NCBI GenBank assembly: GCA_902768785.1
Contig: CACXMM010000002.1
Span: 1 to 64,000 of the forward strand
Direction: 5' to 3'
DNA length: 64,000 nt
DNA from: an uncultured Prevotellaceae bacterium
GTDB taxonomy: Bacteria; Bacteroidota; Bacteroidia; Bacteroidales; Bacteroidaceae
Positions 1-64,000 of the stretch are shown piece after piece. The notes beneath the pieces are model-generated. The model was not told where the DNA came from. It ran no database searches and worked only from the letters and a program-made list of their open reading frames with translations. The position numbers were made by a program, and so were the translations under genes. Each line of letters starts with the position of its first letter. Positions within the stretch are counted from its first letter, which is position 1.

Positions 1-1
1 T

Positions 2-241
2 TCTGACAAGCAGTGCATCAGTGCAAAACATTTCTCAAAACTGATTCGTCAGGCTTCCGGTAAGCTCCCGATGGAACACATACGGCAGCGGGTTATCATT
101 GAGGCAAAAACCCTTCTGCGAACAACCGATATGAGTATCCGGGAGATAGCCGATGCTCTTCATTTCCCAACCGACTCTTTCTTTTGTCGGTATTTCAAAC
201 TTGACACCAGATTATCGCCTTCCGATTATCGCAAGAATTGA
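2..241 (+). CDS. AraC-family transcriptional regulator, C-terminal fragment (5' end outside window)
   Basis: An open frame enters from the left edge and stops with TGA at 239-241, giving 79 residues. The segment reads as the second half of an AraC/XylS helix-turn-helix domain: a helix around IREIADALHFPTDSFFCRYF followed by the usual SPSDYRKN end. Proteins of this family bind DNA as activators or repressors. The sensor domain lies outside the window, so the ligand is unknown. A consensus promoter separates it from the downstream iorA operon, so the two need not be co-transcribed. Confidence 0.85.
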   Translation, partial: SDKQCISAKHFSKLIRQASGKLPMEHIRQRVIIEAKTLLRTTDMSIREIADALHFPTDSFFCRYFKLDTRLSPSDYRKN

Positions 242-358
242 AATGATGGAGGAACGAGTATTTGCTCTGATCGGAACGTCCTTAGATGCTTCTATGATCA
301 TTAGTCGTGTAATCTTTATAGAAAAAAAGGACGATGAAAGGATTAATTCCCAAATCTT

Positions 359-389
359 TTTGCCATGTCAGCGATTCTTCGTAATTTTG
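359..389 (+). promoter_or_regulatory. Bacteroidetes-type promoter for the iorAB operon
   Basis: TTTG at 359-362, a 19-bp gap, then TAATTTTG at 382-389 match the Bacteroidetes -33/-7 consensus (TTTG, TAnnTTTG). The iorA ATG is 38 bp downstream. Seen by eye only; no start-site data. Confidence 0.7.
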
Positions 390-427
390 CAATTCAAAAA
401 GATAACAATCTATAAAAGATAAAAGAC

Positions 428-2038
428 ATGAAGAAACTTTTGTTAGGTGACGAAGCGATTGCACAAGGTGCACTGGATGCCGGCTTGAGCGGTGTCTATG
501 CCTACCCTGGCACTCCTTCGACAGAGATCACGGAGTATATACAGGATTCTCCGTTGGCGAAAGAACGGAATGTTCACCGCCGTTGGTGTACCAATGAGAA
601 AACGGCTATGGAGACAGCATTGGGCATGTCGTTCATGGGGAAAAGAGCGCTGGTATGTATGAAACATGTGGGATTGAACGTGTGTGCCGACCCGTTTGTG
701 AACTCTGCCATGACAGGTACGAATGGCGGTATCGTGGTGCTGGTGGCAGATGATCCTTCCATGCACTCTTCACAGGATGAGCAGGACTCGCGCTTCTATG
801 CGAAGTTCGCCATGATTCCTACGCTGGAACCCAGTAACCAACAGGAAGCCTACGATATGATGGCCTATGCATACGACTATTCAGAACGTATTCATTTGCC
901 GGTGCTGATGCGAGTAACCACCCGAATGGCTCATTCCCGTGCCGTTGTGGAGGTGAAGGATGAACCACGTAAGGAGAATGAGATGAACTATGATGCCGTG
1001 GCTGCCAATTGGGTACTGCTGCCCGCCAACGCCCGTCGTCGCAATGATGCGGTGACAAAGCAGCAGGCTGAACTGGAGCAGGATGCCGTAAACAGTGACT
1101 TCAACTGCTATGCCGACGGTGACGATCATTCCTTAGGCATCATCGCCAGTGGTATCGGCTATAACTACCTGATGGAGTGCTACACCGGCACCAAGTGTCC
1201 GTATCCTGTCTTGAAGATCAGTCAGTATCCTTTACCCAAGACATTGATCCGTAAGATGACAGCAGCATGCGATCGCGTATTGGTGATCGAAGAAGGACAA
1301 CCGTTCATCGAGGATCAACTGTGTGGTATCATGCCTGGCGATGCTGAGATTATCGGACGACTGACAGGTGACTTACCAAGAACGGGAGAGTTGACTCCCG
1401 ATGCCGTGAAGAAAGCATTGGGACTGCCGTCAGATGAGACCTTTGCACCTTGTGAAGACGTGGTATCCCGTCCACCGGCATTGTGTCAGGGATGCGGTCA
1501 CCGCGATGTCTATACAGCTCTGAACAAGGTGTTGGAGGACTATCCCAATGCCCGTGTGTTTGGTGACATCGGTTGTTATACCTTGGGATTCCTGCCTCCA
1601 TACAAGGCTATCCATAGCTGTGTGGATATGGGGGCTAGCATCACCATGGCAAAGGGTGCCGCTGATGCAGGACAATGGCCTGCTGTTGCCATTATCGGTG
1701 ACTCTACCTTCACCCACAGCGGAATGACAGGTTTACTGGATGCCATCAACGAGAATGCCAACATCACCGTGATTATTAGTGATAACCTGACAACAGCCAT
1801 GACAGGTGGTCAGGACAGTGCTGGTACCAATAAGTTTGAGGCCATCGTGCGCGGTTTAGGTCTTGACAACGAGCACCTGAAGGTAGTGGTGCCCCTGCCG
1901 AAGAACATGCCTGAGATCACACAGATCATCCGTGATGAGATCAATTATAAAGGTGTTAGCGTGATCATCCCACGTAGGGAGTGTATGCAGACTTTACAGA
2001 GACACTTGAAACAAAAGAAAGCTGCTGGGAAGAATTGA
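428..2038 (+). CDS. iorA: Indolepyruvate:ferredoxin oxidoreductase, alpha subunit (TPP-binding)
   Basis: A 536-aa thiamine-diphosphate enzyme subunit that, with IorB, oxidatively decarboxylates aryl pyruvates (from Trp, Phe, Tyr) to aryl-acetyl-CoA and reduces ferredoxin. The N-terminal pyrimidine-binding domain starts with the family signature YAYPGTPSTE. The C-terminal half carries CQGCGHRD, GDIGCYTLG and the TPP/Mg motif GDSTFTHSG with its Asn about 20 residues later. Archaeal IorA proteins end in a ferredoxin domain with two Cys clusters; here the chain ends at KQKKAAGKN without one, which from memory is usual for Bacteroidetes homologues. The ATG lies 38 bp after the promoter. It is first in an operon with iorB and an aminotransferase. 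Confidence 0.9.
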   Translation: MKKLLLGDEAIAQGALDAGLSGVYAYPGTPSTEITEYIQDSPLAKERNVHRRWCTNEKTAMETALGMSFMGKRALVCMKHVGLNVCADPFVNSAMTGTNGGIVVLVADDPSMHSSQDEQDSRFYAKFAMIPTLEPSNQQEAYDMMAYAYDYSERIHLPVLMRVTTRMAHSRAVVEVKDEPRKENEMNYDAVAANWVLLPANARRRNDAVTKQQAELEQDAVNSDFNCYADGDDHSLGIIASGIGYNYLMECYTGTKCPYPVLKISQYPLPKTLIRKMTAACDRVLVIEEGQPFIEDQLCGIMPGDAEIIGRLTGDLPRTGELTPDAVKKALGLPSDETFAPCEDVVSRPPALCQGCGHRDVYTALNKVLEDYPNARVFGDIGCYTLGFLPPYKAIHSCVDMGASITMAKGAADAGQWPAVAIIGDSTFTHSGMTGLLDAINENANITVIISDNLTTAMTGGQDSAGTNKFEAIVRGLGLDNEHLKVVVPLPKNMPEITQIIRDEINYKGVSVIIPRRECMQTLQRHLKQKKAAGKN

Positions 2039-2070
2039 AAAATTGAAGAATTGAAGGATTGAAGTTATGA
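2031..2070 (+). repeat. Octamer tandem repeat joining iorA stop to iorB start
   Basis: Five 8-bp units: AGAATTGA, AAAATTGA, AGAATTGA, AGGATTGA, AGTTATGA. The iorA stop TGA (2036-2038) is the end of unit 1 and the iorB ATG (2067-2069) lies in unit 5, so the array is the whole intercistronic spacer. The same octamer recurs at 60704-60743. Confidence 0.85.
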
Positions 2071-2639
2071 AAACAGATATCATACTATGCGGAGTAGGAG
2101 GACAGGGAATCCTCTCTATAGCAACGATCATCGGCGAGGCAGCCATGAACGAGAACTTGTATATCAAACAGGCAGAAGTACATGGAATGTCACAACGTGG
2201 CGGTGATGTACAATCGAACCTGCGCTTCTCCAGTGAACCCATCAGTAGCGACTTGATTGCAAAGGGGGGAGCAGATGTGATCATCTCCATGGAGCCGATG
2301 GAAGCACTTCGTTACCTGCCATATCTCTCAAAAGAGGGATGGATTATCACATCGAGTACTCCTTTCGTCAATATCCCTAACTATCCTGACATGGAGGTAA
2401 TTAAGGGTGACTTGAATAAGCTGAAGAATGTCATTGCCATCGATATAGAGCAGATGGCAAAGGAGAATGGTGTTCCCCGTTCTGCCAATGTCATCCTGTT
2501 AGGTGCTGCCCAGAAAGCACTCGGCATTGAATACACCAAGCTCGAGGATGCTATCCGAAGGGTGTTCGGCAGAAAGGGCGAAGCCATCGTCGAAGCTAAC
2601 ATCAAGGCTCTTGCCCTTGGAAAAGAGGCACAGGGATAA
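2067..2639 (+). CDS. iorB: Indolepyruvate:ferredoxin oxidoreductase, beta subunit
   Basis: A 190-aa protein of the pyruvate ferredoxin oxidoreductase gamma-type fold. It opens with the family motif CGVGGQGILS (about residues 8-17) and continues with EVHGMSQRGGDVQSNLR, both typical of IorB. It pairs with IorA in the cytoplasm to form the active enzyme. Its length is close to the usual ~190-200 aa. It follows iorA by 28 bp of octamer repeat, and its ATG lies inside the last repeat unit. The next gene, an aminotransferase, starts 28 bp after its stop. Confidence 0.9.
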   Translation: MKTDIILCGVGGQGILSIATIIGEAAMNENLYIKQAEVHGMSQRGGDVQSNLRFSSEPISSDLIAKGGADVIISMEPMEALRYLPYLSKEGWIITSSTPFVNIPNYPDMEVIKGDLNKLKNVIAIDIEQMAKENGVPRSANVILLGAAQKALGIEYTKLEDAIRRVFGRKGEAIVEANIKALALGKEAQG

Positions 2640-2667
2640 TTTGTGGAATCAATTGGAATTCGATACG

Positions 2668-3981
2668 ATGAAACCAACCCCAATTAACAAAGAAGTAGTA
2701 GATCGCCTCGTGGCTGGTCTTGGTATTAAGGATTTTGCCAAGGCAACGATCCGTGAGGTAAAACAGGTTGCCGCCAAGGCAGAGCAGGAATCCGGTGTGG
2801 AGTTTATCAAGATGGAGATGGGTATCCCCGGACTGCCTGCCGCTCAGGTGGGCGTAGATGCGCAGATCAAAGCTCTGCAGGACGGCATCGCCCATAGCTA
2901 TCCCGATATACAAGGTGCTCCCGTACTGAAAGAAGCTGCTTCGCAGTTCGTGAAGGCCTTCATCGGTGTGGATATCAAGCCCGAGGGATGTGTGCCCGTA
3001 TGCGGCTCCATGCAGGGAACGTTCGCTTCGTTCCTGACATGTTCGCAGGCTGACAAGAAGAAGGACACTGTATTGTTCATCGATCCCGGCTTCCCCGTAC
3101 AGAAGATGCAGTTGCAGGTGATGGGCGTGAAATACGAAACATTCGATGTCTATGACTATCGTGGTGAGAAATTACGTGACAAACTCACATCATATCTCAG
3201 TAAAGGGAATATCTGTGCCATCATCTACAGTAACCCCAATAATCCGTCATGGATCTGTTTCAATGAGGATGAACTGAAGACGATCGGTGAACTGGCCACA
3301 CAATATGATGTCATTGTAATGGAGGACCTGGCCTATTTTGCCATGGATTTCCGCAAGAACCTGAGTGTGCCGTTCCAACCGCCTTATCAGGCTACCGTGG
3401 CACGCTATACGGATAACTACATCTTGTTGATCAGCGGATCAAAGGCTTTCAGCTATGCAGGAGAGCGCATCGGTGTGACCTGCATCTCTGATAAGCTGTT
3501 CCACCGGCATTATCCTGACTTGGCAGAACGTTACGAAGGACTGCCCTTCGGTTTGGTTTTCTCCACACGAATGTTGTATGCTTTGTCATCGGGAACAAGT
3601 CATAGCGCACAATTTGCCATGGCAGCTATGCTGAAAGCGGCTACCGACGGATCGTACGACTTCAGGAAGGAGATCAGTGTCTATGGCGAACGTGCGAAGA
3701 AACTCAAGGAGATCTTCACCCGTCACGGTTTCCATGTGGTCTATGACAAGGACTTAGAAGAGCCCATTGCCGACGGTTTCTATTTCACCATCGGTTATTC
3801 CGGAATGAATAGTGGTGAACTGGCTCATGAACTGATGTATTATGGCGTAAGTGCTATCTGCCTCATTACAACTGGAAGCCATCAGGAAGGATTGCGTGTT
3901 TGTACTTCTTTCATTGAGGATCATCAGTATGCGTTGTTGGAGGAGCGTATGGCCATATTCGAGGAGAACAACAAACGGTAG
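2668..3981 (+). CDS. PLP-dependent aminotransferase, class I/II
   Basis: A 437-aa fold-type I aminotransferase. The PLP lysine sits in ISGSKAFSYAGERIG, the aspartate in VIVMEDLAYFAMDF, and SNPNNPSW is the usual active-site Asn segment. The chosen ATG at 2668 follows the iorB stop; the frame stays open upstream through iorB but that part overlaps a conserved gene and is not a credible N-terminus. Third in the iorAB operon, it most likely makes the aryl pyruvates that IorAB consumes, so aromatic amino acids are the inferred substrates; the sequence alone does not fix specificity. Downstream is a strong hairpin. Confidence 0.85.
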   Translation: MKPTPINKEVVDRLVAGLGIKDFAKATIREVKQVAAKAEQESGVEFIKMEMGIPGLPAAQVGVDAQIKALQDGIAHSYPDIQGAPVLKEAASQFVKAFIGVDIKPEGCVPVCGSMQGTFASFLTCSQADKKKDTVLFIDPGFPVQKMQLQVMGVKYETFDVYDYRGEKLRDKLTSYLSKGNICAIIYSNPNNPSWICFNEDELKTIGELATQYDVIVMEDLAYFAMDFRKNLSVPFQPPYQATVARYTDNYILLISGSKAFSYAGERIGVTCISDKLFHRHYPDLAERYEGLPFGLVFSTRMLYALSSGTSHSAQFAMAAMLKAATDGSYDFRKEISVYGERAKKLKEIFTRHGFHVVYDKDLEEPIADGFYFTIGYSGMNSGELAHELMYYGVSAICLITTGSHQEGLRVCTSFIEDHQYALLEERMAIFEENNKR

Positions 3982-4001
3982 TACTCTCTTGAACAGAACA
4001 T

Positions 4002-4042
4002 AAAGAGGCCAGACGATGGACGAACCATTGTCTGGCCTCTTT
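4002..4042. terminator. Hairpin terminator between convergent aminotransferase and pqqD-like genes
   Basis: An 18-bp stem (4002-4019 with 4025-4042, one G-T wobble) closes a 5-nt loop. One arm starts AAAGAGGCC and the other ends GGCCTCTTT. The U-tract is short and partly inside the stem. Being symmetric between convergent genes, it probably acts in both directions. Confidence 0.8.
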
Positions 4043-4061
4043 ATATGTTAATAAAGTATAG

Positions 4062-4334
4062 CTATTCTTCAACTATACCTGCGGTGACCCATTGTCCTGC
4101 CAACGTCTTGGCGTCGGTAAGTGCTGTGTCACGATCAACATCATACTCTTCTAAAAGGAGATCTGCCAAGTCCTCAACGGTAAACGATTCCCGTTGCTGG
4201 ACAATCTTCCATAAGTAAGCCGACGACTCGTTCATGCTGATGATATTGCTGAAATCGATGTTCTCTTTACCCTCAGCCACAATAATCTGCTCACCACAGA
4301 CATTGCGAAGGTTGAATCCTTTCTTTGCTTTCAT
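4062..4334 (-). CDS. PqqD-like peptide-binding protein
   Basis: A 90-aa protein with the pattern of PqqD/RRE domains: a beta-rich N-terminus (GFNLRNVCGEQIIVAEG), a central MNESSAYLWKIV segment and a C-terminal helical part (DLADLLLEEYDVDRDTALTDAK). In characterised pathways PqqD-like domains hand a ribosomal peptide to a modifying enzyme. It is last in a minus-strand cassette, 12 bp after an S24/S26-like peptidase, which follows an HprK-like kinase by 11 bp. No precursor peptide or radical SAM gene is visible nearby, so its partner is unknown. The fold call is good; the function is inference. Confidence 0.75.
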   Translation of the reverse strand: MKAKKGFNLRNVCGEQIIVAEGKENIDFSNIISMNESSAYLWKIVQQRESFTVEDLADLLLEEYDVDRDTALTDAKTLAGQWVTAGIVEE

Positions 4335-4346
4335 ATCCTAATTCTA

Positions 4347-4832
4347 TTATATGGGTTTAAACAGTTTAAGCCAAATACGGCGGTAGAAGGCCAACAGATA
4401 ACGACGGATGGGGTAGAGGCGGGTCCAGAACCAGGAATAGATACGCCACTTCCTGCCGTCGGTACGGTCAAGCATTTCTCGTCCTTTGCGATAGAAGCCG
4501 ATAACGGCACCTTTCACATCGGGGATCGTACAGTGCTCCTCACCGAGGTTACCGTCACCGCGTAGCACCACCTGATCTCCATTGATGGCGATGATACGGT
4601 GAAGGACATAGTGCTTCTCACTAACCTCCGCGAGTACGGGATCACCCACCTTCGGATCAACGGCCTTGACAAGGAGTGCCTTGTCACGCCCATCCTCCAG
4701 GAACGGACGCATGCTGAATCCTTTCAGTCGTAAAGTGACGGTATGTCCTTCGTCAAGTAACTTCACGATCTCTGGCAGTAACACCGAATTGGCGAACTGT
4801 ACTTCTCTGACCTGAATCTTTCCGTTTGACAT
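4347..4832 (-). CDS. S24/S26-type signal-peptidase-like protein
   Basis: A 161-aa protein with the signature of S24/S26 serine peptidases: the nucleophile Ser in LKGFSMRPFLEDG (about residue 41) and YVLHRIIAING about 40 residues later, where His stands at the usual general-base position, as in the archaeal/ER signal peptidase type. A basic, aromatic C-terminus (WRIYSWFWTRLYPIRRYLLAFYRRIW) could be a membrane-surface helix; no clear N-terminal anchor is seen. Placed between HprK-like and PqqD-like genes, it may cleave or export a processed peptide, but no substrate is evident. It could also be a catalytically inert relative. Confidence 0.7.
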   Translation of the reverse strand: MSNGKIQVREVQFANSVLLPEIVKLLDEGHTVTLRLKGFSMRPFLEDGRDKALLVKAVDPKVGDPVLAEVSEKHYVLHRIIAINGDQVVLRGDGNLGEEHCTIPDVKGAVIGFYRKGREMLDRTDGRKWRIYSWFWTRLYPIRRYLLAFYRRIWLKLFKPI

Positions 4833-4843
4833 CTTCTATGGGT

Positions 4844-5752
4844 TTAATCGTTGTTGAGATGTTTGGCGACAGCCTGATGACAGACCTGTGCTGCCTCTTC
4901 GTTGGGTAAACAATGAAGAGTATAGATACCCACGCGCTCGACTACCTTCGTTACCGTATCGCAGATGGCATTGAAGATATCCTTGTCCCATTTCATCGTA
5001 GAACAGGAGGGAAGAAAGGAGGCAAAAGCCTCAATCGGCGGCAGCTTTTCGATGCTGTTTGCTGGGGCACGATCAATACGCGTGATGGCTCCCAAAGGAG
5101 CTTTTACCTGACGGTAGCAGGGGGTCTTTCCACTCCACGGACTACCATAGATAAACACCTCGTCACCGATCAGACGGACGATGGGGTTGTCATCATTCAT
5201 CAGGTCGCAACCCTCGATATAGCGCAACCACATACTCACCTGTGTGCTCTTTCCCGTTCCGCTCTTGGCGATGAAGGCATAGCCAAAGCCATGACAGCGT
5301 ACCAATGAGGCATGAATCATCAGGGTATTCTGACGACTGCCTGCAAAGGCAAAGATAAGCATCAGGGCATTGTTCAGACCGAAGCAGCGCATGTTGTAAT
5401 TTCCATTCAAAGCACAACGGCAATCGCTGAAATCCTTGTTCGTGATAAGCAGGCAACAGTCTGCCCCCTTGATATCCTTGATGATATACTGATATCCACC
5501 ATCATCCAGGACATCCACGACCGTGTCTCCGTTACCCGTATCAAAGGTTCGGATACGCTCCCGGTGCTCCTTCCCTATGGGACGCAGGGTGTCGTCAACG
5601 GTAAGTTGGAAAAACGGGGTCTCTTGTTGAACAGGAGAGATGCGAAAAGGTTCAAATGAAGGGAGGAGACGCATATCATTGATAGGAGATTCCTTAAAGA
5701 TGATCCTTACGTAATGCTCGGCAATACTGAAGTCATTCGTGCTTTCTGCCAT
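4844..5752 (-). CDS. HPr kinase / PEP-carboxykinase-like P-loop protein
   Basis: A 302-aa protein whose C-terminal half has an HprK-like kinase core: MIHASLV before the P-loop, Walker A in AKSGTGKST (about residues 162-170), then LMNDDNPIV resembling the acidic motif of HprK. The N-terminal ~100 residues are not recognised. It lacks the general length and context of sugar-PTS HPr kinase; no ptsH is nearby. HprK-like proteins of this kind occur in peptide-modification cassettes (for example ScmC of the SynChlorMet group, recalled from memory), consistent with the adjoining S26-like and PqqD-like genes. ATG at 5752; it opens the three-gene cassette. Confidence 0.75.
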   Translation of the reverse strand: MAESTNDFSIAEHYVRIIFKESPINDMRLLPSFEPFRISPVQQETPFFQLTVDDTLRPIGKEHRERIRTFDTGNGDTVVDVLDDGGYQYIIKDIKGADCCLLITNKDFSDCRCALNGNYNMRCFGLNNALMLIFAFAGSRQNTLMIHASLVRCHGFGYAFIAKSGTGKSTQVSMWLRYIEGCDLMNDDNPIVRLIGDEVFIYGSPWSGKTPCYRQVKAPLGAITRIDRAPANSIEKLPPIEAFASFLPSCSTMKWDKDIFNAICDTVTKVVERVGIYTLHCLPNEEAAQVCHQAVAKHLNND

Positions 5753-5764
5753 CAGGTGATAGTA

Positions 5765-6307
5765 TTACTCATTAGGTACTGGCTGTGATGGAGGAGTTCC
5801 CTTGGAACTTTTTTCTCCACGCTTGTTGCTTGATTTGACAGAACGTTTGTCCTTCTTCTTCCCATTCGCTTTCGTCGCCTGCTGTTCGGAAACCTCTTCA
5901 ATCTGAACAGGTTCTACGGCGTTGAAATGAAAGTCTTTCGCAGTGATATAACGCACATCGAAATCACCATTCTTGGTGTATTTGGCTTTCATCTTCACAT
6001 ATTTCTTCTCGATATGTTTACGATCGAAGGCATAGGTGAAGATACAGGTGCGATGAGCCTGATTCTGGTTGGTAAGGTATTCACGCAACTGATACGAATA
6101 ATTGTCGCGCGAAGCCAGGAAATTTGACTTCTCACGAACCCATACGTTCTCGATCTCTTGGATGTCTGTGAAATAGACGATGGAGTCGTTAAAGGAGGCA
6201 GAAAAGCCAAAGGCATAGATCTTGGGCACTTGTTTGTCCTTTGCAGACATGCCCATGAAAAATGTCATGATGACTACTGCCAGCAGTACATATCGTTTTG
6301 TATTCAT
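5765..6307 (-). CDS. Secreted protein of unknown function
   Basis: A 180-aa protein starting MNTKRYVLLAVVIMTFFMGMSAKD, a clear signal peptide. The ATG at 6307 is preferred; an in-frame TTG nine bases upstream is less likely. The middle is mixed alpha/beta and the last ~45 residues are rich in Lys, Ser and Gln, ending in PPSQPVPNE, which looks disordered. I do not recognise a family. It lies 15 bp after the rpoD stop and 12 bp before the HprK-like gene, so all five genes from rpoD to pqqD may share a transcript. Confidence 0.7.
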   Translation of the reverse strand: MNTKRYVLLAVVIMTFFMGMSAKDKQVPKIYAFGFSASFNDSIVYFTDIQEIENVWVREKSNFLASRDNYSYQLREYLTNQNQAHRTCIFTYAFDRKHIEKKYVKMKAKYTKNGDFDVRYITAKDFHFNAVEPVQIEEVSEQQATKANGKKKDKRSVKSSNKRGEKSSKGTPPSQPVPNE

Positions 6308-6322
6308 TTGATTCAAATGGGG

Positions 6323-7186
6323 TTATTGTCCTAAATACGATTTCAATAATTTGTTCTTGGTGTTATGACGCAGTCGCCGGATTGCCTTCTCCTTGATTTG
6401 TCGCACACGTTCACGCGTCAGGTTGAATTTCTCACCGATCTCCTCAAGGGTCATCTCCGGCTGGTTGATGCCGAAGAAGGCCTCGATGATATTCCGTTCA
6501 CGCTCGTTCAGCGTTTGCAATGCACGGTTGATCTCCTCACGAAGTGACTCGAGAACCAATGCACGGTCGGCCATCGGTGCGTCATCATTCACCATGATAT
6601 CCAGCAAACTGTTATCCTCTCCGTCCACGAAAGGTGCATCTACAGACACATGACGGTTGTTTACCTTCATCGCATCTTCAATCTTCTCCTGAGGCAGATC
6701 CACCTTATCGGCTATCTCATCAATACTGGGTCTGCGCTCATGTTCCTGTTCGAAACGGTTCAACACGCGGTTGATCTTATTGACACTGCCTACCTGATTC
6801 AAGGGAAGGCGAACGATACGGCTTTGTTCAGCTATCGCCTGGAGGATGCTCTGACGAATCCACCATACAGCATACGAGATGAACTTGAATCCACGGGTCT
6901 CGTCGAATTTCTCTGCAGCCTTGATCAGACCTAAGTTTCCCTCGTTGATCAGATCGGGCAGACTGAGCCCTTGGTTCTGGTATTGCTTGGCAACTGAAAC
7001 CACGAAGCGGAGATTTGCCTTTGTCAGCCTTTCCAATGCCTTCCGATCACCCTTACGGATACGCTGAGCCAGTTCCACTTCCTCATCAACGGAAAGTAGG
7101 TCTTCATGGCCGATCTCCTGCAAGTACTTATCGAGTGAGGCACTCTCCCGATTGGTGATAGATTTAGTGATTTTCAGTTGTCTCAT
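6323..7186 (-). CDS. rpoD: Primary RNA polymerase sigma factor
   Basis: A 287-aa sigma-70 factor beginning [22 protein letters not shown], the short form without the long 1.1 region that is the housekeeping sigma in Bacteroidetes. It has region 1.2, region 2 ([16 protein letters not shown], then [17 protein letters not shown] for the -10 element), region 3, and region 4.2 ([19 protein letters not shown]). ATG at 7186 is chosen from family N-termini; a TTG extension to 7270 would run through the promoter. A consensus promoter lies directly upstream. A close paralogue is at 46615. Confidence 0.93.
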
Positions 7187-7210
7187 GGTTATTCTTGATT
7201 TTCGCAGATG

Positions 7211-7242
7211 CAAAAATACTGCTTTTATCACAAACAAACAAA
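7211..7242 (-). promoter_or_regulatory. Promoter for rpoD
   Basis: Read on the minus strand, TATTTTTG (7218-7211) is a good -7 element. Overlapping TTTG copies at 7242-7239 (20-bp gap) or 7238-7235 (16-bp gap) supply the -33 element. The -33 region touches the T-run of the htrA terminator. Confidence 0.7.
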
Positions 7243-7283
7243 AAAAATGCCAATTATTTTGATAAATCAATATATAATTGGCA
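7240..7283 (-). terminator. Rho-independent terminator of htrA
   Basis: Minus-strand reading gives TGCCAATTAT (7283-7274), a 16-nt loop, ATAATTGGCA (7257-7248) and a run of T (7247-7240). The stem is a perfect 10 bp. It ends htrA and its T-run abuts the rpoD -33 element. Confidence 0.8.
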
Positions 7284-7305
7284 TTTTGTAGAGTATGTTC
7301 AGAGC

Positions 7306-8802
7306 TTATTCCTCATTCAGCTCCACCACGAAGTAGGCTTTCTTTCCTGTCGGATAAATTCCTTTAATATAGAGAACGGGATCCTTACTGGTGGAGGCAC
7401 TCTTCACGGCTTCCTGCAGATCAGCCACGGTACGCATCGGGGCATCGTTGGCATTGAGGATGATGAAGCCGTCGGTGATCCGTGCCTTCTTCAGGGCACC
7501 GTTACCCACCTTTGCCACCTTCAGACCGTAATTGATCTCCAGCTGTTTCTTTTCCTCGGCATTCACCTCACGGATATTGGCTCCTAATACATCGAGATCA
7601 GCACTCTTGACAACCTTGGTGTTACCCTGGGCGTTCTTCAAGGTCACCGTAGCCGTCTTCTTGGATTTATTCCTCAGGTAGGTCAGGGTCACCTTGTCAC
7701 CTGGACGTTTGTTGGCGAGATACTCCTGGAGCTCAGCCATAGCCTTCAGGTTCTTACCGTCGATCGATGTGATGACATCACCTTCTTTCAAACCAGCGGC
7801 AGCACCTGCTCCGTCTTCATCCACCTTGGCTACATAGATACCATTCACGACACCAAAGTCAGGAACATCCTTACCTTGATCTTTCAAACCGTCGGTATAA
7901 ACATTCAGGTCAGATCCCTGAATACCGATCAGTGCACGCTGCACTGTACCATAAGTCTTCAGGTCATCTACCACCTTATTCATAATAGAAGTAGGAATGG
8001 CAAAGCCGTAGCCACTGTAGGAACCAGTCTCGGAATAGAGCATGGCATTGATACCGACGAGCTCACCGTTGATGTTCACCAGTGCACCACCTGAGTTTCC
8101 GCGGTTGATGGCAGCATCGGTTTGGATGAAGCTCTGTACCACATTGCCACCACCCATGGAACGGGCCTTGGCACTGACGATACCAGCCGTTACTGTTGTA
8201 CCAATCGAGAAGGGGTTACCGATGGCCAGCACCCACTCACCAACCTTCAGCTTCTGACTGTCGGCAATGGTGATGGCAGGCAGATCCTTGCCATTTACTT
8301 TAACCAGTGCCAAATCGGTGGTGGCATCCGTACCGATTACCTTGGCAGAGAATTCACGGTTGTCTGTCAAGATGACAGTAATCTCATCTGCTCCGTCAAC
8401 GACATGGTTGTTGGTGACGATATAACCGTCGGATGAGATGATGACACCAGAACCCGAACCCTGACGCTTGGGAGTCTGCTGTCTGTATTTACGGGTGTTT
8501 CCTTGTCCGTTGTTGGGGCTTCCGAAGAATCCGAAGGGATCATTGAAGAAATCCTCGAACGGGTCAATCTGACGCTCGATAATCTGTGTTTTGCTGTTCT
8601 GAACCACTTTGATGGTCACCACCGAGGGCAATGCCTTGTCGGCAGCATAGGTCAAGTCAACGGGTTGACCTGGTGCGGCAGCCGATGATGATGCCAGGGG
8701 AGTTTGATGAGCATACACTTTAACGAAAGAGCCTGCTGAGAATGCAATGGCGATGATGCACATTGCATAAACCAAATAGTTGGATAATTTTTTCATGTTC
8801 AT
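7306..8802 (-). CDS. htrA: Periplasmic serine endoprotease DegP/HtrA
   Basis: A 498-aa trypsin-like protease and chaperone for misfolded envelope proteins. An N-terminal hydrophobic segment ([17 protein letters not shown]) exports or anchors it. The catalytic triad is H133 (TNNHVVDGA), D163 (TTDLALVKV) and S237 (RGNSGGALV). Two PDZ domains follow, from about 275 and from about 385 (the second starts near [15 protein letters not shown]). ATG at 8802, with an alternative at 8796. It stands alone between its own promoter and terminator, with a 22-bp-period palindrome array about 270 bp upstream. Confidence 0.93.
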
Positions 8803-8848
8803 TTTCTATTTTTTTTAATTACATTCTGATCGTTTGAAAAGACATCTG

Positions 8849-8882
8849 CAAAAATAGAATCAAAAAATGTAAAACTGACAAA
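8849..8882 (-). promoter_or_regulatory. Promoter for htrA
   Basis: Minus strand: TTTG at 8882-8879, a 22-bp gap, TATTTTTG at 8856-8849. The start codon is about 47 bp further on. Matches the Bacteroidetes consensus. Confidence 0.65.
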
Positions 8883-9066
8883 ATGTCCCATTCATTTGTT
8901 CTCTTTTAACACTCCAACGACTGTTGTTAAAAGTAATTTACGGGAAAACGGTGTATTTTTACATTCGTTTATGATACCTTTTTTTATCAGTATTTCATTA
9001 ATTTTTGAGTATTGGGGCTTTATCAGTTTAAGATGAGCCACAGTTGTTCACAACATAAGCTCTAGA

Positions 9067-9171
9067 TCTGCACACTTTGTGCAAGGGCTCTGCACAGTTT
9101 GTGCAACGGGTCTGCACAGTTTGTGCAAACGTCATGCACAAGTTGTGCAACAGTCTTGCGCAAAAAGTGGA
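9067..9171. repeat. Five-unit 22-bp-period palindrome array (TGCACA/TGTGCA)
   Basis: In the 418-bp gap between htrA and the helicase, a 15-bp palindrome TGCACA-nnn-TGTGCA occurs at 9069, 9091, 9113 and 9135, with a decayed fifth copy at 9157, spaced exactly 22 bp. On the minus strand each unit reads as a 17-nt core such as TTGCACAAACTGTGCAG plus a 5-nt variable spacer (for example acccg, agccc, atcta). No gene is visible here. Apart from the htrA promoter I see nothing else in the gap. Confidence 0.9.
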
Positions 9172-9220
9172 AAAGGGAATGTGAAAAAGAAGAGTTTGTG
9201 AAACGAAGAGAGAGTGTTTG

Positions 9221-10945
9221 TTATGAAAGTTTCTTGAGGCGTCGTTCTGCTTCGGGATATTCAGGACAGAGCTGGAGTGCTTTTCGGTAGTTGGCGATGG
9301 CAGCCTCCTTCATGTGTTCTTTCTCACACTCTTTTCCCAGCAGCACATATTCAACAGCCAGTTTCTTGAGGAAAGCGTCGCGTTGCCGTTTCTCTTCGGA
9401 GAGCCGCCGGTTCTCTTCACGCAGTTGGTTGATGGTGTTCAGCTTTCTCCTGATCAACCGTTTCACTACAGGTTTCTCGATGTCGTATCGGCTGTGTATG
9501 GCCAGGAAGAAATTCTTCAGGAAGGTATCATAGTCACCCGAATCAAAGGCTTTGACAGCATCATGATATTCCTTGTCAGCCTTGCTCTCTGACAGGGCTG
9601 TGCCAATGATGTTACGGTCGTTGTAATGACGGGCGAAGTTCTTGACTTCAGCTCTCACAAACACATCTTCTCTTCGTATGGCTTCCTTCAAAGAGATACC
9701 TTCAAGTGAAGTGCAACGACTGAGTGCCACATAAGTCTGCCCTCCAGCAAACACCCCTCCTGTAAAGTCAATGGTGACTCTCTTGAATGTCAGTCCTTGA
9801 CTCTTGTGTACCGTAATAGCCCATGCCAATCGGATGGGGAATTGTATATACACCCCGATTTCTTCTTCTTCAATTTTTTGTTCCTTTTCATTGAATGTGT
9901 AACGTACATTACTCCATCTGTCGCGTTCTACTTCGAACTCATCCCCATCTTCTGTGACCACATATAGGATTTGTGCCTCCTCATCAATGGCTTCGATAAC
10001 GCCCAAGGTACCATTAACCCATCTGCGATCCATGTCATTCTTAATGAATATAATCTGAGCTCCCGGCTTCACCAGAAGATCGATGGGGGTAGGGAGGCTG
10101 CTCTCTGGGAAATCACCTTTCACCTCTCCAATGAAATGTGTGGAGGTGCCCGGTAATTGTTCGAGATGTTTTTCGTTTATATAGTCAACGGTATCTCTTC
10201 TTGTTGACAGCGTAATAGACAATTCAGAACCTTTCGTGTCAAACGATGTACCAACTCGTGCATTCAGCATGTTCAAGTCGGGCGTAGAGATTTCACTTGT
10301 TCGGATATGGTCAAGAATACTGATAAAAAGCGGATCACTTTGACGATACACTTTTCTCAGCTCAATGCTTACCAATTGAAGCTCTCGAAACACACGAGCA
10401 TCAAAGAAAAAGGCAGAAGGGTAGAAAGGGCGTAAGAACTGTCTGTCTTCTTCCTTCACGACAGGTTCCAACTGGTATATGTCACCTACCAGCAAAAGCT
10501 GTTTTCCACCAAAGGGCTGCCGCATGTTCCGGTTGTAGATGCGTAACACCTTGTCGATAAAGTCGATGATGTCAGCACGAACCATAGATATCTCGTCAAT
10601 GATAATAAGTTCAACCTCTCTCAGCAACTTCCGTTTTTCACCATTATATTTAAGTGTGTCACGAATATTGCGGGCATTATATCTTGTGTCATTAGGGAGT
10701 AGGGGGTGAAAGGGCAGCTTAAAGAAGCTATGCAGGGTAGCGCCGCCCACATTGATAGCTGCTATACCTGTAGGTGCTAACACCACATGCTTTTTCTTGG
10801 TGTGTTCACAGATATAACGGAGGAACGTTGATTTACCCGTCCCCGCTTTTCCTGTTAGGAATAGCGAGCGACGGGTATATTGGATAATCTGAAGTGCCTG
10901 TTGCAGTTCAGTATTGTCTAAATCAATCGGTTCGTTAGAGATCAT
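9221..10945 (-). CDS. PIF1/RecD-type DNA helicase
   Basis: A 574-aa superfamily 1 helicase. Walker A is GKAGTGKSTF (about residue 35), Walker B is IIIDEISMV, and the C-terminal helicase motifs include VNGTLGVIEAI and AITVHKSQGLTF followed by VALSRCTSLEG. Such enzymes unwind DNA at forks and structured DNA. After the helicase core comes a charged coiled-coil-like stretch, and the end (AAIANYRKALQLCPEYPEAE) resembles one TPR unit. ATG at 10945 is chosen over a TTG one codon upstream; it overlaps the end of the PBP gene by 11 bp, implying translational coupling. Confidence 0.88.
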   Translation of the reverse strand: MISNEPIDLDNTELQQALQIIQYTRRSLFLTGKAGTGKSTFLRYICEHTKKKHVVLAPTGIAAINVGGATLHSFFKLPFHPLLPNDTRYNARNIRDTLKYNGEKRKLLREVELIIIDEISMVRADIIDFIDKVLRIYNRNMRQPFGGKQLLLVGDIYQLEPVVKEEDRQFLRPFYPSAFFFDARVFRELQLVSIELRKVYRQSDPLFISILDHIRTSEISTPDLNMLNARVGTSFDTKGSELSITLSTRRDTVDYINEKHLEQLPGTSTHFIGEVKGDFPESSLPTPIDLLVKPGAQIIFIKNDMDRRWVNGTLGVIEAIDEEAQILYVVTEDGDEFEVERDRWSNVRYTFNEKEQKIEEEEIGVYIQFPIRLAWAITVHKSQGLTFKRVTIDFTGGVFAGGQTYVALSRCTSLEGISLKEAIRREDVFVRAEVKNFARHYNDRNIIGTALSESKADKEYHDAVKAFDSGDYDTFLKNFFLAIHSRYDIEKPVVKRLIRRKLNTINQLREENRRLSEEKRQRDAFLKKLAVEYVLLGKECEKEHMKEAAIANYRKALQLCPEYPEAERRLKKLS

Positions 10946-13475
10946 CAAACGTCACGGGTTGTTCTTTTACTTTCTCGTTCTTGTCTTCTTTCTTTTGTGC
11001 CTCTTCGTCCAGAGGATCGATGACTTCGCCTTCCACAGGTTCAAGAATGGGGTTACCGAACTCGTCAAGCATCACCTCATCTTCCATGATACCCACACTG
11101 TCGAGATCGGCATTATCATTGTTCGATGGAACATAGCCAGAGCAGTTGTAGAGACTCTCTGTGATATCTTTGTCAACAGGTTTCTTAAAGTGACCGTGAT
11201 ATTTCTGGAAGGTCTTGTCTGTCATCACTGACTGGAGGAAATAGCCGCAGACCGGTAGGGCCGTGCGACTGCCTTGTCCTAAAGCTCCTGTCCTGAAGTG
11301 GATACTGCGATATTCGCCGCCGACCCAGGCACCGCAAACGAGGTTAGGACTGATGCACATGAACCATGCGTCAGAATGGTTATTTGACGTTCCAGTCTTT
11401 CCACCGAAATCGGTATCCTGGGCACCGTTGATGTAGCCCCACAGACTTTGAGAGGTTCCACCGGGTTCCCGTAAGCCGCCCATCATCATCTGCTGCATCA
11501 GGAATGCACTTTTATAAGGTATCACTTGTTTCTCTTCGGTAGAGGAGGTATAGACCTCCCGACCATCCTTATCCACAATCTTAGTCACCAGTACCGGTTC
11601 CACATGCCGACCGTCATGAGAGATACAGCAATAGGCGTTGACCATCTCCAACAGAGTGACATCGGATGATCCCAACGCCAGTGAGGGCTCATCATCCAGT
11701 ACACTGTGGATACCCATGTCATGGGCTGTAGCAATGATGTTCTTGATTCCCATCTCCTGTCCTAACCTGACAGCCACGGAATTGATGCTCTTCGCAAAGG
11801 CACTCTTCAAGGGGAGCGAGTCACCCGAGAAACGTCCATTGGCGTTGCCTGGCGTCCAGTTGATGATCTTGTTTTTCTTCTTGTCAAACACCTCCATGCT
11901 GATATACTCATCACGACGTTTGTCGCAGGGGGTGAGACCTTGGTTCATAGCTTCCGTATAGACGAACAGTTTAAAGGTCGAACCAGGCTGTCGCATGGCT
12001 GTCACCTTGTCGTATTTCCATGAGTTGAAATCGATGTCACCTACCCATGCTTTCACATGACCGTTCTGCGGTTCCATGGCCACAAAGGAGCAGTGCATGA
12101 AATGCACCATGTAGCGGATGGAATCCATGGTTGACATCTCTGCCTCAATCGTTCCCTTTTCATAGTCGAACAGTTTCACGGTATGCGGACGGTTCAATTC
12201 TGCGATGATGGAGTCAGGATCATGAGGATACTTTGCCTCCAATTTCTTGTAAAGAGGGAGTTTTTTGGCAATTCCTTCAATGAAGCCGGGAATCACCCGA
12301 TGGTTCTCATCCTGCCAAGGCTCTTCCTTGCCCCAATGGCTGTTGAAGTTTTGTTGAACCTGGCGCATCTGCTTGGTGACCGCTGCCTCGGCATATTTCT
12401 GCATACGGGTGTCGATGGTGGTATAGATACGCAGTCCGCTACTATACAAATCATAGCCGTTCTCCGTACACCAGTCATCGAGATAATTGGACACGGCCTC
12501 CCGGAAATACTGCGCTTCCCCGTCATAATTCGTCTCCACACTGTATTCCAGCTTGATGTCCAACTTCTTCAGGGAGTCACCCTCAGCAGCAGTGATCTCG
12601 TTCTTCCTTACCAAATTGTCGATCACCACATTGCGACGTTTCTTACAGTTCTCAGGATTAGAGATCGGATTATAATAGGTAGTGGCCTTCAACATTCCCA
12701 CCAGTACGGCGGCCTGCTCTGTTTTCAGCTTCGCCGGTGTGGTGTTGAAATAGGTCTTACAGGCTGTCTTGATACCAAAGGCATTGGATCCGAAATCCAC
12801 GGTGTTGGCATACATTGTGAGGATATCTTCCTTACTGAAGATTGTTTCTAGCTTCGTGGCAATAATCCACTCCTTGGTCTTCACGATGAGGATCTTCAAT
12901 CCCGGCACCTTTCCCAGCAAACCGGTGGAGTAGCGTGTCCTGACACGGAACATATTCTTGGCCAGCTGCTGTGTGATGGTAGAAGCACCACGGGCATCAT
13001 GGTGGAACAAGGCATCCTTGGCTGCACTGAATAGGCCAATGGGGTCTATACCCTTATGCTGGTAGAAACGCTCATCCTCCGTATCGATTAACACTTTCCA
13101 GAACACGGGATTCACCTCATTGTATTTCACTGGTGTCCTGTTTTCGTTGAAATACTTACCGATTTCCTTCCCATCGGCACTGTAGATGACCGATGCCTCA
13201 CTGGTTTGCGGATCCCTGATACCAGAGAAGTAACCCGGTGACTTTCCAAAGAGCCAGAGGAAATTGATGTCAACCATTCCCAGATAGATGACAAACAGTA
13301 GGATAAAGGATATCAGTCCCACAATCAGCTTGATGTACCAGGCACGACCCTTATACAAGGATTTGTACCAGGGCCAGATGGAACATAGTCTGTGCCAGAG
13401 ACGGGAGAAGAATCCCCGTTTTTCCTTATGACTGGAGTGGTGATGATGTCTGTGATGATGATGTTCTTGATGCAT
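10935..13475 (-). CDS. Bifunctional penicillin-binding protein 1A
   Basis: An 846-aa class A PBP that polymerises and cross-links peptidoglycan. A His-rich cytoplasmic tail (about 10 His in the first 20 residues) precedes one membrane segment near 47-70. The glycosyltransferase domain has EDERFYQHKGID and GASTITQQLAKN. The transpeptidase has the SxxK serine in PGSTFKLFVY, SIN in AKSINSVAV and KTG in GGKTGTSNN. The C-terminal tail is acidic. A -7 element lies about 43 bp upstream. The downstream helicase overlaps it by 11 bp. Confidence 0.92.
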   Translation of the reverse strand: MHQEHHHHRHHHHSSHKEKRGFFSRLWHRLCSIWPWYKSLYKGRAWYIKLIVGLISFILLFVIYLGMVDINFLWLFGKSPGYFSGIRDPQTSEASVIYSADGKEIGKYFNENRTPVKYNEVNPVFWKVLIDTEDERFYQHKGIDPIGLFSAAKDALFHHDARGASTITQQLAKNMFRVRTRYSTGLLGKVPGLKILIVKTKEWIIATKLETIFSKEDILTMYANTVDFGSNAFGIKTACKTYFNTTPAKLKTEQAAVLVGMLKATTYYNPISNPENCKKRRNVVIDNLVRKNEITAAEGDSLKKLDIKLEYSVETNYDGEAQYFREAVSNYLDDWCTENGYDLYSSGLRIYTTIDTRMQKYAEAAVTKQMRQVQQNFNSHWGKEEPWQDENHRVIPGFIEGIAKKLPLYKKLEAKYPHDPDSIIAELNRPHTVKLFDYEKGTIEAEMSTMDSIRYMVHFMHCSFVAMEPQNGHVKAWVGDIDFNSWKYDKVTAMRQPGSTFKLFVYTEAMNQGLTPCDKRRDEYISMEVFDKKKNKIINWTPGNANGRFSGDSLPLKSAFAKSINSVAVRLGQEMGIKNIIATAHDMGIHSVLDDEPSLALGSSDVTLLEMVNAYCCISHDGRHVEPVLVTKIVDKDGREVYTSSTEEKQVIPYKSAFLMQQMMMGGLREPGGTSQSLWGYINGAQDTDFGGKTGTSNNHSDAWFMCISPNLVCGAWVGGEYRSIHFRTGALGQGSRTALPVCGYFLQSVMTDKTFQKYHGHFKKPVDKDITESLYNCSGYVPSNNDNADLDSVGIMEDEVMLDEFGNPILEPVEGEVIDPLDEEAQKKEDKNEKVKEQPVTFDDL

Positions 13476-13517
13476 ACCTATACGGTTATTTATAGCTTAT
13501 TCCATTGAAAAACAATG

Positions 13518-13525
13518 CAAAAATA
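13518..13525 (-). promoter_or_regulatory. Candidate -7 element for the PBP1A gene
   Basis: TATTTTTG on the minus strand, about 43 bp before the ATG. No TTTG at the expected -33 distance, so the call is tentative. Confidence 0.45.
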
Positions 13526-13541
13526 GTAAAAAAGACGGGGA

Positions 13542-14477
13542 TTATATCACTTCAGTGATATATTTTATGATTTCTTTAATATTATCGTCAAGGGAAGTTG
13601 TCTTTTCCGAGTGGAGTGTCGTGGAGAGGTCGAACCAACGGATACTCGTGTCGCGTTTGAACCAGGTGAGCTGCTTCCTGCAGTAGCGGCGCGTATTACC
13701 TTTGATACGCTCTACTGCTTCCTCCAAAGACCAGAGACCATCCATGTAAGCGAACAGTTCCTTGTATCCAACGGTATTCAAACTCTGGAAATCACGTCGG
13801 GCATACCATCGTCTGGCCTCGTCTAATAATCCACTGGCCATCATCTCATCCACCCGTTTGTTGATCCGCTGGTAGAGTTCCTCACGCTGTCGTGTCAACC
13901 CGATCTTCACGATCTTGAAGGGACGCTCCTTTTTCTGTCCTGTACGAAGGGATGTGAATGTCTGCCCTGTCGTATGAATGATTTCCAAAGCATGGATCAC
14001 CCTGCGATAGTTGTTTTTATCTACGATCGCAAAATAGTCAGGATCCAAAGTCTGAAGCTCTTTGCACAATGCGTCAAGACCTTCTTCTTCGAGTCTGCGT
14101 TTCATCAGGGTACGTTCCTCGTCACTGACAGTGGGGAGGTCGGCCAGTCCGTCGCATACAGCATCGATGTACATCATACTGCCGCCACTCATCAATGCGA
14201 TGGGGGATGATAGGAACTGCTGGTCAAGGAGTTTGAGTACCTGACTCTCGAACATCGATGCGTTGTAATAGTCACCGATGTCCAACACCTCCACCATCTC
14301 GTGTCTTACTCTCTGTCTTTGTGCAAGGGTAGGGGTGGCCGTGCCGATGGGGATCCCTTTATAGATCTGCCTGGAGTCGGCATTGATGACGGGGATATGA
14401 AAATACTCGGCCACACCGAGGCACAATTCTGTCTTGCCTACACCCGTGGGGCCGAGTATTACTACCAATGTGTTCAT
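13542..14477 (-). CDS. miaA: tRNA dimethylallyltransferase
   Basis: A 311-aa enzyme that adds dimethylallyl to A37 of tRNAs reading UNN codons. The P-loop is GPTGVGKTEL at residues 9-18; DSRQIYKGIPIGTA and the RRVIHALEI segment are family hallmarks, and the C-terminus has NTRRYCRKQLTWFKRD. Length is normal. It follows lpxA by 2 bp at the end of the lpxD-lpxC/fabZ-lpxA operon. Bacteroidales often carry two miaA genes; only this one is in the window. Confidence 0.93.
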   Translation of the reverse strand: MNTLVVILGPTGVGKTELCLGVAEYFHIPVINADSRQIYKGIPIGTATPTLAQRQRVRHEMVEVLDIGDYYNASMFESQVLKLLDQQFLSSPIALMSGGSMMYIDAVCDGLADLPTVSDEERTLMKRRLEEEGLDALCKELQTLDPDYFAIVDKNNYRRVIHALEIIHTTGQTFTSLRTGQKKERPFKIVKIGLTRQREELYQRINKRVDEMMASGLLDEARRWYARRDFQSLNTVGYKELFAYMDGLWSLEEAVERIKGNTRRYCRKQLTWFKRDTSIRWFDLSTTLHSEKTTSLDDNIKEIIKYITEVI

Positions 14478-14479
14478 TG

Positions 14480-15250
14480 TCAGCGGATAATGCCTCTCTT
14501 TGAACTCATGACGAAATCGATGATATACTGAATCTCCGGCGTGATCGGAAGGTTCTTCTTGATCTCCTCCACTCCTTCGGCCAACACACCCTTGCTGTAT
14601 AACAGACGATAGGCGTCATGGATCAGGGTGATGGTCTCATTACTGAACCCCCTGCGACGGAGTCCAATCAGGTTGACACCAGCATAACGGATAGGTTCCT
14701 TGCCTGCAATGATATACGGTGGAATATCCTGACTGGTTCGGCTGCCTCCCTGAATCATCACATAACCGCCCACACGGATGAACTGGTGGAACAGAACGGT
14801 GGCAGAGATGATGGCATTGTCATCAACAACCACCTCACCGGCAAACTTGGTACTGTTACCAATGATACATCCATTACCGATCACACAGTCGTGGGCGATA
14901 TGCATGTTCTCCATCAACAAGTTGTTCGAACCGACGATTGTTGTTCCCTTACTGGCAGTACCTCTTGAGATGGTCACATTCTCACGGATACTGTTGTTGT
15001 CACCGATCTCACAGATCGAGTCCTCACCCTGGAACTTCAGATCCTGGGGTTTTGTACTGATGGAAGCACCAGGCATGAATTCATTCCCGTTGCCGATGCG
15101 TGCACCGTAATTGATCGTGACACTGTTCTGCATCACATTGTTATCACCAATCACTGTATTCCGGTCGATGTAGCAGAAGGGACCGATCACGTTGTTCTCA
15201 CCAAGCTTTGCCTCGGGATGAACAAATGCTAATGGACTAATCTGGTTCAT
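14480..15250 (-). CDS. lpxA: UDP-N-acetylglucosamine O-acyltransferase
   Basis: A 256-aa cytoplasmic acyltransferase that starts lipid A synthesis. The protein is a run of hexapeptide (left-handed beta-helix) repeats such as VIGPFCYID and IGNGCIIGNST, with the catalytic His in the MENMHIAHDCVIGN segment, then the helical C-terminal domain (GLRRRGFSNETI). It is 5 bp downstream of the lpxC/fabZ fusion, as is common in Bacteroidales. Confidence 0.95.
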   Translation of the reverse strand: MNQISPLAFVHPEAKLGENNVIGPFCYIDRNTVIGDNNVMQNSVTINYGARIGNGNEFMPGASISTKPQDLKFQGEDSICEIGDNNSIRENVTISRGTASKGTTIVGSNNLLMENMHIAHDCVIGNGCIIGNSTKFAGEVVVDDNAIISATVLFHQFIRVGGYVMIQGGSRTSQDIPPYIIAGKEPIRYAGVNLIGLRRRGFSNETITLIHDAYRLLYSKGVLAEGVEEIKKNLPITPEIQYIIDFVMSSKRGIIR

Positions 15251-15255
15251 ATACT

Positions 15256-16641
15256 TTATTTGTTCTTGACGATTTGAGCAGTAAATGTCGCCTCTGAAAC
15301 GATGGAGTCACCCACGAACATGTATCCTTTCATGGAAGATACACCATGACGGACAGGTGCCAGTAGGTCAACCTTGAAGATCAGGGTGTCACCCGGTACT
15401 ACCTTCTGACGGAACTTCACATCCGTGATTTTCATGAAATAGGTGCTCCAGCGCTCTGGTTCCTCTACAGTGTTCAAGACAAGGAGTCCACCGCACTGTG
15501 CCATGGCCTCGATCTGGAGGACACCCGGCATCACCGGCTCCTGGGGGAAATGTCCCTGGAAGAAGGGTTCATTGCTCGTGATGTTCTTCACACCTACGAT
15601 ACTGGTCGGACCAATCGAGATCACCTTGTCAACCAGCTGCATAGGATAGCGGTGGGGGAGAAGCTCACGAATGCGGTTCACGTCCATAATGGGTTCCTCG
15701 TTGGGATCATAGAACGGAGCCTGAACCTCATGCTTACGGATCTCTTTCCTCATCAGACGGGCGAACTTATTATTCACCGTATGACCCGGACGAGTGGCGA
15801 TGATACGTCCCTTGATGGGTTTGCCGATCAGTGCCATGTCACCAATGATATCGAGGAGCTTATGACGCGTACATTCATTCTCCCACATCAAAGGCTTATG
15901 TTGGATGTAACCGATCTTGGTGGCATCCATGTGGGGCACCTTCAGCACATCTGCCAGGTGGTCGAGCTGTTCCTGGGTGACCTCACGCTCGTAGATGACG
16001 ATGGCATTGTCCAAGTCACCACCCTTGATGAGGTTCGCCTCCAGGAGGGGCATGATATCCCTCACAAAGACAAAAGTACGGGCAGGAGCAATATCCTTTG
16101 CAAAATTCTCAATCTTATCGAGGGTCGCAAACTGACTATTGATGAACTTCGACTCAAAAGAGCACATGGCAGTGATCGAGAACTCTTCATCTGGGAGAAT
16201 CGTGATGCACGAACCGGTCTCCTCATCAACAATCTCATGCTTGTGGCGAATCACATAAAAATCCTTCGGTGCATTCTGTTCCTCCAAGCCAATCTCTTTT
16301 AACTTCTTGACATACATATCGGCAGAGCCGTCGAGAATAGGGAACTCAGGACCGTTCACCTGAATCAGACAGTTGTCGATTCCCGATGCATAGAGGGCTG
16401 CCAAACCATGTTCCACGGTAGATACACGAACGTCACCTTTTCCAAGAACCGTTCCTCGGCGTGTGTCTATCACATTCTCAGCAATGGCATCGATAATGGG
16501 CTCACCCTCAAGGTCGATGCGCTGAATCTTGTATCCTGTATTTTCTGGAGCGGGGTTAAAAGTAACCGTAAGGCTTAAACCTGTATGCAATCCTTTCCCG
16601 AAAAGAGAAAAGCTGCCTTTCAGTGTTTTCTGTTTTAACAT
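15256..16641 (-). CDS. lpxC/fabZ: Fused LpxC deacetylase / FabZ-type dehydratase
   Basis: A 461-aa natural fusion. Residues 1 to about 300 are the zinc deacetylase LpxC (start KQKTLKGSFSLFGKGLHTG; zinc ligands in STVEHGLAAL and in the ECTRHKLLDIIGDMALIG segment). Residues from about 315 to the end are a (3R)-hydroxyacyl-ACP dehydratase (LLPHRYPMQLVDKV, catalytic His in GHFPQEPVMPGVLQIEAMAQ). The fusion joins the committed step of lipid A synthesis to fatty acid elongation and is characteristic of Bacteroidetes. It lies between lpxD and lpxA. Confidence 0.96.
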   Translation of the reverse strand: MLKQKTLKGSFSLFGKGLHTGLSLTVTFNPAPENTGYKIQRIDLEGEPIIDAIAENVIDTRRGTVLGKGDVRVSTVEHGLAALYASGIDNCLIQVNGPEFPILDGSADMYVKKLKEIGLEEQNAPKDFYVIRHKHEIVDEETGSCITILPDEEFSITAMCSFESKFINSQFATLDKIENFAKDIAPARTFVFVRDIMPLLEANLIKGGDLDNAIVIYEREVTQEQLDHLADVLKVPHMDATKIGYIQHKPLMWENECTRHKLLDIIGDMALIGKPIKGRIIATRPGHTVNNKFARLMRKEIRKHEVQAPFYDPNEEPIMDVNRIRELLPHRYPMQLVDKVISIGPTSIVGVKNITSNEPFFQGHFPQEPVMPGVLQIEAMAQCGGLLVLNTVEEPERWSTYFMKITDVKFRQKVVPGDTLIFKVDLLAPVRHGVSSMKGYMFVGDSIVSEATFTAQIVKNK

Positions 16642-16658
16642 ATATGATTGATTTTGAT

Positions 16659-17702
16659 TTATTCTTCTTTTTGTAATTTCTTCAACTCATCCACCTCTTT
16701 CTGGAGAGTGTTCAGCTGCTTGTAAATATCTGGTAACTTTCTAAATAGTACGGATGACTTGAAGAAATTCTTCGGTTCCATAGCTGGACTGCCAATCAGA
16801 CTCTCGTTGCCTTTCACACTGCTGTTCACACCACACTGGGCACCCACAAAGGTCTTGTCACCTACGGTGATGTGCCCAGCAAAACCGGCCTGACCGCCAA
16901 ACATACACCAACTGCCGATCTTGGCACTTCCTGCGATACCCACTTGGGCCGACATCACCGTGTTCTCACCAACTTCCACATTGTGTGCAATCTGTACGAG
17001 GTTGTCGAGCTTGGCACCCTTGTGGATGATCGTACTGCCCATAGTAGAGCGATCGACACAGGTGTTGGCACCGATCTCCACATGGTCTTCAATGATTACG
17101 ATACCTATCTGCGGAATCTTGTCATATCCCTCCGTACTCGGGGCGAAACCGAAGCCGTCGGCACCAATCACCGATCCGGAATGAATGGTCACGTCATTGC
17201 CCAACCGACAGTCGTGATAGATGGAGACATTGGGGTAGATCAGACAGGAGTCACCCAATGTGGCTCCGTCCTCAATCACCACATGGGGATAGATTTGTGT
17301 GTTATCACCAATCGTCACCCCTTCGCCGATAAAAGCAAAGGCACCGATATAGCAGTTCTTACCGATCTTGGCAGTGGGGGAGATAAAGGCCAGCGGGTCA
17401 ATACCTGTCTTCTTGGGCTTCATGCTCTCATACAACTGCAACAGTTTGGCAACGCTCTCGTAGGCGTTCTTCACCCTGATGAGCGTAGCACTTACGGGAT
17501 GTTCCAAAACCAAATCCTCGTTCACCAGAACGATGCTCGATTGGGTCTCATAGAGATAATGGGTATATTTGGGATTCGAAAGGAACGAGATTGCTCCGGC
17601 CTTACCTTCCTCTATTTTGGCAAAAGTGTTGATGGTGGTATTTTCGTCACCTTCCACACGTCCCTGTATGAACTCGGCTATTTGTTTTGCGCTAAATTCC
17701 AT
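16659..17702 (-). CDS. lpxD: UDP-3-O-(3-hydroxyacyl)glucosamine N-acyltransferase
   Basis: A 347-aa trimeric acyltransferase, third step of lipid A synthesis. The N-terminal uridine-binding domain is followed by hexapeptide repeats (for example [16 protein letters not shown] and [11 protein letters not shown]) with the catalytic His in [14 protein letters not shown]. The C-terminus is a short coiled coil ([20 protein letters not shown]). It is first in the lpxD-lpxC/fabZ-lpxA-miaA operon, behind a -7 element. Confidence 0.95.
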
Positions 17703-17724
17703 GTCTTTTATATTATAATTCGTG

Positions 17725-17732
17725 CAAAGTTA
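17725..17732 (-). promoter_or_regulatory. Candidate -7 element for the lpx operon
   Basis: TAACTTTG on the minus strand, 23 bp before the lpxD ATG. No convincing TTTG at -33. Confidence 0.45.
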
Positions 17733-17740
17733 CTGAAAAT

Positions 17741-18964
17741 TTATGAGAAACGTTGATAACACAGGTAATATTTGCGAATTTTTTTAGATAATAGGCTAAT
17801 ATTTAAGATTTCTGAACTATCAGCAATATCCCTTATCGTACCATCCTTGTAGAGAATGCCGATCTGGTCGTCATTCACATCATACATGTCTTTCTGGATC
17901 GTATTGACACTCATCAGGTAGCTGGCATCAGCCAGGTCGATTCCCGCTTTCTGACTGATCTTCAGTCTCAGCTCTGCCAGTTGTTCTTCCCCGATGGGCT
18001 CTTCATGCACTTCCACTTGGAAGATGTTCCTGTAGATGAGGTCACGTGAGAGAATTGACAGGATCTTGTCATCACTGTCTGTCCACACCTTGATGGCACT
18101 CCAGATATCATTGTCATCCAGTAGTTCGTAATTCCTCAGGGCTTCCTCATGGTCATTAAACCACTTGCCATCGACATCATTAGACAAGAAATATTTCAGG
18201 GCGGGAGGGGCAAAGATGTCCTTTCCATTCTTTGTTAAGTGTTTAGCCCTTAACAAAGTGTTTACCAGCACTTTCTCACAGGCCACGGCAGTCTTGTGCA
18301 AATACACCTGCCAGTACATCAGCCGGCGTGAGGTGAGATAGTTCTCAATTGAATAGATTCCCTTCGAGTTGACCACCAACTGGTCATCCACCACATCGAG
18401 CATCTTGATGATTCGTGCTGATCCGATGTTTCCTTCCGTCACACCCGTGAAGAAGGAATCACGACGCAGGTAATCCAATCGATCGACATCCAACTGACTG
18501 CTGATCAGCTGATGGAGGAATTTCTTGTTGTAGTGATCTTTGAAGATCATCAAGGCCAGGTTCAGAGCCCCGTTCATCTCCTGATTGATCTGTTCCATCA
18601 TCATGAGGGAGATTTCCTCGTGGGTGATGCCATGGATCAACGTGTCTTCCAGGACATGCGAGAACGGTCCATGACCAATATCGTGCATCAGGATGGCTGC
18701 CTCCACGGCCTCCGCCTCACTGTCGAAGATATAGATGCCTTTCTGTTGAAGGGAGGTGATGGCCTCACTCATTAGGTGGAAGGCACCGATGGAGTGCTGG
18801 AAACGGGTATGCTGGGCAGCAGGATACACCACGGATGCCAACCCAAGCTGCTTGATACGTGTCAGCCGTTGCATCAGCGGATGCTGCACGATGTGCAACA
18901 GGGGACCTCGGGGAATCTTGATAAAACCGAATACGGGGTCGTTGATGATCTTACTATCGTTCAT
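17741..18964 (-). CDS. HD-domain phosphohydrolase (dNTPase-like)
   Basis: A 407-aa metal-dependent HD hydrolase. The HD motif is [16 protein letters not shown] (about residue 90), preceded by RLTRIKQLG and [11 protein letters not shown], typical of the dGTPase/SAMHD1-like branch; [13 protein letters not shown] supplies the later Asp ligand. Substrate is unknown; dNTPs are the usual guess. It overlaps the pyrF stop by 4 bp, so it is coupled to pyrF and probably co-expressed with purM and prfA. Confidence 0.85.
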
Positions 18965-19788
18965 ATACCAGCCTTGTCCAGCTCGATGGCCATTTCCTGT
19001 TGTAGCTCACGGGCCTTGTTTCCTGCGATCTCGGCGAAATGATCATCGTTGCATGCGTAGATGATGCCACGGGAGGAGTTGACCAGTAAGCCACAGTCTT
19101 TGTTCATGCCATACCTGCATACCTCCTGCAGACTGCCACCCTGGGCTCCTACACCAGGAACCAAGAGAAAATGATCCGGGGCCACTCTGCGGATGTCCTC
19201 AAACATCCTACCTTGTGTGGCACCGACCACATACATCATGTTCTCGGGCGTTCCCCATTCCTGTGACTTCAGGATCACCTTCTCAAACAGGCGCTGACCC
19301 GTGGGGTCTTCCGTCAGCTGGAAGTCATGACTTCCCTTGTTACTGGTAAGTGCCAGCAGGATTACCCATTTGTCTGGGTAGGCCAGGAACGGGGTCACGG
19401 AGTCTTCTCCCATATAGGGGGCAACGGTCAAGGCATCCACGTTGTATTCCTCGAAGAATGTGCGGGCATACATCGTGGAGGTGTTACCGATATCCCCACG
19501 TTTTGCATCGGCGATGATCAGATGATGGGGATGGTTTTGCTGGATGTAGCTACAGGTATCGACAAAGGCTTTCATCCCTTTGAGGCCGTATGCCTCGTAG
19601 AAAGCGAGGTTCGGCTTATAGGCCACACAATAGGGGGCGGTGGCATCGATAATGGCTTTGTTAAACTCGAAGATGGGGTCATACAAATCGAAGACACACT
19701 GCGGCATCTTCTTGGGATCGGTATCCAGACCAACACAGAGAAATGATCGTTTCTGCTTGATCTGCTTGATGAGTTCTTGTCTGTTCAT
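18961..19788 (-). CDS. pyrF: Orotidine-5'-phosphate decarboxylase (type 2)
   Basis: A 275-aa TIM-barrel enzyme making UMP from [18 protein letters not shown] is the N-terminal signature and [14 protein letters not shown] holds the catalytic Lys/Asp pair; [11 protein letters not shown] is the phosphate-binding loop. Length fits the longer type 2 branch. It follows prfA after a heptamer-repeat spacer and overlaps the HD hydrolase gene by 4 bp. Confidence 0.95.
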
Positions 19789-19802
19789 GGGCTATAATTT
19801 TT

Positions 19803-19837
19803 AAGTTCAAAGTTCAATGATCAAAGTTCAAAGAACT
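19803..19837 (-). repeat. Heptamer tandem repeat between prfA and pyrF
   Basis: On the plus strand: AAGTTCA, AAGTTCA, ATGATCA, AAGTTCA, AAGAACT. Five 7-bp units fill most of the 48-bp spacer from the prfA stop to 15 bp before the pyrF start. Confidence 0.75.
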
Positions 19838-20946
19838 TATAGTTCTGCTTCTTTCATACGTTCTGCGTTTTCCGCCACGGTCAGCGCATCGATCATGTCC
19901 TGGATATTTCCGCCAAGGAAGCCCTGCAGGTCGTGTGTCGTATATCCGATGCGGTGATCCGTAACACGTCCTTGTGGGAAGTTGTATGTACGGATCTTGG
20001 CAGAGCGGTCGCCAGTAGATACCAGTGTCTTTCGCCTTGAAGCGATATCATCCATGTATTTCTGGTGCTCCTTATCATATATAAAGGTATAGAGGCGAGA
20101 CAAGGCACGTTCCTTGTTCTTCGGCTGGTCGCGCGTCTCTGTACACTCGATGAGAATCTCCTCGGTCTCACCCGTATTCGGGTTCTTCCACATATAACGA
20201 AGTCGTACACCAGACTCCACCTTATTCACGTTCTGACCGCCGGCACCGGAGCTACGGAAAGTATCCCATTTGATCTCACCTTCGTTGATGTGTACCTCAA
20301 ACTTATCAGCTTCAGGAAGGACGGCCACGGTGGCAGCACTGGTATGCATACGACCTTGCGTCTCGGTGGCAGGCACACGCTGTACACGATGCACACCACT
20401 TTCGTACTTGAGCGTACCATATACATCTGCGCCGCTCACGGCGAAGTCGATCTCCTTGTAACCACCCACAGCACCCTCGCTGACGCTGGTCACAGAAAGG
20501 TTCCAACCTTTGGAATCGCAGAAGCTCTTGTACATCTTGAACAGGTCGCCGGCAAACAGACAAGCTTCGTCACCACCTGTTCCAGCACGGATTTCCATCT
20601 GTACATTCTTTGCGTCCTCAGGATCCTTGGGAATCAACGCCAGTTTGATTTCCTCTTCCAATTGGGGTTGCAGATCCTCATTCAACGACAGCTCCTCGCG
20701 AGCCATCTCCTTCATCTCGGGATCGTCCTCGTTGGCCAGGATGTCCTTGGCTTCCTTGATGGCATTCAGACAAGCGATGTAACGTTTGCGGACATCCATA
20801 ATGTCACCAAGGTCCTTATATTCCTTTGTTAATCGCACAAAACGATTCTGGTCGGCAATCACCTCGGGGTCGGTAATCAGTGTTGATACCTCCTCAAAGC
20901 GAGCTTCCAGACCGTCAAGTTTCTGTAATATTGAATTATTCTCCAT
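19837..20946 (-). CDS. prfA: Peptide chain release factor 1
   Basis: A 369-aa class I release factor for UAA/UAG. The codon-reading PAT tripeptide is at 192-194 (QRVPATETQG) and the catalytic GGQ at 236-238 (SSGAGGQNVNK); PAT rather than SPF marks RF1, not RF2. No frameshift is needed. Its start overlaps the end of the upstream secreted-protein gene by 11 bp. Confidence 0.95.
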   Translation of the reverse strand: MENNSILQKLDGLEARFEEVSTLITDPEVIADQNRFVRLTKEYKDLGDIMDVRKRYIACLNAIKEAKDILANEDDPEMKEMAREELSLNEDLQPQLEEEIKLALIPKDPEDAKNVQMEIRAGTGGDEACLFAGDLFKMYKSFCDSKGWNLSVTSVSEGAVGGYKEIDFAVSGADVYGTLKYESGVHRVQRVPATETQGRMHTSAATVAVLPEADKFEVHINEGEIKWDTFRSSGAGGQNVNKVESGVRLRYMWKNPNTGETEEILIECTETRDQPKNKERALSRLYTFIYDKEHQKYMDDIASRRKTLVSTGDRSAKIRTYNFPQGRVTDHRIGYTTHDLQGFLGGNIQDMIDALTVAENAERMKEAEL

Positions 20947-21679
20947 TATATACCTTATATGTTTTCGTTGCTTCTTTCACGATGTAGAATCCTTTGGGGA
21001 GTCCGCTCAATACAGACTTGATAGTTACTCCCGTCTGCGGAATACGCTTGATCAGTGTTCCATTCAGGTTGTAGATGCACAGGTCGCCTATGGGCGAGTC
21101 AATGTCATTATCTGTAATACCTGTTGCAATGGTATTGGAAACCTCAGGCCAGAAGGTGGCGATGTAAGTAAACCCTTCAGCAGGATTTGCCAAGTCGATT
21201 GTTCTTCCCCAATGCACTGAACTGTTGAAATTGCCTTCAGCTACTGTGACTGTTGTTCCGTCAACTTCCAAAACAACAACAGAGTGACAATCATTCATTA
21301 CACGAACACCATCACCAACATGTATCTTTGGCAGATTGTCGTATGAACCTTCAATTTTCCGGATGGGATACTCATAGTTTGAGGCATATTCCATCATGTC
21401 CATCATAAAGGCGAAACAGGCACGTCCTTTATAACAGCCATAGCTATACCCGTCAAATACGACGGTATTGAAGTAAGTATTCGAGTCGTCCCATGGTGTT
21501 CCCTCTTGATAGCCCTCCATATACTGACGATACATCAATCGTTCGTACACTTCCTGCTCATTCAGCGGTGTCTGTGCTAATGATGGCAGAAAAGCTGTTA
21601 CAACGATGAGTGAGATGATTATCCTGTGCAATCCTTTGATGCTATGCCAAGCGTATTGATTCTTCATATTGTAGTGCAT
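20936..21679 (-). CDS. Secreted CHAP/NlpC-like protein with type IX-like tail
   Basis: A 247-aa protein with a hydrophobic signal region (HRIIISLIVVTAFLPSLAQ). The central domain shows a Cys in KGRACFAFMMD, a His in NDCHSVVVLEV and an Asn in VAEGNFNSSVHWG, the order seen in papain-like CHAP/NlpC amidases. The last ~70 residues (SPIGDLCIYNLNG to LPKGFYIVKEATKTYKVYNG) resemble a type A sorting domain of type IX secretion. Function as a cell-wall or peptide hydrolase is inference. ATG at 21679 overlaps the purM stop by one base, with an alternative at 21667; its end overlaps prfA by 11 bp. Its place in a housekeeping operon is odd. Confidence 0.7.
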   Translation of the reverse strand: MHYNMKNQYAWHSIKGLHRIIISLIVVTAFLPSLAQTPLNEQEVYERLMYRQYMEGYQEGTPWDDSNTYFNTVVFDGYSYGCYKGRACFAFMMDMMEYASNYEYPIRKIEGSYDNLPKIHVGDGVRVMNDCHSVVVLEVDGTTVTVAEGNFNSSVHWGRTIDLANPAEGFTYIATFWPEVSNTIATGITDNDIDSPIGDLCIYNLNGTLIKRIPQTGVTIKSVLSGLPKGFYIVKEATKTYKVYNGE

Positions 21680-22851
21680 TAGTAGTTGAACGTGCCGAAT
21701 TCACTTTGGATGGTGAGCGATCGTGCTCCTTCTTCTATATGACCGATGATCTGGGCATCGATGTTGAACGACTTGGAAATCTCGATGACACGTTCTGCAA
21801 TCTCCGGCTGTACATAGATCTCCATGCGGTGTCCCATGTTGAACACCTGGTACATCTCTCGCCAATCAGTACCACTCTGCTCTTTGATCAAGCGGAAGAG
21901 TGGGGGAACGGGGAACATATTGTCCTTTACCACACGACAGTTGTCGCCCACGAAGTGAAGCACCTTGGTCTGGGCACCACCAGTACAGTGAACCATACCA
22001 TGAATCTGTGGTCGCATCTCGTCTAAGAGTTTCTTGATCACAGGAGCATAAGTTCTTGTGGGAGAAAGAACTAACTCACCTGCCGTAACGGTTCTTCCGT
22101 CATCTGTCTGTACAGGAGTATCCAATTTGCACCCACCACTATACACCAGCTCTTCAGGCACCTGATGGTCGTAACTCTCAGGGTACTTCTCAGCCAGGTA
22201 TTTGCTAAACACATCATGGCGGGCGGAGGTAAGACCGTTACTTCCCATACCGCCATTATATCGCTTCTCGTAGGTAGCCTGTCCGGTGCTGCTCAATCCC
22301 ACGATGACATCCCCAGGACGGATCTTCGCGTTGTCGATGACATCACTACGTTTCATGCGGCAGGTTACGGTGGAGTCAACGATGACGGTGCGTACGAGGT
22401 CACCCACATCAGCTGTCTCACCTCCCGTCGGATAGATACCGATCCCCATTTCGCGCAGTTCGGCAAGCAACTCGTCTGTTCCGTTGATAATCGCCGAGAT
22501 AACCTCACCGGGAATGAGCATTTTGTTTCGTCCGATGGTTGAGGAGACCAGGATATTATCCACGGCACCTACGCACAGCAGATCATCGGTGTTCATCACG
22601 ATGGCATCCTGAGCGATGCCCTTCCATACCGTGAGGTCTCCCGTCTCTTTCCAGTACATATAGGCCAGACTCGACTTGGTGCCTGCTCCGTCGGCATGCA
22701 TGATGTTACAATACTCAGGATCACCACCGAGGATATCGGGAATGATCTTACAGAAGGCCTGTGGGAAGACCCCTTTGTCAATGTTTTTAATAGCGTTGTG
22801 CACATCTTCTTTCGCTGCACTCACGCCACGCATCATATATCTGTTGTTCAC
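21679..22851 (-). CDS. purM: Phosphoribosylformylglycinamidine cyclo-ligase (AIR synthetase)
   Basis: A 390-aa ATP-dependent purine enzyme turning FGAM into AIR. MHADGAGTKSSLAY, DAIVMNTDDLLCVG and PTGGETADVGD match the PurM/AIRS fold. It is longer than the ~345 aa E. coli enzyme, as in Bacteroidetes. The start is GTG at 22851, or ATG at 22836 (MMRGVSAAKED). It opens the string purM, secreted protein, prfA, pyrF, HD hydrolase. Confidence 0.9.
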   Translation of the reverse strand: MNNRYMMRGVSAAKEDVHNAIKNIDKGVFPQAFCKIIPDILGGDPEYCNIMHADGAGTKSSLAYMYWKETGDLTVWKGIAQDAIVMNTDDLLCVGAVDNILVSSTIGRNKMLIPGEVISAIINGTDELLAELREMGIGIYPTGGETADVGDLVRTVIVDSTVTCRMKRSDVIDNAKIRPGDVIVGLSSTGQATYEKRYNGGMGSNGLTSARHDVFSKYLAEKYPESYDHQVPEELVYSGGCKLDTPVQTDDGRTVTAGELVLSPTRTYAPVIKKLLDEMRPQIHGMVHCTGGAQTKVLHFVGDNCRVVKDNMFPVPPLFRLIKEQSGTDWREMYQVFNMGHRMEIYVQPEIAERVIEISKSFNIDAQIIGHIEEGARSLTIQSEFGTFNY

Positions 22852-22865
22852 TTTTCAACTATCAA

Positions 22866-23453
22866 CTAAAATTTCACTTCAGGAGCTTTCTGGGCAGCGG
22901 CATCAGCCTCGAACTTATCCATGCGACTGAAGCCGAACAATCCTGCAAAGATGTTATTGGGGAAGGAACGGATGCCCGTATTGTACTCCTGAACAGCATC
23001 ATTGAATTTGTTACGAGCTTCGTTAATTCGGTTTTCTGTACCCTCTAACTGTACCTGCAGGTCTTTGAAATTTTCGTTTGCTTTCAAGTCAGGATAGGCC
23101 TCACCCACAGCAATCAGTCTGCCAAGAGCAGAAGTAAGCTCACCCTGTGCAGCCTGGAATTCTTGAAGCTTCTCGGGAGTGAGATTGGTCGGATCCACTG
23201 TAATCTGAGTAGCCTTTGCCCGAGCCTCCACCACATTCTCGAAAGTCTCCTGCTCATGCTTGGCATAACCCTTCACGGTTTCAACCAGATTAGGAATCAG
23301 ATCAGCACGACGCTGATAAGCGCTCTGCACATTTGCCCACGCCTTGGTAGCCGCTTCCTGATTACTTACCATGCCATTATATGCACCTTTTGCCCATAAA
23401 CAACAGAGAATAATCAATACGATAATTCCTAAGATTCCATAACTCTTTTTCAT
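22866..23453 (-). CDS. lemA: LemA family membrane protein
   Basis: A 195-aa protein with an N-terminal membrane helix (ILGIIVLIILCCLWAKG) and an extracytoplasmic helical domain carrying the family pattern AWANVQSAYQRRADLIPNLVETVKGYAKHE. LemA proteins have no settled biochemical role. It lies next to a TPM-domain gene, a very common pairing, 62 bp downstream of it. Confidence 0.92.
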   Translation of the reverse strand: MKKSYGILGIIVLIILCCLWAKGAYNGMVSNQEAATKAWANVQSAYQRRADLIPNLVETVKGYAKHEQETFENVVEARAKATQITVDPTNLTPEKLQEFQAAQGELTSALGRLIAVGEAYPDLKANENFKDLQVQLEGTENRINEARNKFNDAVQEYNTGIRSFPNNIFAGLFGFSRMDKFEADAAAQKAPEVKF

Positions 23454-23515
23454 AAACGTTTTTATTTAATAGTTATACATATTATCTTTTTGTTTATTAC
23501 GATGACATAGATAGC

Positions 23516-24679
23516 TTACCAGCCACCACCAGCACCGCCACCGCCGAAGCTGCCTCCGCCGTATCCACCACCGAAGCCTCCGCCTCCGAAGCCACCTCCC
23601 CAAGTGGAGCCCCAGCTACTGCTGCCACCTCCCATGCGGGAGCGGCCATAGCCAGTATAGCCAGTACCTCCGGATGGCAGTTTGACCCAATCATATTTCT
23701 CATTCAAGATGACATAGATCACGAACAAAAACGCTAACATGAACATGGATGCGTTCATGGGTAAGTCAACATTGTCTTCTGCTTTCCCCACCAACAAATC
23801 ATCCTCGGTTGGACCGTTAAGCTCACGTTTCTCAACGGCCAACGCATAGAGGCCCTTGGAAAGTGACAGCATGGCACCATCGGGATTCGACTCACGCATA
23901 AAGGGAGTGAGGAATTTACGTGCCAATCGGGAACAGTCGGCATCGGTGAGATCACCTTCAAGTCCTCTGCCAGGTGCGATGAAATATTTCCGGTCCTCGT
24001 AGGCCACCACGATCACCAGACCGCGGTTCGTCTCTTTCCTGCCCACACCATAATTGTTTCCGATGTCCTGGGCCATGCGGAAAGGATCCTGGTTCTCGAT
24101 ATGATTGACGATGACCACCGCCGATTCGATACCCACATTCCGTTCCAGATCCTGGAACACAAGATTCAGAGAGTCCACGGTAGCCTGGCGGATCACCGAA
24201 TCGGGATTCGACACATACTGACTTCCGTCTCTCAGATGGGGCAAGGGAATGTTCTGGGCGTTCCAGACAGTGGCTGTGCCTGTCGGTTCGTCAGAATCCC
24301 TATAAATAGAATAATTACACGATGTGACTATACTGATCAACAATGCCCAGAACAGGGCACCATAGAAAAGCTTGTTGAATTGGAAAGAAGGCAGATTCGA
24401 TTGTTTCTGTGCGGCTTTCTGTTTTTTCTTGCTATCAGAAGCTTTCGCCTTGTTGATATACAGCTGATCTTGCGTGGCAAGACTCGGATTCTTCAGCCGA
24501 TGGCCATAGAAATACCAAGAGCCGAAGATAACTGCCACCGTACCGAGAAGGAGCAGAGCCAGCTTGCCATATGTGAGACTCTCACCGAAGATCTTGAGAA
24601 GATACTCTGGCAAGAACAGCACGGTGATCAGGGCAAAGAGCGCCAACAGATAGATAAGACAGCCGTCTTTGTTCGTCAT
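23516..24679 (-). CDS. TPM-domain membrane protein with glycine-rich tail
   Basis: A 387-aa protein. Two N-terminal hydrophobic segments (LIYLLALFALITVLFL; LALLLLGTVAVIFGSWYFYG) and a third (LFYGALFWALLISIVTSC) precede a TPM (YgcG-type) domain with VVIVNHIENQDP and NRGLVIVVAYEDRKYFI. A further helix near residue 325 is followed by a Gly/Ser/Trp-rich tail. TPM domains of this type occur with LemA and may act in envelope maintenance. ATG at 24679 is preferred to a TTG at 24727 inside aroE; the gene overlaps nothing essential this way. Confidence 0.8.
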   Translation of the reverse strand: MTNKDGCLIYLLALFALITVLFLPEYLLKIFGESLTYGKLALLLLGTVAVIFGSWYFYGHRLKNPSLATQDQLYINKAKASDSKKKQKAAQKQSNLPSFQFNKLFYGALFWALLISIVTSCNYSIYRDSDEPTGTATVWNAQNIPLPHLRDGSQYVSNPDSVIRQATVDSLNLVFQDLERNVGIESAVVIVNHIENQDPFRMAQDIGNNYGVGRKETNRGLVIVVAYEDRKYFIAPGRGLEGDLTDADCSRLARKFLTPFMRESNPDGAMLSLSKGLYALAVEKRELNGPTEDDLLVGKAEDNVDLPMNASMFMLAFLFVIYVILNEKYDWVKLPSGGTGYTGYGRSRMGGGSSSWGSTWGGGFGGGGFGGGYGGGSFGGGGAGGGW

Positions 24680-24699
24680 ACACAAAAACAGGAAGAAGG

Positions 24700-25446
24700 T
24701 TAATCTTTTCCGTTCCAGAACTCCCAACTGGCAAAGGCTTGCAAGAGCAGCATCTCCAAACCGTTCTTGACGGTAGCCCCCTGCTGACGACCTTTATACA
24801 TAAACAATGTTTCGTCGGGATTATAAATCAAGTCATAGAGGATATTGTTCTCGTCCATCGCCTCGTAGGGAAGGAGAGGACAGGAGTCACTATGGGGATA
24901 CATCCCCAGGGGGGTGCAGTTCACAATGACATTATATTCCTTCACCACTTCGGGTGTGATGCGTTCATACTGAATCGTTCCCGGACGTTCATAACGACTC
25001 ACGAAGACAGTTTCCAAGCCCAATGACTTCAGTCCGAAGTCGATGGCTTTCGAGGCACCGCCCGTTCCCAGGATCAACGCTTTCTTATGCACTTTCTCCA
25101 GCATGGGCTCGATGCTCTTCGTGAAACCGATCACGTCGCTGTTGAATCCTTTCAGCTTCACATCCTTACCTTTGTGGTCGATACGTATCACATTCACGGC
25201 ACCGATGGCACGTGCCTCGGGACTCACCGCGTCGAGGTAATCGAAGACTTTTTCCTTGTAGGGGATCGTCACGTTTAGTCCACGCAGCTCAGGGTTCGTT
25301 GTGAGGACCTCTGGTAAATCCTCAATCGTAGGTATCTCGAAGTTGATATACTTCGCATCGATTCCCTCGTTCTGAAACTTCTCATTGAAATAGCTAATGG
25401 AGAACGAGTGACCTAAAGGGTATCCAATCAGTCCGTATTTGTCCAT
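24700..25446 (-). CDS. aroE: Shikimate dehydrogenase
   Basis: A 248-aa NADP-dependent enzyme of aromatic amino acid synthesis. GYPLGHSFSISYFN binds shikimate, VTIPYKEKVFDYLD holds the catalytic Lys, and LGTGGASKAI is the nucleotide-binding loop; VNCTPLGMYP is also conserved. Length is slightly short, as in Bacteroidetes homologues. Same strand as its neighbours, 25 bp after menG. Confidence 0.93.
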   Translation of the reverse strand: MDKYGLIGYPLGHSFSISYFNEKFQNEGIDAKYINFEIPTIEDLPEVLTTNPELRGLNVTIPYKEKVFDYLDAVSPEARAIGAVNVIRIDHKGKDVKLKGFNSDVIGFTKSIEPMLEKVHKKALILGTGGASKAIDFGLKSLGLETVFVSRYERPGTIQYERITPEVVKEYNVIVNCTPLGMYPHSDSCPLLPYEAMDENNILYDLIYNPDETLFMYKGRQQGATVKNGLEMLLLQAFASWEFWNGKD

Positions 25447-25471
25447 TTTTATCGTTGTTTAATGATCACTA

Positions 25472-26206
25472 TTATTTCGTTGCCACATACAGGGTACATA
25501 CACCAAAGGTGAGTCGTTGAAAACGAGCCTCACGGAATCCGGCGTTTTTGAGAATCTTCACCATCTGCTCTCCCTGTGGAAAAGCCTCGATGGTTGCAAT
25601 CAGGTATTTGTAGGCGTGCTTGTCCTTAGAAATGATCTTCCCATAGAGAGGCAACAGAGTATGACTATACAGCCAGAACAGCTGCTTCATAGGGAAACGA
25701 TGAGGTTGCGATAATTCAACGATACACAGATGACCATCGTCTTTCAGCACCCTACACATTTCTTGCAGTCCTTTATCCAGATCCTGAAAGTTACGAATGC
25801 CGAAGGCTGCCGTCACCGCATCAAAGCATCCGTCTGGAAACGAAAGGGCCAGACAGTCCTCCTTCCTAAACGAGATCACCTCGTCAAGGCCCTCGTTCTT
25901 CACTTTCTCCCTACCAATCTGCATCATCCCTTCAGAGATATCTGCGCCGATCAACTCCTGAGGATGTAGCATCTTGGCGGCCAGGATAGCGAAGTCACCG
26001 GTACCGGTGGCGATGTCGAGGATGCGCTGGGGCTGATAGGGCACCAGCTGCTTGAGGGCTTTGCGCCGCCATCCCCGGTCGATGTCCCACGACAGACGGT
26101 GGTTCAAGGTGTCGTAGGTAGGTGCGATGTTGTTGAACATCTGTTCCACCTGCTTGTCCTTCTCCTGACCGTCCTGATAAGGTGTGATCGCTTCCTGTTT
26201 GTACAT
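25472..26206 (-). CDS. menG: Demethylmenaquinone methyltransferase
   Basis: A 244-aa SAM-dependent methyltransferase that finishes menaquinone. Motif I is [33 protein letters not shown] and [16 protein letters not shown] are UbiE/MenG signatures. Bacteroidales use menaquinone, so MenG is the likelier role than UbiE. It follows purC after a 9-bp repeat spacer. Confidence 0.93.
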
Positions 26207-26222
26207 GATCTGTCGTTTATGG

Positions 26223-26267
26223 ATACTATAGATGCTATAGATACTATAGTTTCTATAGATGCTATAG
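26223..26267 (-). repeat. Nonamer tandem repeat between purC and menG
   Basis: Plus-strand units ATACTATAG, ATGCTATAG, ATACTATAG, TTTCTATAG, ATGCTATAG: five 9-bp repeats between the purC stop and 16 bp before the menG start. Confidence 0.85.
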
Positions 26268-26268
26268 A

Positions 26269-27216
26269 TTATAAAGTCTTCAAATATTCGCTCACATTCT
26301 TCTCGATACGTGCAGCGATATCTCCTTCTTCCGTTGCCTTGTCGAACCGTTCACCGACAATATGCTCATACAGCTCGATGTATCGCTCGGAAACGCTCTC
26401 GGCATAAGCATCGGTAATCTCTGGCATCACCTGTCCAGGCTCGTTCATGAAGTTATGCTCAATGAGCCACTGGCGTACGAACTCCTTGGAGAGCTGTCGC
26501 TGTGGCTCACCCTTGGCCAGTTTCTCCTCGTAGCCATCGGCATAGAAATACCTGCTGGAATCAGGCGTATGGATCTCGTCAATCAGATACACCTTACCGT
26601 CGCGTTTGCCGAACTCATATTTGGTGTCAACAAGGATCAGTCCCTGCTTGGCAGCAATCTCCTGACCGCGTGCAAATATCTTGCGGGTGTAGTCCTCCAT
26701 CACCTCATAGTCTTCTTTGCTCACGATGCCCTGGGCAATGATCTCCTCTTTCGAGATATTCATGTCGTGCCCCTCATCGGCTTTTGTCGTTGGTGTAATG
26801 ATGGGTTCCGGGAAACGCTCATTCTCGCGCATGCCATCTGGGAGCTTCACCCCGCAGAGCTCACGACAGCCGTTCTTATATTCACGCCAGGCAGAACCTG
26901 TAAGAATTGAACGGATGATCATCTCCACACGGAATCCCTCACATTTCAAGCCAACGGTGACCATGGGGTCGGGGGTAGCCAGTTTCCAGTTCGGACAGAT
27001 ATCGGTTGTGGTATCCAGGAACTTGGCAGCAATCTGATTGAGCACCTGCCCCTTGAAGGGTATTCCTTTGGGCAACACCACGTCAAAGGCGGAAATTCTG
27101 TCGGTGGCCACCATGACCAGGATATCGTCATTGATATTATACACATCACGAACTTTACCGTGATACACACTTTTCTGTCCATCAAAATGGAAATCAGTTC
27201 TTGTTAATGCCTTCAT
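26269..27216 (-). CDS. purC: Phosphoribosylaminoimidazole-succinocarboxamide synthase
   Basis: A 315-aa SAICAR synthase of purine synthesis. [26 protein letters not shown] and [13 protein letters not shown], then [15 protein letters not shown], are the family motifs. It is the longer eukaryote-like or Bacteroidetes form. Its start overlaps the 3' end of phoH by 23 bp. Confidence 0.95.
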
Positions 27217-28183
27217 TGTTATTATCTTTATTTTGATTTTCTTTCTTCACCCTTTCATAAGCCTCAAACGCATTGACAATGCGGGTAACGAGTTTATGCC
27301 GAACAATATCTTTCTTCGTCATCTCCACAAACGAAATACCTTCCACTCCCTTCAGGATCCGCATGGCCTCACGAAGACCGCTCTGAGTTTCGCGTGGAAG
27401 GTCAACCTGCGTCATGTCTCCCGTAATAATCATCTTGGTGTTCCATCCCATACGGGTAAGGAACATTTTGATCTGTGCCGATGTCGTGTTCTGTGCTTCG
27501 TCTAAGATCACCACGGCATCACTCAGGGTACGTCCGCGCATAAAGGCGAGGGGAGCGATCTGGATAATGTGCTTATCCATCATATCCTGAAGCTTGGCAG
27601 CGGGGATCATATCCTCCAAGGCATCGTAGAGCGGCTGCAGGTAAGGATCGATCTTGTCCTTCATGTCACCTGGGAGGAACCCCAATTTCTCACCAGCCTC
27701 TACAGCGGGACGGCTCAGGATGATCTTCTTTGCTTGTTTCTCCTTCATGGCCTTCACGGCCAGAGCGATACTGAGGTATGTCTTACCCGTTCCTGCTGGT
27801 CCTACGGCAAAGATCATATCGTCTTTCTCGAATGCATCGATCAGCTTCTGTTGGTTTTCGCTGCGGCTCTTGATGGCACGTCCGGAGACGCTGTAGGCCA
27901 CCACGCCCTTCACCGCCTCATCCTTGGTCTTGCGACCGTTGATGATGTCCAATATATCTTCTTCGCTGATTCGATTGAATTTCAGCACATGTTTGCGCAT
28001 GGCTTCCACCTGTTCTTCGAAAATACTCATCTGCTCGTCATCCCCAATTACACGCAGGACATTGTCGCGGGCAACGATACGCAGTTTGGGATACAGTGCT
28101 TTAATCATCTGCAAATGACTGTTCCCAACACCGTAGAACACCACGGGATCTATATCTTCAAGAACGATATGCTTCTCTGTCAC
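27194..28183 (-). CDS. phoH: PhoH family ATPase
   Basis: A 329-aa cytoplasmic P-loop ATPase. An N-terminal KH-like RNA-binding region is followed by Walker [15 protein letters not shown] (about residue 128) and Walker [11 protein letters not shown], with [11 protein letters not shown] downstream. PhoH proteins are linked to RNA metabolism. The start is GTG at 28183; no closer ATG fits. A -7 element lies 18 bp upstream. Confidence 0.92.
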
Positions 28184-28200
28184 TGATACGAATTTTTGTG

Positions 28201-28208
28201 CAAAAATA
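28201..28208 (-). promoter_or_regulatory. Candidate -7 element for phoH
   Basis: TATTTTTG on the minus strand, 18 bp before the GTG start. A -33 TTTG is not evident. Confidence 0.4.
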
Positions 28209-28257
28209 CAAAATAATGATGAAACAGCGAAGCGATTTGTGAGAAAATTGAGTTATA

Positions 28258-29238
28258 TCATAATCTTATACCAAAGAATGTGCGGACACGCCACTTGATG
28301 TTGTGCACGGCCAAACGCTCTTCATTGCCGATATTGGTGAAGTTAAAGACCATCGACAATCCCAGGAACTTGTTGCGCCATTGCCGTACCACGGCTCCAC
28401 GTCCTGTGATGATCACCTCAGGGAAATGATAGCTCAGAGGTACTCGATTGTCTCCGAAGGTCATGGAAGTGTTGCTATAGACGATGAATGTGGGTAGGGC
28501 AGAGATATGCAGCAGCCATCCCTCACCTGGCACGAAGTTATACCCATATCCCATACCGAGACCGATGTTTGTCATCTTCATGTCGGTCTTTTGCGTGTAA
28601 TCGAGGGTGGCATGCTGTCCCTGTCCCGACGCTGCCAGCAGGATACTTCCAGCTGAACGTCGCTGTATATAGCTCTGTGTGAAGGCAGCGGGGTAGGAGA
28701 AACGGCGGCTGTTGAAGACGTAGAACGCATTCACGTTCAACGTCTTCACCTTTAGCATGCCGTCTGGTAACTCGATACGGTCCATCCCTTCATGGTCGTG
28801 CCATCCTTTAAAATTATGGGCATCCTGATAGATGATGTCGAAACCGAATCGTTTGCCATAGGAGTTGAAGTTCAGTTCATAGTCACGGTATCTGCCCAAC
28901 AGTTTGGCGGGATTGAGTGCAGCGTTAAGCGAGAAACCCAAATAACTCACTCCAACACTTAGAGTGGATTTGTAGTCGGCTTTCATTTCCGACTTAAAAG
29001 GAATGCCGTTGTCCATTCCTTCTGTCTCTATTTTCGCTCCCGACACATTCATTCGTGCCACGATGGTCCACTTGGTTGTCGGACGTGTGATATAATTCGT
29101 GTCGATATTGCCACTACGGTAACGAACAGTCATCAGACTGTCGTTATGCCGAAGCATCCGCTGCAGCTTCTGTGTCTGGGCATCAGCACCAATCATCACC
29201 ATCATGATACCGATGGCTATTGATAGAAACCTCTTCAT
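28258..29238 (-). CDS. DUF4421-like outer membrane protein
   Basis: A 326-aa protein with a signal peptide (FLSIAIGIMMVMIGADAQ). The body is amphipathic beta-strands ending in an aromatic/hydrophobic C-terminus (WRVRTFFGIRL), as expected of a beta-barrel, and resembles the Bacteroidetes DUF4421 family: DTNYITRPTTKWTIVARMN and ISALPTFIVYSN. Role unknown. It starts 7 bp after the TolC-type gene, so it ends the efflux operon. Confidence 0.7.
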   Translation of the reverse strand: MKRFLSIAIGIMMVMIGADAQTQKLQRMLRHNDSLMTVRYRSGNIDTNYITRPTTKWTIVARMNVSGAKIETEGMDNGIPFKSEMKADYKSTLSVGVSYLGFSLNAALNPAKLLGRYRDYELNFNSYGKRFGFDIIYQDAHNFKGWHDHEGMDRIELPDGMLKVKTLNVNAFYVFNSRRFSYPAAFTQSYIQRRSAGSILLAASGQGQHATLDYTQKTDMKMTNIGLGMGYGYNFVPGEGWLLHISALPTFIVYSNTSMTFGDNRVPLSYHFPEVIITGRGAVVRQWRNKFLGLSMVFNFTNIGNEERLAVHNIKWRVRTFFGIRL

Positions 29239-29245
29239 TTCAACA

Positions 29246-30670
29246 TTACTTCACACCACCGCCGAGAGCAATGTAAAGGGCGATCACTGCCTGTGAGCCG
29301 TTATACATATTCATGGCTTCACTCAACTGGGCGTTGAGAAGACTCTCCTGGGCTGTCAGCACTTCGAGATAGTTGGATTTTCCATTGTCCATCAGTTCGT
29401 GGGTTCCCACATAGGCTTCGCGCAGCACCTCCACCTGACGATGGTAATAGGCATGCTTCTCGCGGGCTGCCTGACAGTCGGCCAAAGCATCGTTCACCTG
29501 ATTGCCTGCATCAATAACAGTCTGAACATATTTCCGTTGCAGATCCTCTTGGGTGAGTTTGGCGATCTTATAGTTAGACAACAATCTGCCACGGGCAAAG
29601 ATAGGTTGTGTGAGTGAACCGACGGCATTGAGCAAGAGTTTACCTGGGTTCACAACTACACTACCTGCACTGTTGGTCCATCCGGCAACACCCTGTAATG
29701 AGATACTGGGGAAGAATGCCGAACGGGCTGCCTGCGTGTTGTAGAACGCCTCTTCCATGGCATGGTTAGCCATGCGGATGTCTGGGCGTTGTTCAAGCAT
29801 GGCGGCAGGAACGCCAACCTTCAGGAACTGGGTGTCGAACATGCGCTGACCGGTGTCCCCCTCAGCTTGAGGATGATGCAAGGCAGAACTGCCCCATTTG
29901 TTCCGCTCGATGTGCTGTGGTGAGATGGCGAGAAGACGACAGATGGCATTCTCCACGCCACGGATATTGCGGCGAACATCCACAATTTGTGTCTTCACGT
30001 TGAGATATGAAGACTCCATCTGGTTGACAGCAGTGGAATAGATCTTGCCATTTTCCCACAACGTCTTTTCCGTTTCCAGCGAGGCATTCCACAGACTGTC
30101 GGTCTGTGTGAGAATCTCAAGCTGTTGATCGAGTACCTGCAGCATATAGTATTGCTGTGCAGTGGTGGAGATGAGGTTGGCACGAATGGCCTCCTCTCGC
30201 ACTTGAGCCTGCAGCAGCACGGCCTTGGCAGCACGTTTCTTATTGGTGATGCTGCCGAACACATCGACATCCATCTGCATCTGCAGTGGAAGGTTGTAGG
30301 TCTTTGACCACGGATTGTCGTCGAACTTAGCCAGCGTGCCCTGCGGTGAGAAATAGAGCGAGGGCAGATAGGCCATCTTGGCGGCTTTGAGCGAAGCCTC
30401 ACTCTTCTCCACGGCGATACGCGCCGAGTTCAGGTCGGTGTTGTTGGCCAGCACCTGCTCGATGAGCTGTTGCAGCAACGGATCGATGAAGAACTCACGC
30501 CATGTCATCTGGGAAAGTGACGTACCACCCTGAGCCGCCTGAACGTCCTGCGATGTACCCATGACATCGGCAGGTATCTCATTTTTCTGCTCGTACTTGT
30601 TGTATATGCCACAGCCCGTGAGCAGGAAGCTCACGGCTGCAGCAATAAAGAAAACACTTAGTCTTTTCAT
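29246..30670 (-). CDS. TolC-type outer membrane efflux channel (NodT family lipoprotein)
   Basis: A 474-aa outer membrane factor. Signal peptide with lipobox FLLTGCGIYN, then two repeated helical domains (NNTDLNSARIAVEKSEASL and RPDIRMANHAMEEAFYNTQA). It is the exit duct for the RND pump encoded in the same operon. ATG at 30670 is used rather than a TTG two codons upstream. Unusually, a 1165-aa secreted protein gene lies between it and the pump gene. Confidence 0.9.
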   Translation of the reverse strand: MKRLSVFFIAAAVSFLLTGCGIYNKYEQKNEIPADVMGTSQDVQAAQGGTSLSQMTWREFFIDPLLQQLIEQVLANNTDLNSARIAVEKSEASLKAAKMAYLPSLYFSPQGTLAKFDDNPWSKTYNLPLQMQMDVDVFGSITNKKRAAKAVLLQAQVREEAIRANLISTTAQQYYMLQVLDQQLEILTQTDSLWNASLETEKTLWENGKIYSTAVNQMESSYLNVKTQIVDVRRNIRGVENAICRLLAISPQHIERNKWGSSALHHPQAEGDTGQRMFDTQFLKVGVPAAMLEQRPDIRMANHAMEEAFYNTQAARSAFFPSISLQGVAGWTNSAGSVVVNPGKLLLNAVGSLTQPIFARGRLLSNYKIAKLTQEDLQRKYVQTVIDAGNQVNDALADCQAAREKHAYYHRQVEVLREAYVGTHELMDNGKSNYLEVLTAQESLLNAQLSEAMNMYNGSQAVIALYIALGGGVK

Positions 30671-30747
30671 ATTCAATGACGGCGATAACGCCTAAATGAC
30701 TTAATTAATCCAGATCATCGTGGAATGAGAACGATTTTTCATTTCTC

Positions 30748-33700
30748 TCACTTAACCACGATTTTTTTTCCGTTCACGATGTACAGACCCTTCTTGACCT
30801 GTCCCTTCGTTACTGATACGCGACGACCTTGGAGGTCGTATGCCTTGTCTGTTGTTCCCTTACCATTTACTTCATTAATACCTGTTGCAATTCCTGGGAA
30901 AGGATTATCATTAACAATGAAGGGGATAAACTCCTGACCAGCTCCAAGTTCCGAAGGCAGATATACATAACCAGCTGCTAAGATTTCATTCTTTTTATAG
31001 AAACCTATATCGTTCGTATTAGCCAATACATAGACCACTTCGGCTGTTTCATCACTAATCTTCAGCTTGTTTACACGAGGTTTAGCAACTCCTTCTCCAG
31101 AAACGGTCAGTTTAACCGCACCACCATTCTCTTTATGGAGCAGATAAGGCTCACCACCCTTCAAAGCCGCTACATGAGAAATGACAGCTTCCTTTTCGCC
31201 TTCGACTTCTTCAACCTTTGCAACGATGAATGCCTCAAGTCCATCGGGCATTTTTACATCAGTATAGGGAACGATGGTGCTCCATCCTGATTCGTCAATG
31301 GTCACATCGAACGTTGAAGGATGTACCAAGCGATATAAACGTGGCAAGGTTGCCTTGGTTGACTCTGCCTCATAACCGCCAAACGAAGATGACATCATGC
31401 TCTTGCCGTAGCGGATGACATTCTTCGCAACGGTTGTATTGCCGTCTTTCTCGCGGTCGGCAAAGTTGAACTTAATCTGCACGCTGTCGTTCTTTCCAGC
31501 AGGGAAGGTAAATGTTACCTGACAGCTGTCGTTGATATTCTCCAGTTTACCTGTCTTCAGTTTGGCTCCGCCTCCCATACCAGGTATGCTGCCACCACCG
31601 AAGCCACCGCCATCAGTGTCGGAAATGTAAAGATAGGTCATCTTGTAGTCGGCGGTTCTACCGGTCTGTAAGCTCCACTTGCCATTGGTCTGCTCCAAAT
31701 TAAGAATCATAGCATCGTCGGGCACCTCGGTAATCTTACCATCTTCACCAATGGTGATGTTACTGCTATTGCTGCTACCACCGAACATCGACATGATGCC
31801 ACTGCCACCGCTGCCGCCAACCTTACGGTTGAGCACCTTGGGCTTATCGTCGATGGTTGCCACGATGAGCAGTTTGTCATCCTTTTTCAGCTGACTGGCA
31901 TTCGTCACCAGTTCGTAAACACCTTCCATGGCTCCTGCAGGGAGTACGCGGCGGTCTCTTACGTCAAGGTTGAACTTACGCTTCATCTTAATGGTATCAC
32001 CTTTCTCGTTTTCAGTAGTAGGCTTTTTTAATAGAACGGGAGCATTTACAGTTACGGTAATGATGCCCTCCATCTTGGGAACCAATACACTGTCGGTTTC
32101 GCTGCTGTGTACCCATTCGGCAAAGTCGGTATCACTGAGCTTCAGTGATGTCATAGGATACTTTTTGTTATCTGCGTTAGTGGGTGTAACCAGTGTTCCA
32201 CCGAACTTATCCGTTATCTTGAAAAGCTCATCAGCTTGCTTCGTCTCACCATAATAGAGGATGACGGTCTCGGTGATGAGGTTGCGGGTGTGCTCCTGCA
32301 TGTAGTTGACACGCGGCATCTTGACAGTTCTCTTGTCCTCCTGGTTTTCATTCTGGTTGTTATTGCCACCTGTGCCAATGCCGAGACCGCTGAACATCGA
32401 CATCATGTCCTGGTCCTCGGAATACTCCAGCGGACCATATACTGTTACCCAATCGCCTACACTGAGACTGTCGGCTGTGATGTCGGCCAACTTCAGTCCG
32501 CGACCGTTAATGACAGACAGTGAATCGCGGTCCACGCCATTGTCGCTGATAGCATAGGTAACGGTTCCTTCCTCCTGTTCGCCCATGAACATGCTAAACA
32601 ATGAGCTCATATCGAATCCTCCAGTACTCGAGCCCATGCCTTCCATCATGCCAGAGAACATACCCATCATGTCTTCCATGTCTTCCATGCCAGCCATCAT
32701 GCCACCTACACTCGATACAATACCCTTGACGAAGTAGCAGGTACCGTTGGCAGTCTCCTCTTCATGTCCTGTTTCCTTCGCATACTCAATTGCTTCGGCT
32801 ACGGTGAAGGGCTTTGTCCGACTGCCTTTTTTGCTTGTATCATCGATACGCAGGATGTAGGAAGTGAGGTAATCATCGTAGTCGTCTGATGCATCCAATT
32901 GGGCATAGATGCGCACTGTGCCGCGTTTCCCCTTCAATGTTACTTTACCTGTGGTAGCATTAACCGTGGCCAAATCTGTATTGCCGCTCCAGTATTTAAT
33001 GGTACCGGCGTCTGCCTCTGCTACTGTTGCCGTGGGTGAAACAAATGCACTTGCCTTTTGTACATCAGCCTCATAATCGTGTTCTGGGAAACGGAGCGTT
33101 GGGTCTGGCTTGTCGGTTCTCACCTTCCTGAAGAAAGCTGTCTTCGTAGCAGCGATGTCTGATTGTATTTGATTATCCTTGGTATCTTCTATCATTTCCC
33201 ATGTGCTTCCGCCCATGAAAGCCATGAAGCCAGAGGCTTGTTTAACGCCGACATGGAAACTGGAATCGGTATGCTCATTAACTTGAACATTCATTTGGAG
33301 CATGTCTCTGTCGAAAGAGAACTGTCGCTCCGATTTGTACTGTATGTAGCCGACACGCAAGGTCTTATTTGAGTTGCGCAGATACTTGGTGTTGTTATTT
33401 TCGTCCTTGCGATAGAATTGATACTTGGCATCGCTACGGTCAACCGTCCATGTGATGGTGTCTCCTACGCCGCTGGTAAGGCGGTCTAACTCTTCTTTCA
33501 GCGTTACAGACATTGCAGCAGGTGATTCGTCATCTGCCGGGTTGTTCTTCATAGCGTTCGAGGATGTCAGGTCAACGATGACAGTCGTATCACCTGTTGC
33601 AAGATCAGCAGGATTTTGCACCCGCTTCCACTTCACAAACGTCAATTTGACCCGCTTGAAAAGGGTTATGTTGCTACCAGAGTTTTTATCAGGGTTGGCA

Positions 33701-34245
33701 TAAGCGCGATAACCATTGCCGCTCTTTTCAAATTTGAGATAATAATTATAACTATCGGTATAATACAACTTACCACCGTTGCTGCCATAATCTACAAAAT
33801 CAAAGTAGGTTGTATAAGTATAAGGATCAGTATTAGCATAACTTACGTCATAAAAATGTTCACCATTCTCAAAAACGCCATAAAGTTTTCCGCCTTGCTG
33901 TCCTTCATACCCCGACTCACACTGCCCTTCAAATGAATAATAGCTCTTATTTTCATATTCGTCATAAGGCATTGTCAATGTCCACCTGTTTTTTTCAGGT
34001 GCATTTGCAATTCTATCGTCGCTGATGGTTACAGGGGTTGAAAATACCATTCCCGTTTGTGACCCATGTTCACTTGACAGAGCGATTTTCTTATCCACAT
34101 CTACCAAAAGCACTTGGTCGCCTGCATTTACCTCCGAAAGGTCGTTTACCTTTACCCATTCATATACTGCTGCATGGGTAATTCCCCCTCCCGCTATGAG
34201 TGCCCAAAGCAGAAGTATGGTTTTCATTAAATTAGCTTTCTTCAT
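30748..34245 (-). CDS. Large secreted protein with Met/Phe-rich inserts and type IX-like tail
   Basis: A 1165-aa protein starting MKKANLMKTILLLWALIAGGGITHA (signal peptide). A bacterial Ig-like (BIG2) domain lies near 405-455 (TDLATVNATTGKVTLKGKRG) and an OB-like DUF6359-type segment from about 475. The last ~35 residues (LQGRRVSVTKGQVKKGLYIV and the basic end) resemble a type A sorting domain. Short Met-Phe motifs recur: GFMAFMGG (~341), MMGMFSGMMEGMG (~526), LFSMFMG (~550), MMSMFSG (~614), IMSMFGG (~817), with a dense Met cluster at ~515-555 and Gly-rich loops. It sits 23 bp after the RND pump gene and 77 bp before the TolC-type gene. Function not known; metal binding is speculation. Confidence 0.8.
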   Translation of the reverse strand: MKKANLMKTILLLWALIAGGGITHAAVYEWVKVNDLSEVNAGDQVLLVDVDKKIALSSEHGSQTGMVFSTPVTISDDRIANAPEKNRWTLTMPYDEYENKSYYSFEGQCESGYEGQQGGKLYGVFENGEHFYDVSYANTDPYTYTTYFDFVDYGSNGGKLYYTDSYNYYLKFEKSGNGYRAYANPDKNSGSNITLFKRVKLTFVKWKRVQNPADLATGDTTVIVDLTSSNAMKNNPADDESPAAMSVTLKEELDRLTSGVGDTITWTVDRSDAKYQFYRKDENNNTKYLRNSNKTLRVGYIQYKSERQFSFDRDMLQMNVQVNEHTDSSFHVGVKQASGFMAFMGGSTWEMIEDTKDNQIQSDIAATKTAFFRKVRTDKPDPTLRFPEHDYEADVQKASAFVSPTATVAEADAGTIKYWSGNTDLATVNATTGKVTLKGKRGTVRIYAQLDASDDYDDYLTSYILRIDDTSKKGSRTKPFTVAEAIEYAKETGHEEETANGTCYFVKGIVSSVGGMMAGMEDMEDMMGMFSGMMEGMGSSTGGFDMSSLFSMFMGEQEEGTVTYAISDNGVDRDSLSVINGRGLKLADITADSLSVGDWVTVYGPLEYSEDQDMMSMFSGLGIGTGGNNNQNENQEDKRTVKMPRVNYMQEHTRNLITETVILYYGETKQADELFKITDKFGGTLVTPTNADNKKYPMTSLKLSDTDFAEWVHSSETDSVLVPKMEGIITVTVNAPVLLKKPTTENEKGDTIKMKRKFNLDVRDRRVLPAGAMEGVYELVTNASQLKKDDKLLIVATIDDKPKVLNRKVGGSGGSGIMSMFGGSSNSSNITIGEDGKITEVPDDAMILNLEQTNGKWSLQTGRTADYKMTYLYISDTDGGGFGGGSIPGMGGGAKLKTGKLENINDSCQVTFTFPAGKNDSVQIKFNFADREKDGNTTVAKNVIRYGKSMMSSSFGGYEAESTKATLPRLYRLVHPSTFDVTIDESGWSTIVPYTDVKMPDGLEAFIVAKVEEVEGEKEAVISHVAALKGGEPYLLHKENGGAVKLTVSGEGVAKPRVNKLKISDETAEVVYVLANTNDIGFYKKNEILAAGYVYLPSELGAGQEFIPFIVNDNPFPGIATGINEVNGKGTTDKAYDLQGRRVSVTKGQVKKGLYIVNGKKIVVK

Positions 34246-34268
34246 ATTCAATGTAATTTAGTTATTAA

Positions 34269-37200
34269 TTATTCTTGAGTTTTTTCTTCTATCGTAGTTT
34301 CTTCCACAGCTGCTTCTACTGTTTCCACAGCTACTTCCTTACCCTGATACTTCTCGTGTAATCCTTGGAATACAATGAAGAAGACGGGAACGACGAAGAG
34401 CAGGGCGACTGTTCCTACCGACATACCGCCCACAACGCCAAGGGCGAGGGCACGGTTACCATTGGCACCGGCACCACCCTCGATAATAAGCGGAATCATA
34501 CCTGCAATCATCGTCAGTACCGTCATCAGAATGGGGCGCAGACGTTCCTTACAAGCCTCGAAGGCTGCATCGCGGATGCTCATGCCCTGGGCACGGCGCT
34601 CGGAAGCGAACTCCGTGATGAGGATGGCGGTCTTCGACAACAGACCAATCAGCATGATGACACCCGTTTGAAGGTAGATGTTGTTATCCATACCCGGCAG
34701 ATGGGCCAGTGATCCCAAATAGGCAAACACGAAGGCTCCCATCAGTCCGAAGGGTACTGAAAGCAGCACAGCCCATGGGGTGAACCAAGAGTTATAGAGT
34801 GAGGCCAGGATGAGGTAGATCAGGATTACACATATTATATATATAAGGGCGGTGGCATTGGAACCGCTTGCCTCTTCCAACTCACGTGACATACCACTGT
34901 ACTCATAACTGTAGCCATTTGGCATGGTCTCCTTGAACACTTCGGCAATCACCTTGTGGGCGTCACCCTCGGTATATCCGCCGGCAGCCTGCACAAAGCA
35001 GGTGATGCTCTGGAACAGGTTGAAGTGCTCAACACTCGATGCACCGACGATCTCCTTCAGTGTGACGAACTCAGACATAGGAGCCATCTTTCCACCCCGC
35101 ACCTTGACAAAGATATTGTTGAGTGACGAGGGGTCGAGACGGTACTCTGGTGAGGCACTTGCCATGATGCGATATACCTTACCGAACTGGTTGAAGTTAC
35201 CCACATACGAGCCGCCGCAATATGCACCTAACGTCTTCAATACAGAAGCGGGTGAGACACCAGCACGGTCGCACTGGGTGGCATCCACTTCGACCTGATA
35301 TTTCGGGAAACGCTCTGAATAGCTGGTCATGGCCATGCTGATTTCCGGACGTTCACCCAGTTTGGCCAGGAAGTTATTGGCCAGTTTGGCAAACTCCGAC
35401 AGGTCACCGTCGTTCAGATCCTGCAGTACCAGGTTCACGCTGTTGTTGGAACCGTAGCCCGGCACCTGCGGCAACTGGAAGGGCATTACCTGCACATTCT
35501 TGATTTCCTTGCAGGCGAAGTACAGACGACCGATCACCAGATCAACGTAGTGATTGAAGCCTTCACGCTCCTCCCATGTCTTCAGACGGATGATCATTGT
35601 GGCATAGTTCGAGCCAGAGCCCGACATCATACCATAACCGCAGGCCGTGGCAAAGCTCTCCATCTCGGGAATCTCCTTTACCTTTTCCTCCACCTTCTTC
35701 ACAATCTCACGTGTCTCATGAAGCGTGGTACCCTCCGGTGCACGGATTTCAGCAAGGATCACACCCTGGTCCTCCTGAGGAACGAGGCCCGACGGCAGGT
35801 TCTTCATGAAGAAGATAAGGAGAACAGCAGCTACAGCCAACAGGGTCCATGCCAGAACAGGACGTTTGATGAATTTCTGGACACTCTTGGAATACTTCTT
35901 GTAGATGGCGTTATAGCTGGTGGTATAGGCTTTCTTCGTATAATAGGTCAGGTTCTTGCGCTCGCTTTCCTTCTCGGTCACCTTCAGCATGATGGCACAG
36001 AGGGCAGGGCAGAGCGTCAGGGCTGATACGCACGACAGACCAACAGCAGAGGCGATCGTCACACCGAACTGGGTGAAGAACGAGCCCGACGTGCCAGGCA
36101 TGAAGGCAACTGGGATAAACACAGCCATGAATACAAGGGTACACGAGACGACAGCTACTGACACATCGCTCATGGCCTCGCGAGTAGCCTGCTTCGCGTC
36201 ACTGATGCCATTCTCCATCTTAGCCATCACGGCCTCGACCACCACAATGGCATCATCGACCACCGTTCCGATGGCCAGCACGAGCGCGAAGAGCGTGAGG
36301 ATGTTGAGCGAGAAGCCTGCCAGCGACACAATGGCAAAGGTTCCCAATAGTGATACGATAATAGATATTGAGGGGATGATGGTGGCCTTGAAGTTCTGCA
36401 GGAAGAAGAACACCACAAGAATCACCAGGATGATGGCGATGATGAGCGTCTCCACCACATTGCCGATGGCAGCATAGAGGAAGTCGTCGGAGGTTTCGAG
36501 CTTCACGAATTCCAGTCCGGCAGGCATCAGGGGCTTCAGCTCCTCATAGAGCTTATCGATGCGGGCGTTCACCTCGGTGGCGTTGGCGCCTGGGGCCTGG
36601 AACACCATGAAGATGGTACCGGGCTTACCCCCGATGTTGGAGATGAAGTTGTAGCTCATGGCACCGATCTCCACGTCGGCCACATCACTCAGGTGCAGCA
36701 TGTGTCCGCCATCGCTCGTTCGCAGCACGATATCGTTGAACTCCTCGATGGTTTTCAGCGTACCCTTATACTCCATGGTATATTGGTAGTTGTTCTCTGA
36801 CTGGGCACCTAAAGAACCCGTAGCAGAAACGAAACTTTGTCCGCCAATGGCTGAAAATACGTCGTTGGGCTCCAATCCGTACTGTGCCATCACATCAGGC
36901 TTCATCCAGATACGCAGCGCATAAGTATTACCAAGCGACATCACATCGCCCACACCGGTAATACGCATCAGACGGGGTTTCAGGTTAATATCGATGTAGT
37001 TGGCTACGAAATCATCATCATACTTACCGTCAGCACTGCGAAGGGCACCAATCTGCAGGATATTACTCTGCATCTTAAATACCTGAACACCAACCCTCGT
37101 CACATCAGCAGGCAACATAGCCGTGGCACGTGTCACACGGTTCTGCACGTTCACTGCTGCCAAGTCGGGGTCGGTTCCGGCTTTGAAATAAACCACAATA

Positions 37201-37469
37201 CTGACGTCACCCGACGATGATGCCGAGCTGGTCATGTATGTCATGTCGGGCACACCGTTGATGGCCTCCTCCAACGGCTGCACCACCGACTTCATAATTG
37301 TATTGGCATCAGCACCCGTATAGGTGGTTGACACACGTACGGTTGGCGGTGCGATGTTGGGATATTGCTCGATGGGTAGTGTTGACATGCAGATATAACC
37401 TACCAGAGCAATCACAATAGAGATGGCGCACGCCATCACATATCTGTTGATGAAAATATTGTTCTTCAT
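34269..37469 (-). CDS. RND multidrug efflux pump, inner membrane (HAE1/AcrB-like)
   Basis: A 1066-aa proton-driven transporter with the usual 12 membrane segments and two large periplasmic loops. The proton-relay pair is in GTVVDDAIVVVEAV (TM4), and FMPGTSGSFFTQFG and GLLSKTAILITEFA are conserved in the family. The N-terminus (FINRYVMACAISIVIALVG) fits the HAE1 branch for drugs or other hydrophobic substrates. The tail is Glu-rich. It follows the adaptor gene after an octamer-repeat spacer. Confidence 0.95.
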   Translation of the reverse strand: MKNNIFINRYVMACAISIVIALVGYICMSTLPIEQYPNIAPPTVRVSTTYTGADANTIMKSVVQPLEEAINGVPDMTYMTSSASSSGDVSIVVYFKAGTDPDLAAVNVQNRVTRATAMLPADVTRVGVQVFKMQSNILQIGALRSADGKYDDDFVANYIDINLKPRLMRITGVGDVMSLGNTYALRIWMKPDVMAQYGLEPNDVFSAIGGQSFVSATGSLGAQSENNYQYTMEYKGTLKTIEEFNDIVLRTSDGGHMLHLSDVADVEIGAMSYNFISNIGGKPGTIFMVFQAPGANATEVNARIDKLYEELKPLMPAGLEFVKLETSDDFLYAAIGNVVETLIIAIILVILVVFFFLQNFKATIIPSISIIVSLLGTFAIVSLAGFSLNILTLFALVLAIGTVVDDAIVVVEAVMAKMENGISDAKQATREAMSDVSVAVVSCTLVFMAVFIPVAFMPGTSGSFFTQFGVTIASAVGLSCVSALTLCPALCAIMLKVTEKESERKNLTYYTKKAYTTSYNAIYKKYSKSVQKFIKRPVLAWTLLAVAAVLLIFFMKNLPSGLVPQEDQGVILAEIRAPEGTTLHETREIVKKVEEKVKEIPEMESFATACGYGMMSGSGSNYATMIIRLKTWEEREGFNHYVDLVIGRLYFACKEIKNVQVMPFQLPQVPGYGSNNSVNLVLQDLNDGDLSEFAKLANNFLAKLGERPEISMAMTSYSERFPKYQVEVDATQCDRAGVSPASVLKTLGAYCGGSYVGNFNQFGKVYRIMASASPEYRLDPSSLNNIFVKVRGGKMAPMSEFVTLKEIVGASSVEHFNLFQSITCFVQAAGGYTEGDAHKVIAEVFKETMPNGYSYEYSGMSRELEEASGSNATALIYIICVILIYLILASLYNSWFTPWAVLLSVPFGLMGAFVFAYLGSLAHLPGMDNNIYLQTGVIMLIGLLSKTAILITEFASERRAQGMSIRDAAFEACKERLRPILMTVLTMIAGMIPLIIEGGAGANGNRALALGVVGGMSVGTVALLFVVPVFFIVFQGLHEKYQGKEVAVETVEAAVEETTIEEKTQE

Positions 37470-37486
37470 TAAATATTTTATTTTTT

Positions 37487-37534
37487 CGATATAACGAAAT
37501 AACGAAATAACGATATGTCGAAATAACGTTATAA
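37487..37534 (-). repeat. Octamer tandem repeat between efflux adaptor and pump genes
   Basis: Six plus-strand 8-bp units: CGATATAA, CGAAATAA, CGAAATAA, CGATATGT, CGAAATAA, CGTTATAA. They occupy most of the 79-bp spacer. Confidence 0.8.
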
Positions 37535-37548
37535 CAACGATTTAACGA

Positions 37549-38715
37549 CTATTCTGCTGCTGGAGAAGGGAACAGAACCCGCTGTCCTTCCTGAACATTA
37601 TTGGCCCCAACGGAGACGATCTTGTCGCCGACATTCAAGCCGCTCGTGACGATGACATCCTTACCATTACCAGTATTGATCGTGGTCACAGTGATGGCCT
37701 GAGCCGTACTGTCAGCCTTCACCCTGTAAACTAAGGACTTATCCTGCAAACGTACAACAGCAGTCTGAGGAATCACCATCACGGCCTTTCGGGAAATAGG
37801 CAGCACCACCGTACCCTGCACACCGGAGAACAGATGACCATCGGGGTTGGGGAACGATGCCTTTGCACCCAGTGAGCCCGTAGCGGCATCTACCACACCT
37901 GTCAGACTGGTGATGCGCCCCTTGTGGGGATACTCTGTACCGTTCTTCATGACAAACGTCACTTCTGGAAGCGCAGCGATGTGTTTTGCCTTGTCGCTCT
38001 GTGTCAAGCCCGACTGCACCTGCGCCTCGATGATGGCCTCTGTCACTGAGAACTCTGCGTCCATGGTTGTGTTACCGCTGAGGATCGTGAGGCTTACGGC
38101 AGGCGATACCTGGTCGCCAGGACGTACCAGTATCTCACCGATCACACCCGTTACGGGGGCCGTGATGGTGCAGAATCCGAGGTTCACACGGGCACGGTTC
38201 ACAGCCGACTGTGCCTGTGTAACGGATGCCTTGGCCTGGCTGATGGCAGCTAATGCCTGATTGTAGTTATTCCTTGAGTTTTCCAACATATAACTGCTCA
38301 CGATCTTTTTATCGAACAAATTCTTGTTGCTCTCAAACTCCAACTTGGCACTGTTCGCTTGTGCTTGAGCGGCTGTCAGGTTGGCTTGTGCTGCCTGGAG
38401 GTTGGCACGGGCGGCTTCTACTTCATGCTGGGCATTACGTGAGTCGATGACAAACAGCGTCTGTCCTTTGCTAACCCGCTGACCTTCGGTCACGCAGATC
38501 CTCATCAGCTGACCGCTCACTTGAGGGGTGATCGTTACATCAGACTGTCCCTTTAACTTGGCACTGAACTTCATCGGAAGCTCGATGTCTGATTTTTGAA
38601 TGGTTATTGTTTCGAATGATGATGGTGTTTCCTTAGGTATGTCTAATCCGCATCCTGTCAGTCCTACGATCATGGTACCGAGCACCAAACCCCATTGAAT
38701 AGATTTCTTTTTCAT
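37549..38715 (-). CDS. RND efflux periplasmic adaptor (membrane fusion lipoprotein)
   Basis: A 388-aa adaptor linking pump and outer membrane channel. Lipobox IVGLTGCGLD, a biotinyl-lipoyl half (KGQTLFVIDSRNA), a long coiled-coil hairpin (about 95-170, ANLQAAQANLTAAQAQ), and the second lipoyl half (TAPVTGVIGEILVRPGD), then the beta-barrel part. First gene of the operon adaptor, pump, 1165-aa protein, channel, DUF4421-like. Confidence 0.93.
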   Translation of the reverse strand: MKKKSIQWGLVLGTMIVGLTGCGLDIPKETPSSFETITIQKSDIELPMKFSAKLKGQSDVTITPQVSGQLMRICVTEGQRVSKGQTLFVIDSRNAQHEVEAARANLQAAQANLTAAQAQANSAKLEFESNKNLFDKKIVSSYMLENSRNNYNQALAAISQAKASVTQAQSAVNRARVNLGFCTITAPVTGVIGEILVRPGDQVSPAVSLTILSGNTTMDAEFSVTEAIIEAQVQSGLTQSDKAKHIAALPEVTFVMKNGTEYPHKGRITSLTGVVDAATGSLGAKASFPNPDGHLFSGVQGTVVLPISRKAVMVIPQTAVVRLQDKSLVYRVKADSTAQAITVTTINTGNGKDVIVTSGLNVGDKIVSVGANNVQEGQRVLFPSPAAE

Positions 38716-38757
38716 TTCAAATATGATTATTTAGTTGTTAATTCCGTTAATATTTGG

Positions 38758-38765
38758 CAAAGATA
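38758..38765 (-). promoter_or_regulatory. Candidate -7 element for the efflux operon
   Basis: TATCTTTG on the minus strand, 42 bp before the adaptor ATG. No clear -33 TTTG. No adjacent regulator gene is seen. Confidence 0.45.
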
Positions 38766-38951
38766 CCACATATTTTGTTAATTCTATTTACCATACCTCT
38801 TAAAAAAACTTAAAGTCTGGATTTAATTGAGTTTTCCATGTTGGAGTAAACGAATAGAGTAGATTTTAAAATGTTAAACAAACTGACAGTGAATAATGCA
38901 ATTCCTTCCTTTGAATAGTTTTTACGTTTTAACTCAGATTAACTCAATTCT

Positions 38952-39006
38952 TGGCCATTTGGGCGAACAACTGACCTTTTGGTCGAAAAAACGGCCAAAA
39001 AACGCA
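38952..39006. repeat. Three-unit 20-bp-period repeat
   Basis: Related 15-mers start at 38952, 38972 and 38992: TGGCCATTTGGGCGA, TGACCTTTTGGTCGA, CGGCCAAAAAACGCA. The middle one contains a perfect GACC-TTTT-GGTC hairpin. It lies in the 1.2-kb gene-free region 38716-39921. Confidence 0.6.
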
Positions 39007-39047
39007 ATTTCGCAAAGTATTGATAATGAGACTGTTAGTAAAATCGG

Positions 39048-39180
39048 GCATTTTTAAGCTCACGAAAACGGCGTTTTTAGGGGGTAAAACCATAGTTTTG
39101 AGGCTCCAAAACAACGTTTTTAGGTGGTAAAAACACTGTTTTTAGGAAGCAAAAGGACTATAAAAACTTTTTTGGGGTGC
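39048..39180. repeat. 22-bp-period array of GTTTTTAGG/TAAAAAC palindromes
   Basis: Units start at 39048, 39070, 39092, 39114 and 39136, with a decayed one at 39158, exactly 22 bp apart. Each has a T-tract and an A-tract about 11 bp apart around a G-rich centre, for example TTTTTAGGGGGTAAAAC, TTTTGAGGCTCCAAAAC, TTTTAGGTGGTAAAAAC. Again a 17-nt core plus 5 variable bases. The last decayed unit runs into the adjoining 145-bp hairpin element at 39171. Confidence 0.88.
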
Positions 39181-39315
39181 CCTTACGGGCAGAAATCGAA
39201 CAAAATCTAAACAAAATCTAACATAATATATCCTCATAAAAGCAAGTCAATAACACAGGTATTTGTAAGATTTTGTTTAGATTTTGTTGGATTTCTCGCC
39301 GAAGGCGACCCAAAA
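39171..39315. repeat. 145-bp hairpin-forming element, copy 1 (MITE-like)
   Basis: Outer ends carry small hairpins: GCCC-TTAC-GGGC (39179-39190) and TCGCC-GAA-GGCGA (39296-39308). Inside them a perfect 21-bp inverted repeat pairs 39199-39219 with 39268-39288 (AACAAAATCTAAACAAAATC...). No coding capacity. A related element in the opposite orientation is at 59829-59947. Confidence 0.8.
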
Positions 39316-39352
39316 CCACATTCTAAAGTAAAAACCACACATTTTCGAAGGA

Positions 39353-39594
39353 GCGTCATCTACGGGTTGTTCCGAACGGCGTTATCACCCGTTCCGACGT
39401 CATCTATAGGGGGTAAAGTGACGGCGGAATGACCCGTAGATGACGGCGGAACGATAGTTAGAAACGTTAGGAACGACAGAAAGTAATCTTTCATTGACTT
39501 CAAAGTAACCTTTACTTGGGTTTAAAGTAACCTTTACTTGTATTCAAACCAGCCTTTACTTGCAAACCAAGTAGCCTTTACTTGCATCCCAATT
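39353..39594. repeat. Eleven-unit 22-bp-period array with two sequence families
   Basis: Units start every 22 bp from 39353 to 39573. The first five are built from CGTCATCTACGGGT / GACGGCGGAA elements; 39354-39374 and 39425-39445 form a 21-bp inverted repeat with two mismatches. The last five are copies of AAGTAACCTTTACTT or variants (39481, 39503, 39525, 39547, 39569), palindromes of 6-3-6 form, each 17-nt core followed by 5 variable bases (ggttt, tattc, caaac, catcc). No gene overlaps it. Confidence 0.88.
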
Positions 39595-39732
39595 TATTGG
39601 AGCCTTTTTTGAAAACATTATTTCTTATCAATTATTCTGACAAAATTAGAGAGAATTTGTCGCTTTCGGCAAGAAATCTAACAAATTATTTCAAAACCCA
39701 ACTAAATCAAACATGATACCGAATTAATACCA

Positions 39733-39820
39733 ATACAGAGACTCAGAGACACAGAGGTTTGATTTCAATTATTCCACGACATGACTCACTCATATGTTTT
39801 CTCTGTGTCTCTGTGTTGAA
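39733..39820. repeat. CAGAGACAC inverted-repeat element, copy 1
   Basis: A 13-bp perfect inverted repeat CAGAGACACAGAG (39744-39756 with 39801-39813), imperfectly extended, around a ~44-bp unstructured centre. Its arms match those of the element at 46351-46454. Confidence 0.8.
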
Positions 39821-39901
39821 AAAAATACTACAGATTTTATAAAGACATAAACACTTCGTACTTTTTTAAAATATTTTTTCTGTTAATTGGTCAAATTGTA
39901 T

Positions 39902-39909
39902 TACCTTTG
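39902..39909 (+). promoter_or_regulatory. Candidate -7 element for the M15-like gene
   Basis: TACCTTTG, 13 bp before the ATG at 39922; -33 not clear. The remaining parts of the 38716-39921 gap outside the listed repeats are AT-rich without other structure I could see. Confidence 0.5.
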
Positions 39910-39921
39910 TATCCGAAATAA

Positions 39922-40785
39922 ATGAATATAATGATTAAAATCACCAAAAATAATTATCTATCCGCCTTCGCCGCCATTGTCTGTCTGCTGGCACTGGTAC
40001 GATGTATCCATCCTCAGATCGCAGAATCTCCTCAACGGGAGACGATTGAGTCTGCTCAACAGTTGAATGCGGATTCCTCAAAACAGGCAACGATCGAAAC
40101 CGTTCCAAAGGAGACAGCCAGAACAAAGCCCAAACCTCCCCAAGAGCTAGAGGAAACACCTGTAGCCGAGACACCCGTGACCCCTTCGAAATTCATCCTG
40201 GCTGACGGTAGCTTGGTGAAACATCCCATATACAGTGTACCGAAATACTTGGAGGCCTTTCCAGACAGTCAGCCTGTTCAGGAGAGAGCGGCTGCCAGAT
40301 GGGGCGTCCCCCCTGTGAACAACCGCACTGATGCGGAGTCAAGGAAGAAAGAACTGGTCTATATGGCAGCCTCGCCTTATTATCATGTAGATGTGCTCCA
40401 CCGAAGCGTTCCCTATCTCGTTCCCCGCGCTGCCGTTCTCTTGAATGATATCGGCAGGGCTTATTATGACAGTCTGCAGATCAAGGGTATCCCGCTCCAT
40501 CAGTTCATCGTCACGAGTGTCCTGCGCACCAAGGAGGATGTGAGAAAGCTGCGCAACTACAACGGGAATGCCACAGAGAACTCCTGTCATCTGTATGGCA
40601 CAACCTTCGATATCTGTTACAACCGTTACAAGACCATGCAGCCGCCAGGTGAAAAGCGGCGGATGGTACAGAACGACACACTGAAGTGGATCCTGTCGGA
40701 AGTATTGAACCAGATGCGGCAGCAGGGAAGGTGCTATATTAAATATGAAGTAAAGCAGAGTTGTTTCCATATCACGACGAGATAA
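39922..40785 (+). CDS. DUF5715-like secreted protein related to M15 peptidases
   Basis: A 287-aa protein with a hydrophobic N-terminus (LSAFAAIVCLLALVRC, possibly a lipobox at LVRC) and a low-complexity Glu/Thr/Pro linker to about residue 90. The C-terminal domain has SVLRTKEDVRKLR, then NSCHLYGTTFDICYNRY and a final CFHITTR. This order (S-x-H-x-x-G-x-x-x-D, later H) is that of zinc D,D-carboxypeptidases of the M15 fold, so a peptidoglycan role is plausible. Alternative ATG at 39931. Transcribed away from the efflux operon across the repeat-rich gap. Confidence 0.72.
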   Translation: MNIMIKITKNNYLSAFAAIVCLLALVRCIHPQIAESPQRETIESAQQLNADSSKQATIETVPKETARTKPKPPQELEETPVAETPVTPSKFILADGSLVKHPIYSVPKYLEAFPDSQPVQERAAARWGVPPVNNRTDAESRKKELVYMAASPYYHVDVLHRSVPYLVPRAAVLLNDIGRAYYDSLQIKGIPLHQFIVTSVLRTKEDVRKLRNYNGNATENSCHLYGTTFDICYNRYKTMQPPGEKRRMVQNDTLKWILSEVLNQMRQQGRCYIKYEVKQSCFHITTR

Positions 40786-40845
40786 AAATTTGTTAAATCA
40801 ACAGATTTTCTTCTTTATTCGTTCTTCATTCTTGTTGAAAAGTAT

Positions 40846-40853
40846 TACCTTTG
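40846..40853 (+). promoter_or_regulatory. Candidate -7 element for the tRNA-dnaB unit
   Basis: TACCTTTG 24 bp before the tRNA-Thr. A clear TTTG at -33 is missing. Confidence 0.5.
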
Positions 40854-40877
40854 CATCCGCATTTGAAAAAAGGAACC

Positions 40878-40950
<73 letters not shown>

Positions 40951-41002
40951 CCTCTTCTTGAAATGCAATTATATCCTTCTTATCAACCATTTTAGTTACG
41001 TT

Positions 41003-41075
41003 GCGGTAATAGCTCAGTTGGTAGAGCATTGGCTTCCCAAGCCGAGGGTCGCGGGTTCGAGTCCCGTTTACCGCT
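41003..41075 (+). tRNA. tRNA-Gly (CCC anticodon)
   Basis: A 73-nt cloverleaf: acceptor GCGGTAA/TTACCGC with discriminator T, D-arm AGCTCAGTTGGTAGAGC, anticodon loop TTCCCAA with anticodon CCC, T-arm CGGGTTCGAGTCCCG. CCA not encoded. Reads GGG. It ends 29 bp before dnaB. Confidence 0.93.
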
Positions 41076-41104
41076 CTTTGTGCTAACTTGAACACATCTA
41101 CATT

Positions 41105-42601
41105 ATGCCAGAAAGACGAAAAACGAACACTCCTATTGACCCCTCATACGGACATTTACAACCACAGGCACCCGATTTGGAACGTGCTGTGATTGGTGCG
41201 CTCATGGTTGACAAAGACGCTTTCTCCATTGTCAGTGAGATTATCCGCGAAGAGACGTTCTATGAGCCACGTCACCAGAAGATTTTCCATGCCGTACAGA
41301 GTCTGAACATGGATGAACGGCCTGTTGACTTCATGACGGTGATAGAAGAGCTGAAACGCAACGGCACTTTGGAGGAGGTGGGCGGTCCTGCCTATATCGT
41401 AGAGCTGTCCTCCCATGTGGCATCCTCCGCCCATATCGAGTATCATGCCCGTGTACTGGCACAGAAGTTCCTGGCGCGTCAGCTGATCAGTTTTGCCAGT
41501 GTGATTGAGACCAAGGCGTTCGATGAGACGATCGATGTGGATGAACTGATGCAGGAAGCCGAGGGCTCGCTGTTCGAGTTGTCACAGAAGAACATGAAAC
41601 AGGATTACACGCAGATTGATCCTGTACTGGCACAGGCTGTTGAGATCTTACAGAAAGCCGCTGCGAACACCAGCGGTCTGACGGGTATTCCTACCGGTTA
41701 CACGCGTTTAGACGAGATGACGGCTGGTTGGCAGGCCTCAGACTTAGTGATCATCGCAGGTCGCCCCGCCATGGGTAAGACCTCCTTTGCCTTGTCTTTG
41801 GCAAAGAATATCGCTGTTGACTACCATGAACCCATCGCTTTCTTCTCATTGGAAATGAACAACGTACAGTTGGTGAACCGACTGATGTCGAATGTCTGTG
41901 AGATTTCTGGAAAGAAAATCCTGAACGGACAGTTGGATGATGAGGAGTGGAAACGCCTCGACCGCAATATCAGAAAGCTTCAGGGGGCGCCCATCTATAT
42001 TGATGACACACCGGGCATGAGCATCTTCGAACTTCGCTCGAAGGCTCGTCGTCTGGTCCGTGAGAAAGGAGTCAAGGTGATCATGATCGACTACCTGCAG
42101 CTGATGAATGCCAATGGTGCGAAGTTCGGTAGTCGTCAGGAAGAGGTGAGTACAATCAGTCGTTCACTCAAAGGATTGGCCAAGGAATTGAATATCCCTA
42201 TCTTGGCACTCTCGCAGCTGAACCGTACTGTAGAAAACCGTGAAGGGATTGATGGTAAGCGCCCGCAGCTTAGTGACTTACGTGAGTCGGGAGCCATTGA
42301 ACAAGATGCCGATATGGTATTGTTTGTTCATCGACCTGAATATTATCACATCTATCAGGATGAGAAAGGAAACGACCTCCATGGTATGGCACAAATCATT
42401 ATTGCCAAGCACAGAAAGGGTGCTACAGGTGATGTGCTGCTGAACTTCCGCGGAGAGTTTACCCGTTTCCAGAACCCTGAGGATGCCATCATCGGCTCGT
42501 CCCATGGTGATGGTGGGGGAGAGATTATTGGAAGTAAGCTCAACAGTGGTGATGATATGCCCATTCCGCCTGCGCCGGAACCTGGTCCGATGCCCTTCTA
42601 A
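41105..42601 (+). CDS. dnaB: Replicative DNA helicase
   Basis: A 498-aa hexameric RecA-fold helicase that opens the fork. The N-terminal domain (LERAVIGALMVDKDAF) is followed by the linker helix and ATPase with Walker A AGRPAMGKTSFAL (about 219), Walker B VKVIMIDYLQLM and LSQLNRTVENR. RHRKGATGD-like AKHRKGATGDV is near the end, then a Gly/Pro-rich tail. Chromosomal and full length. Two tRNA genes precede it without an obvious terminator, so they may share a transcript. Confidence 0.96.
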   Translation: MPERRKTNTPIDPSYGHLQPQAPDLERAVIGALMVDKDAFSIVSEIIREETFYEPRHQKIFHAVQSLNMDERPVDFMTVIEELKRNGTLEEVGGPAYIVELSSHVASSAHIEYHARVLAQKFLARQLISFASVIETKAFDETIDVDELMQEAEGSLFELSQKNMKQDYTQIDPVLAQAVEILQKAAANTSGLTGIPTGYTRLDEMTAGWQASDLVIIAGRPAMGKTSFALSLAKNIAVDYHEPIAFFSLEMNNVQLVNRLMSNVCEISGKKILNGQLDDEEWKRLDRNIRKLQGAPIYIDDTPGMSIFELRSKARRLVREKGVKVIMIDYLQLMNANGAKFGSRQEEVSTISRSLKGLAKELNIPILALSQLNRTVENREGIDGKRPQLSDLRESGAIEQDADMVLFVHRPEYYHIYQDEKGNDLHGMAQIIIAKHRKGATGDVLLNFRGEFTRFQNPEDAIIGSSHGDGGGEIIGSKLNSGDDMPIPPAPEPGPMPF

Positions 42602-42627
42602 CATGATTTCCAGAAAATACGAGAAAT

Positions 42628-43317
42628 ATGACAAACAAACTCATTGCTTTGGGATGCGCCCTGATCATGGCATTACCCTTGTCGGCGCAAGTGAAGAAAT
42701 CAGTGTCCATCCTGGGAGACAGTTATTCCACCTTCGAAGGCTTCGTGACCCCTGCCACCAACGAGATGTGGTATTATGAGGAGTCGCGTGGAGATAACAC
42801 GGACGTGGATGACGTGACACAGACCTGGTGGCACAAGTTCATCAAGGAAAACGACTACAAGCTGTGTGTGAACAACTCTTGGAGCGGTTCCACCATCAGT
42901 TATTACGGCTATGCGGGAAACGACTATAGCGAACGTTCCTTCATTCGTAGGATGAATAACCTGGGGAATCCTGACATCATCTTCATCTTTGGTGGAACCA
43001 ATGACAGCTGGGCAGGTGCGCCGGTGGGTGAGTACAAGTATGAGAAACTGCGTCAGGATGATTTCTTCTCTTATCGTCCTGCCCTGGCCTTCCTACTCAG
43101 TCAGATGCAGAAGCGCTATCCGAACGTGGAACTGTATTTCCTGATCAATGACGGACTGCGTGAAGACATCACCACCAGTACCCGCACCATCTGTGACCAT
43201 TACAAAGTTCCCTATATCCAATTGGAGAACATTGATAAGAAAAGCGGTCATCCGAGCGTGAAAGGAATGGCTCAGATAGCCGAACAGATCAAAGCCTTTA
43301 TGCAGAAAAAACAATAG
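42628..43317 (+). CDS. Secreted SGNH/GDSL hydrolase
   Basis: A 229-aa protein with a signal peptide (KLIALGCALIMALPLSAQ). Block I is SILGDSYSTFEG (nucleophile Ser), block III FIFGGTNDSWAG, and the His is in KSGHPSVKGMAQIAEQI. The fold is an esterase/lipase type often acting on acetylated sugars; substrate unknown. Starts 26 bp after dnaB and ends at a terminator. Confidence 0.85.
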   Translation: MTNKLIALGCALIMALPLSAQVKKSVSILGDSYSTFEGFVTPATNEMWYYEESRGDNTDVDDVTQTWWHKFIKENDYKLCVNNSWSGSTISYYGYAGNDYSERSFIRRMNNLGNPDIIFIFGGTNDSWAGAPVGEYKYEKLRQDDFFSYRPALAFLLSQMQKRYPNVELYFLINDGLREDITTSTRTICDHYKVPYIQLENIDKKSGHPSVKGMAQIAEQIKAFMQKKQ

Positions 43318-43320
43318 AAA

Positions 43321-43360
43321 GTGATGATGGACAACCGACTCAGTCCATCATCGCTTTTTT
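43321..43360 (+). terminator. Terminator after the GDSL gene
   Basis: GTGATGATGGAC (43321-43332) pairs with GTCCATCATCGC (43343-43354) with one wobble, loop of 10, followed by six T. The convergent uvrA stop codon (43342-43340) is inside the loop. Confidence 0.85.
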
Positions 43361-46183
43361 CAGGAATTTACCGGTAATGCTTTCCGGACATTCCGTCAGC
43401 TGTTCAGGAGTACCTGCAAAGATCAGTCTTCCTCCCTGATCACCGCCCTCAGGACCCAAATCGATGACATGATCGGCACACTTGATCACATCCATGTTAT
43501 GTTCAATCACGATGATGGAATGTCCCCTTTCTATCAGTGAATCGAATGCCCGCAGCAGACGGTTGATATCATGGAAATGCAAGCCTGTGGTAGGCTCATC
43601 AAAGATAAAGAGGGTAGGGTCAGACTTCTCCTGTCCAATGAAGTAGGCCAGCTTCACACGTTGGTTCTCTCCACCGGAGAGGGTAGAGGAGTTCTGACCT
43701 AATTTGATGTATCCCAATCCAACATCGTACAAGGGGCGCAGGCGGTCAACGACCACTTTCTGCTGATGCTCACTGAAGAAATCGATGGCTTCACCCACGG
43801 TCATGTCCAACACCTCATGGATGTTCTTCCCAGCAAAACGCACATCCAGGATGTCACGCTTGAAGCGCTGACCATGGCATGCCTCACATTCGAGCTCAAG
43901 ATCGGCCATGAACTGCATCTCCACCTGGATGACCCCCGTTCCCTTACATTCCTCACATCTTCCTCCATCGGTATTAAACGAGAAATACTGTGCCGTGAAC
44001 CCCATCTGCTTGGCTAACGGCTGCTCGGCAAACAGCTGACGGATGGCGTCGTATGCCTTGACATACGTGGCAGGATTACTGCGCGTACTCTTACCGATAG
44101 GGTTCTGGTCTATCATCTCCACATGACTCACCTGCTGCCAGTCACCTTCCAGAGCCACATAGTCACCTGGTAGATCGGCAGTCTCACTCAAGTGTCGTTT
44201 GAGGGCAGGGTAGAGGATACCCTTGACAAGCGATGACTTCCCGCTGCCGGAAACACCTGTTACAGCGGTAAAGACATTCAGTGGGAAATGCACATCAATC
44301 CCCTGAAGGTTGTTCATACGGCATCCTTTCAGTTCTATGGCCATATTCCATGCTCTGCGTGTGGGGGGCACGGGGATCGATAACTCATGATTCAGATACT
44401 TGAACGTATAGGATCTGCTGGTATCGTGATCGAAGTCTGATGAGGAAGTGGATAGGGGAGGACGTCCCTCGTACACCACCTCACCACCTAACCTTCCGGC
44501 ATCAGGACCAATATCTATCAGATAATCGGCCGCACGGATAATCTCCTCGTCATGTTCTACCACGATGACTGTGTTACCCAACGACTGCAGGTCTTTCAGT
44601 ACTCGAATAAGTCGGTGGGTATCCCGTGAATGCAGACCAATACTGGGTTCATCCAGAATATATAATGAACCAACAAGACTCGAACCCAAGGAGGTGGTCA
44701 GATTAATACGCTGACTTTCTCCACCCGACAATGTATTAGAGGCTCTATTGAGTGTTAAATAACTAAGTCCTACATTATCAAGAAATTGAAGACGACTTCT
44801 AATCTCTGTGAGCAATCGTTTGGCAACGGCGGCATCATGCTCATCAAGCACCAGCTGATCGAACCATTGACGAAGCTTGCCAATGGGCATTTCCACCAGA
44901 TTCGATATGCTCATGCCAGCGATTTTCACATATTGTGACTCTTTTTTCAGACGGGTACCATGACAAGTAGGACAGACAGTCTTACCACGATAACGGCTCA
45001 TCATGACGCGATATTGGATCTTGTATTGGTTTTCTTTCACCATCTGGAAGAAAGCATCGATAGACACCTGTTGGTGGATGTCCTTCGTGTCACTGGGAAG
45101 ACCATGCCACAACATGTCTTTCTGGGCTTGAGTCAACGAATAATAGGGCTCGAAGATGGGGAAATCATCCTTCACAGCACGTCTGCAGAACTCTTCTTTC
45201 CACATGGTCATCTTGTCACCATGCCAGCATTGTACACATCCATCATACACACTCAGTGCAGAGTTGGGAATGACCAGTTTCTCGTCAATGCCGATGACAT
45301 TTCCAAACCCCTCACAGGTAGGACAGGCGCCCAAGGGGGAGTTAAAGGAGAACATGTTCTCGTTGGGCTCCTCGAATTTGATGCCGTCAGCCTCAAATCG
45401 CGTGGAGAAATCGTAAGAGATGTTGCTTGGTAAAAACATCAAACGACAAGCTCCATCTCCTTCATACAGAGCCGTTTCCGATGAGTCAATGAGTCGTGAA
45501 ACAACATCTTTTGAATCATCGACGGCCAGACGGTCAATCAACAGCCAGAGGGTAGGGTCTTCCGACTGTTTTATCTGATCCTCAGCATGTTTCATCGTCT
45601 CATGATCTTCGATGAAATCGTCGATTCTTAAAAACTGACCATGATAGAACATTCGTACATAACCTTGCTGCAGATACATCTCCAACTGTCGTTTCAACGA
45701 TCGGCCCTCATGAATTTGCATGGGAGCCATCACCACGAACTTGGTTCCTTTGCTATATTGGAGCATACATCCTACGATATCTTCCGTGGAGTGTTTCTTC
45801 ACTTCAGCGCCGCTGATGGGAGAGTACGTTTTACCAATTCTGGCAAACAAAAGACGAAGGTACTCGTATATCTCTGTATTTGTGCCTACAGTACTTCGTG
45901 GGTTTCGTGCAATGACTTTCTGTTCTATGGCTATGGCAGGAGGTAATCCTTTAATGTAATCACATGCAGGTTTACTCATTCGTCCCAAAAATTGTCGGGC
46001 ATAGGAACTCAACGATTCCACATAACGACGTTGTCCCTCTGCATATAACGTATCAAAGGCAAGTGATGATTTACCACTGCCTGAGACACCTGTCACCACG
46101 ATGAACTGATCTCGTGGAATCATCAATGAGATTCCCTTCAGATTGTTCACACGGGCATTCTTTACTTCAATATAGTTATTCAT
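43340..46183 (-). CDS. uvrA: Excinuclease ABC subunit A
   Basis: A 947-aa damage-recognition ATPase of nucleotide excision repair. Two ABC modules: Walker A VTGVSGSGKSSLAFDTL and AVTGVSGSGKSSLVKG; signatures LSGGESQRI and LSGGENQRV; zinc-finger pairs CPTCEGFG/CPTCHGTR and CEECKGTG/CEACHGQR. Length matches the family. ATG at 46183 (MNNYIEVKN) is preferred over a TTG nine codons upstream, which would cross the -7 element. Confidence 0.95.
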   Translation of the reverse strand: MNNYIEVKNARVNNLKGISLMIPRDQFIVVTGVSGSGKSSLAFDTLYAEGQRRYVESLSSYARQFLGRMSKPACDYIKGLPPAIAIEQKVIARNPRSTVGTNTEIYEYLRLLFARIGKTYSPISGAEVKKHSTEDIVGCMLQYSKGTKFVVMAPMQIHEGRSLKRQLEMYLQQGYVRMFYHGQFLRIDDFIEDHETMKHAEDQIKQSEDPTLWLLIDRLAVDDSKDVVSRLIDSSETALYEGDGACRLMFLPSNISYDFSTRFEADGIKFEEPNENMFSFNSPLGACPTCEGFGNVIGIDEKLVIPNSALSVYDGCVQCWHGDKMTMWKEEFCRRAVKDDFPIFEPYYSLTQAQKDMLWHGLPSDTKDIHQQVSIDAFFQMVKENQYKIQYRVMMSRYRGKTVCPTCHGTRLKKESQYVKIAGMSISNLVEMPIGKLRQWFDQLVLDEHDAAVAKRLLTEIRSRLQFLDNVGLSYLTLNRASNTLSGGESQRINLTTSLGSSLVGSLYILDEPSIGLHSRDTHRLIRVLKDLQSLGNTVIVVEHDEEIIRAADYLIDIGPDAGRLGGEVVYEGRPPLSTSSSDFDHDTSRSYTFKYLNHELSIPVPPTRRAWNMAIELKGCRMNNLQGIDVHFPLNVFTAVTGVSGSGKSSLVKGILYPALKRHLSETADLPGDYVALEGDWQQVSHVEMIDQNPIGKSTRSNPATYVKAYDAIRQLFAEQPLAKQMGFTAQYFSFNTDGGRCEECKGTGVIQVEMQFMADLELECEACHGQRFKRDILDVRFAGKNIHEVLDMTVGEAIDFFSEHQQKVVVDRLRPLYDVGLGYIKLGQNSSTLSGGENQRVKLAYFIGQEKSDPTLFIFDEPTTGLHFHDINRLLRAFDSLIERGHSIIVIEHNMDVIKCADHVIDLGPEGGDQGGRLIFAGTPEQLTECPESITGKFLKKAMMD

Positions 46184-46207
46184 AACGTCTTCTTCGCTTA
46201 TATTCTG

Positions 46208-46215
46208 CAAAAATA
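46208..46215 (-). promoter_or_regulatory. Candidate -7 element for uvrA
   Basis: TATTTTTG on the minus strand, 24 bp before the ATG; the nearest TTTG is only 12 bp upstream, too close for -33. Confidence 0.4.
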
Positions 46216-46350
46216 CTCTTTTTTTCTCAAATATGCGATAGAAGAGAGGATTTAATTCATTTCATATATATCTATTTATCATAATGCCGATTATTGTTTT
46301 GTTTAATAATTGATATTTCAACCTCAAGATAAACATTTTTACAGTTTGTT

Positions 46351-46454
46351 ATTTAAACACAGAGACTCAGAGGCTCAGAGATTTTTTTTCATACGACAAA
46401 CAAACAACACTAACATCAAGTATCCTCTGTGTCTCTGAGTCTCTGTGTTTAAAT
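46351..46454. repeat. CAGAGACTCAGAG inverted-repeat element, copy 2
   Basis: A perfect 22-bp inverted repeat (46351-46372 with 46433-46454; starts ATTTAAACACAGAGACTC) encloses about 60 bp. It lies in the 431-bp gap between the divergent uvrA and second sigma gene. Same arm family as 39733-39820. Outside it the gap holds only the two promoters. Confidence 0.88.
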
Positions 46455-46535
46455 GATGTCATAGAAATGGGAAAGAAAGAATAATTTTTAATTCAATTTA
46501 ACCCTTATACGCGTACAACTTATTATTATTTTTTG

Positions 46536-46543
46536 TAATTTTG
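46536..46543 (+). promoter_or_regulatory. -7 element for the second sigma factor gene
   Basis: TAATTTTG matches TAnnTTTG exactly; no TTTG at -33. The ATG is 71 bp downstream, leaving an AT-rich leader. Confidence 0.5.
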
Positions 46544-46614
46544 CACTGATTTTCGAGTATAATTTAGTTATTTGTTTGAGTATCAGTTTATTAAGGTATT
46601 TTTGAGGTTAAAAG

Positions 46615-47487
46615 ATGAGACAGCTAAAAATTCAGAAAAGCATTACCAACCGCTCAAGTGAGGCACTTGACAAGTATCTTGTGGAAATTGGCCGTGCTCC
46701 GCTTATCTCTATTGACGAGGAGATTGAACTGGCACAGAAGATTCGCAAGGGCGGTCCGGAAGGAGAAGCTGCGAAAGACAAGTTGGTAACAGCCAACTTA
46801 CGTTTTGTTGTGTCGGTAGCCAAGCAATATCAGCATCAGGGGCTTACGCTGACTGACTTGATTGATGAGGGTAACATTGGTCTGATCAAGGCCGCACAGA
46901 AATTTGATGAGACACGTGGATTCAAATTTATCTCTTATGCCGTATGGTGGATTCGCCAGAGTATCCTCCAGGCTATTGCTGAGCAGAGCCGTATCGTGCG
47001 TCTGCCTTTGAACCAGGTGGGCAGTTTGAACAAGATTAACCACGAGATTAACAAGTTTGAGCAGGAAAACCAGCGCCACCCTTCCGTGAGTGAGCTGGCA
47101 GAAGCCACCCAGATTGACGAGGACAAGATCGGTCAGAGTTTGGCTGCCGACGGTCATCATGTAAGTATCGATGCTCCTTTCCAGGATGGTGAGGACAACT
47201 GTATGCTTGATGTGATGCCCAGTGGTGATGACAGCCGTACTGACAGAAATGTGGACCATGAGTCGATGGCACAGGAATTGAAAGCCGTGCTTCAGAAGGT
47301 ATTGAAGGAGCGTGAGATCATTATTATCCGTGAGTGCTTCGGCATCGATTGTCACGAAAAAGGACTTGAGGAAATCGGTGATGAATTGGGTCTTACTCGT
47401 GAGCGTGTTCGTCAGATCCGTGAGAAGAGCATCGCCAAGTTGCGTGACAGCGGTAATGCAAAGATTCTGATGAAGTATTTGGGATAA
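46615..47487 (+). CDS. Second RpoD-like sigma-70 factor
   Basis: A 290-aa sigma-70 factor starting MRQLKIQKSITNRSSEALDKYL. Region 2 ([33 protein letters not shown]) and the start of region 3 are nearly identical to the factor at 6323-7186, so -7 recognition should be similar. Region 1.2, the 3.x linker and region 4 differ, with 4.2 reading [19 protein letters not shown]. It is probably a group 2 (alternative but primary-like) factor. Which of the two is essential cannot be told from sequence. Own promoter and terminator. Confidence 0.9.
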   Translation: MRQLKIQKSITNRSSEALDKYLVEIGRAPLISIDEEIELAQKIRKGGPEGEAAKDKLVTANLRFVVSVAKQYQHQGLTLTDLIDEGNIGLIKAAQKFDETRGFKFISYAVWWIRQSILQAIAEQSRIVRLPLNQVGSLNKINHEINKFEQENQRHPSVSELAEATQIDEDKIGQSLAADGHHVSIDAPFQDGEDNCMLDVMPSGDDSRTDRNVDHESMAQELKAVLQKVLKEREIIIIRECFGIDCHEKGLEEIGDELGLTRERVRQIREKSIAKLRDSGNAKILMKYLG

Positions 47488-47545
47488 CCTCTGATCCGCT
47501 ATTTCAAAGTCAGTTAGCATAAAAAAGAACAAAAAGATAGGATTT

Positions 47546-47580
47546 CCCCGAGTATCTTGATGGATATTCGGGGATTTTTT
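47546..47580 (+). terminator. Terminator after the second sigma gene
   Basis: Stem CCCCGAGTATC (47546-47556) with GATATTCGGGG (47563-47573), loop of 6, then ATTTTTT. One G-T wobble. Confidence 0.88.
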
Positions 47581-47633
47581 GTACTTTTACACCCAATTTG
47601 TAAGAGAGCTACATGCCTATTGATACTTTCAAC

Positions 47634-49667
47634 ATGAAAACAAGGGGAATCGTCATGCTATGGCTGTGTCTGTTCATGACGGTATCGACTCACGCGAAGG
47701 ACCATGACGTCGCGTTAGACCGTGTTTTCAATTATAAGAAGAGTATCCAGTCGGATGTGAACGGTGTGACGATGAATGTCTATCTTCGCTATCATTTTCG
47801 CACCGACAAGAAGAACAAGTTACTGTTGACTGTTCCCTCAATGTATGTGTTGGCCAGGAAGAACGACAATGAGTTTGTGGGTGAATCATATTCCAAAGTG
47901 ACGTTCTCGGAAATACAGAAATACGAGTCAACCCTGCAGGTGGCTGTAGGTACCGTACCCCGTTACAAGAATGTCATGCCGACGATGATTCCTTTAATGA
48001 CCCCCAAGTTGTACGACGTGACTATCGTGGGTGATCACCTCCTCTCCCCTTTCCATCCGCAGAATGAGCCCATCTACCGTTATGGGGTATCGTCTTTGAC
48101 AGACAACCGCGTGGAGATAGTCTTCCGTCCCAAGAAATATAACACACAACTGGTTAGTGGTCGTGCTGTTGCCGATGCCACTACCGGGCGTATCATGCAT
48201 GTGGAGTTCTCTGGTGAATACGACATGATCCGTTTCCGTGCGAATGTGGACATGGGTGAAGAAGGTGTCTTGTCGTTGCTGCCCAAATCATCCAACATGG
48301 AAGGTACATTCAAATACTTGGGCAACAAGATCAGAGGCGATTATCAAATCGAATATAACCAGGAGAACTGTCTGCCAGACAGTATCGTGAACAGTCACGA
48401 CCGTGCTTTGATGGACAGTCTGCGTCCCTTCCCCCTACCCTCTTCCCTGGCTGCCCTCTACCACCAAAGCGATTCGATCGATTCCCTGCGCAATCTTTCT
48501 GCCAAGAAGATACGCAAGAAGAATGTAGCCAAGACAATTCTGTGGGATGCTGTCGGTGATAACCTCGTGAACCGCATCAAGGGTCATTTCGGTTCGAACG
48601 ACCAAGGCTATTTCCGTATCTCCCCGATTCTTAATCCTTTGTATATGGGATATAGCGAGCGGAAAGGAATCTATTACAAGATGAAGCTGAACCTCAGCTA
48701 TGACTTTACTCCTAACCGTTTGATTCAGACAACCACCCGTTTTGGCTATCTGTTCAAGTACCACCAGTTTTATTTCAACATACCGGTCCGTTATACCTAT
48801 GACAGCGAAAAGAACGGCTATGTAGAGCTTCAGGTGGGAAATGGGAACCGCATCACCAGTTCCAGTGTCAGGAAGCAGTTGAAAGACTATAACGTCAACA
48901 TCCCTGATGATGAGAAAAACAATAACGACAAACTGGATTATTTTTACGACACTTACGTCAAGTTCAGGGCCAACCACAATATATCCAGGCGATGGAGTGT
49001 GGCAACAGGCTTTACCTATCACAGACGTTCTGCCATATACAAGGATTTCTTCAAATCAATAGACATGCCCTTGGTCTATACCTCCATGGCTCCGATGTTC
49101 CTTACACAGGTGATGCCTTGGGAAGAAAGGGGACCGGTCTTTACGCTATGCTACGAACAAGGAATCAAGGGCTTGGCAAATTCCGGCATGGAATATGGTC
49201 GTATGGAGTATGATGCCAGTTGGATGAGACGCTTATACCGGATGCGTACGATATCGATGCGTCTGGGTACAGGCTTCTATCTCTTGAAAGGTGACAAAAC
49301 CTTTTTCTTGGACTATGAGAATTTCAAGGACGACAATATCCCTGGCGGATGGAATGATGACTGGACAGGAGATTTCCAGCTTCTTAGTCGTGACGACTAC
49401 AACACCTCCCGATACTATGTGCGTGCCAATGTTACGTATGAGTCACCGCTCATGTTGATGTCACGCCTCCCTGTTGCCGGAAAGATCATTGAGATGGAAC
49501 GGATCTATGTCAGTGGACTGCTGGGAGAGAACACCCATCCCTATACAGAAGTGGGCTATGGCTTTACTAATCGTCTCTTTTCCATTGCTGCTTTCGTTGC
49601 CACCAAGAACCTTAAATATGACGGCTTTGGCATCAAAATCGGTCTGGAGCTTTTTGGTGATTGGTAG
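47634..49667 (+). CDS. DUF5686-like outer membrane beta-barrel protein
   Basis: A 677-aa protein with signal peptide (GIVMLWLCLFMTVSTHAKD). The first ~230 residues form a beta-rich domain (RYKNVMPTMIPLMTPKLYD), followed by a long region of alternating aromatic strands ending GFGIKIGLELFGDW, with a terminal Trp as in barrels. This matches the Bacteroidetes DUF5686 family as I remember it, lacking the usual N-terminal carboxypeptidase-like domain. ATG at 47634 puts the signal peptide first; an ATG seven codons upstream is possible. Function unknown. Confidence 0.7.
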   Translation: MKTRGIVMLWLCLFMTVSTHAKDHDVALDRVFNYKKSIQSDVNGVTMNVYLRYHFRTDKKNKLLLTVPSMYVLARKNDNEFVGESYSKVTFSEIQKYESTLQVAVGTVPRYKNVMPTMIPLMTPKLYDVTIVGDHLLSPFHPQNEPIYRYGVSSLTDNRVEIVFRPKKYNTQLVSGRAVADATTGRIMHVEFSGEYDMIRFRANVDMGEEGVLSLLPKSSNMEGTFKYLGNKIRGDYQIEYNQENCLPDSIVNSHDRALMDSLRPFPLPSSLAALYHQSDSIDSLRNLSAKKIRKKNVAKTILWDAVGDNLVNRIKGHFGSNDQGYFRISPILNPLYMGYSERKGIYYKMKLNLSYDFTPNRLIQTTTRFGYLFKYHQFYFNIPVRYTYDSEKNGYVELQVGNGNRITSSSVRKQLKDYNVNIPDDEKNNNDKLDYFYDTYVKFRANHNISRRWSVATGFTYHRRSAIYKDFFKSIDMPLVYTSMAPMFLTQVMPWEERGPVFTLCYEQGIKGLANSGMEYGRMEYDASWMRRLYRMRTISMRLGTGFYLLKGDKTFFLDYENFKDDNIPGGWNDDWTGDFQLLSRDDYNTSRYYVRANVTYESPLMLMSRLPVAGKIIEMERIYVSGLLGENTHPYTEVGYGFTNRLFSIAAFVATKNLKYDGFGIKIGLELFGDW

Positions 49668-49668
49668 G

Positions 49669-49738
49669 TTAATAGTTGATAGATGAAAGATGAAAGATGA
49701 AAGATGAAAGTTGATAGATGAAAGATGAAAGTTGAAAG
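49669..49738 (+). repeat. Ten-unit heptamer tandem repeat before addA
   Basis: Ten 7-bp units, mostly ATGAAAG, with TTAATAG, TTGATAG and TTGAAAG variants, fill the spacer from 2 bp after the DUF5686-like stop to 2 bp before the addA ATG. Confidence 0.92.
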
Positions 49739-49740
49739 TT

Positions 49741-52700
49741 ATGATGGATTCACAACTCACAGTATATAAGGCCAGTGCTGGCAGTGGCAAGACTTTCCGT
49801 TTAGCCACTGAGTATATCAAACTGCTGATAGACAATCCGCAGAAATACCGTCATATCCTCGCCGTGACCTTCACCAACAAAGCCACCGAGGAGATGAAGC
49901 AGCGTATCCTCTCCCAACTCTACGGTATCTGGAAAAATCTGCCCTCCTCCGATGTATATATGCGGGAGGTCACCGAGAGTTTGGGCATCCAACCCGAGGA
50001 GGCATCGGCACAGGCAGGTCTGGCCTTACGTAACCTGATCCACCACTACAGCTATTTCCGTGTAGAGACCATCGACAGTTTCTTCCAAACAGTACTCCGC
50101 AATTTGGCACGTGAACTTGACCTGACAGCCAACCTCCGCATAGGTCTGAACGATTATCAGGTGGAGGAGCAGGCTGTGGATATCCTGGTGGAGCAGCTAC
50201 GCAAAAACGACATCGTATTGAAATGGCTCATCAGCTATATCGAGCAGAATATAGAGGAGGATAAGTCATGGAACGTGATTGGACAAATCAAGAAGTTCGG
50301 GAAGACCATCTTCCGTGAATATTACAAGAGTCATAGTGAAGAACTGAACGCCCGCATCGCCGAAAAAGGTTTCTTCAGTAAGTATGTCAAGGAGCTGGAA
50401 GCCATACGGTCGCAGGCAAAGAAGACCATGAATGCTATCGGTGATGAATTCTTTCTGGTGGTGGAGAAGAACGGACTGTCGTCAGACAGTTTCGCGAACA
50501 AAAGCCGTGGTATCCCCAGTTATTTCAGAAAGTTACAGGGTTCCGACTTCAGTGACAAGACTTGTCTGAACGCCACTGTGGAGAAATGTCTGAACGATCG
50601 CGAGAAATGGACTACGAAGACCAGTCCTGACAGGGATATGATCCTCTCGCTGGCAGAGGACAGTCTCATGCCCCTACTGATAGAGGCAGAGCGCATTCGT
50701 CCCTGTCAATGGCGTCTCTACCTGTCTGCAGATGTTACTCTCAGACATCTCAACCAGCTGCGCCTGCTGAGTAACATCGAGCAGAAGGTACGCGAGCTGA
50801 ACGAAGAAGCGAACCGTTTTCTGTTGAGCGACACCCAGCAGTTCCTCCATGAGCTGATTGATGACAGTGACAGTCCGTTCATCTTCGAGAAGATCGGCAC
50901 CCAGTTAGAGCATATCATGATAGATGAGTTCCAAGACACGAGTACCGTGCAATGGAAGAATTTCAAGATTCTGTTGGAAGAGACGATGAGTCATGAGCCT
51001 TCGATGCATCGGAAAGGAGTTGTCCAGAACCTCATCGTAGGTGATGTTAAACAGAGTATCTACCGATGGCGCAACGGTGACTGGCGCTTGCTGAACGGCA
51101 TCGATAAGCAGTTCGGCGATGACACCTACGGACTGTCCATCCACAGTCTGGATCAGAATTTCCGTTCGGCACGCCGTGTGATCCAGTTCAACAACGCTTT
51201 CTTCCTGAAAGCGGCACAACGTGAGATGGAGGCTGAGAAGGAGATCAATGTAGAGGAAGCAGAGGAACTGCAGCAAGCCTATGCTGACGTACTACAGAAA
51301 TGTCCAGAGAAGAAGGCAGACACAGGATACGTCAGTGTGACCCTCCTACCGAAGGACAATTACGATGAAGAAATGATGGAGCTGATTGGACAGCAGACTG
51401 ATCGTCTGCTGTCGGCAGGTGTTCCTCAACAGAAGATTGCCATTCTGGTACGTACCAACCGCTACATCCCCCTGATAGCTGACTATTTCATGCAGACACG
51501 TCCCGATGTGCGGATTGTCAGTGACGAGGCCTTCCGTCTGGAAGCCTCGCTGGCGGTATGTACCTTGGTGAACGCCATGCGCGTGTTGGTCGATGAGCAT
51601 GACCTGCTGGCCAGAGCAAGCATTGAGAAAGCCTACACCCATATCACACGACAAGAAATGGGCACCGTCCTTGACGACCTGCGCTCAACCCTGCTCCACA
51701 TGCCCCTGATGGACATGACAGAGAAGCTTTGTCAGTTGCTACAGTTGGGGACACTGACAGAGCAGAGTGCCTACCTCTGCACATTCTATGACCAGCTTCA
51801 GCTCTTTGCCACTGACCAAGGTACTGATCTTGAAGGGTTCCTGTCTCTGTGGGATGAGAGTATCCATGAGAAAACCATCCAAAGCAACGAGATCAACGGC
51901 ATCCGTCTGATCAGTATCCACAAGTCGAAAGGACTGGAGTTCGACAATGTTATTATCCCCTATTGTGACTGGAGAATCGAGATGGGCAACACCCTGTGGT
52001 GCCAGCCCACCGAGGTACCTTTCAACCAGCTACCCATCGTACCTATCGACTATAGTAGTAAGTTGAGTGATACCATCTACGACAAAGACTATGCCCATGA
52101 ACACCTGCAGAACTGCGTGGATAACCTGAACCTGCTCTATGTTGCCTTCACCAGGGCTGTACAACGGCTTTTCGTGATCGGGAAACGGGATGCGGCGACA
52201 ACCCGTAGCTACCTGATCCAACAGGTGCTGGCTGATCTCAACTTGGAGAATGCACAGTATGAGGAAAACGAAGCTGGAGATCAGCATATCTTCTTTGAAT
52301 ACGGCTCGTTTGACGGTCATTCGTCAGACAAAGAAAAGGATGAGGGGTTTTCAGCCAATGTATTCCTCCGTGATGTTGCTCCCCTCCCCGTTGACATCCG
52401 TTACCATGATAGTCAGGTAGCATTCCGGCAGAGTAACCGTAGCAAGGACTTCATCTTGAGTGATGAAGAACAGGATGACGAAGAGATCCGGCAACGGAAC
52501 CAATACATCAAGATGGGTAACGTACTGCACAGTTTGTTCTCGCAGATCCGCACTACAGATGATATTCCCCATGTACTGAGAAAACTTGAGTTCGAGGGTG
52601 TGCTCTATGACGAGGATGTGTCGGCAGAGAAGATACGGAACATGTTGGAGAAAAGACTCCACCACAAGGACGTAAGGGAATGGTTCTCACCCCGTTGGAC

Positions 52701-52947
52701 CTTGTACAATGAGTGCAGCATCCTCACCACCGATGAGAATGGTCATCTGGTGGAACGTCGTCCTGACAGGGTGATGACTGACGGCACCACTACTCTGGTC
52801 GTTGACTTCAAGTTCGGTCGCCAGCGTGAGGATTACCACCGTCAGGTGGGAGAATACATGCAGCTGCTCCGTCGGATGGGGCATCAGCAGGTGAAGGGTT
52901 ATCTGTGGTATGTGTATAGTAATCAAATTGTGGAGGTGAAGGCATGA
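49741..52947 (+). CDS. addA: AddA/RecB-type helicase-nuclease
   Basis: A 1068-aa UvrD-family helicase with C-terminal nuclease. Walker A is KASAGSGKTFRLA near the start, Walker B is IMIDEFQDTST, and later helicase motifs include GDVKQSIYRWRNGD, SIHKSKGLEFDNV and LLYVAFTRAVQ. The nuclease end has RRPDRVMTDGTTTLVVDFKFG, the PD-(D/E)xK pattern. With AddB it processes double-strand breaks for recombination. ATG at 49741 (or 49744); a TTG at 49732 lies in the repeat. Overlaps addB by 4 bp. Confidence 0.9.
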   Translation: MMDSQLTVYKASAGSGKTFRLATEYIKLLIDNPQKYRHILAVTFTNKATEEMKQRILSQLYGIWKNLPSSDVYMREVTESLGIQPEEASAQAGLALRNLIHHYSYFRVETIDSFFQTVLRNLARELDLTANLRIGLNDYQVEEQAVDILVEQLRKNDIVLKWLISYIEQNIEEDKSWNVIGQIKKFGKTIFREYYKSHSEELNARIAEKGFFSKYVKELEAIRSQAKKTMNAIGDEFFLVVEKNGLSSDSFANKSRGIPSYFRKLQGSDFSDKTCLNATVEKCLNDREKWTTKTSPDRDMILSLAEDSLMPLLIEAERIRPCQWRLYLSADVTLRHLNQLRLLSNIEQKVRELNEEANRFLLSDTQQFLHELIDDSDSPFIFEKIGTQLEHIMIDEFQDTSTVQWKNFKILLEETMSHEPSMHRKGVVQNLIVGDVKQSIYRWRNGDWRLLNGIDKQFGDDTYGLSIHSLDQNFRSARRVIQFNNAFFLKAAQREMEAEKEINVEEAEELQQAYADVLQKCPEKKADTGYVSVTLLPKDNYDEEMMELIGQQTDRLLSAGVPQQKIAILVRTNRYIPLIADYFMQTRPDVRIVSDEAFRLEASLAVCTLVNAMRVLVDEHDLLARASIEKAYTHITRQEMGTVLDDLRSTLLHMPLMDMTEKLCQLLQLGTLTEQSAYLCTFYDQLQLFATDQGTDLEGFLSLWDESIHEKTIQSNEINGIRLISIHKSKGLEFDNVIIPYCDWRIEMGNTLWCQPTEVPFNQLPIVPIDYSSKLSDTIYDKDYAHEHLQNCVDNLNLLYVAFTRAVQRLFVIGKRDAATTRSYLIQQVLADLNLENAQYEENEAGDQHIFFEYGSFDGHSSDKEKDEGFSANVFLRDVAPLPVDIRYHDSQVAFRQSNRSKDFILSDEEQDDEEIRQRNQYIKMGNVLHSLFSQIRTTDDIPHVLRKLEFEGVLYDEDVSAEKIRNMLEKRLHHKDVREWFSPRWTLYNECSILTTDENGHLVERRPDRVMTDGTTTLVVDFKFGRQREDYHRQVGEYMQLLRRMGHQQVKGYLWYVYSNQIVEVKA

Positions 52948-55742
52948 GGACATTTTTGGAAATAGTAGCCGAGGATATCGTGAAGAAATGGGGCACAGAA
53001 CTGTCAAACATCGCTGTGGTGTTCCCCAACAAACGCGCATCGCTGTTCCTTAACGAGCATCTGGCGAAGCTGGCAGGGAAACCTGTGTGGAGTCCTGCCT
53101 ATGTTACCATCAGTGACCTGTTCCGTCAGCACTCGTCGCTGTTGGTGGGGGATCCCATCAAGCTCATCTGCGACCTCCACAAGAGCTTTACTACCTGTAC
53201 GGGCATCGATGAAACCCTCGACCATTTCTACGGATGGGGACAGCTCCTCTTGGCAGACTTCGACGATATCGACAAAAACATGGCCGATGCCGACAAAGTG
53301 TTTGCCAACTTGCGAGATATCCATGAGTTGGATGACGTCTCCTATCTCACTGATGAGCAGAAGCGTATCCTCCAGCGATTCTTCAGTAATTTCTCCGAGG
53401 ATCATAACACGGCACTCAAACGGAAATTTCTGGAACTATGGAGCCATTTCGGCGATATCTACCACGACTATCAGCAACGGCTGCGCGACCAGGGACTGGC
53501 CTACGAGGGCATGCTCTACCGCGATGTCGCAGAGAATATGCAGTTCTCCCTCCACTACGATCACTATCTCTTTGTAGGATTCAACCTGTTGCAGAAGGTG
53601 GAGCAGAAGTTGTTCCGCCGTATAAAGGAAGAGAAGAAATGCTCCTTCTATTGGGATTTCGATCAATATTATATATATAAAGGAACGCGCGAGGATATGC
53701 TTGTGGGTAACGAAGCTGGTTATTTCATCTCAGAGTATCTTACGCTGTTCCCCAACGAACTTGACAACAAAGATCCGAAGATATACGACAACCTCAATCA
53801 TGAGAAACCCGTCACGCTGATCAGTGCGACGACAGAAGATATTCAGGCAAGGTATATTAATACGTGGCTGCGAGAGGATGACCGCATGGCAGCAGGGAGG
53901 AAGACCGCTGTCGTCATGTGCGATGAGACGATTCTCCAGACCGCCATCCATTGTTTGCCCGAGGAAGTGAAGCAGGTGAATGTCACTACAGGCTATCCCC
54001 TACAGCATGCCCTCATCAGCTCGTTTGTCATGCAGGTACTGAACTACCTCATCTATGGTGGCAGAAGGGCCTATCGGCGGATGAGTCATCATCCCTACTA
54101 CACTTACGTGGAACACGATGAGGATATCATTCCCAAGAACACGCACGACCTCTCCTTGGCGGATATCAATAGGAGTCTCACCACACTCGTACGAACCATC
54201 GCACAGCAGACAGCCGAGAAGAACGATGCCTTCGAACAGGAGTCGCTGTTCCGTACCTATACCCTGCTGAACCGACTGGAGAACCTGATTGCCTCGGGTG
54301 ATCTTACTGCCGATACCATCACGTTACAGAAACTTATCCAGCAGCTCATCGCCAGCACCAGCATCCCCTTCCATGGAGAACCCATCGTGGGCATCCAGCT
54401 GATGGGAGTTCTGGAAACTCGAAACCTTGATTTTGACCACCTGCTTATCCTATCCTGCAATGAAGGGAACATGCCCAAAGGGGTCAACGATGCCAGCTTT
54501 ATCCCCTATGCCATCCGCAAAGCATACGGTCTGACCACCATCGACCACAAAGTGGCGGTCTATGCCTACTATTTCCACCGTCTGTTGCAACGTGCCCAGG
54601 ATGTGACTATTCTCTACAATAACTCCACGGAAGACGGACATACCGGAGAGATGAGTCGTTTCATGCTCCAACTGATGGTGGAGAGTAAGCTGAAGATTGA
54701 AAGGAAATCCTTGCAGGCAGGACAAGAACTGCTACCCGTCATACCAAGGAAGATAGAGAAAGACCCCACCGTGATGGAAGCTCTGTCGGCCCTGGCACGC
54801 AAGGGAATGTATCCTACCTTTATCAACCGCTACCTTCGCTGTCAGCTACAATTCTACTATAACCATATCATGGGTATCCAGGAACCCGATTCCCTCGATG
54901 AGGATGTTATCGACAACCGTACCTTCGGCAATATCTTCCACAAAGCCTCACAACTGCTTTATGAGAAATACATGGAAAAAAGTAGGATCATAATGCCAGG
55001 AGATATCGAGTATATAGAGAAACATTCTGAGGAGATAGAAAGGGCGGTGGATCAGTCTTTCCAGGAAGAGGTGTTCAAGACGGAACCGCTTTCGCGTGAG
55101 GAGATGGAGGAGAGGCTAAACGGACTGCATCTCATCAACCGTGAGGTGATCATCCAATACCTGAAACGACTGTTGAAGATCGACAAGCTACTGGCTCCCT
55201 TCTATGTCATCGGACTGGAGAAGAAAGTGGAAGATGTGAAAGAAGTAAGTACGACGGCTGGTGTCTTACGGATTCGGATGGGCGGTATTATTGACCGTCT
55301 GGACCTCGTCAGGGATAAAGCCACAGGTAAAGAGCGTATCCGTGTGGTGGATTACAAGACAGGCAGTAGGGCACTCACCACGAAGATCTACAGTGTGGAG
55401 GAGATCTTCGAACAGCCCATCATACCGAAGAAACATGCCGACTACTACCTGCAGACCCTGTTCTATTCCCTTTTCGTGAGACATCATCCCCAATTGAACA
55501 GCAGTAACCTCCCTGTCTCCCCAGCTCTGCTCTTCATCCAACATACGGCCGGCGAGAACTATGATCCCACCTTGTGGATGGGGAGAGAGAAAATGATGGA
55601 TATCCTACCCTATGAGGAAACGTTCAACGCACACCTTGACCAGGTGCTCACAGAGATATTCGAACCCACTCATCCCTTCCTGCCTACCGATGACCGCTCC
55701 CTCTGCGCCAGCTGTCCCTATCGGGAACTGTGCGGATTGTAG
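52944..55742 (+). CDS. addB: AddB-type nuclease subunit
   Basis: A 932-aa partner of AddA. An inactive helicase-like N-terminal half (NIAVVFPNKRASLFLNEHL) is followed by a PD-(D/E)xK nuclease with GIIDRLDLV and RVVDYKTGS. One Cys in INRYLRCQLQFYY and three in the terminal LCASCPYRELCGL are placed as the AddB 4Fe-4S ligands. The ATG overlaps the addA stop (ATGA). Convergent with cdd, 18 bp apart, with no obvious hairpin between. Confidence 0.9.
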   Translation: MRTFLEIVAEDIVKKWGTELSNIAVVFPNKRASLFLNEHLAKLAGKPVWSPAYVTISDLFRQHSSLLVGDPIKLICDLHKSFTTCTGIDETLDHFYGWGQLLLADFDDIDKNMADADKVFANLRDIHELDDVSYLTDEQKRILQRFFSNFSEDHNTALKRKFLELWSHFGDIYHDYQQRLRDQGLAYEGMLYRDVAENMQFSLHYDHYLFVGFNLLQKVEQKLFRRIKEEKKCSFYWDFDQYYIYKGTREDMLVGNEAGYFISEYLTLFPNELDNKDPKIYDNLNHEKPVTLISATTEDIQARYINTWLREDDRMAAGRKTAVVMCDETILQTAIHCLPEEVKQVNVTTGYPLQHALISSFVMQVLNYLIYGGRRAYRRMSHHPYYTYVEHDEDIIPKNTHDLSLADINRSLTTLVRTIAQQTAEKNDAFEQESLFRTYTLLNRLENLIASGDLTADTITLQKLIQQLIASTSIPFHGEPIVGIQLMGVLETRNLDFDHLLILSCNEGNMPKGVNDASFIPYAIRKAYGLTTIDHKVAVYAYYFHRLLQRAQDVTILYNNSTEDGHTGEMSRFMLQLMVESKLKIERKSLQAGQELLPVIPRKIEKDPTVMEALSALARKGMYPTFINRYLRCQLQFYYNHIMGIQEPDSLDEDVIDNRTFGNIFHKASQLLYEKYMEKSRIIMPGDIEYIEKHSEEIERAVDQSFQEEVFKTEPLSREEMEERLNGLHLINREVIIQYLKRLLKIDKLLAPFYVIGLEKKVEDVKEVSTTAGVLRIRMGGIIDRLDLVRDKATGKERIRVVDYKTGSRALTTKIYSVEEIFEQPIIPKKHADYYLQTLFYSLFVRHHPQLNSSNLPVSPALLFIQHTAGENYDPTLWMGREKMMDILPYEETFNAHLDQVLTEIFEPTHPFLPTDDRSLCASCPYRELCGL

Positions 55743-55760
55743 GATGGATGTGAGGTTACC

Positions 55761-56240
55761 TTATAGCATCGATTCTTCCACAAAGCAGAGGGGCAGCAGG
55801 TCGCGTACGGTGTTGATCACATACACCCCACGTGTACCATAGAGGTAGATCTTTACCGACTGGTGGTAACGCTGCTCGATTTCTAAGATTACCTGACGGC
55901 ATGAGCCACAGGGTGATACGGGATCTACCGTGAAACCGTTCTCGTTACGGGCAGCAATGGCCAGGGCAACGATCGGCTGGTCAGGATACTGTGCCTGTGC
56001 GGCAAAGATGGCTGTACGTTCTGCACAGAGCGTCACAGGAAAGGCAGCATTCTCCTGGTTGGCACCGATGATCTCCCTACCGTCAGCCAGACGGATGGCA
56101 GCCCCTACCCTGAACTTTGAATAGGGTGAATAGCTGTTGTCGGTGGCATCCATCGCCTTTCTCACCAGCTGCTGCTCGTCGTTTGTCAGCTCGTCAAACC
56201 GACAGAACAACATGTTTTGCTTCAATTGAATTGTTTCCAT
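55761..56240 (-). CDS. cdd: Cytidine deaminase
   Basis: A 159-aa zinc deaminase for cytidine/deoxycytidine salvage. The zinc site is CAE in VTLCAERTAIFAA plus PCGSCRQVI, the three-Cys arrangement of the tetrameric type; YSKFRVGAAI and the Glu of GANQENAAFP bind substrate. Length normal. Starts 3 bp after the beta-helix lipoprotein gene. Confidence 0.95.
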   Translation of the reverse strand: METIQLKQNMLFCRFDELTNDEQQLVRKAMDATDNSYSPYSKFRVGAAIRLADGREIIGANQENAAFPVTLCAERTAIFAAQAQYPDQPIVALAIAARNENGFTVDPVSPCGSCRQVILEIEQRYHQSVKIYLYGTRGVYVINTVRDLLPLCFVEESML

Positions 56241-56243
56241 ATC

Positions 56244-57683
56244 TTAGGTAGTAGTTTCTTCTTTCCATTCATAGCATCCGGCATCTGGCTTCTCATCCCT
56301 GGGCGTTCCTTCACGGTCAAGGGGGAGCGCAGATGACGGTTGAGCGATGCCTACAGCGGTAGAACGCTGCAGTAAGTGGAAGTCATACCGTTGCTTATCG
56401 ATATCGATGAGCTTGAAATGCTTCTCACCGCTCACCGCCGCCGTATCCTTCACATCCTCCCATATTACCTGATGGAAGTGTATTGTATCTTCCATCTCTG
56501 GCGTGCGTAGCACGGTGGCCACGAACTGGTATTCGAAAGTGGCTGAGTCGCTCTGACTGCCCATCACAACATCCTCGGCATAGCCCGTCACAATACTGTT
56601 TTCACAATGCAGTCGCTCCAACGGGTTCTTCTCATCGGCAGCAAACGACAAGGCCGGACCGCGGTTACTGTCAAAGGGATAGAACTGTGCCAGCGTACAA
56701 TGGTTCAGTAGGATGTCACCCCCCAGGATGTCCACACAGGCTCCCAGTGTGTTAGTAAGCTGACAGTTCTCCATGCTCACCTTACAGTGTCTCATCGTCA
56801 CGCCCGCACCCTGACAGTTATGGACGATGGTGTTCCGCATCGTCAGCTTCTGACGGTCAAGGGCCGCCGAGTCGCACACGATTCCCGTGAAGGTGCTATG
56901 TATATCGGTATAGTCGATGACATTGTCGTAGGAGCTCTCATGGAAATGTATTCCCTGCCACTGTCCGCTCACCATGTCGTATGGCAGGTAATCGAACATC
57001 CGGTCAGTACGGTCACCACGCAGTACGACGTTATTCTCCGCAGTACCCTCGGTGACCAGACGGCCATAGACATCAAGACCGCCATTATTATGGAAATAGA
57101 TAGTCTTTCCAGCAGAAATTCGCAGGGTGGCACCCTCCTCCACACGAATCATCCCATAGATAACCGTGGGCTTCTCACCGTCGAGTACCCTATCCTCATT
57201 CACCACCACATCGGTGAGGATATCAGCATCCCAGGTGAAGGCATTCAGGTTCACCTTCTGCTCCACCCCACTCTCCAAGGTGAACACGAGGTCATCTTCA
57301 ATCTTCTGCGGTTCCATCTTTCCGTTATCCACGGAGGTGAGTTCCACAAACACGCGAATACTGTCCTTGTTCCGGATCTCAACATCATGCGTCTGGAATC
57401 CGGCAGTCTGTCCTAAATATGTACCATCCACATTCACACGGAACCCCGTCTGGTTCCCTTTGGCCAGTCGTATATTCGAACAGCGGATGCCGTCGCCCGA
57501 ACGGTTAAACACCCAGAAGGAGCGCATACTGCTAGGAATCCTCGAAAACACCGTGTCCATCTTCACCGTATCGGTGGAGAACGTCAGCAGGTTGGAGGTT
57601 GAGGTCGTGAACGAGTCATCGTCAGAACACGACGCACAAAAGAGCATCGCTCCTATGAGAGATATGATATTTTTAATGTTCAT
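56244..57683 (-). CDS. Lipoprotein with right-handed beta-helix domain
   Basis: A 479-aa protein with lipobox ISLIGAMLFCASCSDDD. The middle (about 190-400) has repeated short strands with Asn/Cys turns (TMRNTIVHNCQGAGVTMRHC, MENCQLTNTLGACVDILGG), the pattern of a parallel beta-helix. Probably surface-exposed; substrate unknown. ATG at 57683 is chosen since it starts the signal peptide. It lies 11 bp after nadE and 3 bp before cdd. Similar proteins are common in Bacteroidales next to nadE, from memory. Confidence 0.75.
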   Translation of the reverse strand: MNIKNIISLIGAMLFCASCSDDDSFTTSTSNLLTFSTDTVKMDTVFSRIPSSMRSFWVFNRSGDGIRCSNIRLAKGNQTGFRVNVDGTYLGQTAGFQTHDVEIRNKDSIRVFVELTSVDNGKMEPQKIEDDLVFTLESGVEQKVNLNAFTWDADILTDVVVNEDRVLDGEKPTVIYGMIRVEEGATLRISAGKTIYFHNNGGLDVYGRLVTEGTAENNVVLRGDRTDRMFDYLPYDMVSGQWQGIHFHESSYDNVIDYTDIHSTFTGIVCDSAALDRQKLTMRNTIVHNCQGAGVTMRHCKVSMENCQLTNTLGACVDILGGDILLNHCTLAQFYPFDSNRGPALSFAADEKNPLERLHCENSIVTGYAEDVVMGSQSDSATFEYQFVATVLRTPEMEDTIHFHQVIWEDVKDTAAVSGEKHFKLIDIDKQRYDFHLLQRSTAVGIAQPSSALPLDREGTPRDEKPDAGCYEWKEETTT

Positions 57684-57694
57684 TATTAACTTTA

Positions 57695-59617
57695 TTACTT
57701 CAACTCCTCCAACCACAACGTACTCATGGCATCCGAGGGCATGCGCCAGTCACCGCGTGGTGACAAGCTCACGCTACCCACCTTCGGACCGTCGGGCAGA
57801 CAGGAGCGTTTGAACTGTTGTGAGAAGAAGCGGCGGATGAAGGTGGTGAGCCAGTGCCGGATTGTCTCATCGTCATAACTGTTCTTGAAGGCATGCTGTG
57901 CCAGCAGTAAGATCTTCCTGGGTGAGAAGCCGAAGCGGAGGAAATAATACAGGAAAAAGTCATGCAGCTCGTAAGGTCCCACCAGGTCTTCTGTCTTCTG
58001 CTGTATATTCCCTTTCTCGTCGGCAGGTGTCAGCTCTGGAGAGATCGGCGTATCAAGCACGTCCAACAGAATGTCGGCACCCTGCTTGTCGTCTTTCTCC
58101 AACGTGGAGGCCACATACCTCACGATATACTGTATGAGAGTCTTGGGCACACTGGCGTTCACGCCGTACATCGACATGTGGTCACCGTTGTAAGTGGCCC
58201 ATCCCAAAGCGAGCTCACTGAGGTCACCCGTTCCAACCACCAGTCCGCCATATTTGTTTGTCAGGTCCATCAAGATTTGCGTACGTTCCCTGGCCTGAGA
58301 GTTCTCGTAGGTCACATCATGCACCTTCGGGTCATGACCGATATCCTCGAAGTGCTGCATCACCGCCTTGGCAATGCTGATCTCCTTGATGGTCACTCCC
58401 AGACTCTCCATCAGGGCAATGGCATTGTGATAGGTCCTGTCGGTGGTGCCAAAGCCCGGCATGGTCACACCGATGATGCCCTTGCGTGACAGCTCCAGAC
58501 GGTCGAAAGTCTTGACACATACCAACAAAGCCAACGTACTGTCCAGTCCGCCACTGATGCCGATCACCACATTCTTACTATGGGTATGCACCATTCTCTT
58601 GGCCAGTCCGCTAACTTGGATATTCAGGATCTCCTCACAGCTCTTCGCCATATCACTGTCATTGGGAATGAACGGATGGGGATCGATATCACGTAACAGG
58701 ACGAAGTCACGCGGCATGATGGAATGACCATCCTTGATGACGGCCGTATAGCCACGCTGCGCATTCACGTAGGTACTGTTCGTGCGCCGCTCTGCCCGTA
58801 GTCGTTCGATATCGATCTGTGTCACCATGATCTGCGGATTCATCGAGAAACGCTCTGCCTCGGTGAGCAGCTTACCATTCTCGTAAATCATCGCATTACC
58901 TCCATACACCACATCCTGAGTACTCTCGCCAAAGCCACAGCCGCTATAGACATAGCCCGTGATGGTACGGGCACTCTGCTGTGCCAGCAGGGCTTTCAGA
59001 TACTCATGCTTACCAATGAGCTCATCACTGGCAGAGAGATTGAAGATCAGGTCGGCACCTGCCAGGGCCAGATGGTTACTGGGCGGAGCCGGTGCCCATA
59101 CATCCTCACAGATCTCGATACCCAGCATTGCACCATCACAGGTACGAATGAGCAGCGGCTCAGGTGACACCACGATACGGTTGCCGGCGAAACGGATCTC
59201 CGTGGGACGCAGGTCTTGTGACGACGCGAACCAACGTTTCTCGTAAAACTCACTGTAGTTCGGCAGGTAGGTTTTGGGGATCAACGCCAGCAGATCCCCT
59301 TTCTGAATCACGGCAGCACAGTTCAACAACAAGTCACCCACCACCACGGGGAGTCCCACGATGGCAATCACGTCGAGCTTGCGCGTAAAGTCGAGGAGCA
59401 TCATCACTGCAGTCTCGGCCTGTTCGATCAGCGCATGCTGACGGAAGAGGTCCTGACAGGTATAGCCTGTGATCGACAGTTCCGGGAATACGATCACTTC
59501 GACGCCCTTCCCTTCAGCCTGGGCAATCATACTCTCTATCTGTTGTGTGTTGTAGATGCAGTCTGCCACCCTCACCTGGGGAATGGCAGCAGCCACTGTG
59601 ATAAATCCGTTCTGCAT
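57695..59617 (-). CDS. nadE: Glutamine-dependent NAD+ synthase
   Basis: A 640-aa two-domain enzyme making NAD from deamido-NAD. The N-terminal nitrilase-type glutaminase has Glu in FPELSITGYTC, Lys in IPKTYLPNYSEFYE and Cys in GIEICEDVWAP. The C-terminal synthetase has the P-loop GISGGLDSTLAL. Full length. A consensus promoter is upstream. Confidence 0.95.
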   Translation of the reverse strand: MQNGFITVAAAIPQVRVADCIYNTQQIESMIAQAEGKGVEVIVFPELSITGYTCQDLFRQHALIEQAETAVMMLLDFTRKLDVIAIVGLPVVVGDLLLNCAAVIQKGDLLALIPKTYLPNYSEFYEKRWFASSQDLRPTEIRFAGNRIVVSPEPLLIRTCDGAMLGIEICEDVWAPAPPSNHLALAGADLIFNLSASDELIGKHEYLKALLAQQSARTITGYVYSGCGFGESTQDVVYGGNAMIYENGKLLTEAERFSMNPQIMVTQIDIERLRAERRTNSTYVNAQRGYTAVIKDGHSIMPRDFVLLRDIDPHPFIPNDSDMAKSCEEILNIQVSGLAKRMVHTHSKNVVIGISGGLDSTLALLVCVKTFDRLELSRKGIIGVTMPGFGTTDRTYHNAIALMESLGVTIKEISIAKAVMQHFEDIGHDPKVHDVTYENSQARERTQILMDLTNKYGGLVVGTGDLSELALGWATYNGDHMSMYGVNASVPKTLIQYIVRYVASTLEKDDKQGADILLDVLDTPISPELTPADEKGNIQQKTEDLVGPYELHDFFLYYFLRFGFSPRKILLLAQHAFKNSYDDETIRHWLTTFIRRFFSQQFKRSCLPDGPKVGSVSLSPRGDWRMPSDAMSTLWLEELK

Positions 59618-59648
59618 ACGTTTCTCTTTTTAGGGTTGAATCCAACGA

Positions 59649-59678
59649 CAAAGGTATGAAAAATAATTGAAACCACAA
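59649..59678 (-). promoter_or_regulatory. Promoter for nadE
   Basis: Minus strand: TTTG at 59678-59675, 18-bp gap, TACCTTTG at 59656-59649, 31 bp before the ATG. Good consensus match. Confidence 0.7.
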
Positions 59679-59828
59679 AAGGTTTCCACAGAATTCATGT
59701 AATCCGCCCGTCTTTCGGATGACTTGTTAGGTTCATGACCCTACTTTCGCTATGCTAAGCGCCAATGACTGTGGCCAGTTCTGTTTTCATGGATGAGTAG
59801 AGAAAGGCTGATAAATGGAGTGGCATTA

Positions 59829-59947
59829 GGGGTCGCCTTCGGCGAGAAATTATACATAATCTAAACAAAATCAAACAAATAACCATAAATATAATGATAG
59901 ATTTTGGTGAGTTTTTCTTGGATTTATGCCCGTAAGGGCATCCCAAA
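59829..59947. repeat. Hairpin-forming element, copy 2 (opposite orientation)
   Basis: Ends in TCGCC-TTC-GGCGA (left) and GCCC-GTAA-GGGC (right), the same two end hairpins as 39171-39315 but swapped, with AATCTAAACAAAATC near the left arm. About 26 bp shorter than copy 1. Lies in the 497-bp gap between divergent nadE and the XRE gene. Confidence 0.75.
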
Positions 59948-59980
59948 GAAAAAATAAAAGATTATATTTTGTTCTGCTCT

Positions 59981-60022
59981 CGATTATACGTAACCCGGCT
60001 TAGCCGAAGTTACTTGCAATCG
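59981..60022. repeat. Nested inverted repeat near the XRE promoter
   Basis: CGATT-4-GTAAC-c-CGGCTTAGCCG-aa-GTTAC-4-AATCG: three concentric inverted segments centred at 60000/60001. Could form a cruciform or RNA hairpin. The rest of the gap shows only the two promoters and the element at 59829. Confidence 0.7.
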
Positions 60023-60071
60023 GGTAGTAAAGAAAAACAGATTTTTCTTTCTCTTTTCTCTCATTTTTTCG

Positions 60072-60079
60072 TATCTTTG
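60072..60079 (+). promoter_or_regulatory. -7 element for the XRE-cupin operon
   Basis: TATCTTTG, 35 bp before the ATG at 60115; upstream is a pyrimidine-rich run without a clear TTTG. Confidence 0.5.
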
Positions 60080-60114
60080 CGGCCGAAAATAATAAACTGT
60101 TATAAAATTTGTTC

Positions 60115-60702
60115 ATGATGAACCAAAATAACACACTCGTCGGTTCCAAAATCAAGGGAATCAGAGAATCAAAAAACCTCAGCATCGAGGAGATCGCTGA
60201 AAGTAGCGGTCTGTCGGTAGAACAGATCGCATCCATCGAAAATGATCAGAACCTCCCATCGTTAGGTCCGCTGATCAAAATCGCCAGGGCATTGGGTGTT
60301 CGCCTAGGTACCTTTATGGATGATAACGATGCGATAGGACCTGTGGTTTGTCGCGCAGAGGACAGAGAGCGTGAGCGTAGCATCAGTTTCTCCAACGGAG
60401 CGACGGATGCTCGCAAGCACATGGACTATCATCCGCTTGCCCAGCAGAAGGCAGGTCGCCACATGGAGCCTTTCATCATCGATATCAACCCTACTGAGAG
60501 TCTTGATTACAAGCTCTCCGCCCATGAAGGTGAGGAGTTCATCTATGTCATGGAAGGTGAAGTGGAAGTGGAATACGGGAAGGAGAAGTATCTGCTGAAA
60601 GAAGGCGACTCGATCTATTACGACTCGATTGTGAAGCATCACCTACATGGAGCTCCTGGGAAATCGGCCAAAATCTTAGCTTTAATTTATATACCATTCT
60701 GA
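60115..60702 (+). CDS. XRE-family regulator with C-terminal cupin domain
   Basis: A 195-aa protein. Residues ~10-70 are a helix-turn-helix of the Cro/C1 type (IKGIRESKNLSIEEIAESSGL). Residues ~125-190 are a cupin (HEGEEFIYVMEGEVEVEYG, KEGDSIYYDSIVKHHLHG) that may sense a small molecule. ATG at 60115 or 60118. It is followed by an acyl-CoA ligase gene after an octamer-repeat spacer, so it probably controls that gene and itself; target sites may include the inverted repeat at 59981. Confidence 0.88.
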   Translation: MMNQNNTLVGSKIKGIRESKNLSIEEIAESSGLSVEQIASIENDQNLPSLGPLIKIARALGVRLGTFMDDNDAIGPVVCRAEDRERERSISFSNGATDARKHMDYHPLAQQKAGRHMEPFIIDINPTESLDYKLSAHEGEEFIYVMEGEVEVEYGKEKYLLKEGDSIYYDSIVKHHLHGAPGKSAKILALIYIPF

Positions 60703-60703
60703 A

Positions 60704-60743
60704 AGAATTGAAGAATTGAAGAGTTGAAGAATTGAAGAGTTGA
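60704..60743 (+). repeat. Octamer tandem repeat between XRE-cupin and ligase genes
   Basis: Five 8-bp units AGAATTGA, AGAATTGA, AGAGTTGA, AGAATTGA, AGAGTTGA starting 1 bp after the stop; the ATG (60747) falls in what would be unit six. Same octamer as between iorA and iorB. Confidence 0.9.
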
Positions 60744-60746
60744 AGG

Positions 60747-62480
60747 ATGGAAGCTAAGAAGATCAAATTGGATATGGCTGGCAGACCTCTGCCAGACAGA
60801 ACATATCCTGCTGAGACTGGCTCTGCAGGATATACCCTTCATGAGCGTACTTTAGGTCAGTGGCTCGAATACTGGGCTGAGACTACACCCGATAAGGAAT
60901 ATATCGTTTATAGTGATCGTGACCTGCGTTTCACCTGGAGCAAGTTCAATGAACGCGTGGATAACCTCGCCAAGGGTTTGATCGCCATTGGCGTAAAAAG
61001 AGGATCGAATGTGGGTATCTGGGCAACGAATGTGCCCGACTGGCTTACCTTCCTCTATGCCACCGCGAAGATCGGCGCCGTACTGGTGACAGTGAATACG
61101 AACTACAAGCAGAGCGAACTGGAGTATCTGTGCAAAGACTCTGACATGGAAGTGCTCTGCATCACCGATGGCACATGGGACTGTAACTATGTAGATATGA
61201 CTTACACGATGCTGCCTGAGTTGAAGAACTGCGAGCGCGGTCATCTGAACAGTAAGCGGTTCCCCTACATGAAAAACGTGGTGTTCATTGGCATGGAGAA
61301 ATACCGAGGAATGTACAATACGGCAGAATTGCTGCTGTTGGGACAGAACATCGAGGATGAGAAACTCAACGAGATGAAGAGTAAGGTGATGTGTCATGAT
61401 GTCTGCAACATGCAATATACGTCTGGTACGACGGGGTTCCCCAAGGGTGTGATGCTGACGCACTATGGCATTGCTAACGACGGTTTCTTTACAGGTGAGA
61501 ACATGGGCTTTACTTCCGAAGACAAACTTTGTGTCTGTGTACCCCTGTTCCACTGCTTCGGAGTGGTGCTCGCCACCATGAACTGTCTGACCCATGGTTG
61601 TACAGAGGTGATGGTGGAGAAATTCGACCCGTTGGTGGTACTCGCCTCTATTCATAAAGAAAGGTGTACCGCTGTGTATGGCGTGCCTACGATGTTCATC
61701 GCCGAACTGAATCACCCGATGTTCGATATGTTCGACCTCACCTGTCTGAGGACAGGTATCATGGCGGGTTCTCTCTGTCCTGTGGAACTGATGAAGCAGG
61801 TGAGCGAGAAAATGTATATGACCATTACCAGTGTGTATGGACTCACTGAGAGCTCGCCTGGTATGACACAGACTTGTCTGAACGATACTTTCGAGCAGCG
61901 TTGCACCACAGTAGGGCGCGACTTCCCCTTCGTAGATGTGAAGGTTCTTGACCCAGAGACGGGCAAGGAATGTCCTGTGGGTGTACAGGGTGAGATGTGC
62001 TGTAAAGGCTTCAATGTGATGAAAGGCTACTACAAGAACCCAGAGGCTACAGCAGAGGTCATCGACAAGAACGGATACCTCCATTCAGGTGACTTGGGCG
62101 TAAAAGATGAGCAGGGCTTCTACAAGATCACGGGACGCATCAAGGACATGATCATCCGCGGTGGTGAGAATATCTACCCGCGTGAGATCGAGGAATTCCT
62201 CTATCACATGCCTGGCATTCGCGACGTTCAGGTGGCTGCTGTACCTTCAAAGAAATATGGAGAGGCCGTTGGTGCCTTCATCATCCTCGAAGAAGGGGCA
62301 CAGATGACGGCCGAAGACGTGCAGCTGTTCTGCCGTGGTAAGATTGCCCGTTACAAGATTCCTAAGTATGTGTTCTTCATCGATCAGTTCCCGCTGACGG
62401 GATCCGGCAAGATCCAGAAGTTCAAGTTGAAAGAAATGAGCTTGGAACTTTGCAAGCAACAGGGAATTGAAGTGATATAA
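60747..62480 (+). CDS. AMP-dependent acyl-CoA synthetase
   Basis: A 577-aa adenylate-forming ligase. The AMP-binding motif is [16 protein letters not shown] (about residue 225), then [10 protein letters not shown], and the C-terminal domain has [21 protein letters not shown] and the catalytic Lys in [11 protein letters not shown]. It activates a medium- or long-chain fatty acid as acyl-CoA; chain length cannot be told. It is second in a two-gene operon with the XRE-cupin regulator. A bidirectional terminator follows. Confidence 0.9.
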
Positions 62481-62481
62481 A

Positions 62482-62507
62482 AAAACGCTCGTTTGAGCGT
62501 TTTTTTA
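62482..62507. terminator. Bidirectional terminator between convergent genes
   Basis: AAAAACGCTC and GAGCGTTTTT pair around GTTT, with A/T runs on both sides, so it works on either strand. The T-run contains the stop codon of the minus-strand gene. Confidence 0.9.
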
Positions 62508-63377
62508 TTTCTCATTGCGTACGGTGCGCACCAGTTCCAGATTCAGTTTCTCTAAGGGAGAAAGGGAGGATCCATCAGCATGGCGTTTCTTGATATCGGA
62601 GATGATATCGTCTAACTGACGGTTACTCAGCCGACTGAGCATCAGTCGGTTGAGGGGCCTGACAATCACGATCGCCCACGGGGAGGTATCGAAGTCATAA
62701 GGTCCGCGAATCTTCTTCAACACAAAACGAGTACCAAAATCAGGATAGGTAGGACTGTTGATGCCTTGTTGCGTCTCCAGCACCTCCAGTCCTTTCTCAC
62801 TGTAATGGAGGAGCCAGAACGTAGGACCTGTGAAAGCACCAGCGCCCCCCCATCCGGGAGGGGCATTAGGTGGGGCATTCACCTGCTGAATGCGATGTTC
62901 ACCCCATACCAGCATATCGGAGAACACCACATGGGAATAGTCCTCAGACCATTCGAAATGTAGCTCACTGCCGGGATCACCGTCATAACGTTCCCCACTG
63001 TTCAGCTTCACCTTACCGAAGACCGACATACCCTTTTCGTTCTGATACACACCGGCATAGAGTTCCAGGAGTGACTCCTGTAACTCTTCCACAACAGACA
63101 CAGATTCGCTCAGGCGGCGGAAGACATCGATAAGCTTCCTCGTCTTCTTGTTCCGCACCACCAGCAGCTCATCGTCACCGTAGCGGTAACGGGTGACCGT
63201 GTTCTGTCGGAGATTGACCACTTCATCGATGTTTCCGTGATCCCTGCCGTTGTGCCAGCGGACATCCTTTGGGATGGCTCCTTTGAGGAGCTCCCACGAA
63301 TCGTTTCCAGCGTATGTCATTGTCAGCGGCATACAGAGAAAAGCTATTAATATGAGAAGGTTAGTCTTTGATGTCAT
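62505..63377 (-). CDS. Secreted protein of unknown function
   Basis: A 290-aa protein with signal peptide (TNLLILIAFLCMPLTMTYAG). ATG at 63377 is chosen because it begins the signal peptide; the frame is open further upstream but without one. The body is beta-rich, with WGGAGAFTGPTFWLLHYSEKG and a basic C-terminal helix region (DDIISDIKKRHADGSS). I do not recognise the family. It stands alone. Confidence 0.7.
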   Translation of the reverse strand: MTSKTNLLILIAFLCMPLTMTYAGNDSWELLKGAIPKDVRWHNGRDHGNIDEVVNLRQNTVTRYRYGDDELLVVRNKKTRKLIDVFRRLSESVSVVEELQESLLELYAGVYQNEKGMSVFGKVKLNSGERYDGDPGSELHFEWSEDYSHVVFSDMLVWGEHRIQQVNAPPNAPPGWGGAGAFTGPTFWLLHYSEKGLEVLETQQGINSPTYPDFGTRFVLKKIRGPYDFDTSPWAIVIVRPLNRLMLSRLSNRQLDDIISDIKKRHADGSSLSPLEKLNLELVRTVRNEK

Positions 63378-63574
63378 ACCATGATTTGGATTTTCCTTGC
63401 AAAAGTACGAATAAGTGAGTGAAAAACCAAAAGAATTATGAGTTTTTCCGATTATCTGTGCGCCAAAAGCTTTCCTCCCTCTGATGTGGGGAGTACCATG
63501 TGGCATGTCTGCAAGAAAGTATCTCATGTACTTGCGAAACATGAAATATTAATAGTTAAATTATGCTTAATCGG

Positions 63575-63604
63575 TTTGTAATCGGGCATTATTTACTAAT
63601 TTTG
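63575..63604 (+). promoter_or_regulatory. Promoter for the DUF4468-like gene
   Basis: TTTG (63575-63578), 18-bp gap, TAATTTTG (63597-63604): an exact consensus match, 17 bp before the ATG. Confidence 0.75.
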
Positions 63605-63621
63605 CAAACAAAACAACGATT

Positions 63622-64000
63622 ATGAGGAAAATCATGTTAGGGTTGATGCTGAGCCTGCCGCTGGCCGGCATCGCACAGAATGTCTGGGAAAGACCCGACA
63701 TACAAGACAATACGAAAGAACAGAAAGTCAAGGAAGTAACTACTGAGGACCCCAAGTATCTGGAAGGAGCCGTACCTGTTGTTAACGGTGAGGTATGCTG
63801 GACCCTCGATCTCGACGTACCAGGAAAGGACGCACAGCAGATTTACGAAATCATGATGCGATATCTGACCAACCTCACCAACGAGGAGAACCAACTTGAG
63901 GGTAGCGCTGTTTCTCTGGTGAACAAACAAGAGCACATCATTGCCGCCAGCATCAGGGAATGGTTGGTGTTCAAGAACGTGTTCCTGGCCCTTGACCGTA
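63622..64000 (+). CDS. DUF4468-like secreted protein (3' end outside window)
   Basis: The first 126 codons are present. A signal peptide (MLGLMLSLPLAGIAQ) is followed by a spacer and a domain beginning GAVPVVNGEVCWTLDLDVPG, with REWLVFKNVFLALDR near the cut. This resembles the N-terminal TBP-like fold of DUF4468, a family of small secreted Bacteroidetes proteins of unknown role. Confidence 0.7.
   Translation, partial: MRKIMLGLMLSLPLAGIAQNVWERPDIQDNTKEQKVKEVTTEDPKYLEGAVPVVNGEVCWTLDLDVPGKDAQQIYEIMMRYLTNLTNEENQLEGSAVSLVNKQEHIIAASIREWLVFKNVFLALDR

Follow-up and report, generated by a model that had tools for sequence, protein, structure and literature searches.

Dispersed intergenic arrays of unrelated sequence share a 22-bp period in Prevotella genomes

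The short tandem arrays in the stretch of DNA analysed here are parts of multicopy, lineage-specific intergenic repeats, namely a small element (family F1) and a composite element of ~730 bp. What the families to which they belong have in common is a period of 22 bp and often a near-palindromic unit, but no sequence; they lie preferentially at the 3' ends of genes and between convergent genes. With a probability of roughly 45 %, we read them as lineage-specific REP-like elements whose arms, we infer, would bind a dimeric protein at every two helical turns. The stretch (the window) comprised 64,000 nt, positions 1–64,000 of contig CACXMM010000002.1 (GCA_902768785.1); its own genome is denoted G000, and gene calls were the longest non-overlapping frames, uncurated.

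Self-similarity at lag 22, which an earlier note on this DNA had reported, was borne out at 9067, 39072 and 39499, and the observation overall was partly confirmed. When lags of 10–60 were compared over the whole window, lag 22 alone gave three distinct peaks, each reaching at least 42/66, and within the intergenic DNA of the window (17 regions of at least 60 bp, 4,776 bp) lags of 15–44 gave only 22 (three), 43 (one) and 44 (two). The features concerned are listed below.

7306..8802, minus strand: HtrA-like trypsin/PDZ protease gene (Pfam), start ~265 bp from the F1 array
9057..9172, no strand: F1 array, five TGCACA-N3-TGTGCA-type cores (lag peak and core scan)
9221..10948, minus strand: PIF1-like helicase gene (Pfam), 3' end ~50 bp from the F1 array
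37549..38715, minus strand: HlyD-type membrane fusion protein gene (Pfam), left neighbour of the composite
38912..39643 (approximate), no strand: composite dispersed element, ~730 bp, with arrays A and C2 and modules B and C1
39060..39163, no strand: module A, ~4 AAAAC-N-GTTTT units in steps of ~21, 22 and 22 (TRF and alignment)
39171..39315, no strand: module B, inverted-repeat module, ACAAAATCTAAACAAAATCTAAC and its complement (self match, alignment)
39353..39478, no strand: module C1, GTTCCG/CGGAAC fold-back with 22-bp steps within each arm (alignment and core scan)
39480..39594, no strand: module C2, five AAGTAA-N3-TTACTT-type units in exact 22-bp steps
39922..40785, plus strand: DUF5715 gene (Pfam), right neighbour of the composite

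The F1 array of the window sits between the start of the HtrA-like gene and the 3' end of the helicase gene. Its cores (17-nt windows) begin at 9068, 9090, 9112, 9134 and 9156, in steps of 22, 22, 22 and 22; the fifth core is degenerate, and four clear 7-nt spacers are present. The strict unit of 17 + 5 nt proposed earlier is one possible cut, a near-palindrome of 6+3+6 followed by 7 nt (~15+7) being commoner, though not universal. The absence of length drift claimed for the arrays held for this one and for module C2, in which the steps are exact, but not for module A (array 2), and the supposed 5–11 units per array were mostly three to five, the region 39353–39594 consisting of two modules. 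With cores of 15–17 nt, spacers of 5–7 nt and dozens of loci of so few units, the arrays are too short for CRISPR, as had been stated; CRISPR repeats measure ~23–50 nt, with unique spacers of similar length.

Arrays 2 and 3 had been taken as independent of each other, which they are not, as both recur together within one dispersed element. In the window this composite element lies between divergent genes (HlyD-type on the minus and DUF5715 on the plus strand). A query with 39040–39600 gave at least 74 matches in the own genome, at least 16 of which spanned at least 480 of the 561 bp, counting the window copy; these are lower bounds, 40 of 99 candidates having been scored. The ends of the composite are approximate, being taken from 11 of 24 aligned copies. 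Module A scored best in TRF at period 43, and in the alignment the window copy and some others were one base short of the majority. Module B, which matches itself on the minus strand (query 132–276) and carries small hairpins at both ends, was also found separate from the rest of the composite at C16:53149–53307. Units resembling those of module C1 also occur in loci of genome G007, and module C2 has TTTACTT/TTTCATT at 39489, 39511, 39533, 39555 and 39577.

The F1 family (core TGCACA-N3-TGTGCA) occupies at least 36 loci of the own genome, including the window array, a lower bound from 40 scored candidates out of 47. It was present in five of 398 genomes of the genus (F1 is carried by G000, G011, G230, G332 and G405), and every one of the 30 stretches with F1 in a species-genome collection bore the title Prevotella or Prevotellaceae. 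The two-core F1 pattern had no match in viral contigs, and a phage origin of F1 was rejected on this ground. Unit number was nearly constant within species: four spacers were chained in 25, five in 10 and six in one of the 36 G000 arrays, 13 of the 14 G011 arrays had three, and those of G230 had 4–8, the outer ones degenerate. These ranges in G000 and G230 exclude an invariable number of four units. Nor are the F1 spacers independent between loci, since at least seven G000 arrays form a subfamily with a common spacer order; in the remaining F1 arrays spacer identity to the consensus was 0.43–0.86, as fitted in the better orientation and register and without a chance baseline.

Other sampled Prevotella species had arrays of the same period and different sequences, and the claim that the period is common to families and species whose units differ in sequence was thereby upheld. 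In samples of intergenic DNA taken from four Prevotella genomes, lag 22 was the most frequent of lags 17–40, and in G024 (16 arrays) and G010 (five) it was the sole lag found in that range. The four genomes had 20, 13, 5 and 16 lag-22 arrays (where an intergenic region held several modules of one composite element, each was counted), against a mean of 0.00–0.05 in randomized intergenic DNA, for which each set was resampled 20 times with a first-order Markov model. The comparison with shuffled intergenic DNA had been set beforehand as a refutation, which fails, lag 22 being clearly higher. No lag-22 array at threshold was found in G077 (20 kb), none in two order-level relatives (60 kb each) and none in intergenic DNA of E. 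coli (100 kb); the outgroup samples are too small for these zeros to prove restriction to the genus. Of 61 arrays, 29 had significant dyad symmetry; in G024 it was one of 16.

With each intergenic region counted once, the regions that hold arrays comprised 20 tandem, 21 convergent and three divergent, the corresponding background counts being 162, 75 and 90 (p = 0.0008 and 0.0016). F1 arrays between tandem genes lay closer to the 3' end in 22 of 27 cases (p = 0.0015). The F1 array of the window was also found at the orthologous place in G230, and at least five of 15 G230 arrays lay at the gene end that they also occupy in G000, so movement of arrays is not frequent. At orthologous places where the arrays of G000 and G230 differ, ~230 bp and ~365 bp change along with the array.

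Among five orthologous array pairs from close species, conservation was 238/252 (94 %) in the arms, 91/147 (62 %) in the spacers, 215/400 (54 %) in the flanks and 31/48 in the centres. The pair L037/L202 showed spacers differing more than flanks (15/28 vs 67/80), which plain selection on the arms does not predict. For the array at 9067, arm conservation favours a ruler of two helical turns over the copying of 22-nt units, the two processes offered in the earlier note, whose interpretation as a whole is partly supported.

Under the REP-like reading, the TGCACA/TGTGCA arm of F1 would be a putative half-site for a DNA-binding protein that is sequence-specific and probably dimeric. Steps of 22 bp would put successive dimers on about the same face of the helix, so that three to five dimers could lie side by side. 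The elements would persist as REP-like transcript-end sites, acting in DNA topology, bidirectional termination or mRNA 3'-end protection, and would spread by a putative trans-acting system; the recognized sequence may have been swapped between lineages while the two-turn geometry was retained. An exclusive or dominant period of 22, multicopy dispersal, the narrow range of F1 and the conservation of arms speak for this reading, as do the bias to 3' ends and convergent pairs, the near-constant unit number and the common spacer order in the subfamily. Against it, several unrelated families per genome call for several proteins, or for one without sequence preference; dyad symmetry reaches significance in fewer than half of the arrays, some arrays lie between divergent genes, the spacers of L037/L202 diverge as described, and strong long fold-backs in five of 10 stretches leave room for a role as RNA. 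We more tentatively propose, as a claim that would sooner be wrong than right, a genus-wide 22-bp ruler, in which a conserved protein family or a copying process would make or maintain arrays of near-palindromic 22-bp units at gene ends, while the unit sequence is repeatedly replaced from lineage to lineage and even among the families of a single genome; the PINSR repeat discussed below would then be one instance of a class defined by its geometry and not its sequence.

The arrays could instead be binding sites of a transposase or recombinase that serve only the spread of MITE-like elements, their location at gene ends resulting from selection against harmful insertions. Such an origin, although unlikely, has several observations on its side: 13 G011 arrays have ~10 bp in common beyond each edge of the array, forming inverted ends (seen in G011 F1 only), size is fixed per species, spacer order is common within the subfamily, and G000 and G230 differ at orthologous places. 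However, no target-site duplication of the 13 G011 arrays was convincing beyond permuted controls (best z ~4 among 2,304 combinations, with unequal offsets), gains and losses were unclean, with ~230 and ~365 bp changing together with the array, and a third or more of the G230 arrays keep the gene end of G000. Among transposase families PF01797 (Y1 transposase; IS200/IS605, RAYT) was searched, with no match in G000 and matches in five of 14 genomes as control. Dispersal by a RAYT, as of REPs, was rejected for the own genome on that result.

Under a further reading, which is distinctly unlikely, the arrays would function as RNA: a fold-back in the 3'-UTR would end messages or protect them, from either side where genes converge, and the period would be a by-product of stacked hairpins. 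The 3'-end and convergent bias agrees with this reading, and five of 10 stretches folded at z −4.3 to −5.5 into long fold-backs, two of these five being both strands of the window F1 array; the other five reached −1.2 to −2.6 only, and palindromic arms alone can give a long fold-back. Unit-level covariation was significant in G006 (p = 0.006), but p was 0.052 for the lag-detected arrays of the own genome and none was found in G010, G024 or G100; with significance in G006 only, within-unit covariation was rejected as proof of hairpin pairing. The F1 arms are invariant, not covarying, and spacer positions pair less within units than across them. At gathering score, Rfam matched two tRNAs in the window and nothing in the arrays, and identity with a known RNA family was rejected accordingly; eight sub-threshold matches were to eukaryotic miRNAs, and seven of these fell within the fold-back of module B.

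That a copying process, by templated synthesis or fixed-length duplication, writes 22-nt units whatever the sequence, any function being secondary, is improbable. Several unrelated units of exactly 22 in one genome, and runs of near-identical units at L131:17000 and L068:786, are what it predicts. Most F1 arrays of a genome are nevertheless equal in unit number, and a subfamily has its spacers in common order, from which it follows that those arrays were copied whole; selection-like conservation of the arms also argues against it.

Ordinary slippage minisatellites with a meaningless period are a very improbable source: simple 7-bp and 8-bp repeats do occur in the same genome, but slippage would spread over periods, and G010 and G024 show no lag other than 22 within 17–40. 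Arrays bound by a plasmid-type initiator can be set aside almost entirely, because the single Rep3_N protein of the genome (C45:62460–62918) is away from F1 arrays, with none of the listed F1 loci lying on C45 and the composite copy of that contig ~23 kb off; the step and unit number do resemble plasmid iterons, which in R6K, pPS10 and RK2 are short sites ~two helical turns apart, but these are grouped at one origin next to their own initiator gene, whereas here there are dozens of loci with no initiator or rep gene nearby.

Dispersed bacterial repeats are classed by sequence. The families described here are unrelated in sequence and agree exactly in period; they occur in several species of one genus, each genome having tens of copies close to the ends of genes. 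A protein that reads the period would be an unnamed factor of the chromosome or of transcript ends, in a genus that is a major one of gut and rumen. A process that writes the period would be an unfamiliar route to tandem DNA. In either case such elements can be searched for in Prevotella genomes by their period, independently of sequence.

A literature search, with subscription literature mostly outside its reach, did not find a 22-bp class in Prevotella. The statement that no named element has this form needs qualification, as BrickBuilt is similar in kind (PMC4596501) and PINSR may be a member (PMC4755523). REPs, according to the accessible part of one account, are palindromic and extragenic and often lie between convergent genes, bind DNA gyrase, IHF and DNA polymerase I, and were called mRNA stabilizers and later stated not to be specific terminators (PMC1525189). 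The present arrays are likewise dispersed, extragenic imperfect palindromes that prefer gene ends and convergent pairs; unlike them, REPs and BIMEs have no fixed 22-bp array described in that part of the account (PMC1525189), and a RAYT-type transposase is absent here. BrickBuilt, a MITE of Porphyromonas gingivalis, is likewise a multicopy intergenic element of Bacteroidales built around a short tandem repeat; in the accessible text it has 1 to 22.8 units of 23 nt without spacers, and a leader and tail with short terminal inverted repeats resembling IS5-family ISPg elements (PMC4596501). Here the period is 22 and variable spacers of 5–7 nt are present, in place of a spacerless 23-nt unit.

PINSR of P. 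intermedia, as far as the accessible text of its report goes, measures 188 bp, lacks terminal inverted repeats and is present in 177 and 184 copies in two strains; like the present elements it is intergenic, non-coding and lineage-specific, and that text describes no inner 22-bp period for it (PMC4755523). F1 and the composite are also of other sequence. In G100, a two-contig Prevotella genome, a dispersed repeat of 189 bp contains a 22-bp array and has three full copies in 40 kb. In view of this repeat, beside which it was set by length, setting and copy density and not by sequence, PINSR may be one member of the 22-bp arrays, and the period may explain its inner structure.

When the whole 64-kb window was scanned for self-similarity at lags 10–60, only lag 22 gave three distinct peaks that reached 42/66 or more, and the array positions proposed in the earlier note (9067–9171, 39048–39180 and 39353–39594) were borne out. 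Units of 17 + 5 nt without length drift had been described there; the 22-bp period stands, but the commoner form of the unit is a 6+3+6 near-palindrome plus 7 nt. Steps of exactly 22 bp were confirmed in the first array, which has five cores from 9068, the last being degenerate, but the second array includes one short step of ~21 bp and so does show drift. The third retains 22-bp steps, exact in its second part, but consists of two modules instead of a single array:

39353–39478: module C1, a fold-back of GTTCCG/CGGAAC units
39480–39594: module C2, an AAGTAA-N3-TTACTT array of five units with exact 22-bp steps

The lag-22 check proposed with the original observation was run on samples from four genomes of the same genus: the genome containing the window (G000; 400 kb, contigs 1 and 3), G006 (312 kb), G010 (279 kb) and G024 (400 kb). 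Tandem self-similarity was counted in intergenic DNA only, at lags 17–40. There were 20, 13, 5 and 16 lag-22 arrays, respectively, against a mean of 0.00–0.05 when the intergenic DNA of each set was randomised by 20 Markov resamplings, and no array midpoint fell within a called frame of at least 150 aa in any of the four samples. G010 and G024 had no arrays at any other lag from 17 to 40. The main competing lags in G000 and G006 were multiples of 7 (nine arrays each at lag 21 and seven each at lag 28), with multiples of 8 also present in G000 (six arrays at lag 24); these are due to short 7- and 8-bp tandem repeats in G000 and 7-bp repeats in G006. Such repeats occur in the window at 49677–49738, 60703–60753, 2029–2064 and 37487–37535, and comprise the 7-bp repeat TGAAAGA (~9 copies) and the 8-bp repeats AAGAATTG, GAAGAATT and CGAAATAA. 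Lighter sampling at the same threshold gave four lag-22 arrays in 40 kb of G100 and none in 20 kb of G077. No lag-22 array was found in 60 kb from each of two outgroups belonging to the same order, or in E. coli intergenic DNA within 100 kb.

The lack of shared sequence between arrays was upheld more widely, as units differed among G000 (TGCACAAAGTGTGCA, AAAAACNNNGTTTTT, AAGTAACCTTTACTT), G006 (AAATCAATTTGATTT, AAATTAATTTAATTT), G010 (AAAAGATGACCTTTT), G024 (AACTTGACGCAAGTT) and G100 (AAAACAGCCGCTTTT). Some families showed cross-species kinship: AAAACATAGGTTTT-type units of G006 resembled array A of the composite element described below, and C1-like units occurred in G007. Column permutations preserving the period served as the control for dyad symmetry, which reached significance (p ≤ 0.05) in 13/21 arrays of G000, 9/14 of G006, 4/6 of G010 and 2/4 of G100, but in only 1/16 of G024; other dyads were present in some arrays (for example L316:1453). 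With significant symmetry in 29 of the 61 arrays, the shared feature is therefore the 22-bp period, the palindrome being frequent but not universal.

Array location was compared with a background of intergenic regions 150 bp or longer (75 convergent, 162 tandem and 90 divergent). Counting each region once across the four samples, arrays occupied 21 convergent, 20 tandem and three divergent regions, an excess of convergent (Fisher P=0.0008) and a deficit of divergent locations (P=0.0016); within tandem regions, 15/20 were nearer the 3' end (P=0.04). Two called neighbours were available for 52 of 57 arrays, and the per-array count, which treats modules of one composite separately, was 27 convergent, 21 tandem and four divergent (P=3.6e-5 for convergent, 0.0016 for divergent). 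The composite element of the window is an exception, lying between divergent genes.

The window arrays are dispersed repeats. With 40 of 99 candidates scored, the region 39040–39600 had at least 74 matches in G000 (3.41 Mb in 82 contigs), of which at least 16, counting the window copy, spanned at least 480 of 561 bp, the others being partial or second matches at the same place. Alignment of 24 copies (21 from G000 and three from its close relative G230), with ends taken from 11 rows, defined a composite element from ~38912 to ~39643 with a constant module order: array A, inverted repeat B, fold-back C1 and array C2. Module B was also found alone (C16:53149–53307), and a short ACAAAATCTAA tandem resembling it lies at window 59854–59879. 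The 8-bp repeats CAGAGACT/CTCTGTGT occur at window 39735–39816, 46360–46381 and 46425–46445; similar sequence, with CACGCAGAGTTAACGGAGTTAGCAGAG, follows several copies of the composite element on the right. Copies on G000 contigs 9, 28, 48, 44, 12, 43 and 18 are a few hundred bases or less from a contig end, and composite repeats therefore probably break the assembly.

The family of the 9067 array (F1; core TGCACA-N3-TGTGCA) had at least 61 matches in G000 at 36 distinct loci (40 of 47 candidates scored), all of which were fetched and parsed. The strict pattern of two cores and a half occurred 30 times forward and 33 times in reverse, with none in the reversed control. Four spacers were chained in 25/36 loci, five in 10/36 and six in 1/36, the outer ones usually degenerate. 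At least seven arrays (L049, L074, L078, L223, L224, L226 and L228) had the same spacers in the same order and are thus old copies of one array; the remaining G000 arrays likely share a common origin. Long flanks were common to L034 and L035 (91 % over 35 bp). In G011, another genome of the genus, 13/14 arrays had exactly three spacers, and in 13 arrays ~10 bp beyond the array were common at both ends (CATTTAACAGT adjoining TGTGCA), so that F1 there is an element of ~85 bp with inverted ends.

F1 is narrowly distributed. The two-core pattern was present in 5/398 genus genomes (74, 32, 15, 4 and 1 forward matches), and a scan of 84 980 species genomes, possibly excluding G000, gave 30 stretches, every one from a record named Prevotella or Prevotellaceae (UBA3294, SUG1619, AGR2160, RUG030). 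Among 65 F1 arrays of G000, G230 and G011 (the five of G332 and G405 being outside this test), 22 were convergent, 27 tandem and five divergent after removal of 10 overlapping a mechanical frame and one at a contig edge (P=0.0029 for convergent and 0.010 for divergent, against a background from G000 only of 15, 49 and 24). By hand count, 22/27 tandem arrays were nearer the 3' end (P=0.0015).

In G230, whose neighbouring proteins are up to 100 % identical to those of G000, five of 15 F1 arrays (L189, L193, L194, L200 and L202) shared both gene and gene end with a G000 array, L202 being on the 5' side. Two (L190 and L196) were placed elsewhere within otherwise orthologous stretches, and the neighbours of eight matched none of the fetched G000 array neighbourhoods, to which the comparison was confined. 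Across the five pairs, identity was 238/252 in the arms, 91/147 in the 7-nt spacers, 31/48 in the 3-nt centres and 215/400 in the 40-bp flanks, the alignment being ungapped, which lowers flank identity, and the left part of L045/L189 being poorly registered. L037 (2855–2961) and L202 (3093–3199) matched at 48/48 arm, 67/80 flank and 15/28 spacer positions; spacers there therefore change faster than plain intergenic DNA. At the window locus, DNA upstream of the HtrA-like gene was nearly unchanged in G230, divergence beginning ~55 bp from the array. The L050 array lay within ~230 bp absent from G230, and the L196 array within ~365 bp replacing ~65 bp of G000; neither is a clean insertion. In the more distant G405, the two genes that flank L045 likewise enclose an F1 array (53–63 % protein identity). 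The HtrA-like and PIF1-like genes (window 7306–10948), whose junction the F1 array occupies in the window, adjoin in both G000 and G230; their matches in other genus genomes lie far apart, for example ~200 kb on the single contig of G061.

Because the arms are fixed while spacers and flanks change, and in both orientations, the arms may be recognised as DNA half-sites by sequence-specific binding, and the 22-bp step would hold successive sites near one helix face. Folding of the arrays as RNA is a rival reading to which five of 10 stretches, long fold-backs with z of −4.3 to −5.5, lend support, but the other five reached only −1.2 to −2.6 and significant unit-level covariation was confined to G006. 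A MITE-type origin is possible, but no partner was found, Y1 transposases (the only family searched) being absent from G000, and no convincing target-site duplication was found around 13 G011 F1 arrays.

At 3' ends and in convergent gene pairs the arrays are placed as REP elements are, and PMC1525189 describes REP elements as mRNA stabilisers and as sites bound by gyrase, IHF and DNA polymerase I, a role as specific terminators having later been denied. The 22-bp regularity is real and lies in a known kind of object, and is unremarked as far as the literature searched shows, where no report of a 22-bp repeat class in Prevotella was found. PINSR, according to PMC4755523, is a 188-bp intergenic repeat confined to one clade; two P. 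intermedia strains carry 177 and 184 copies of it. G100 (two contigs, 1.97 and 0.71 Mb) carries a 189-bp repeat that holds a 22-bp array; its three full copies in 40 kb all lie in convergent gene pairs, and a partial copy lies between divergent genes. This repeat may be PINSR. BrickBuilt, as described in PMC4596501, has 23-nt units without spacers, in contrast to the 22-bp period here. Lineage-specific intergenic repeats are ordinary; a sequence-independent 22-bp period across several species of one genus is not.
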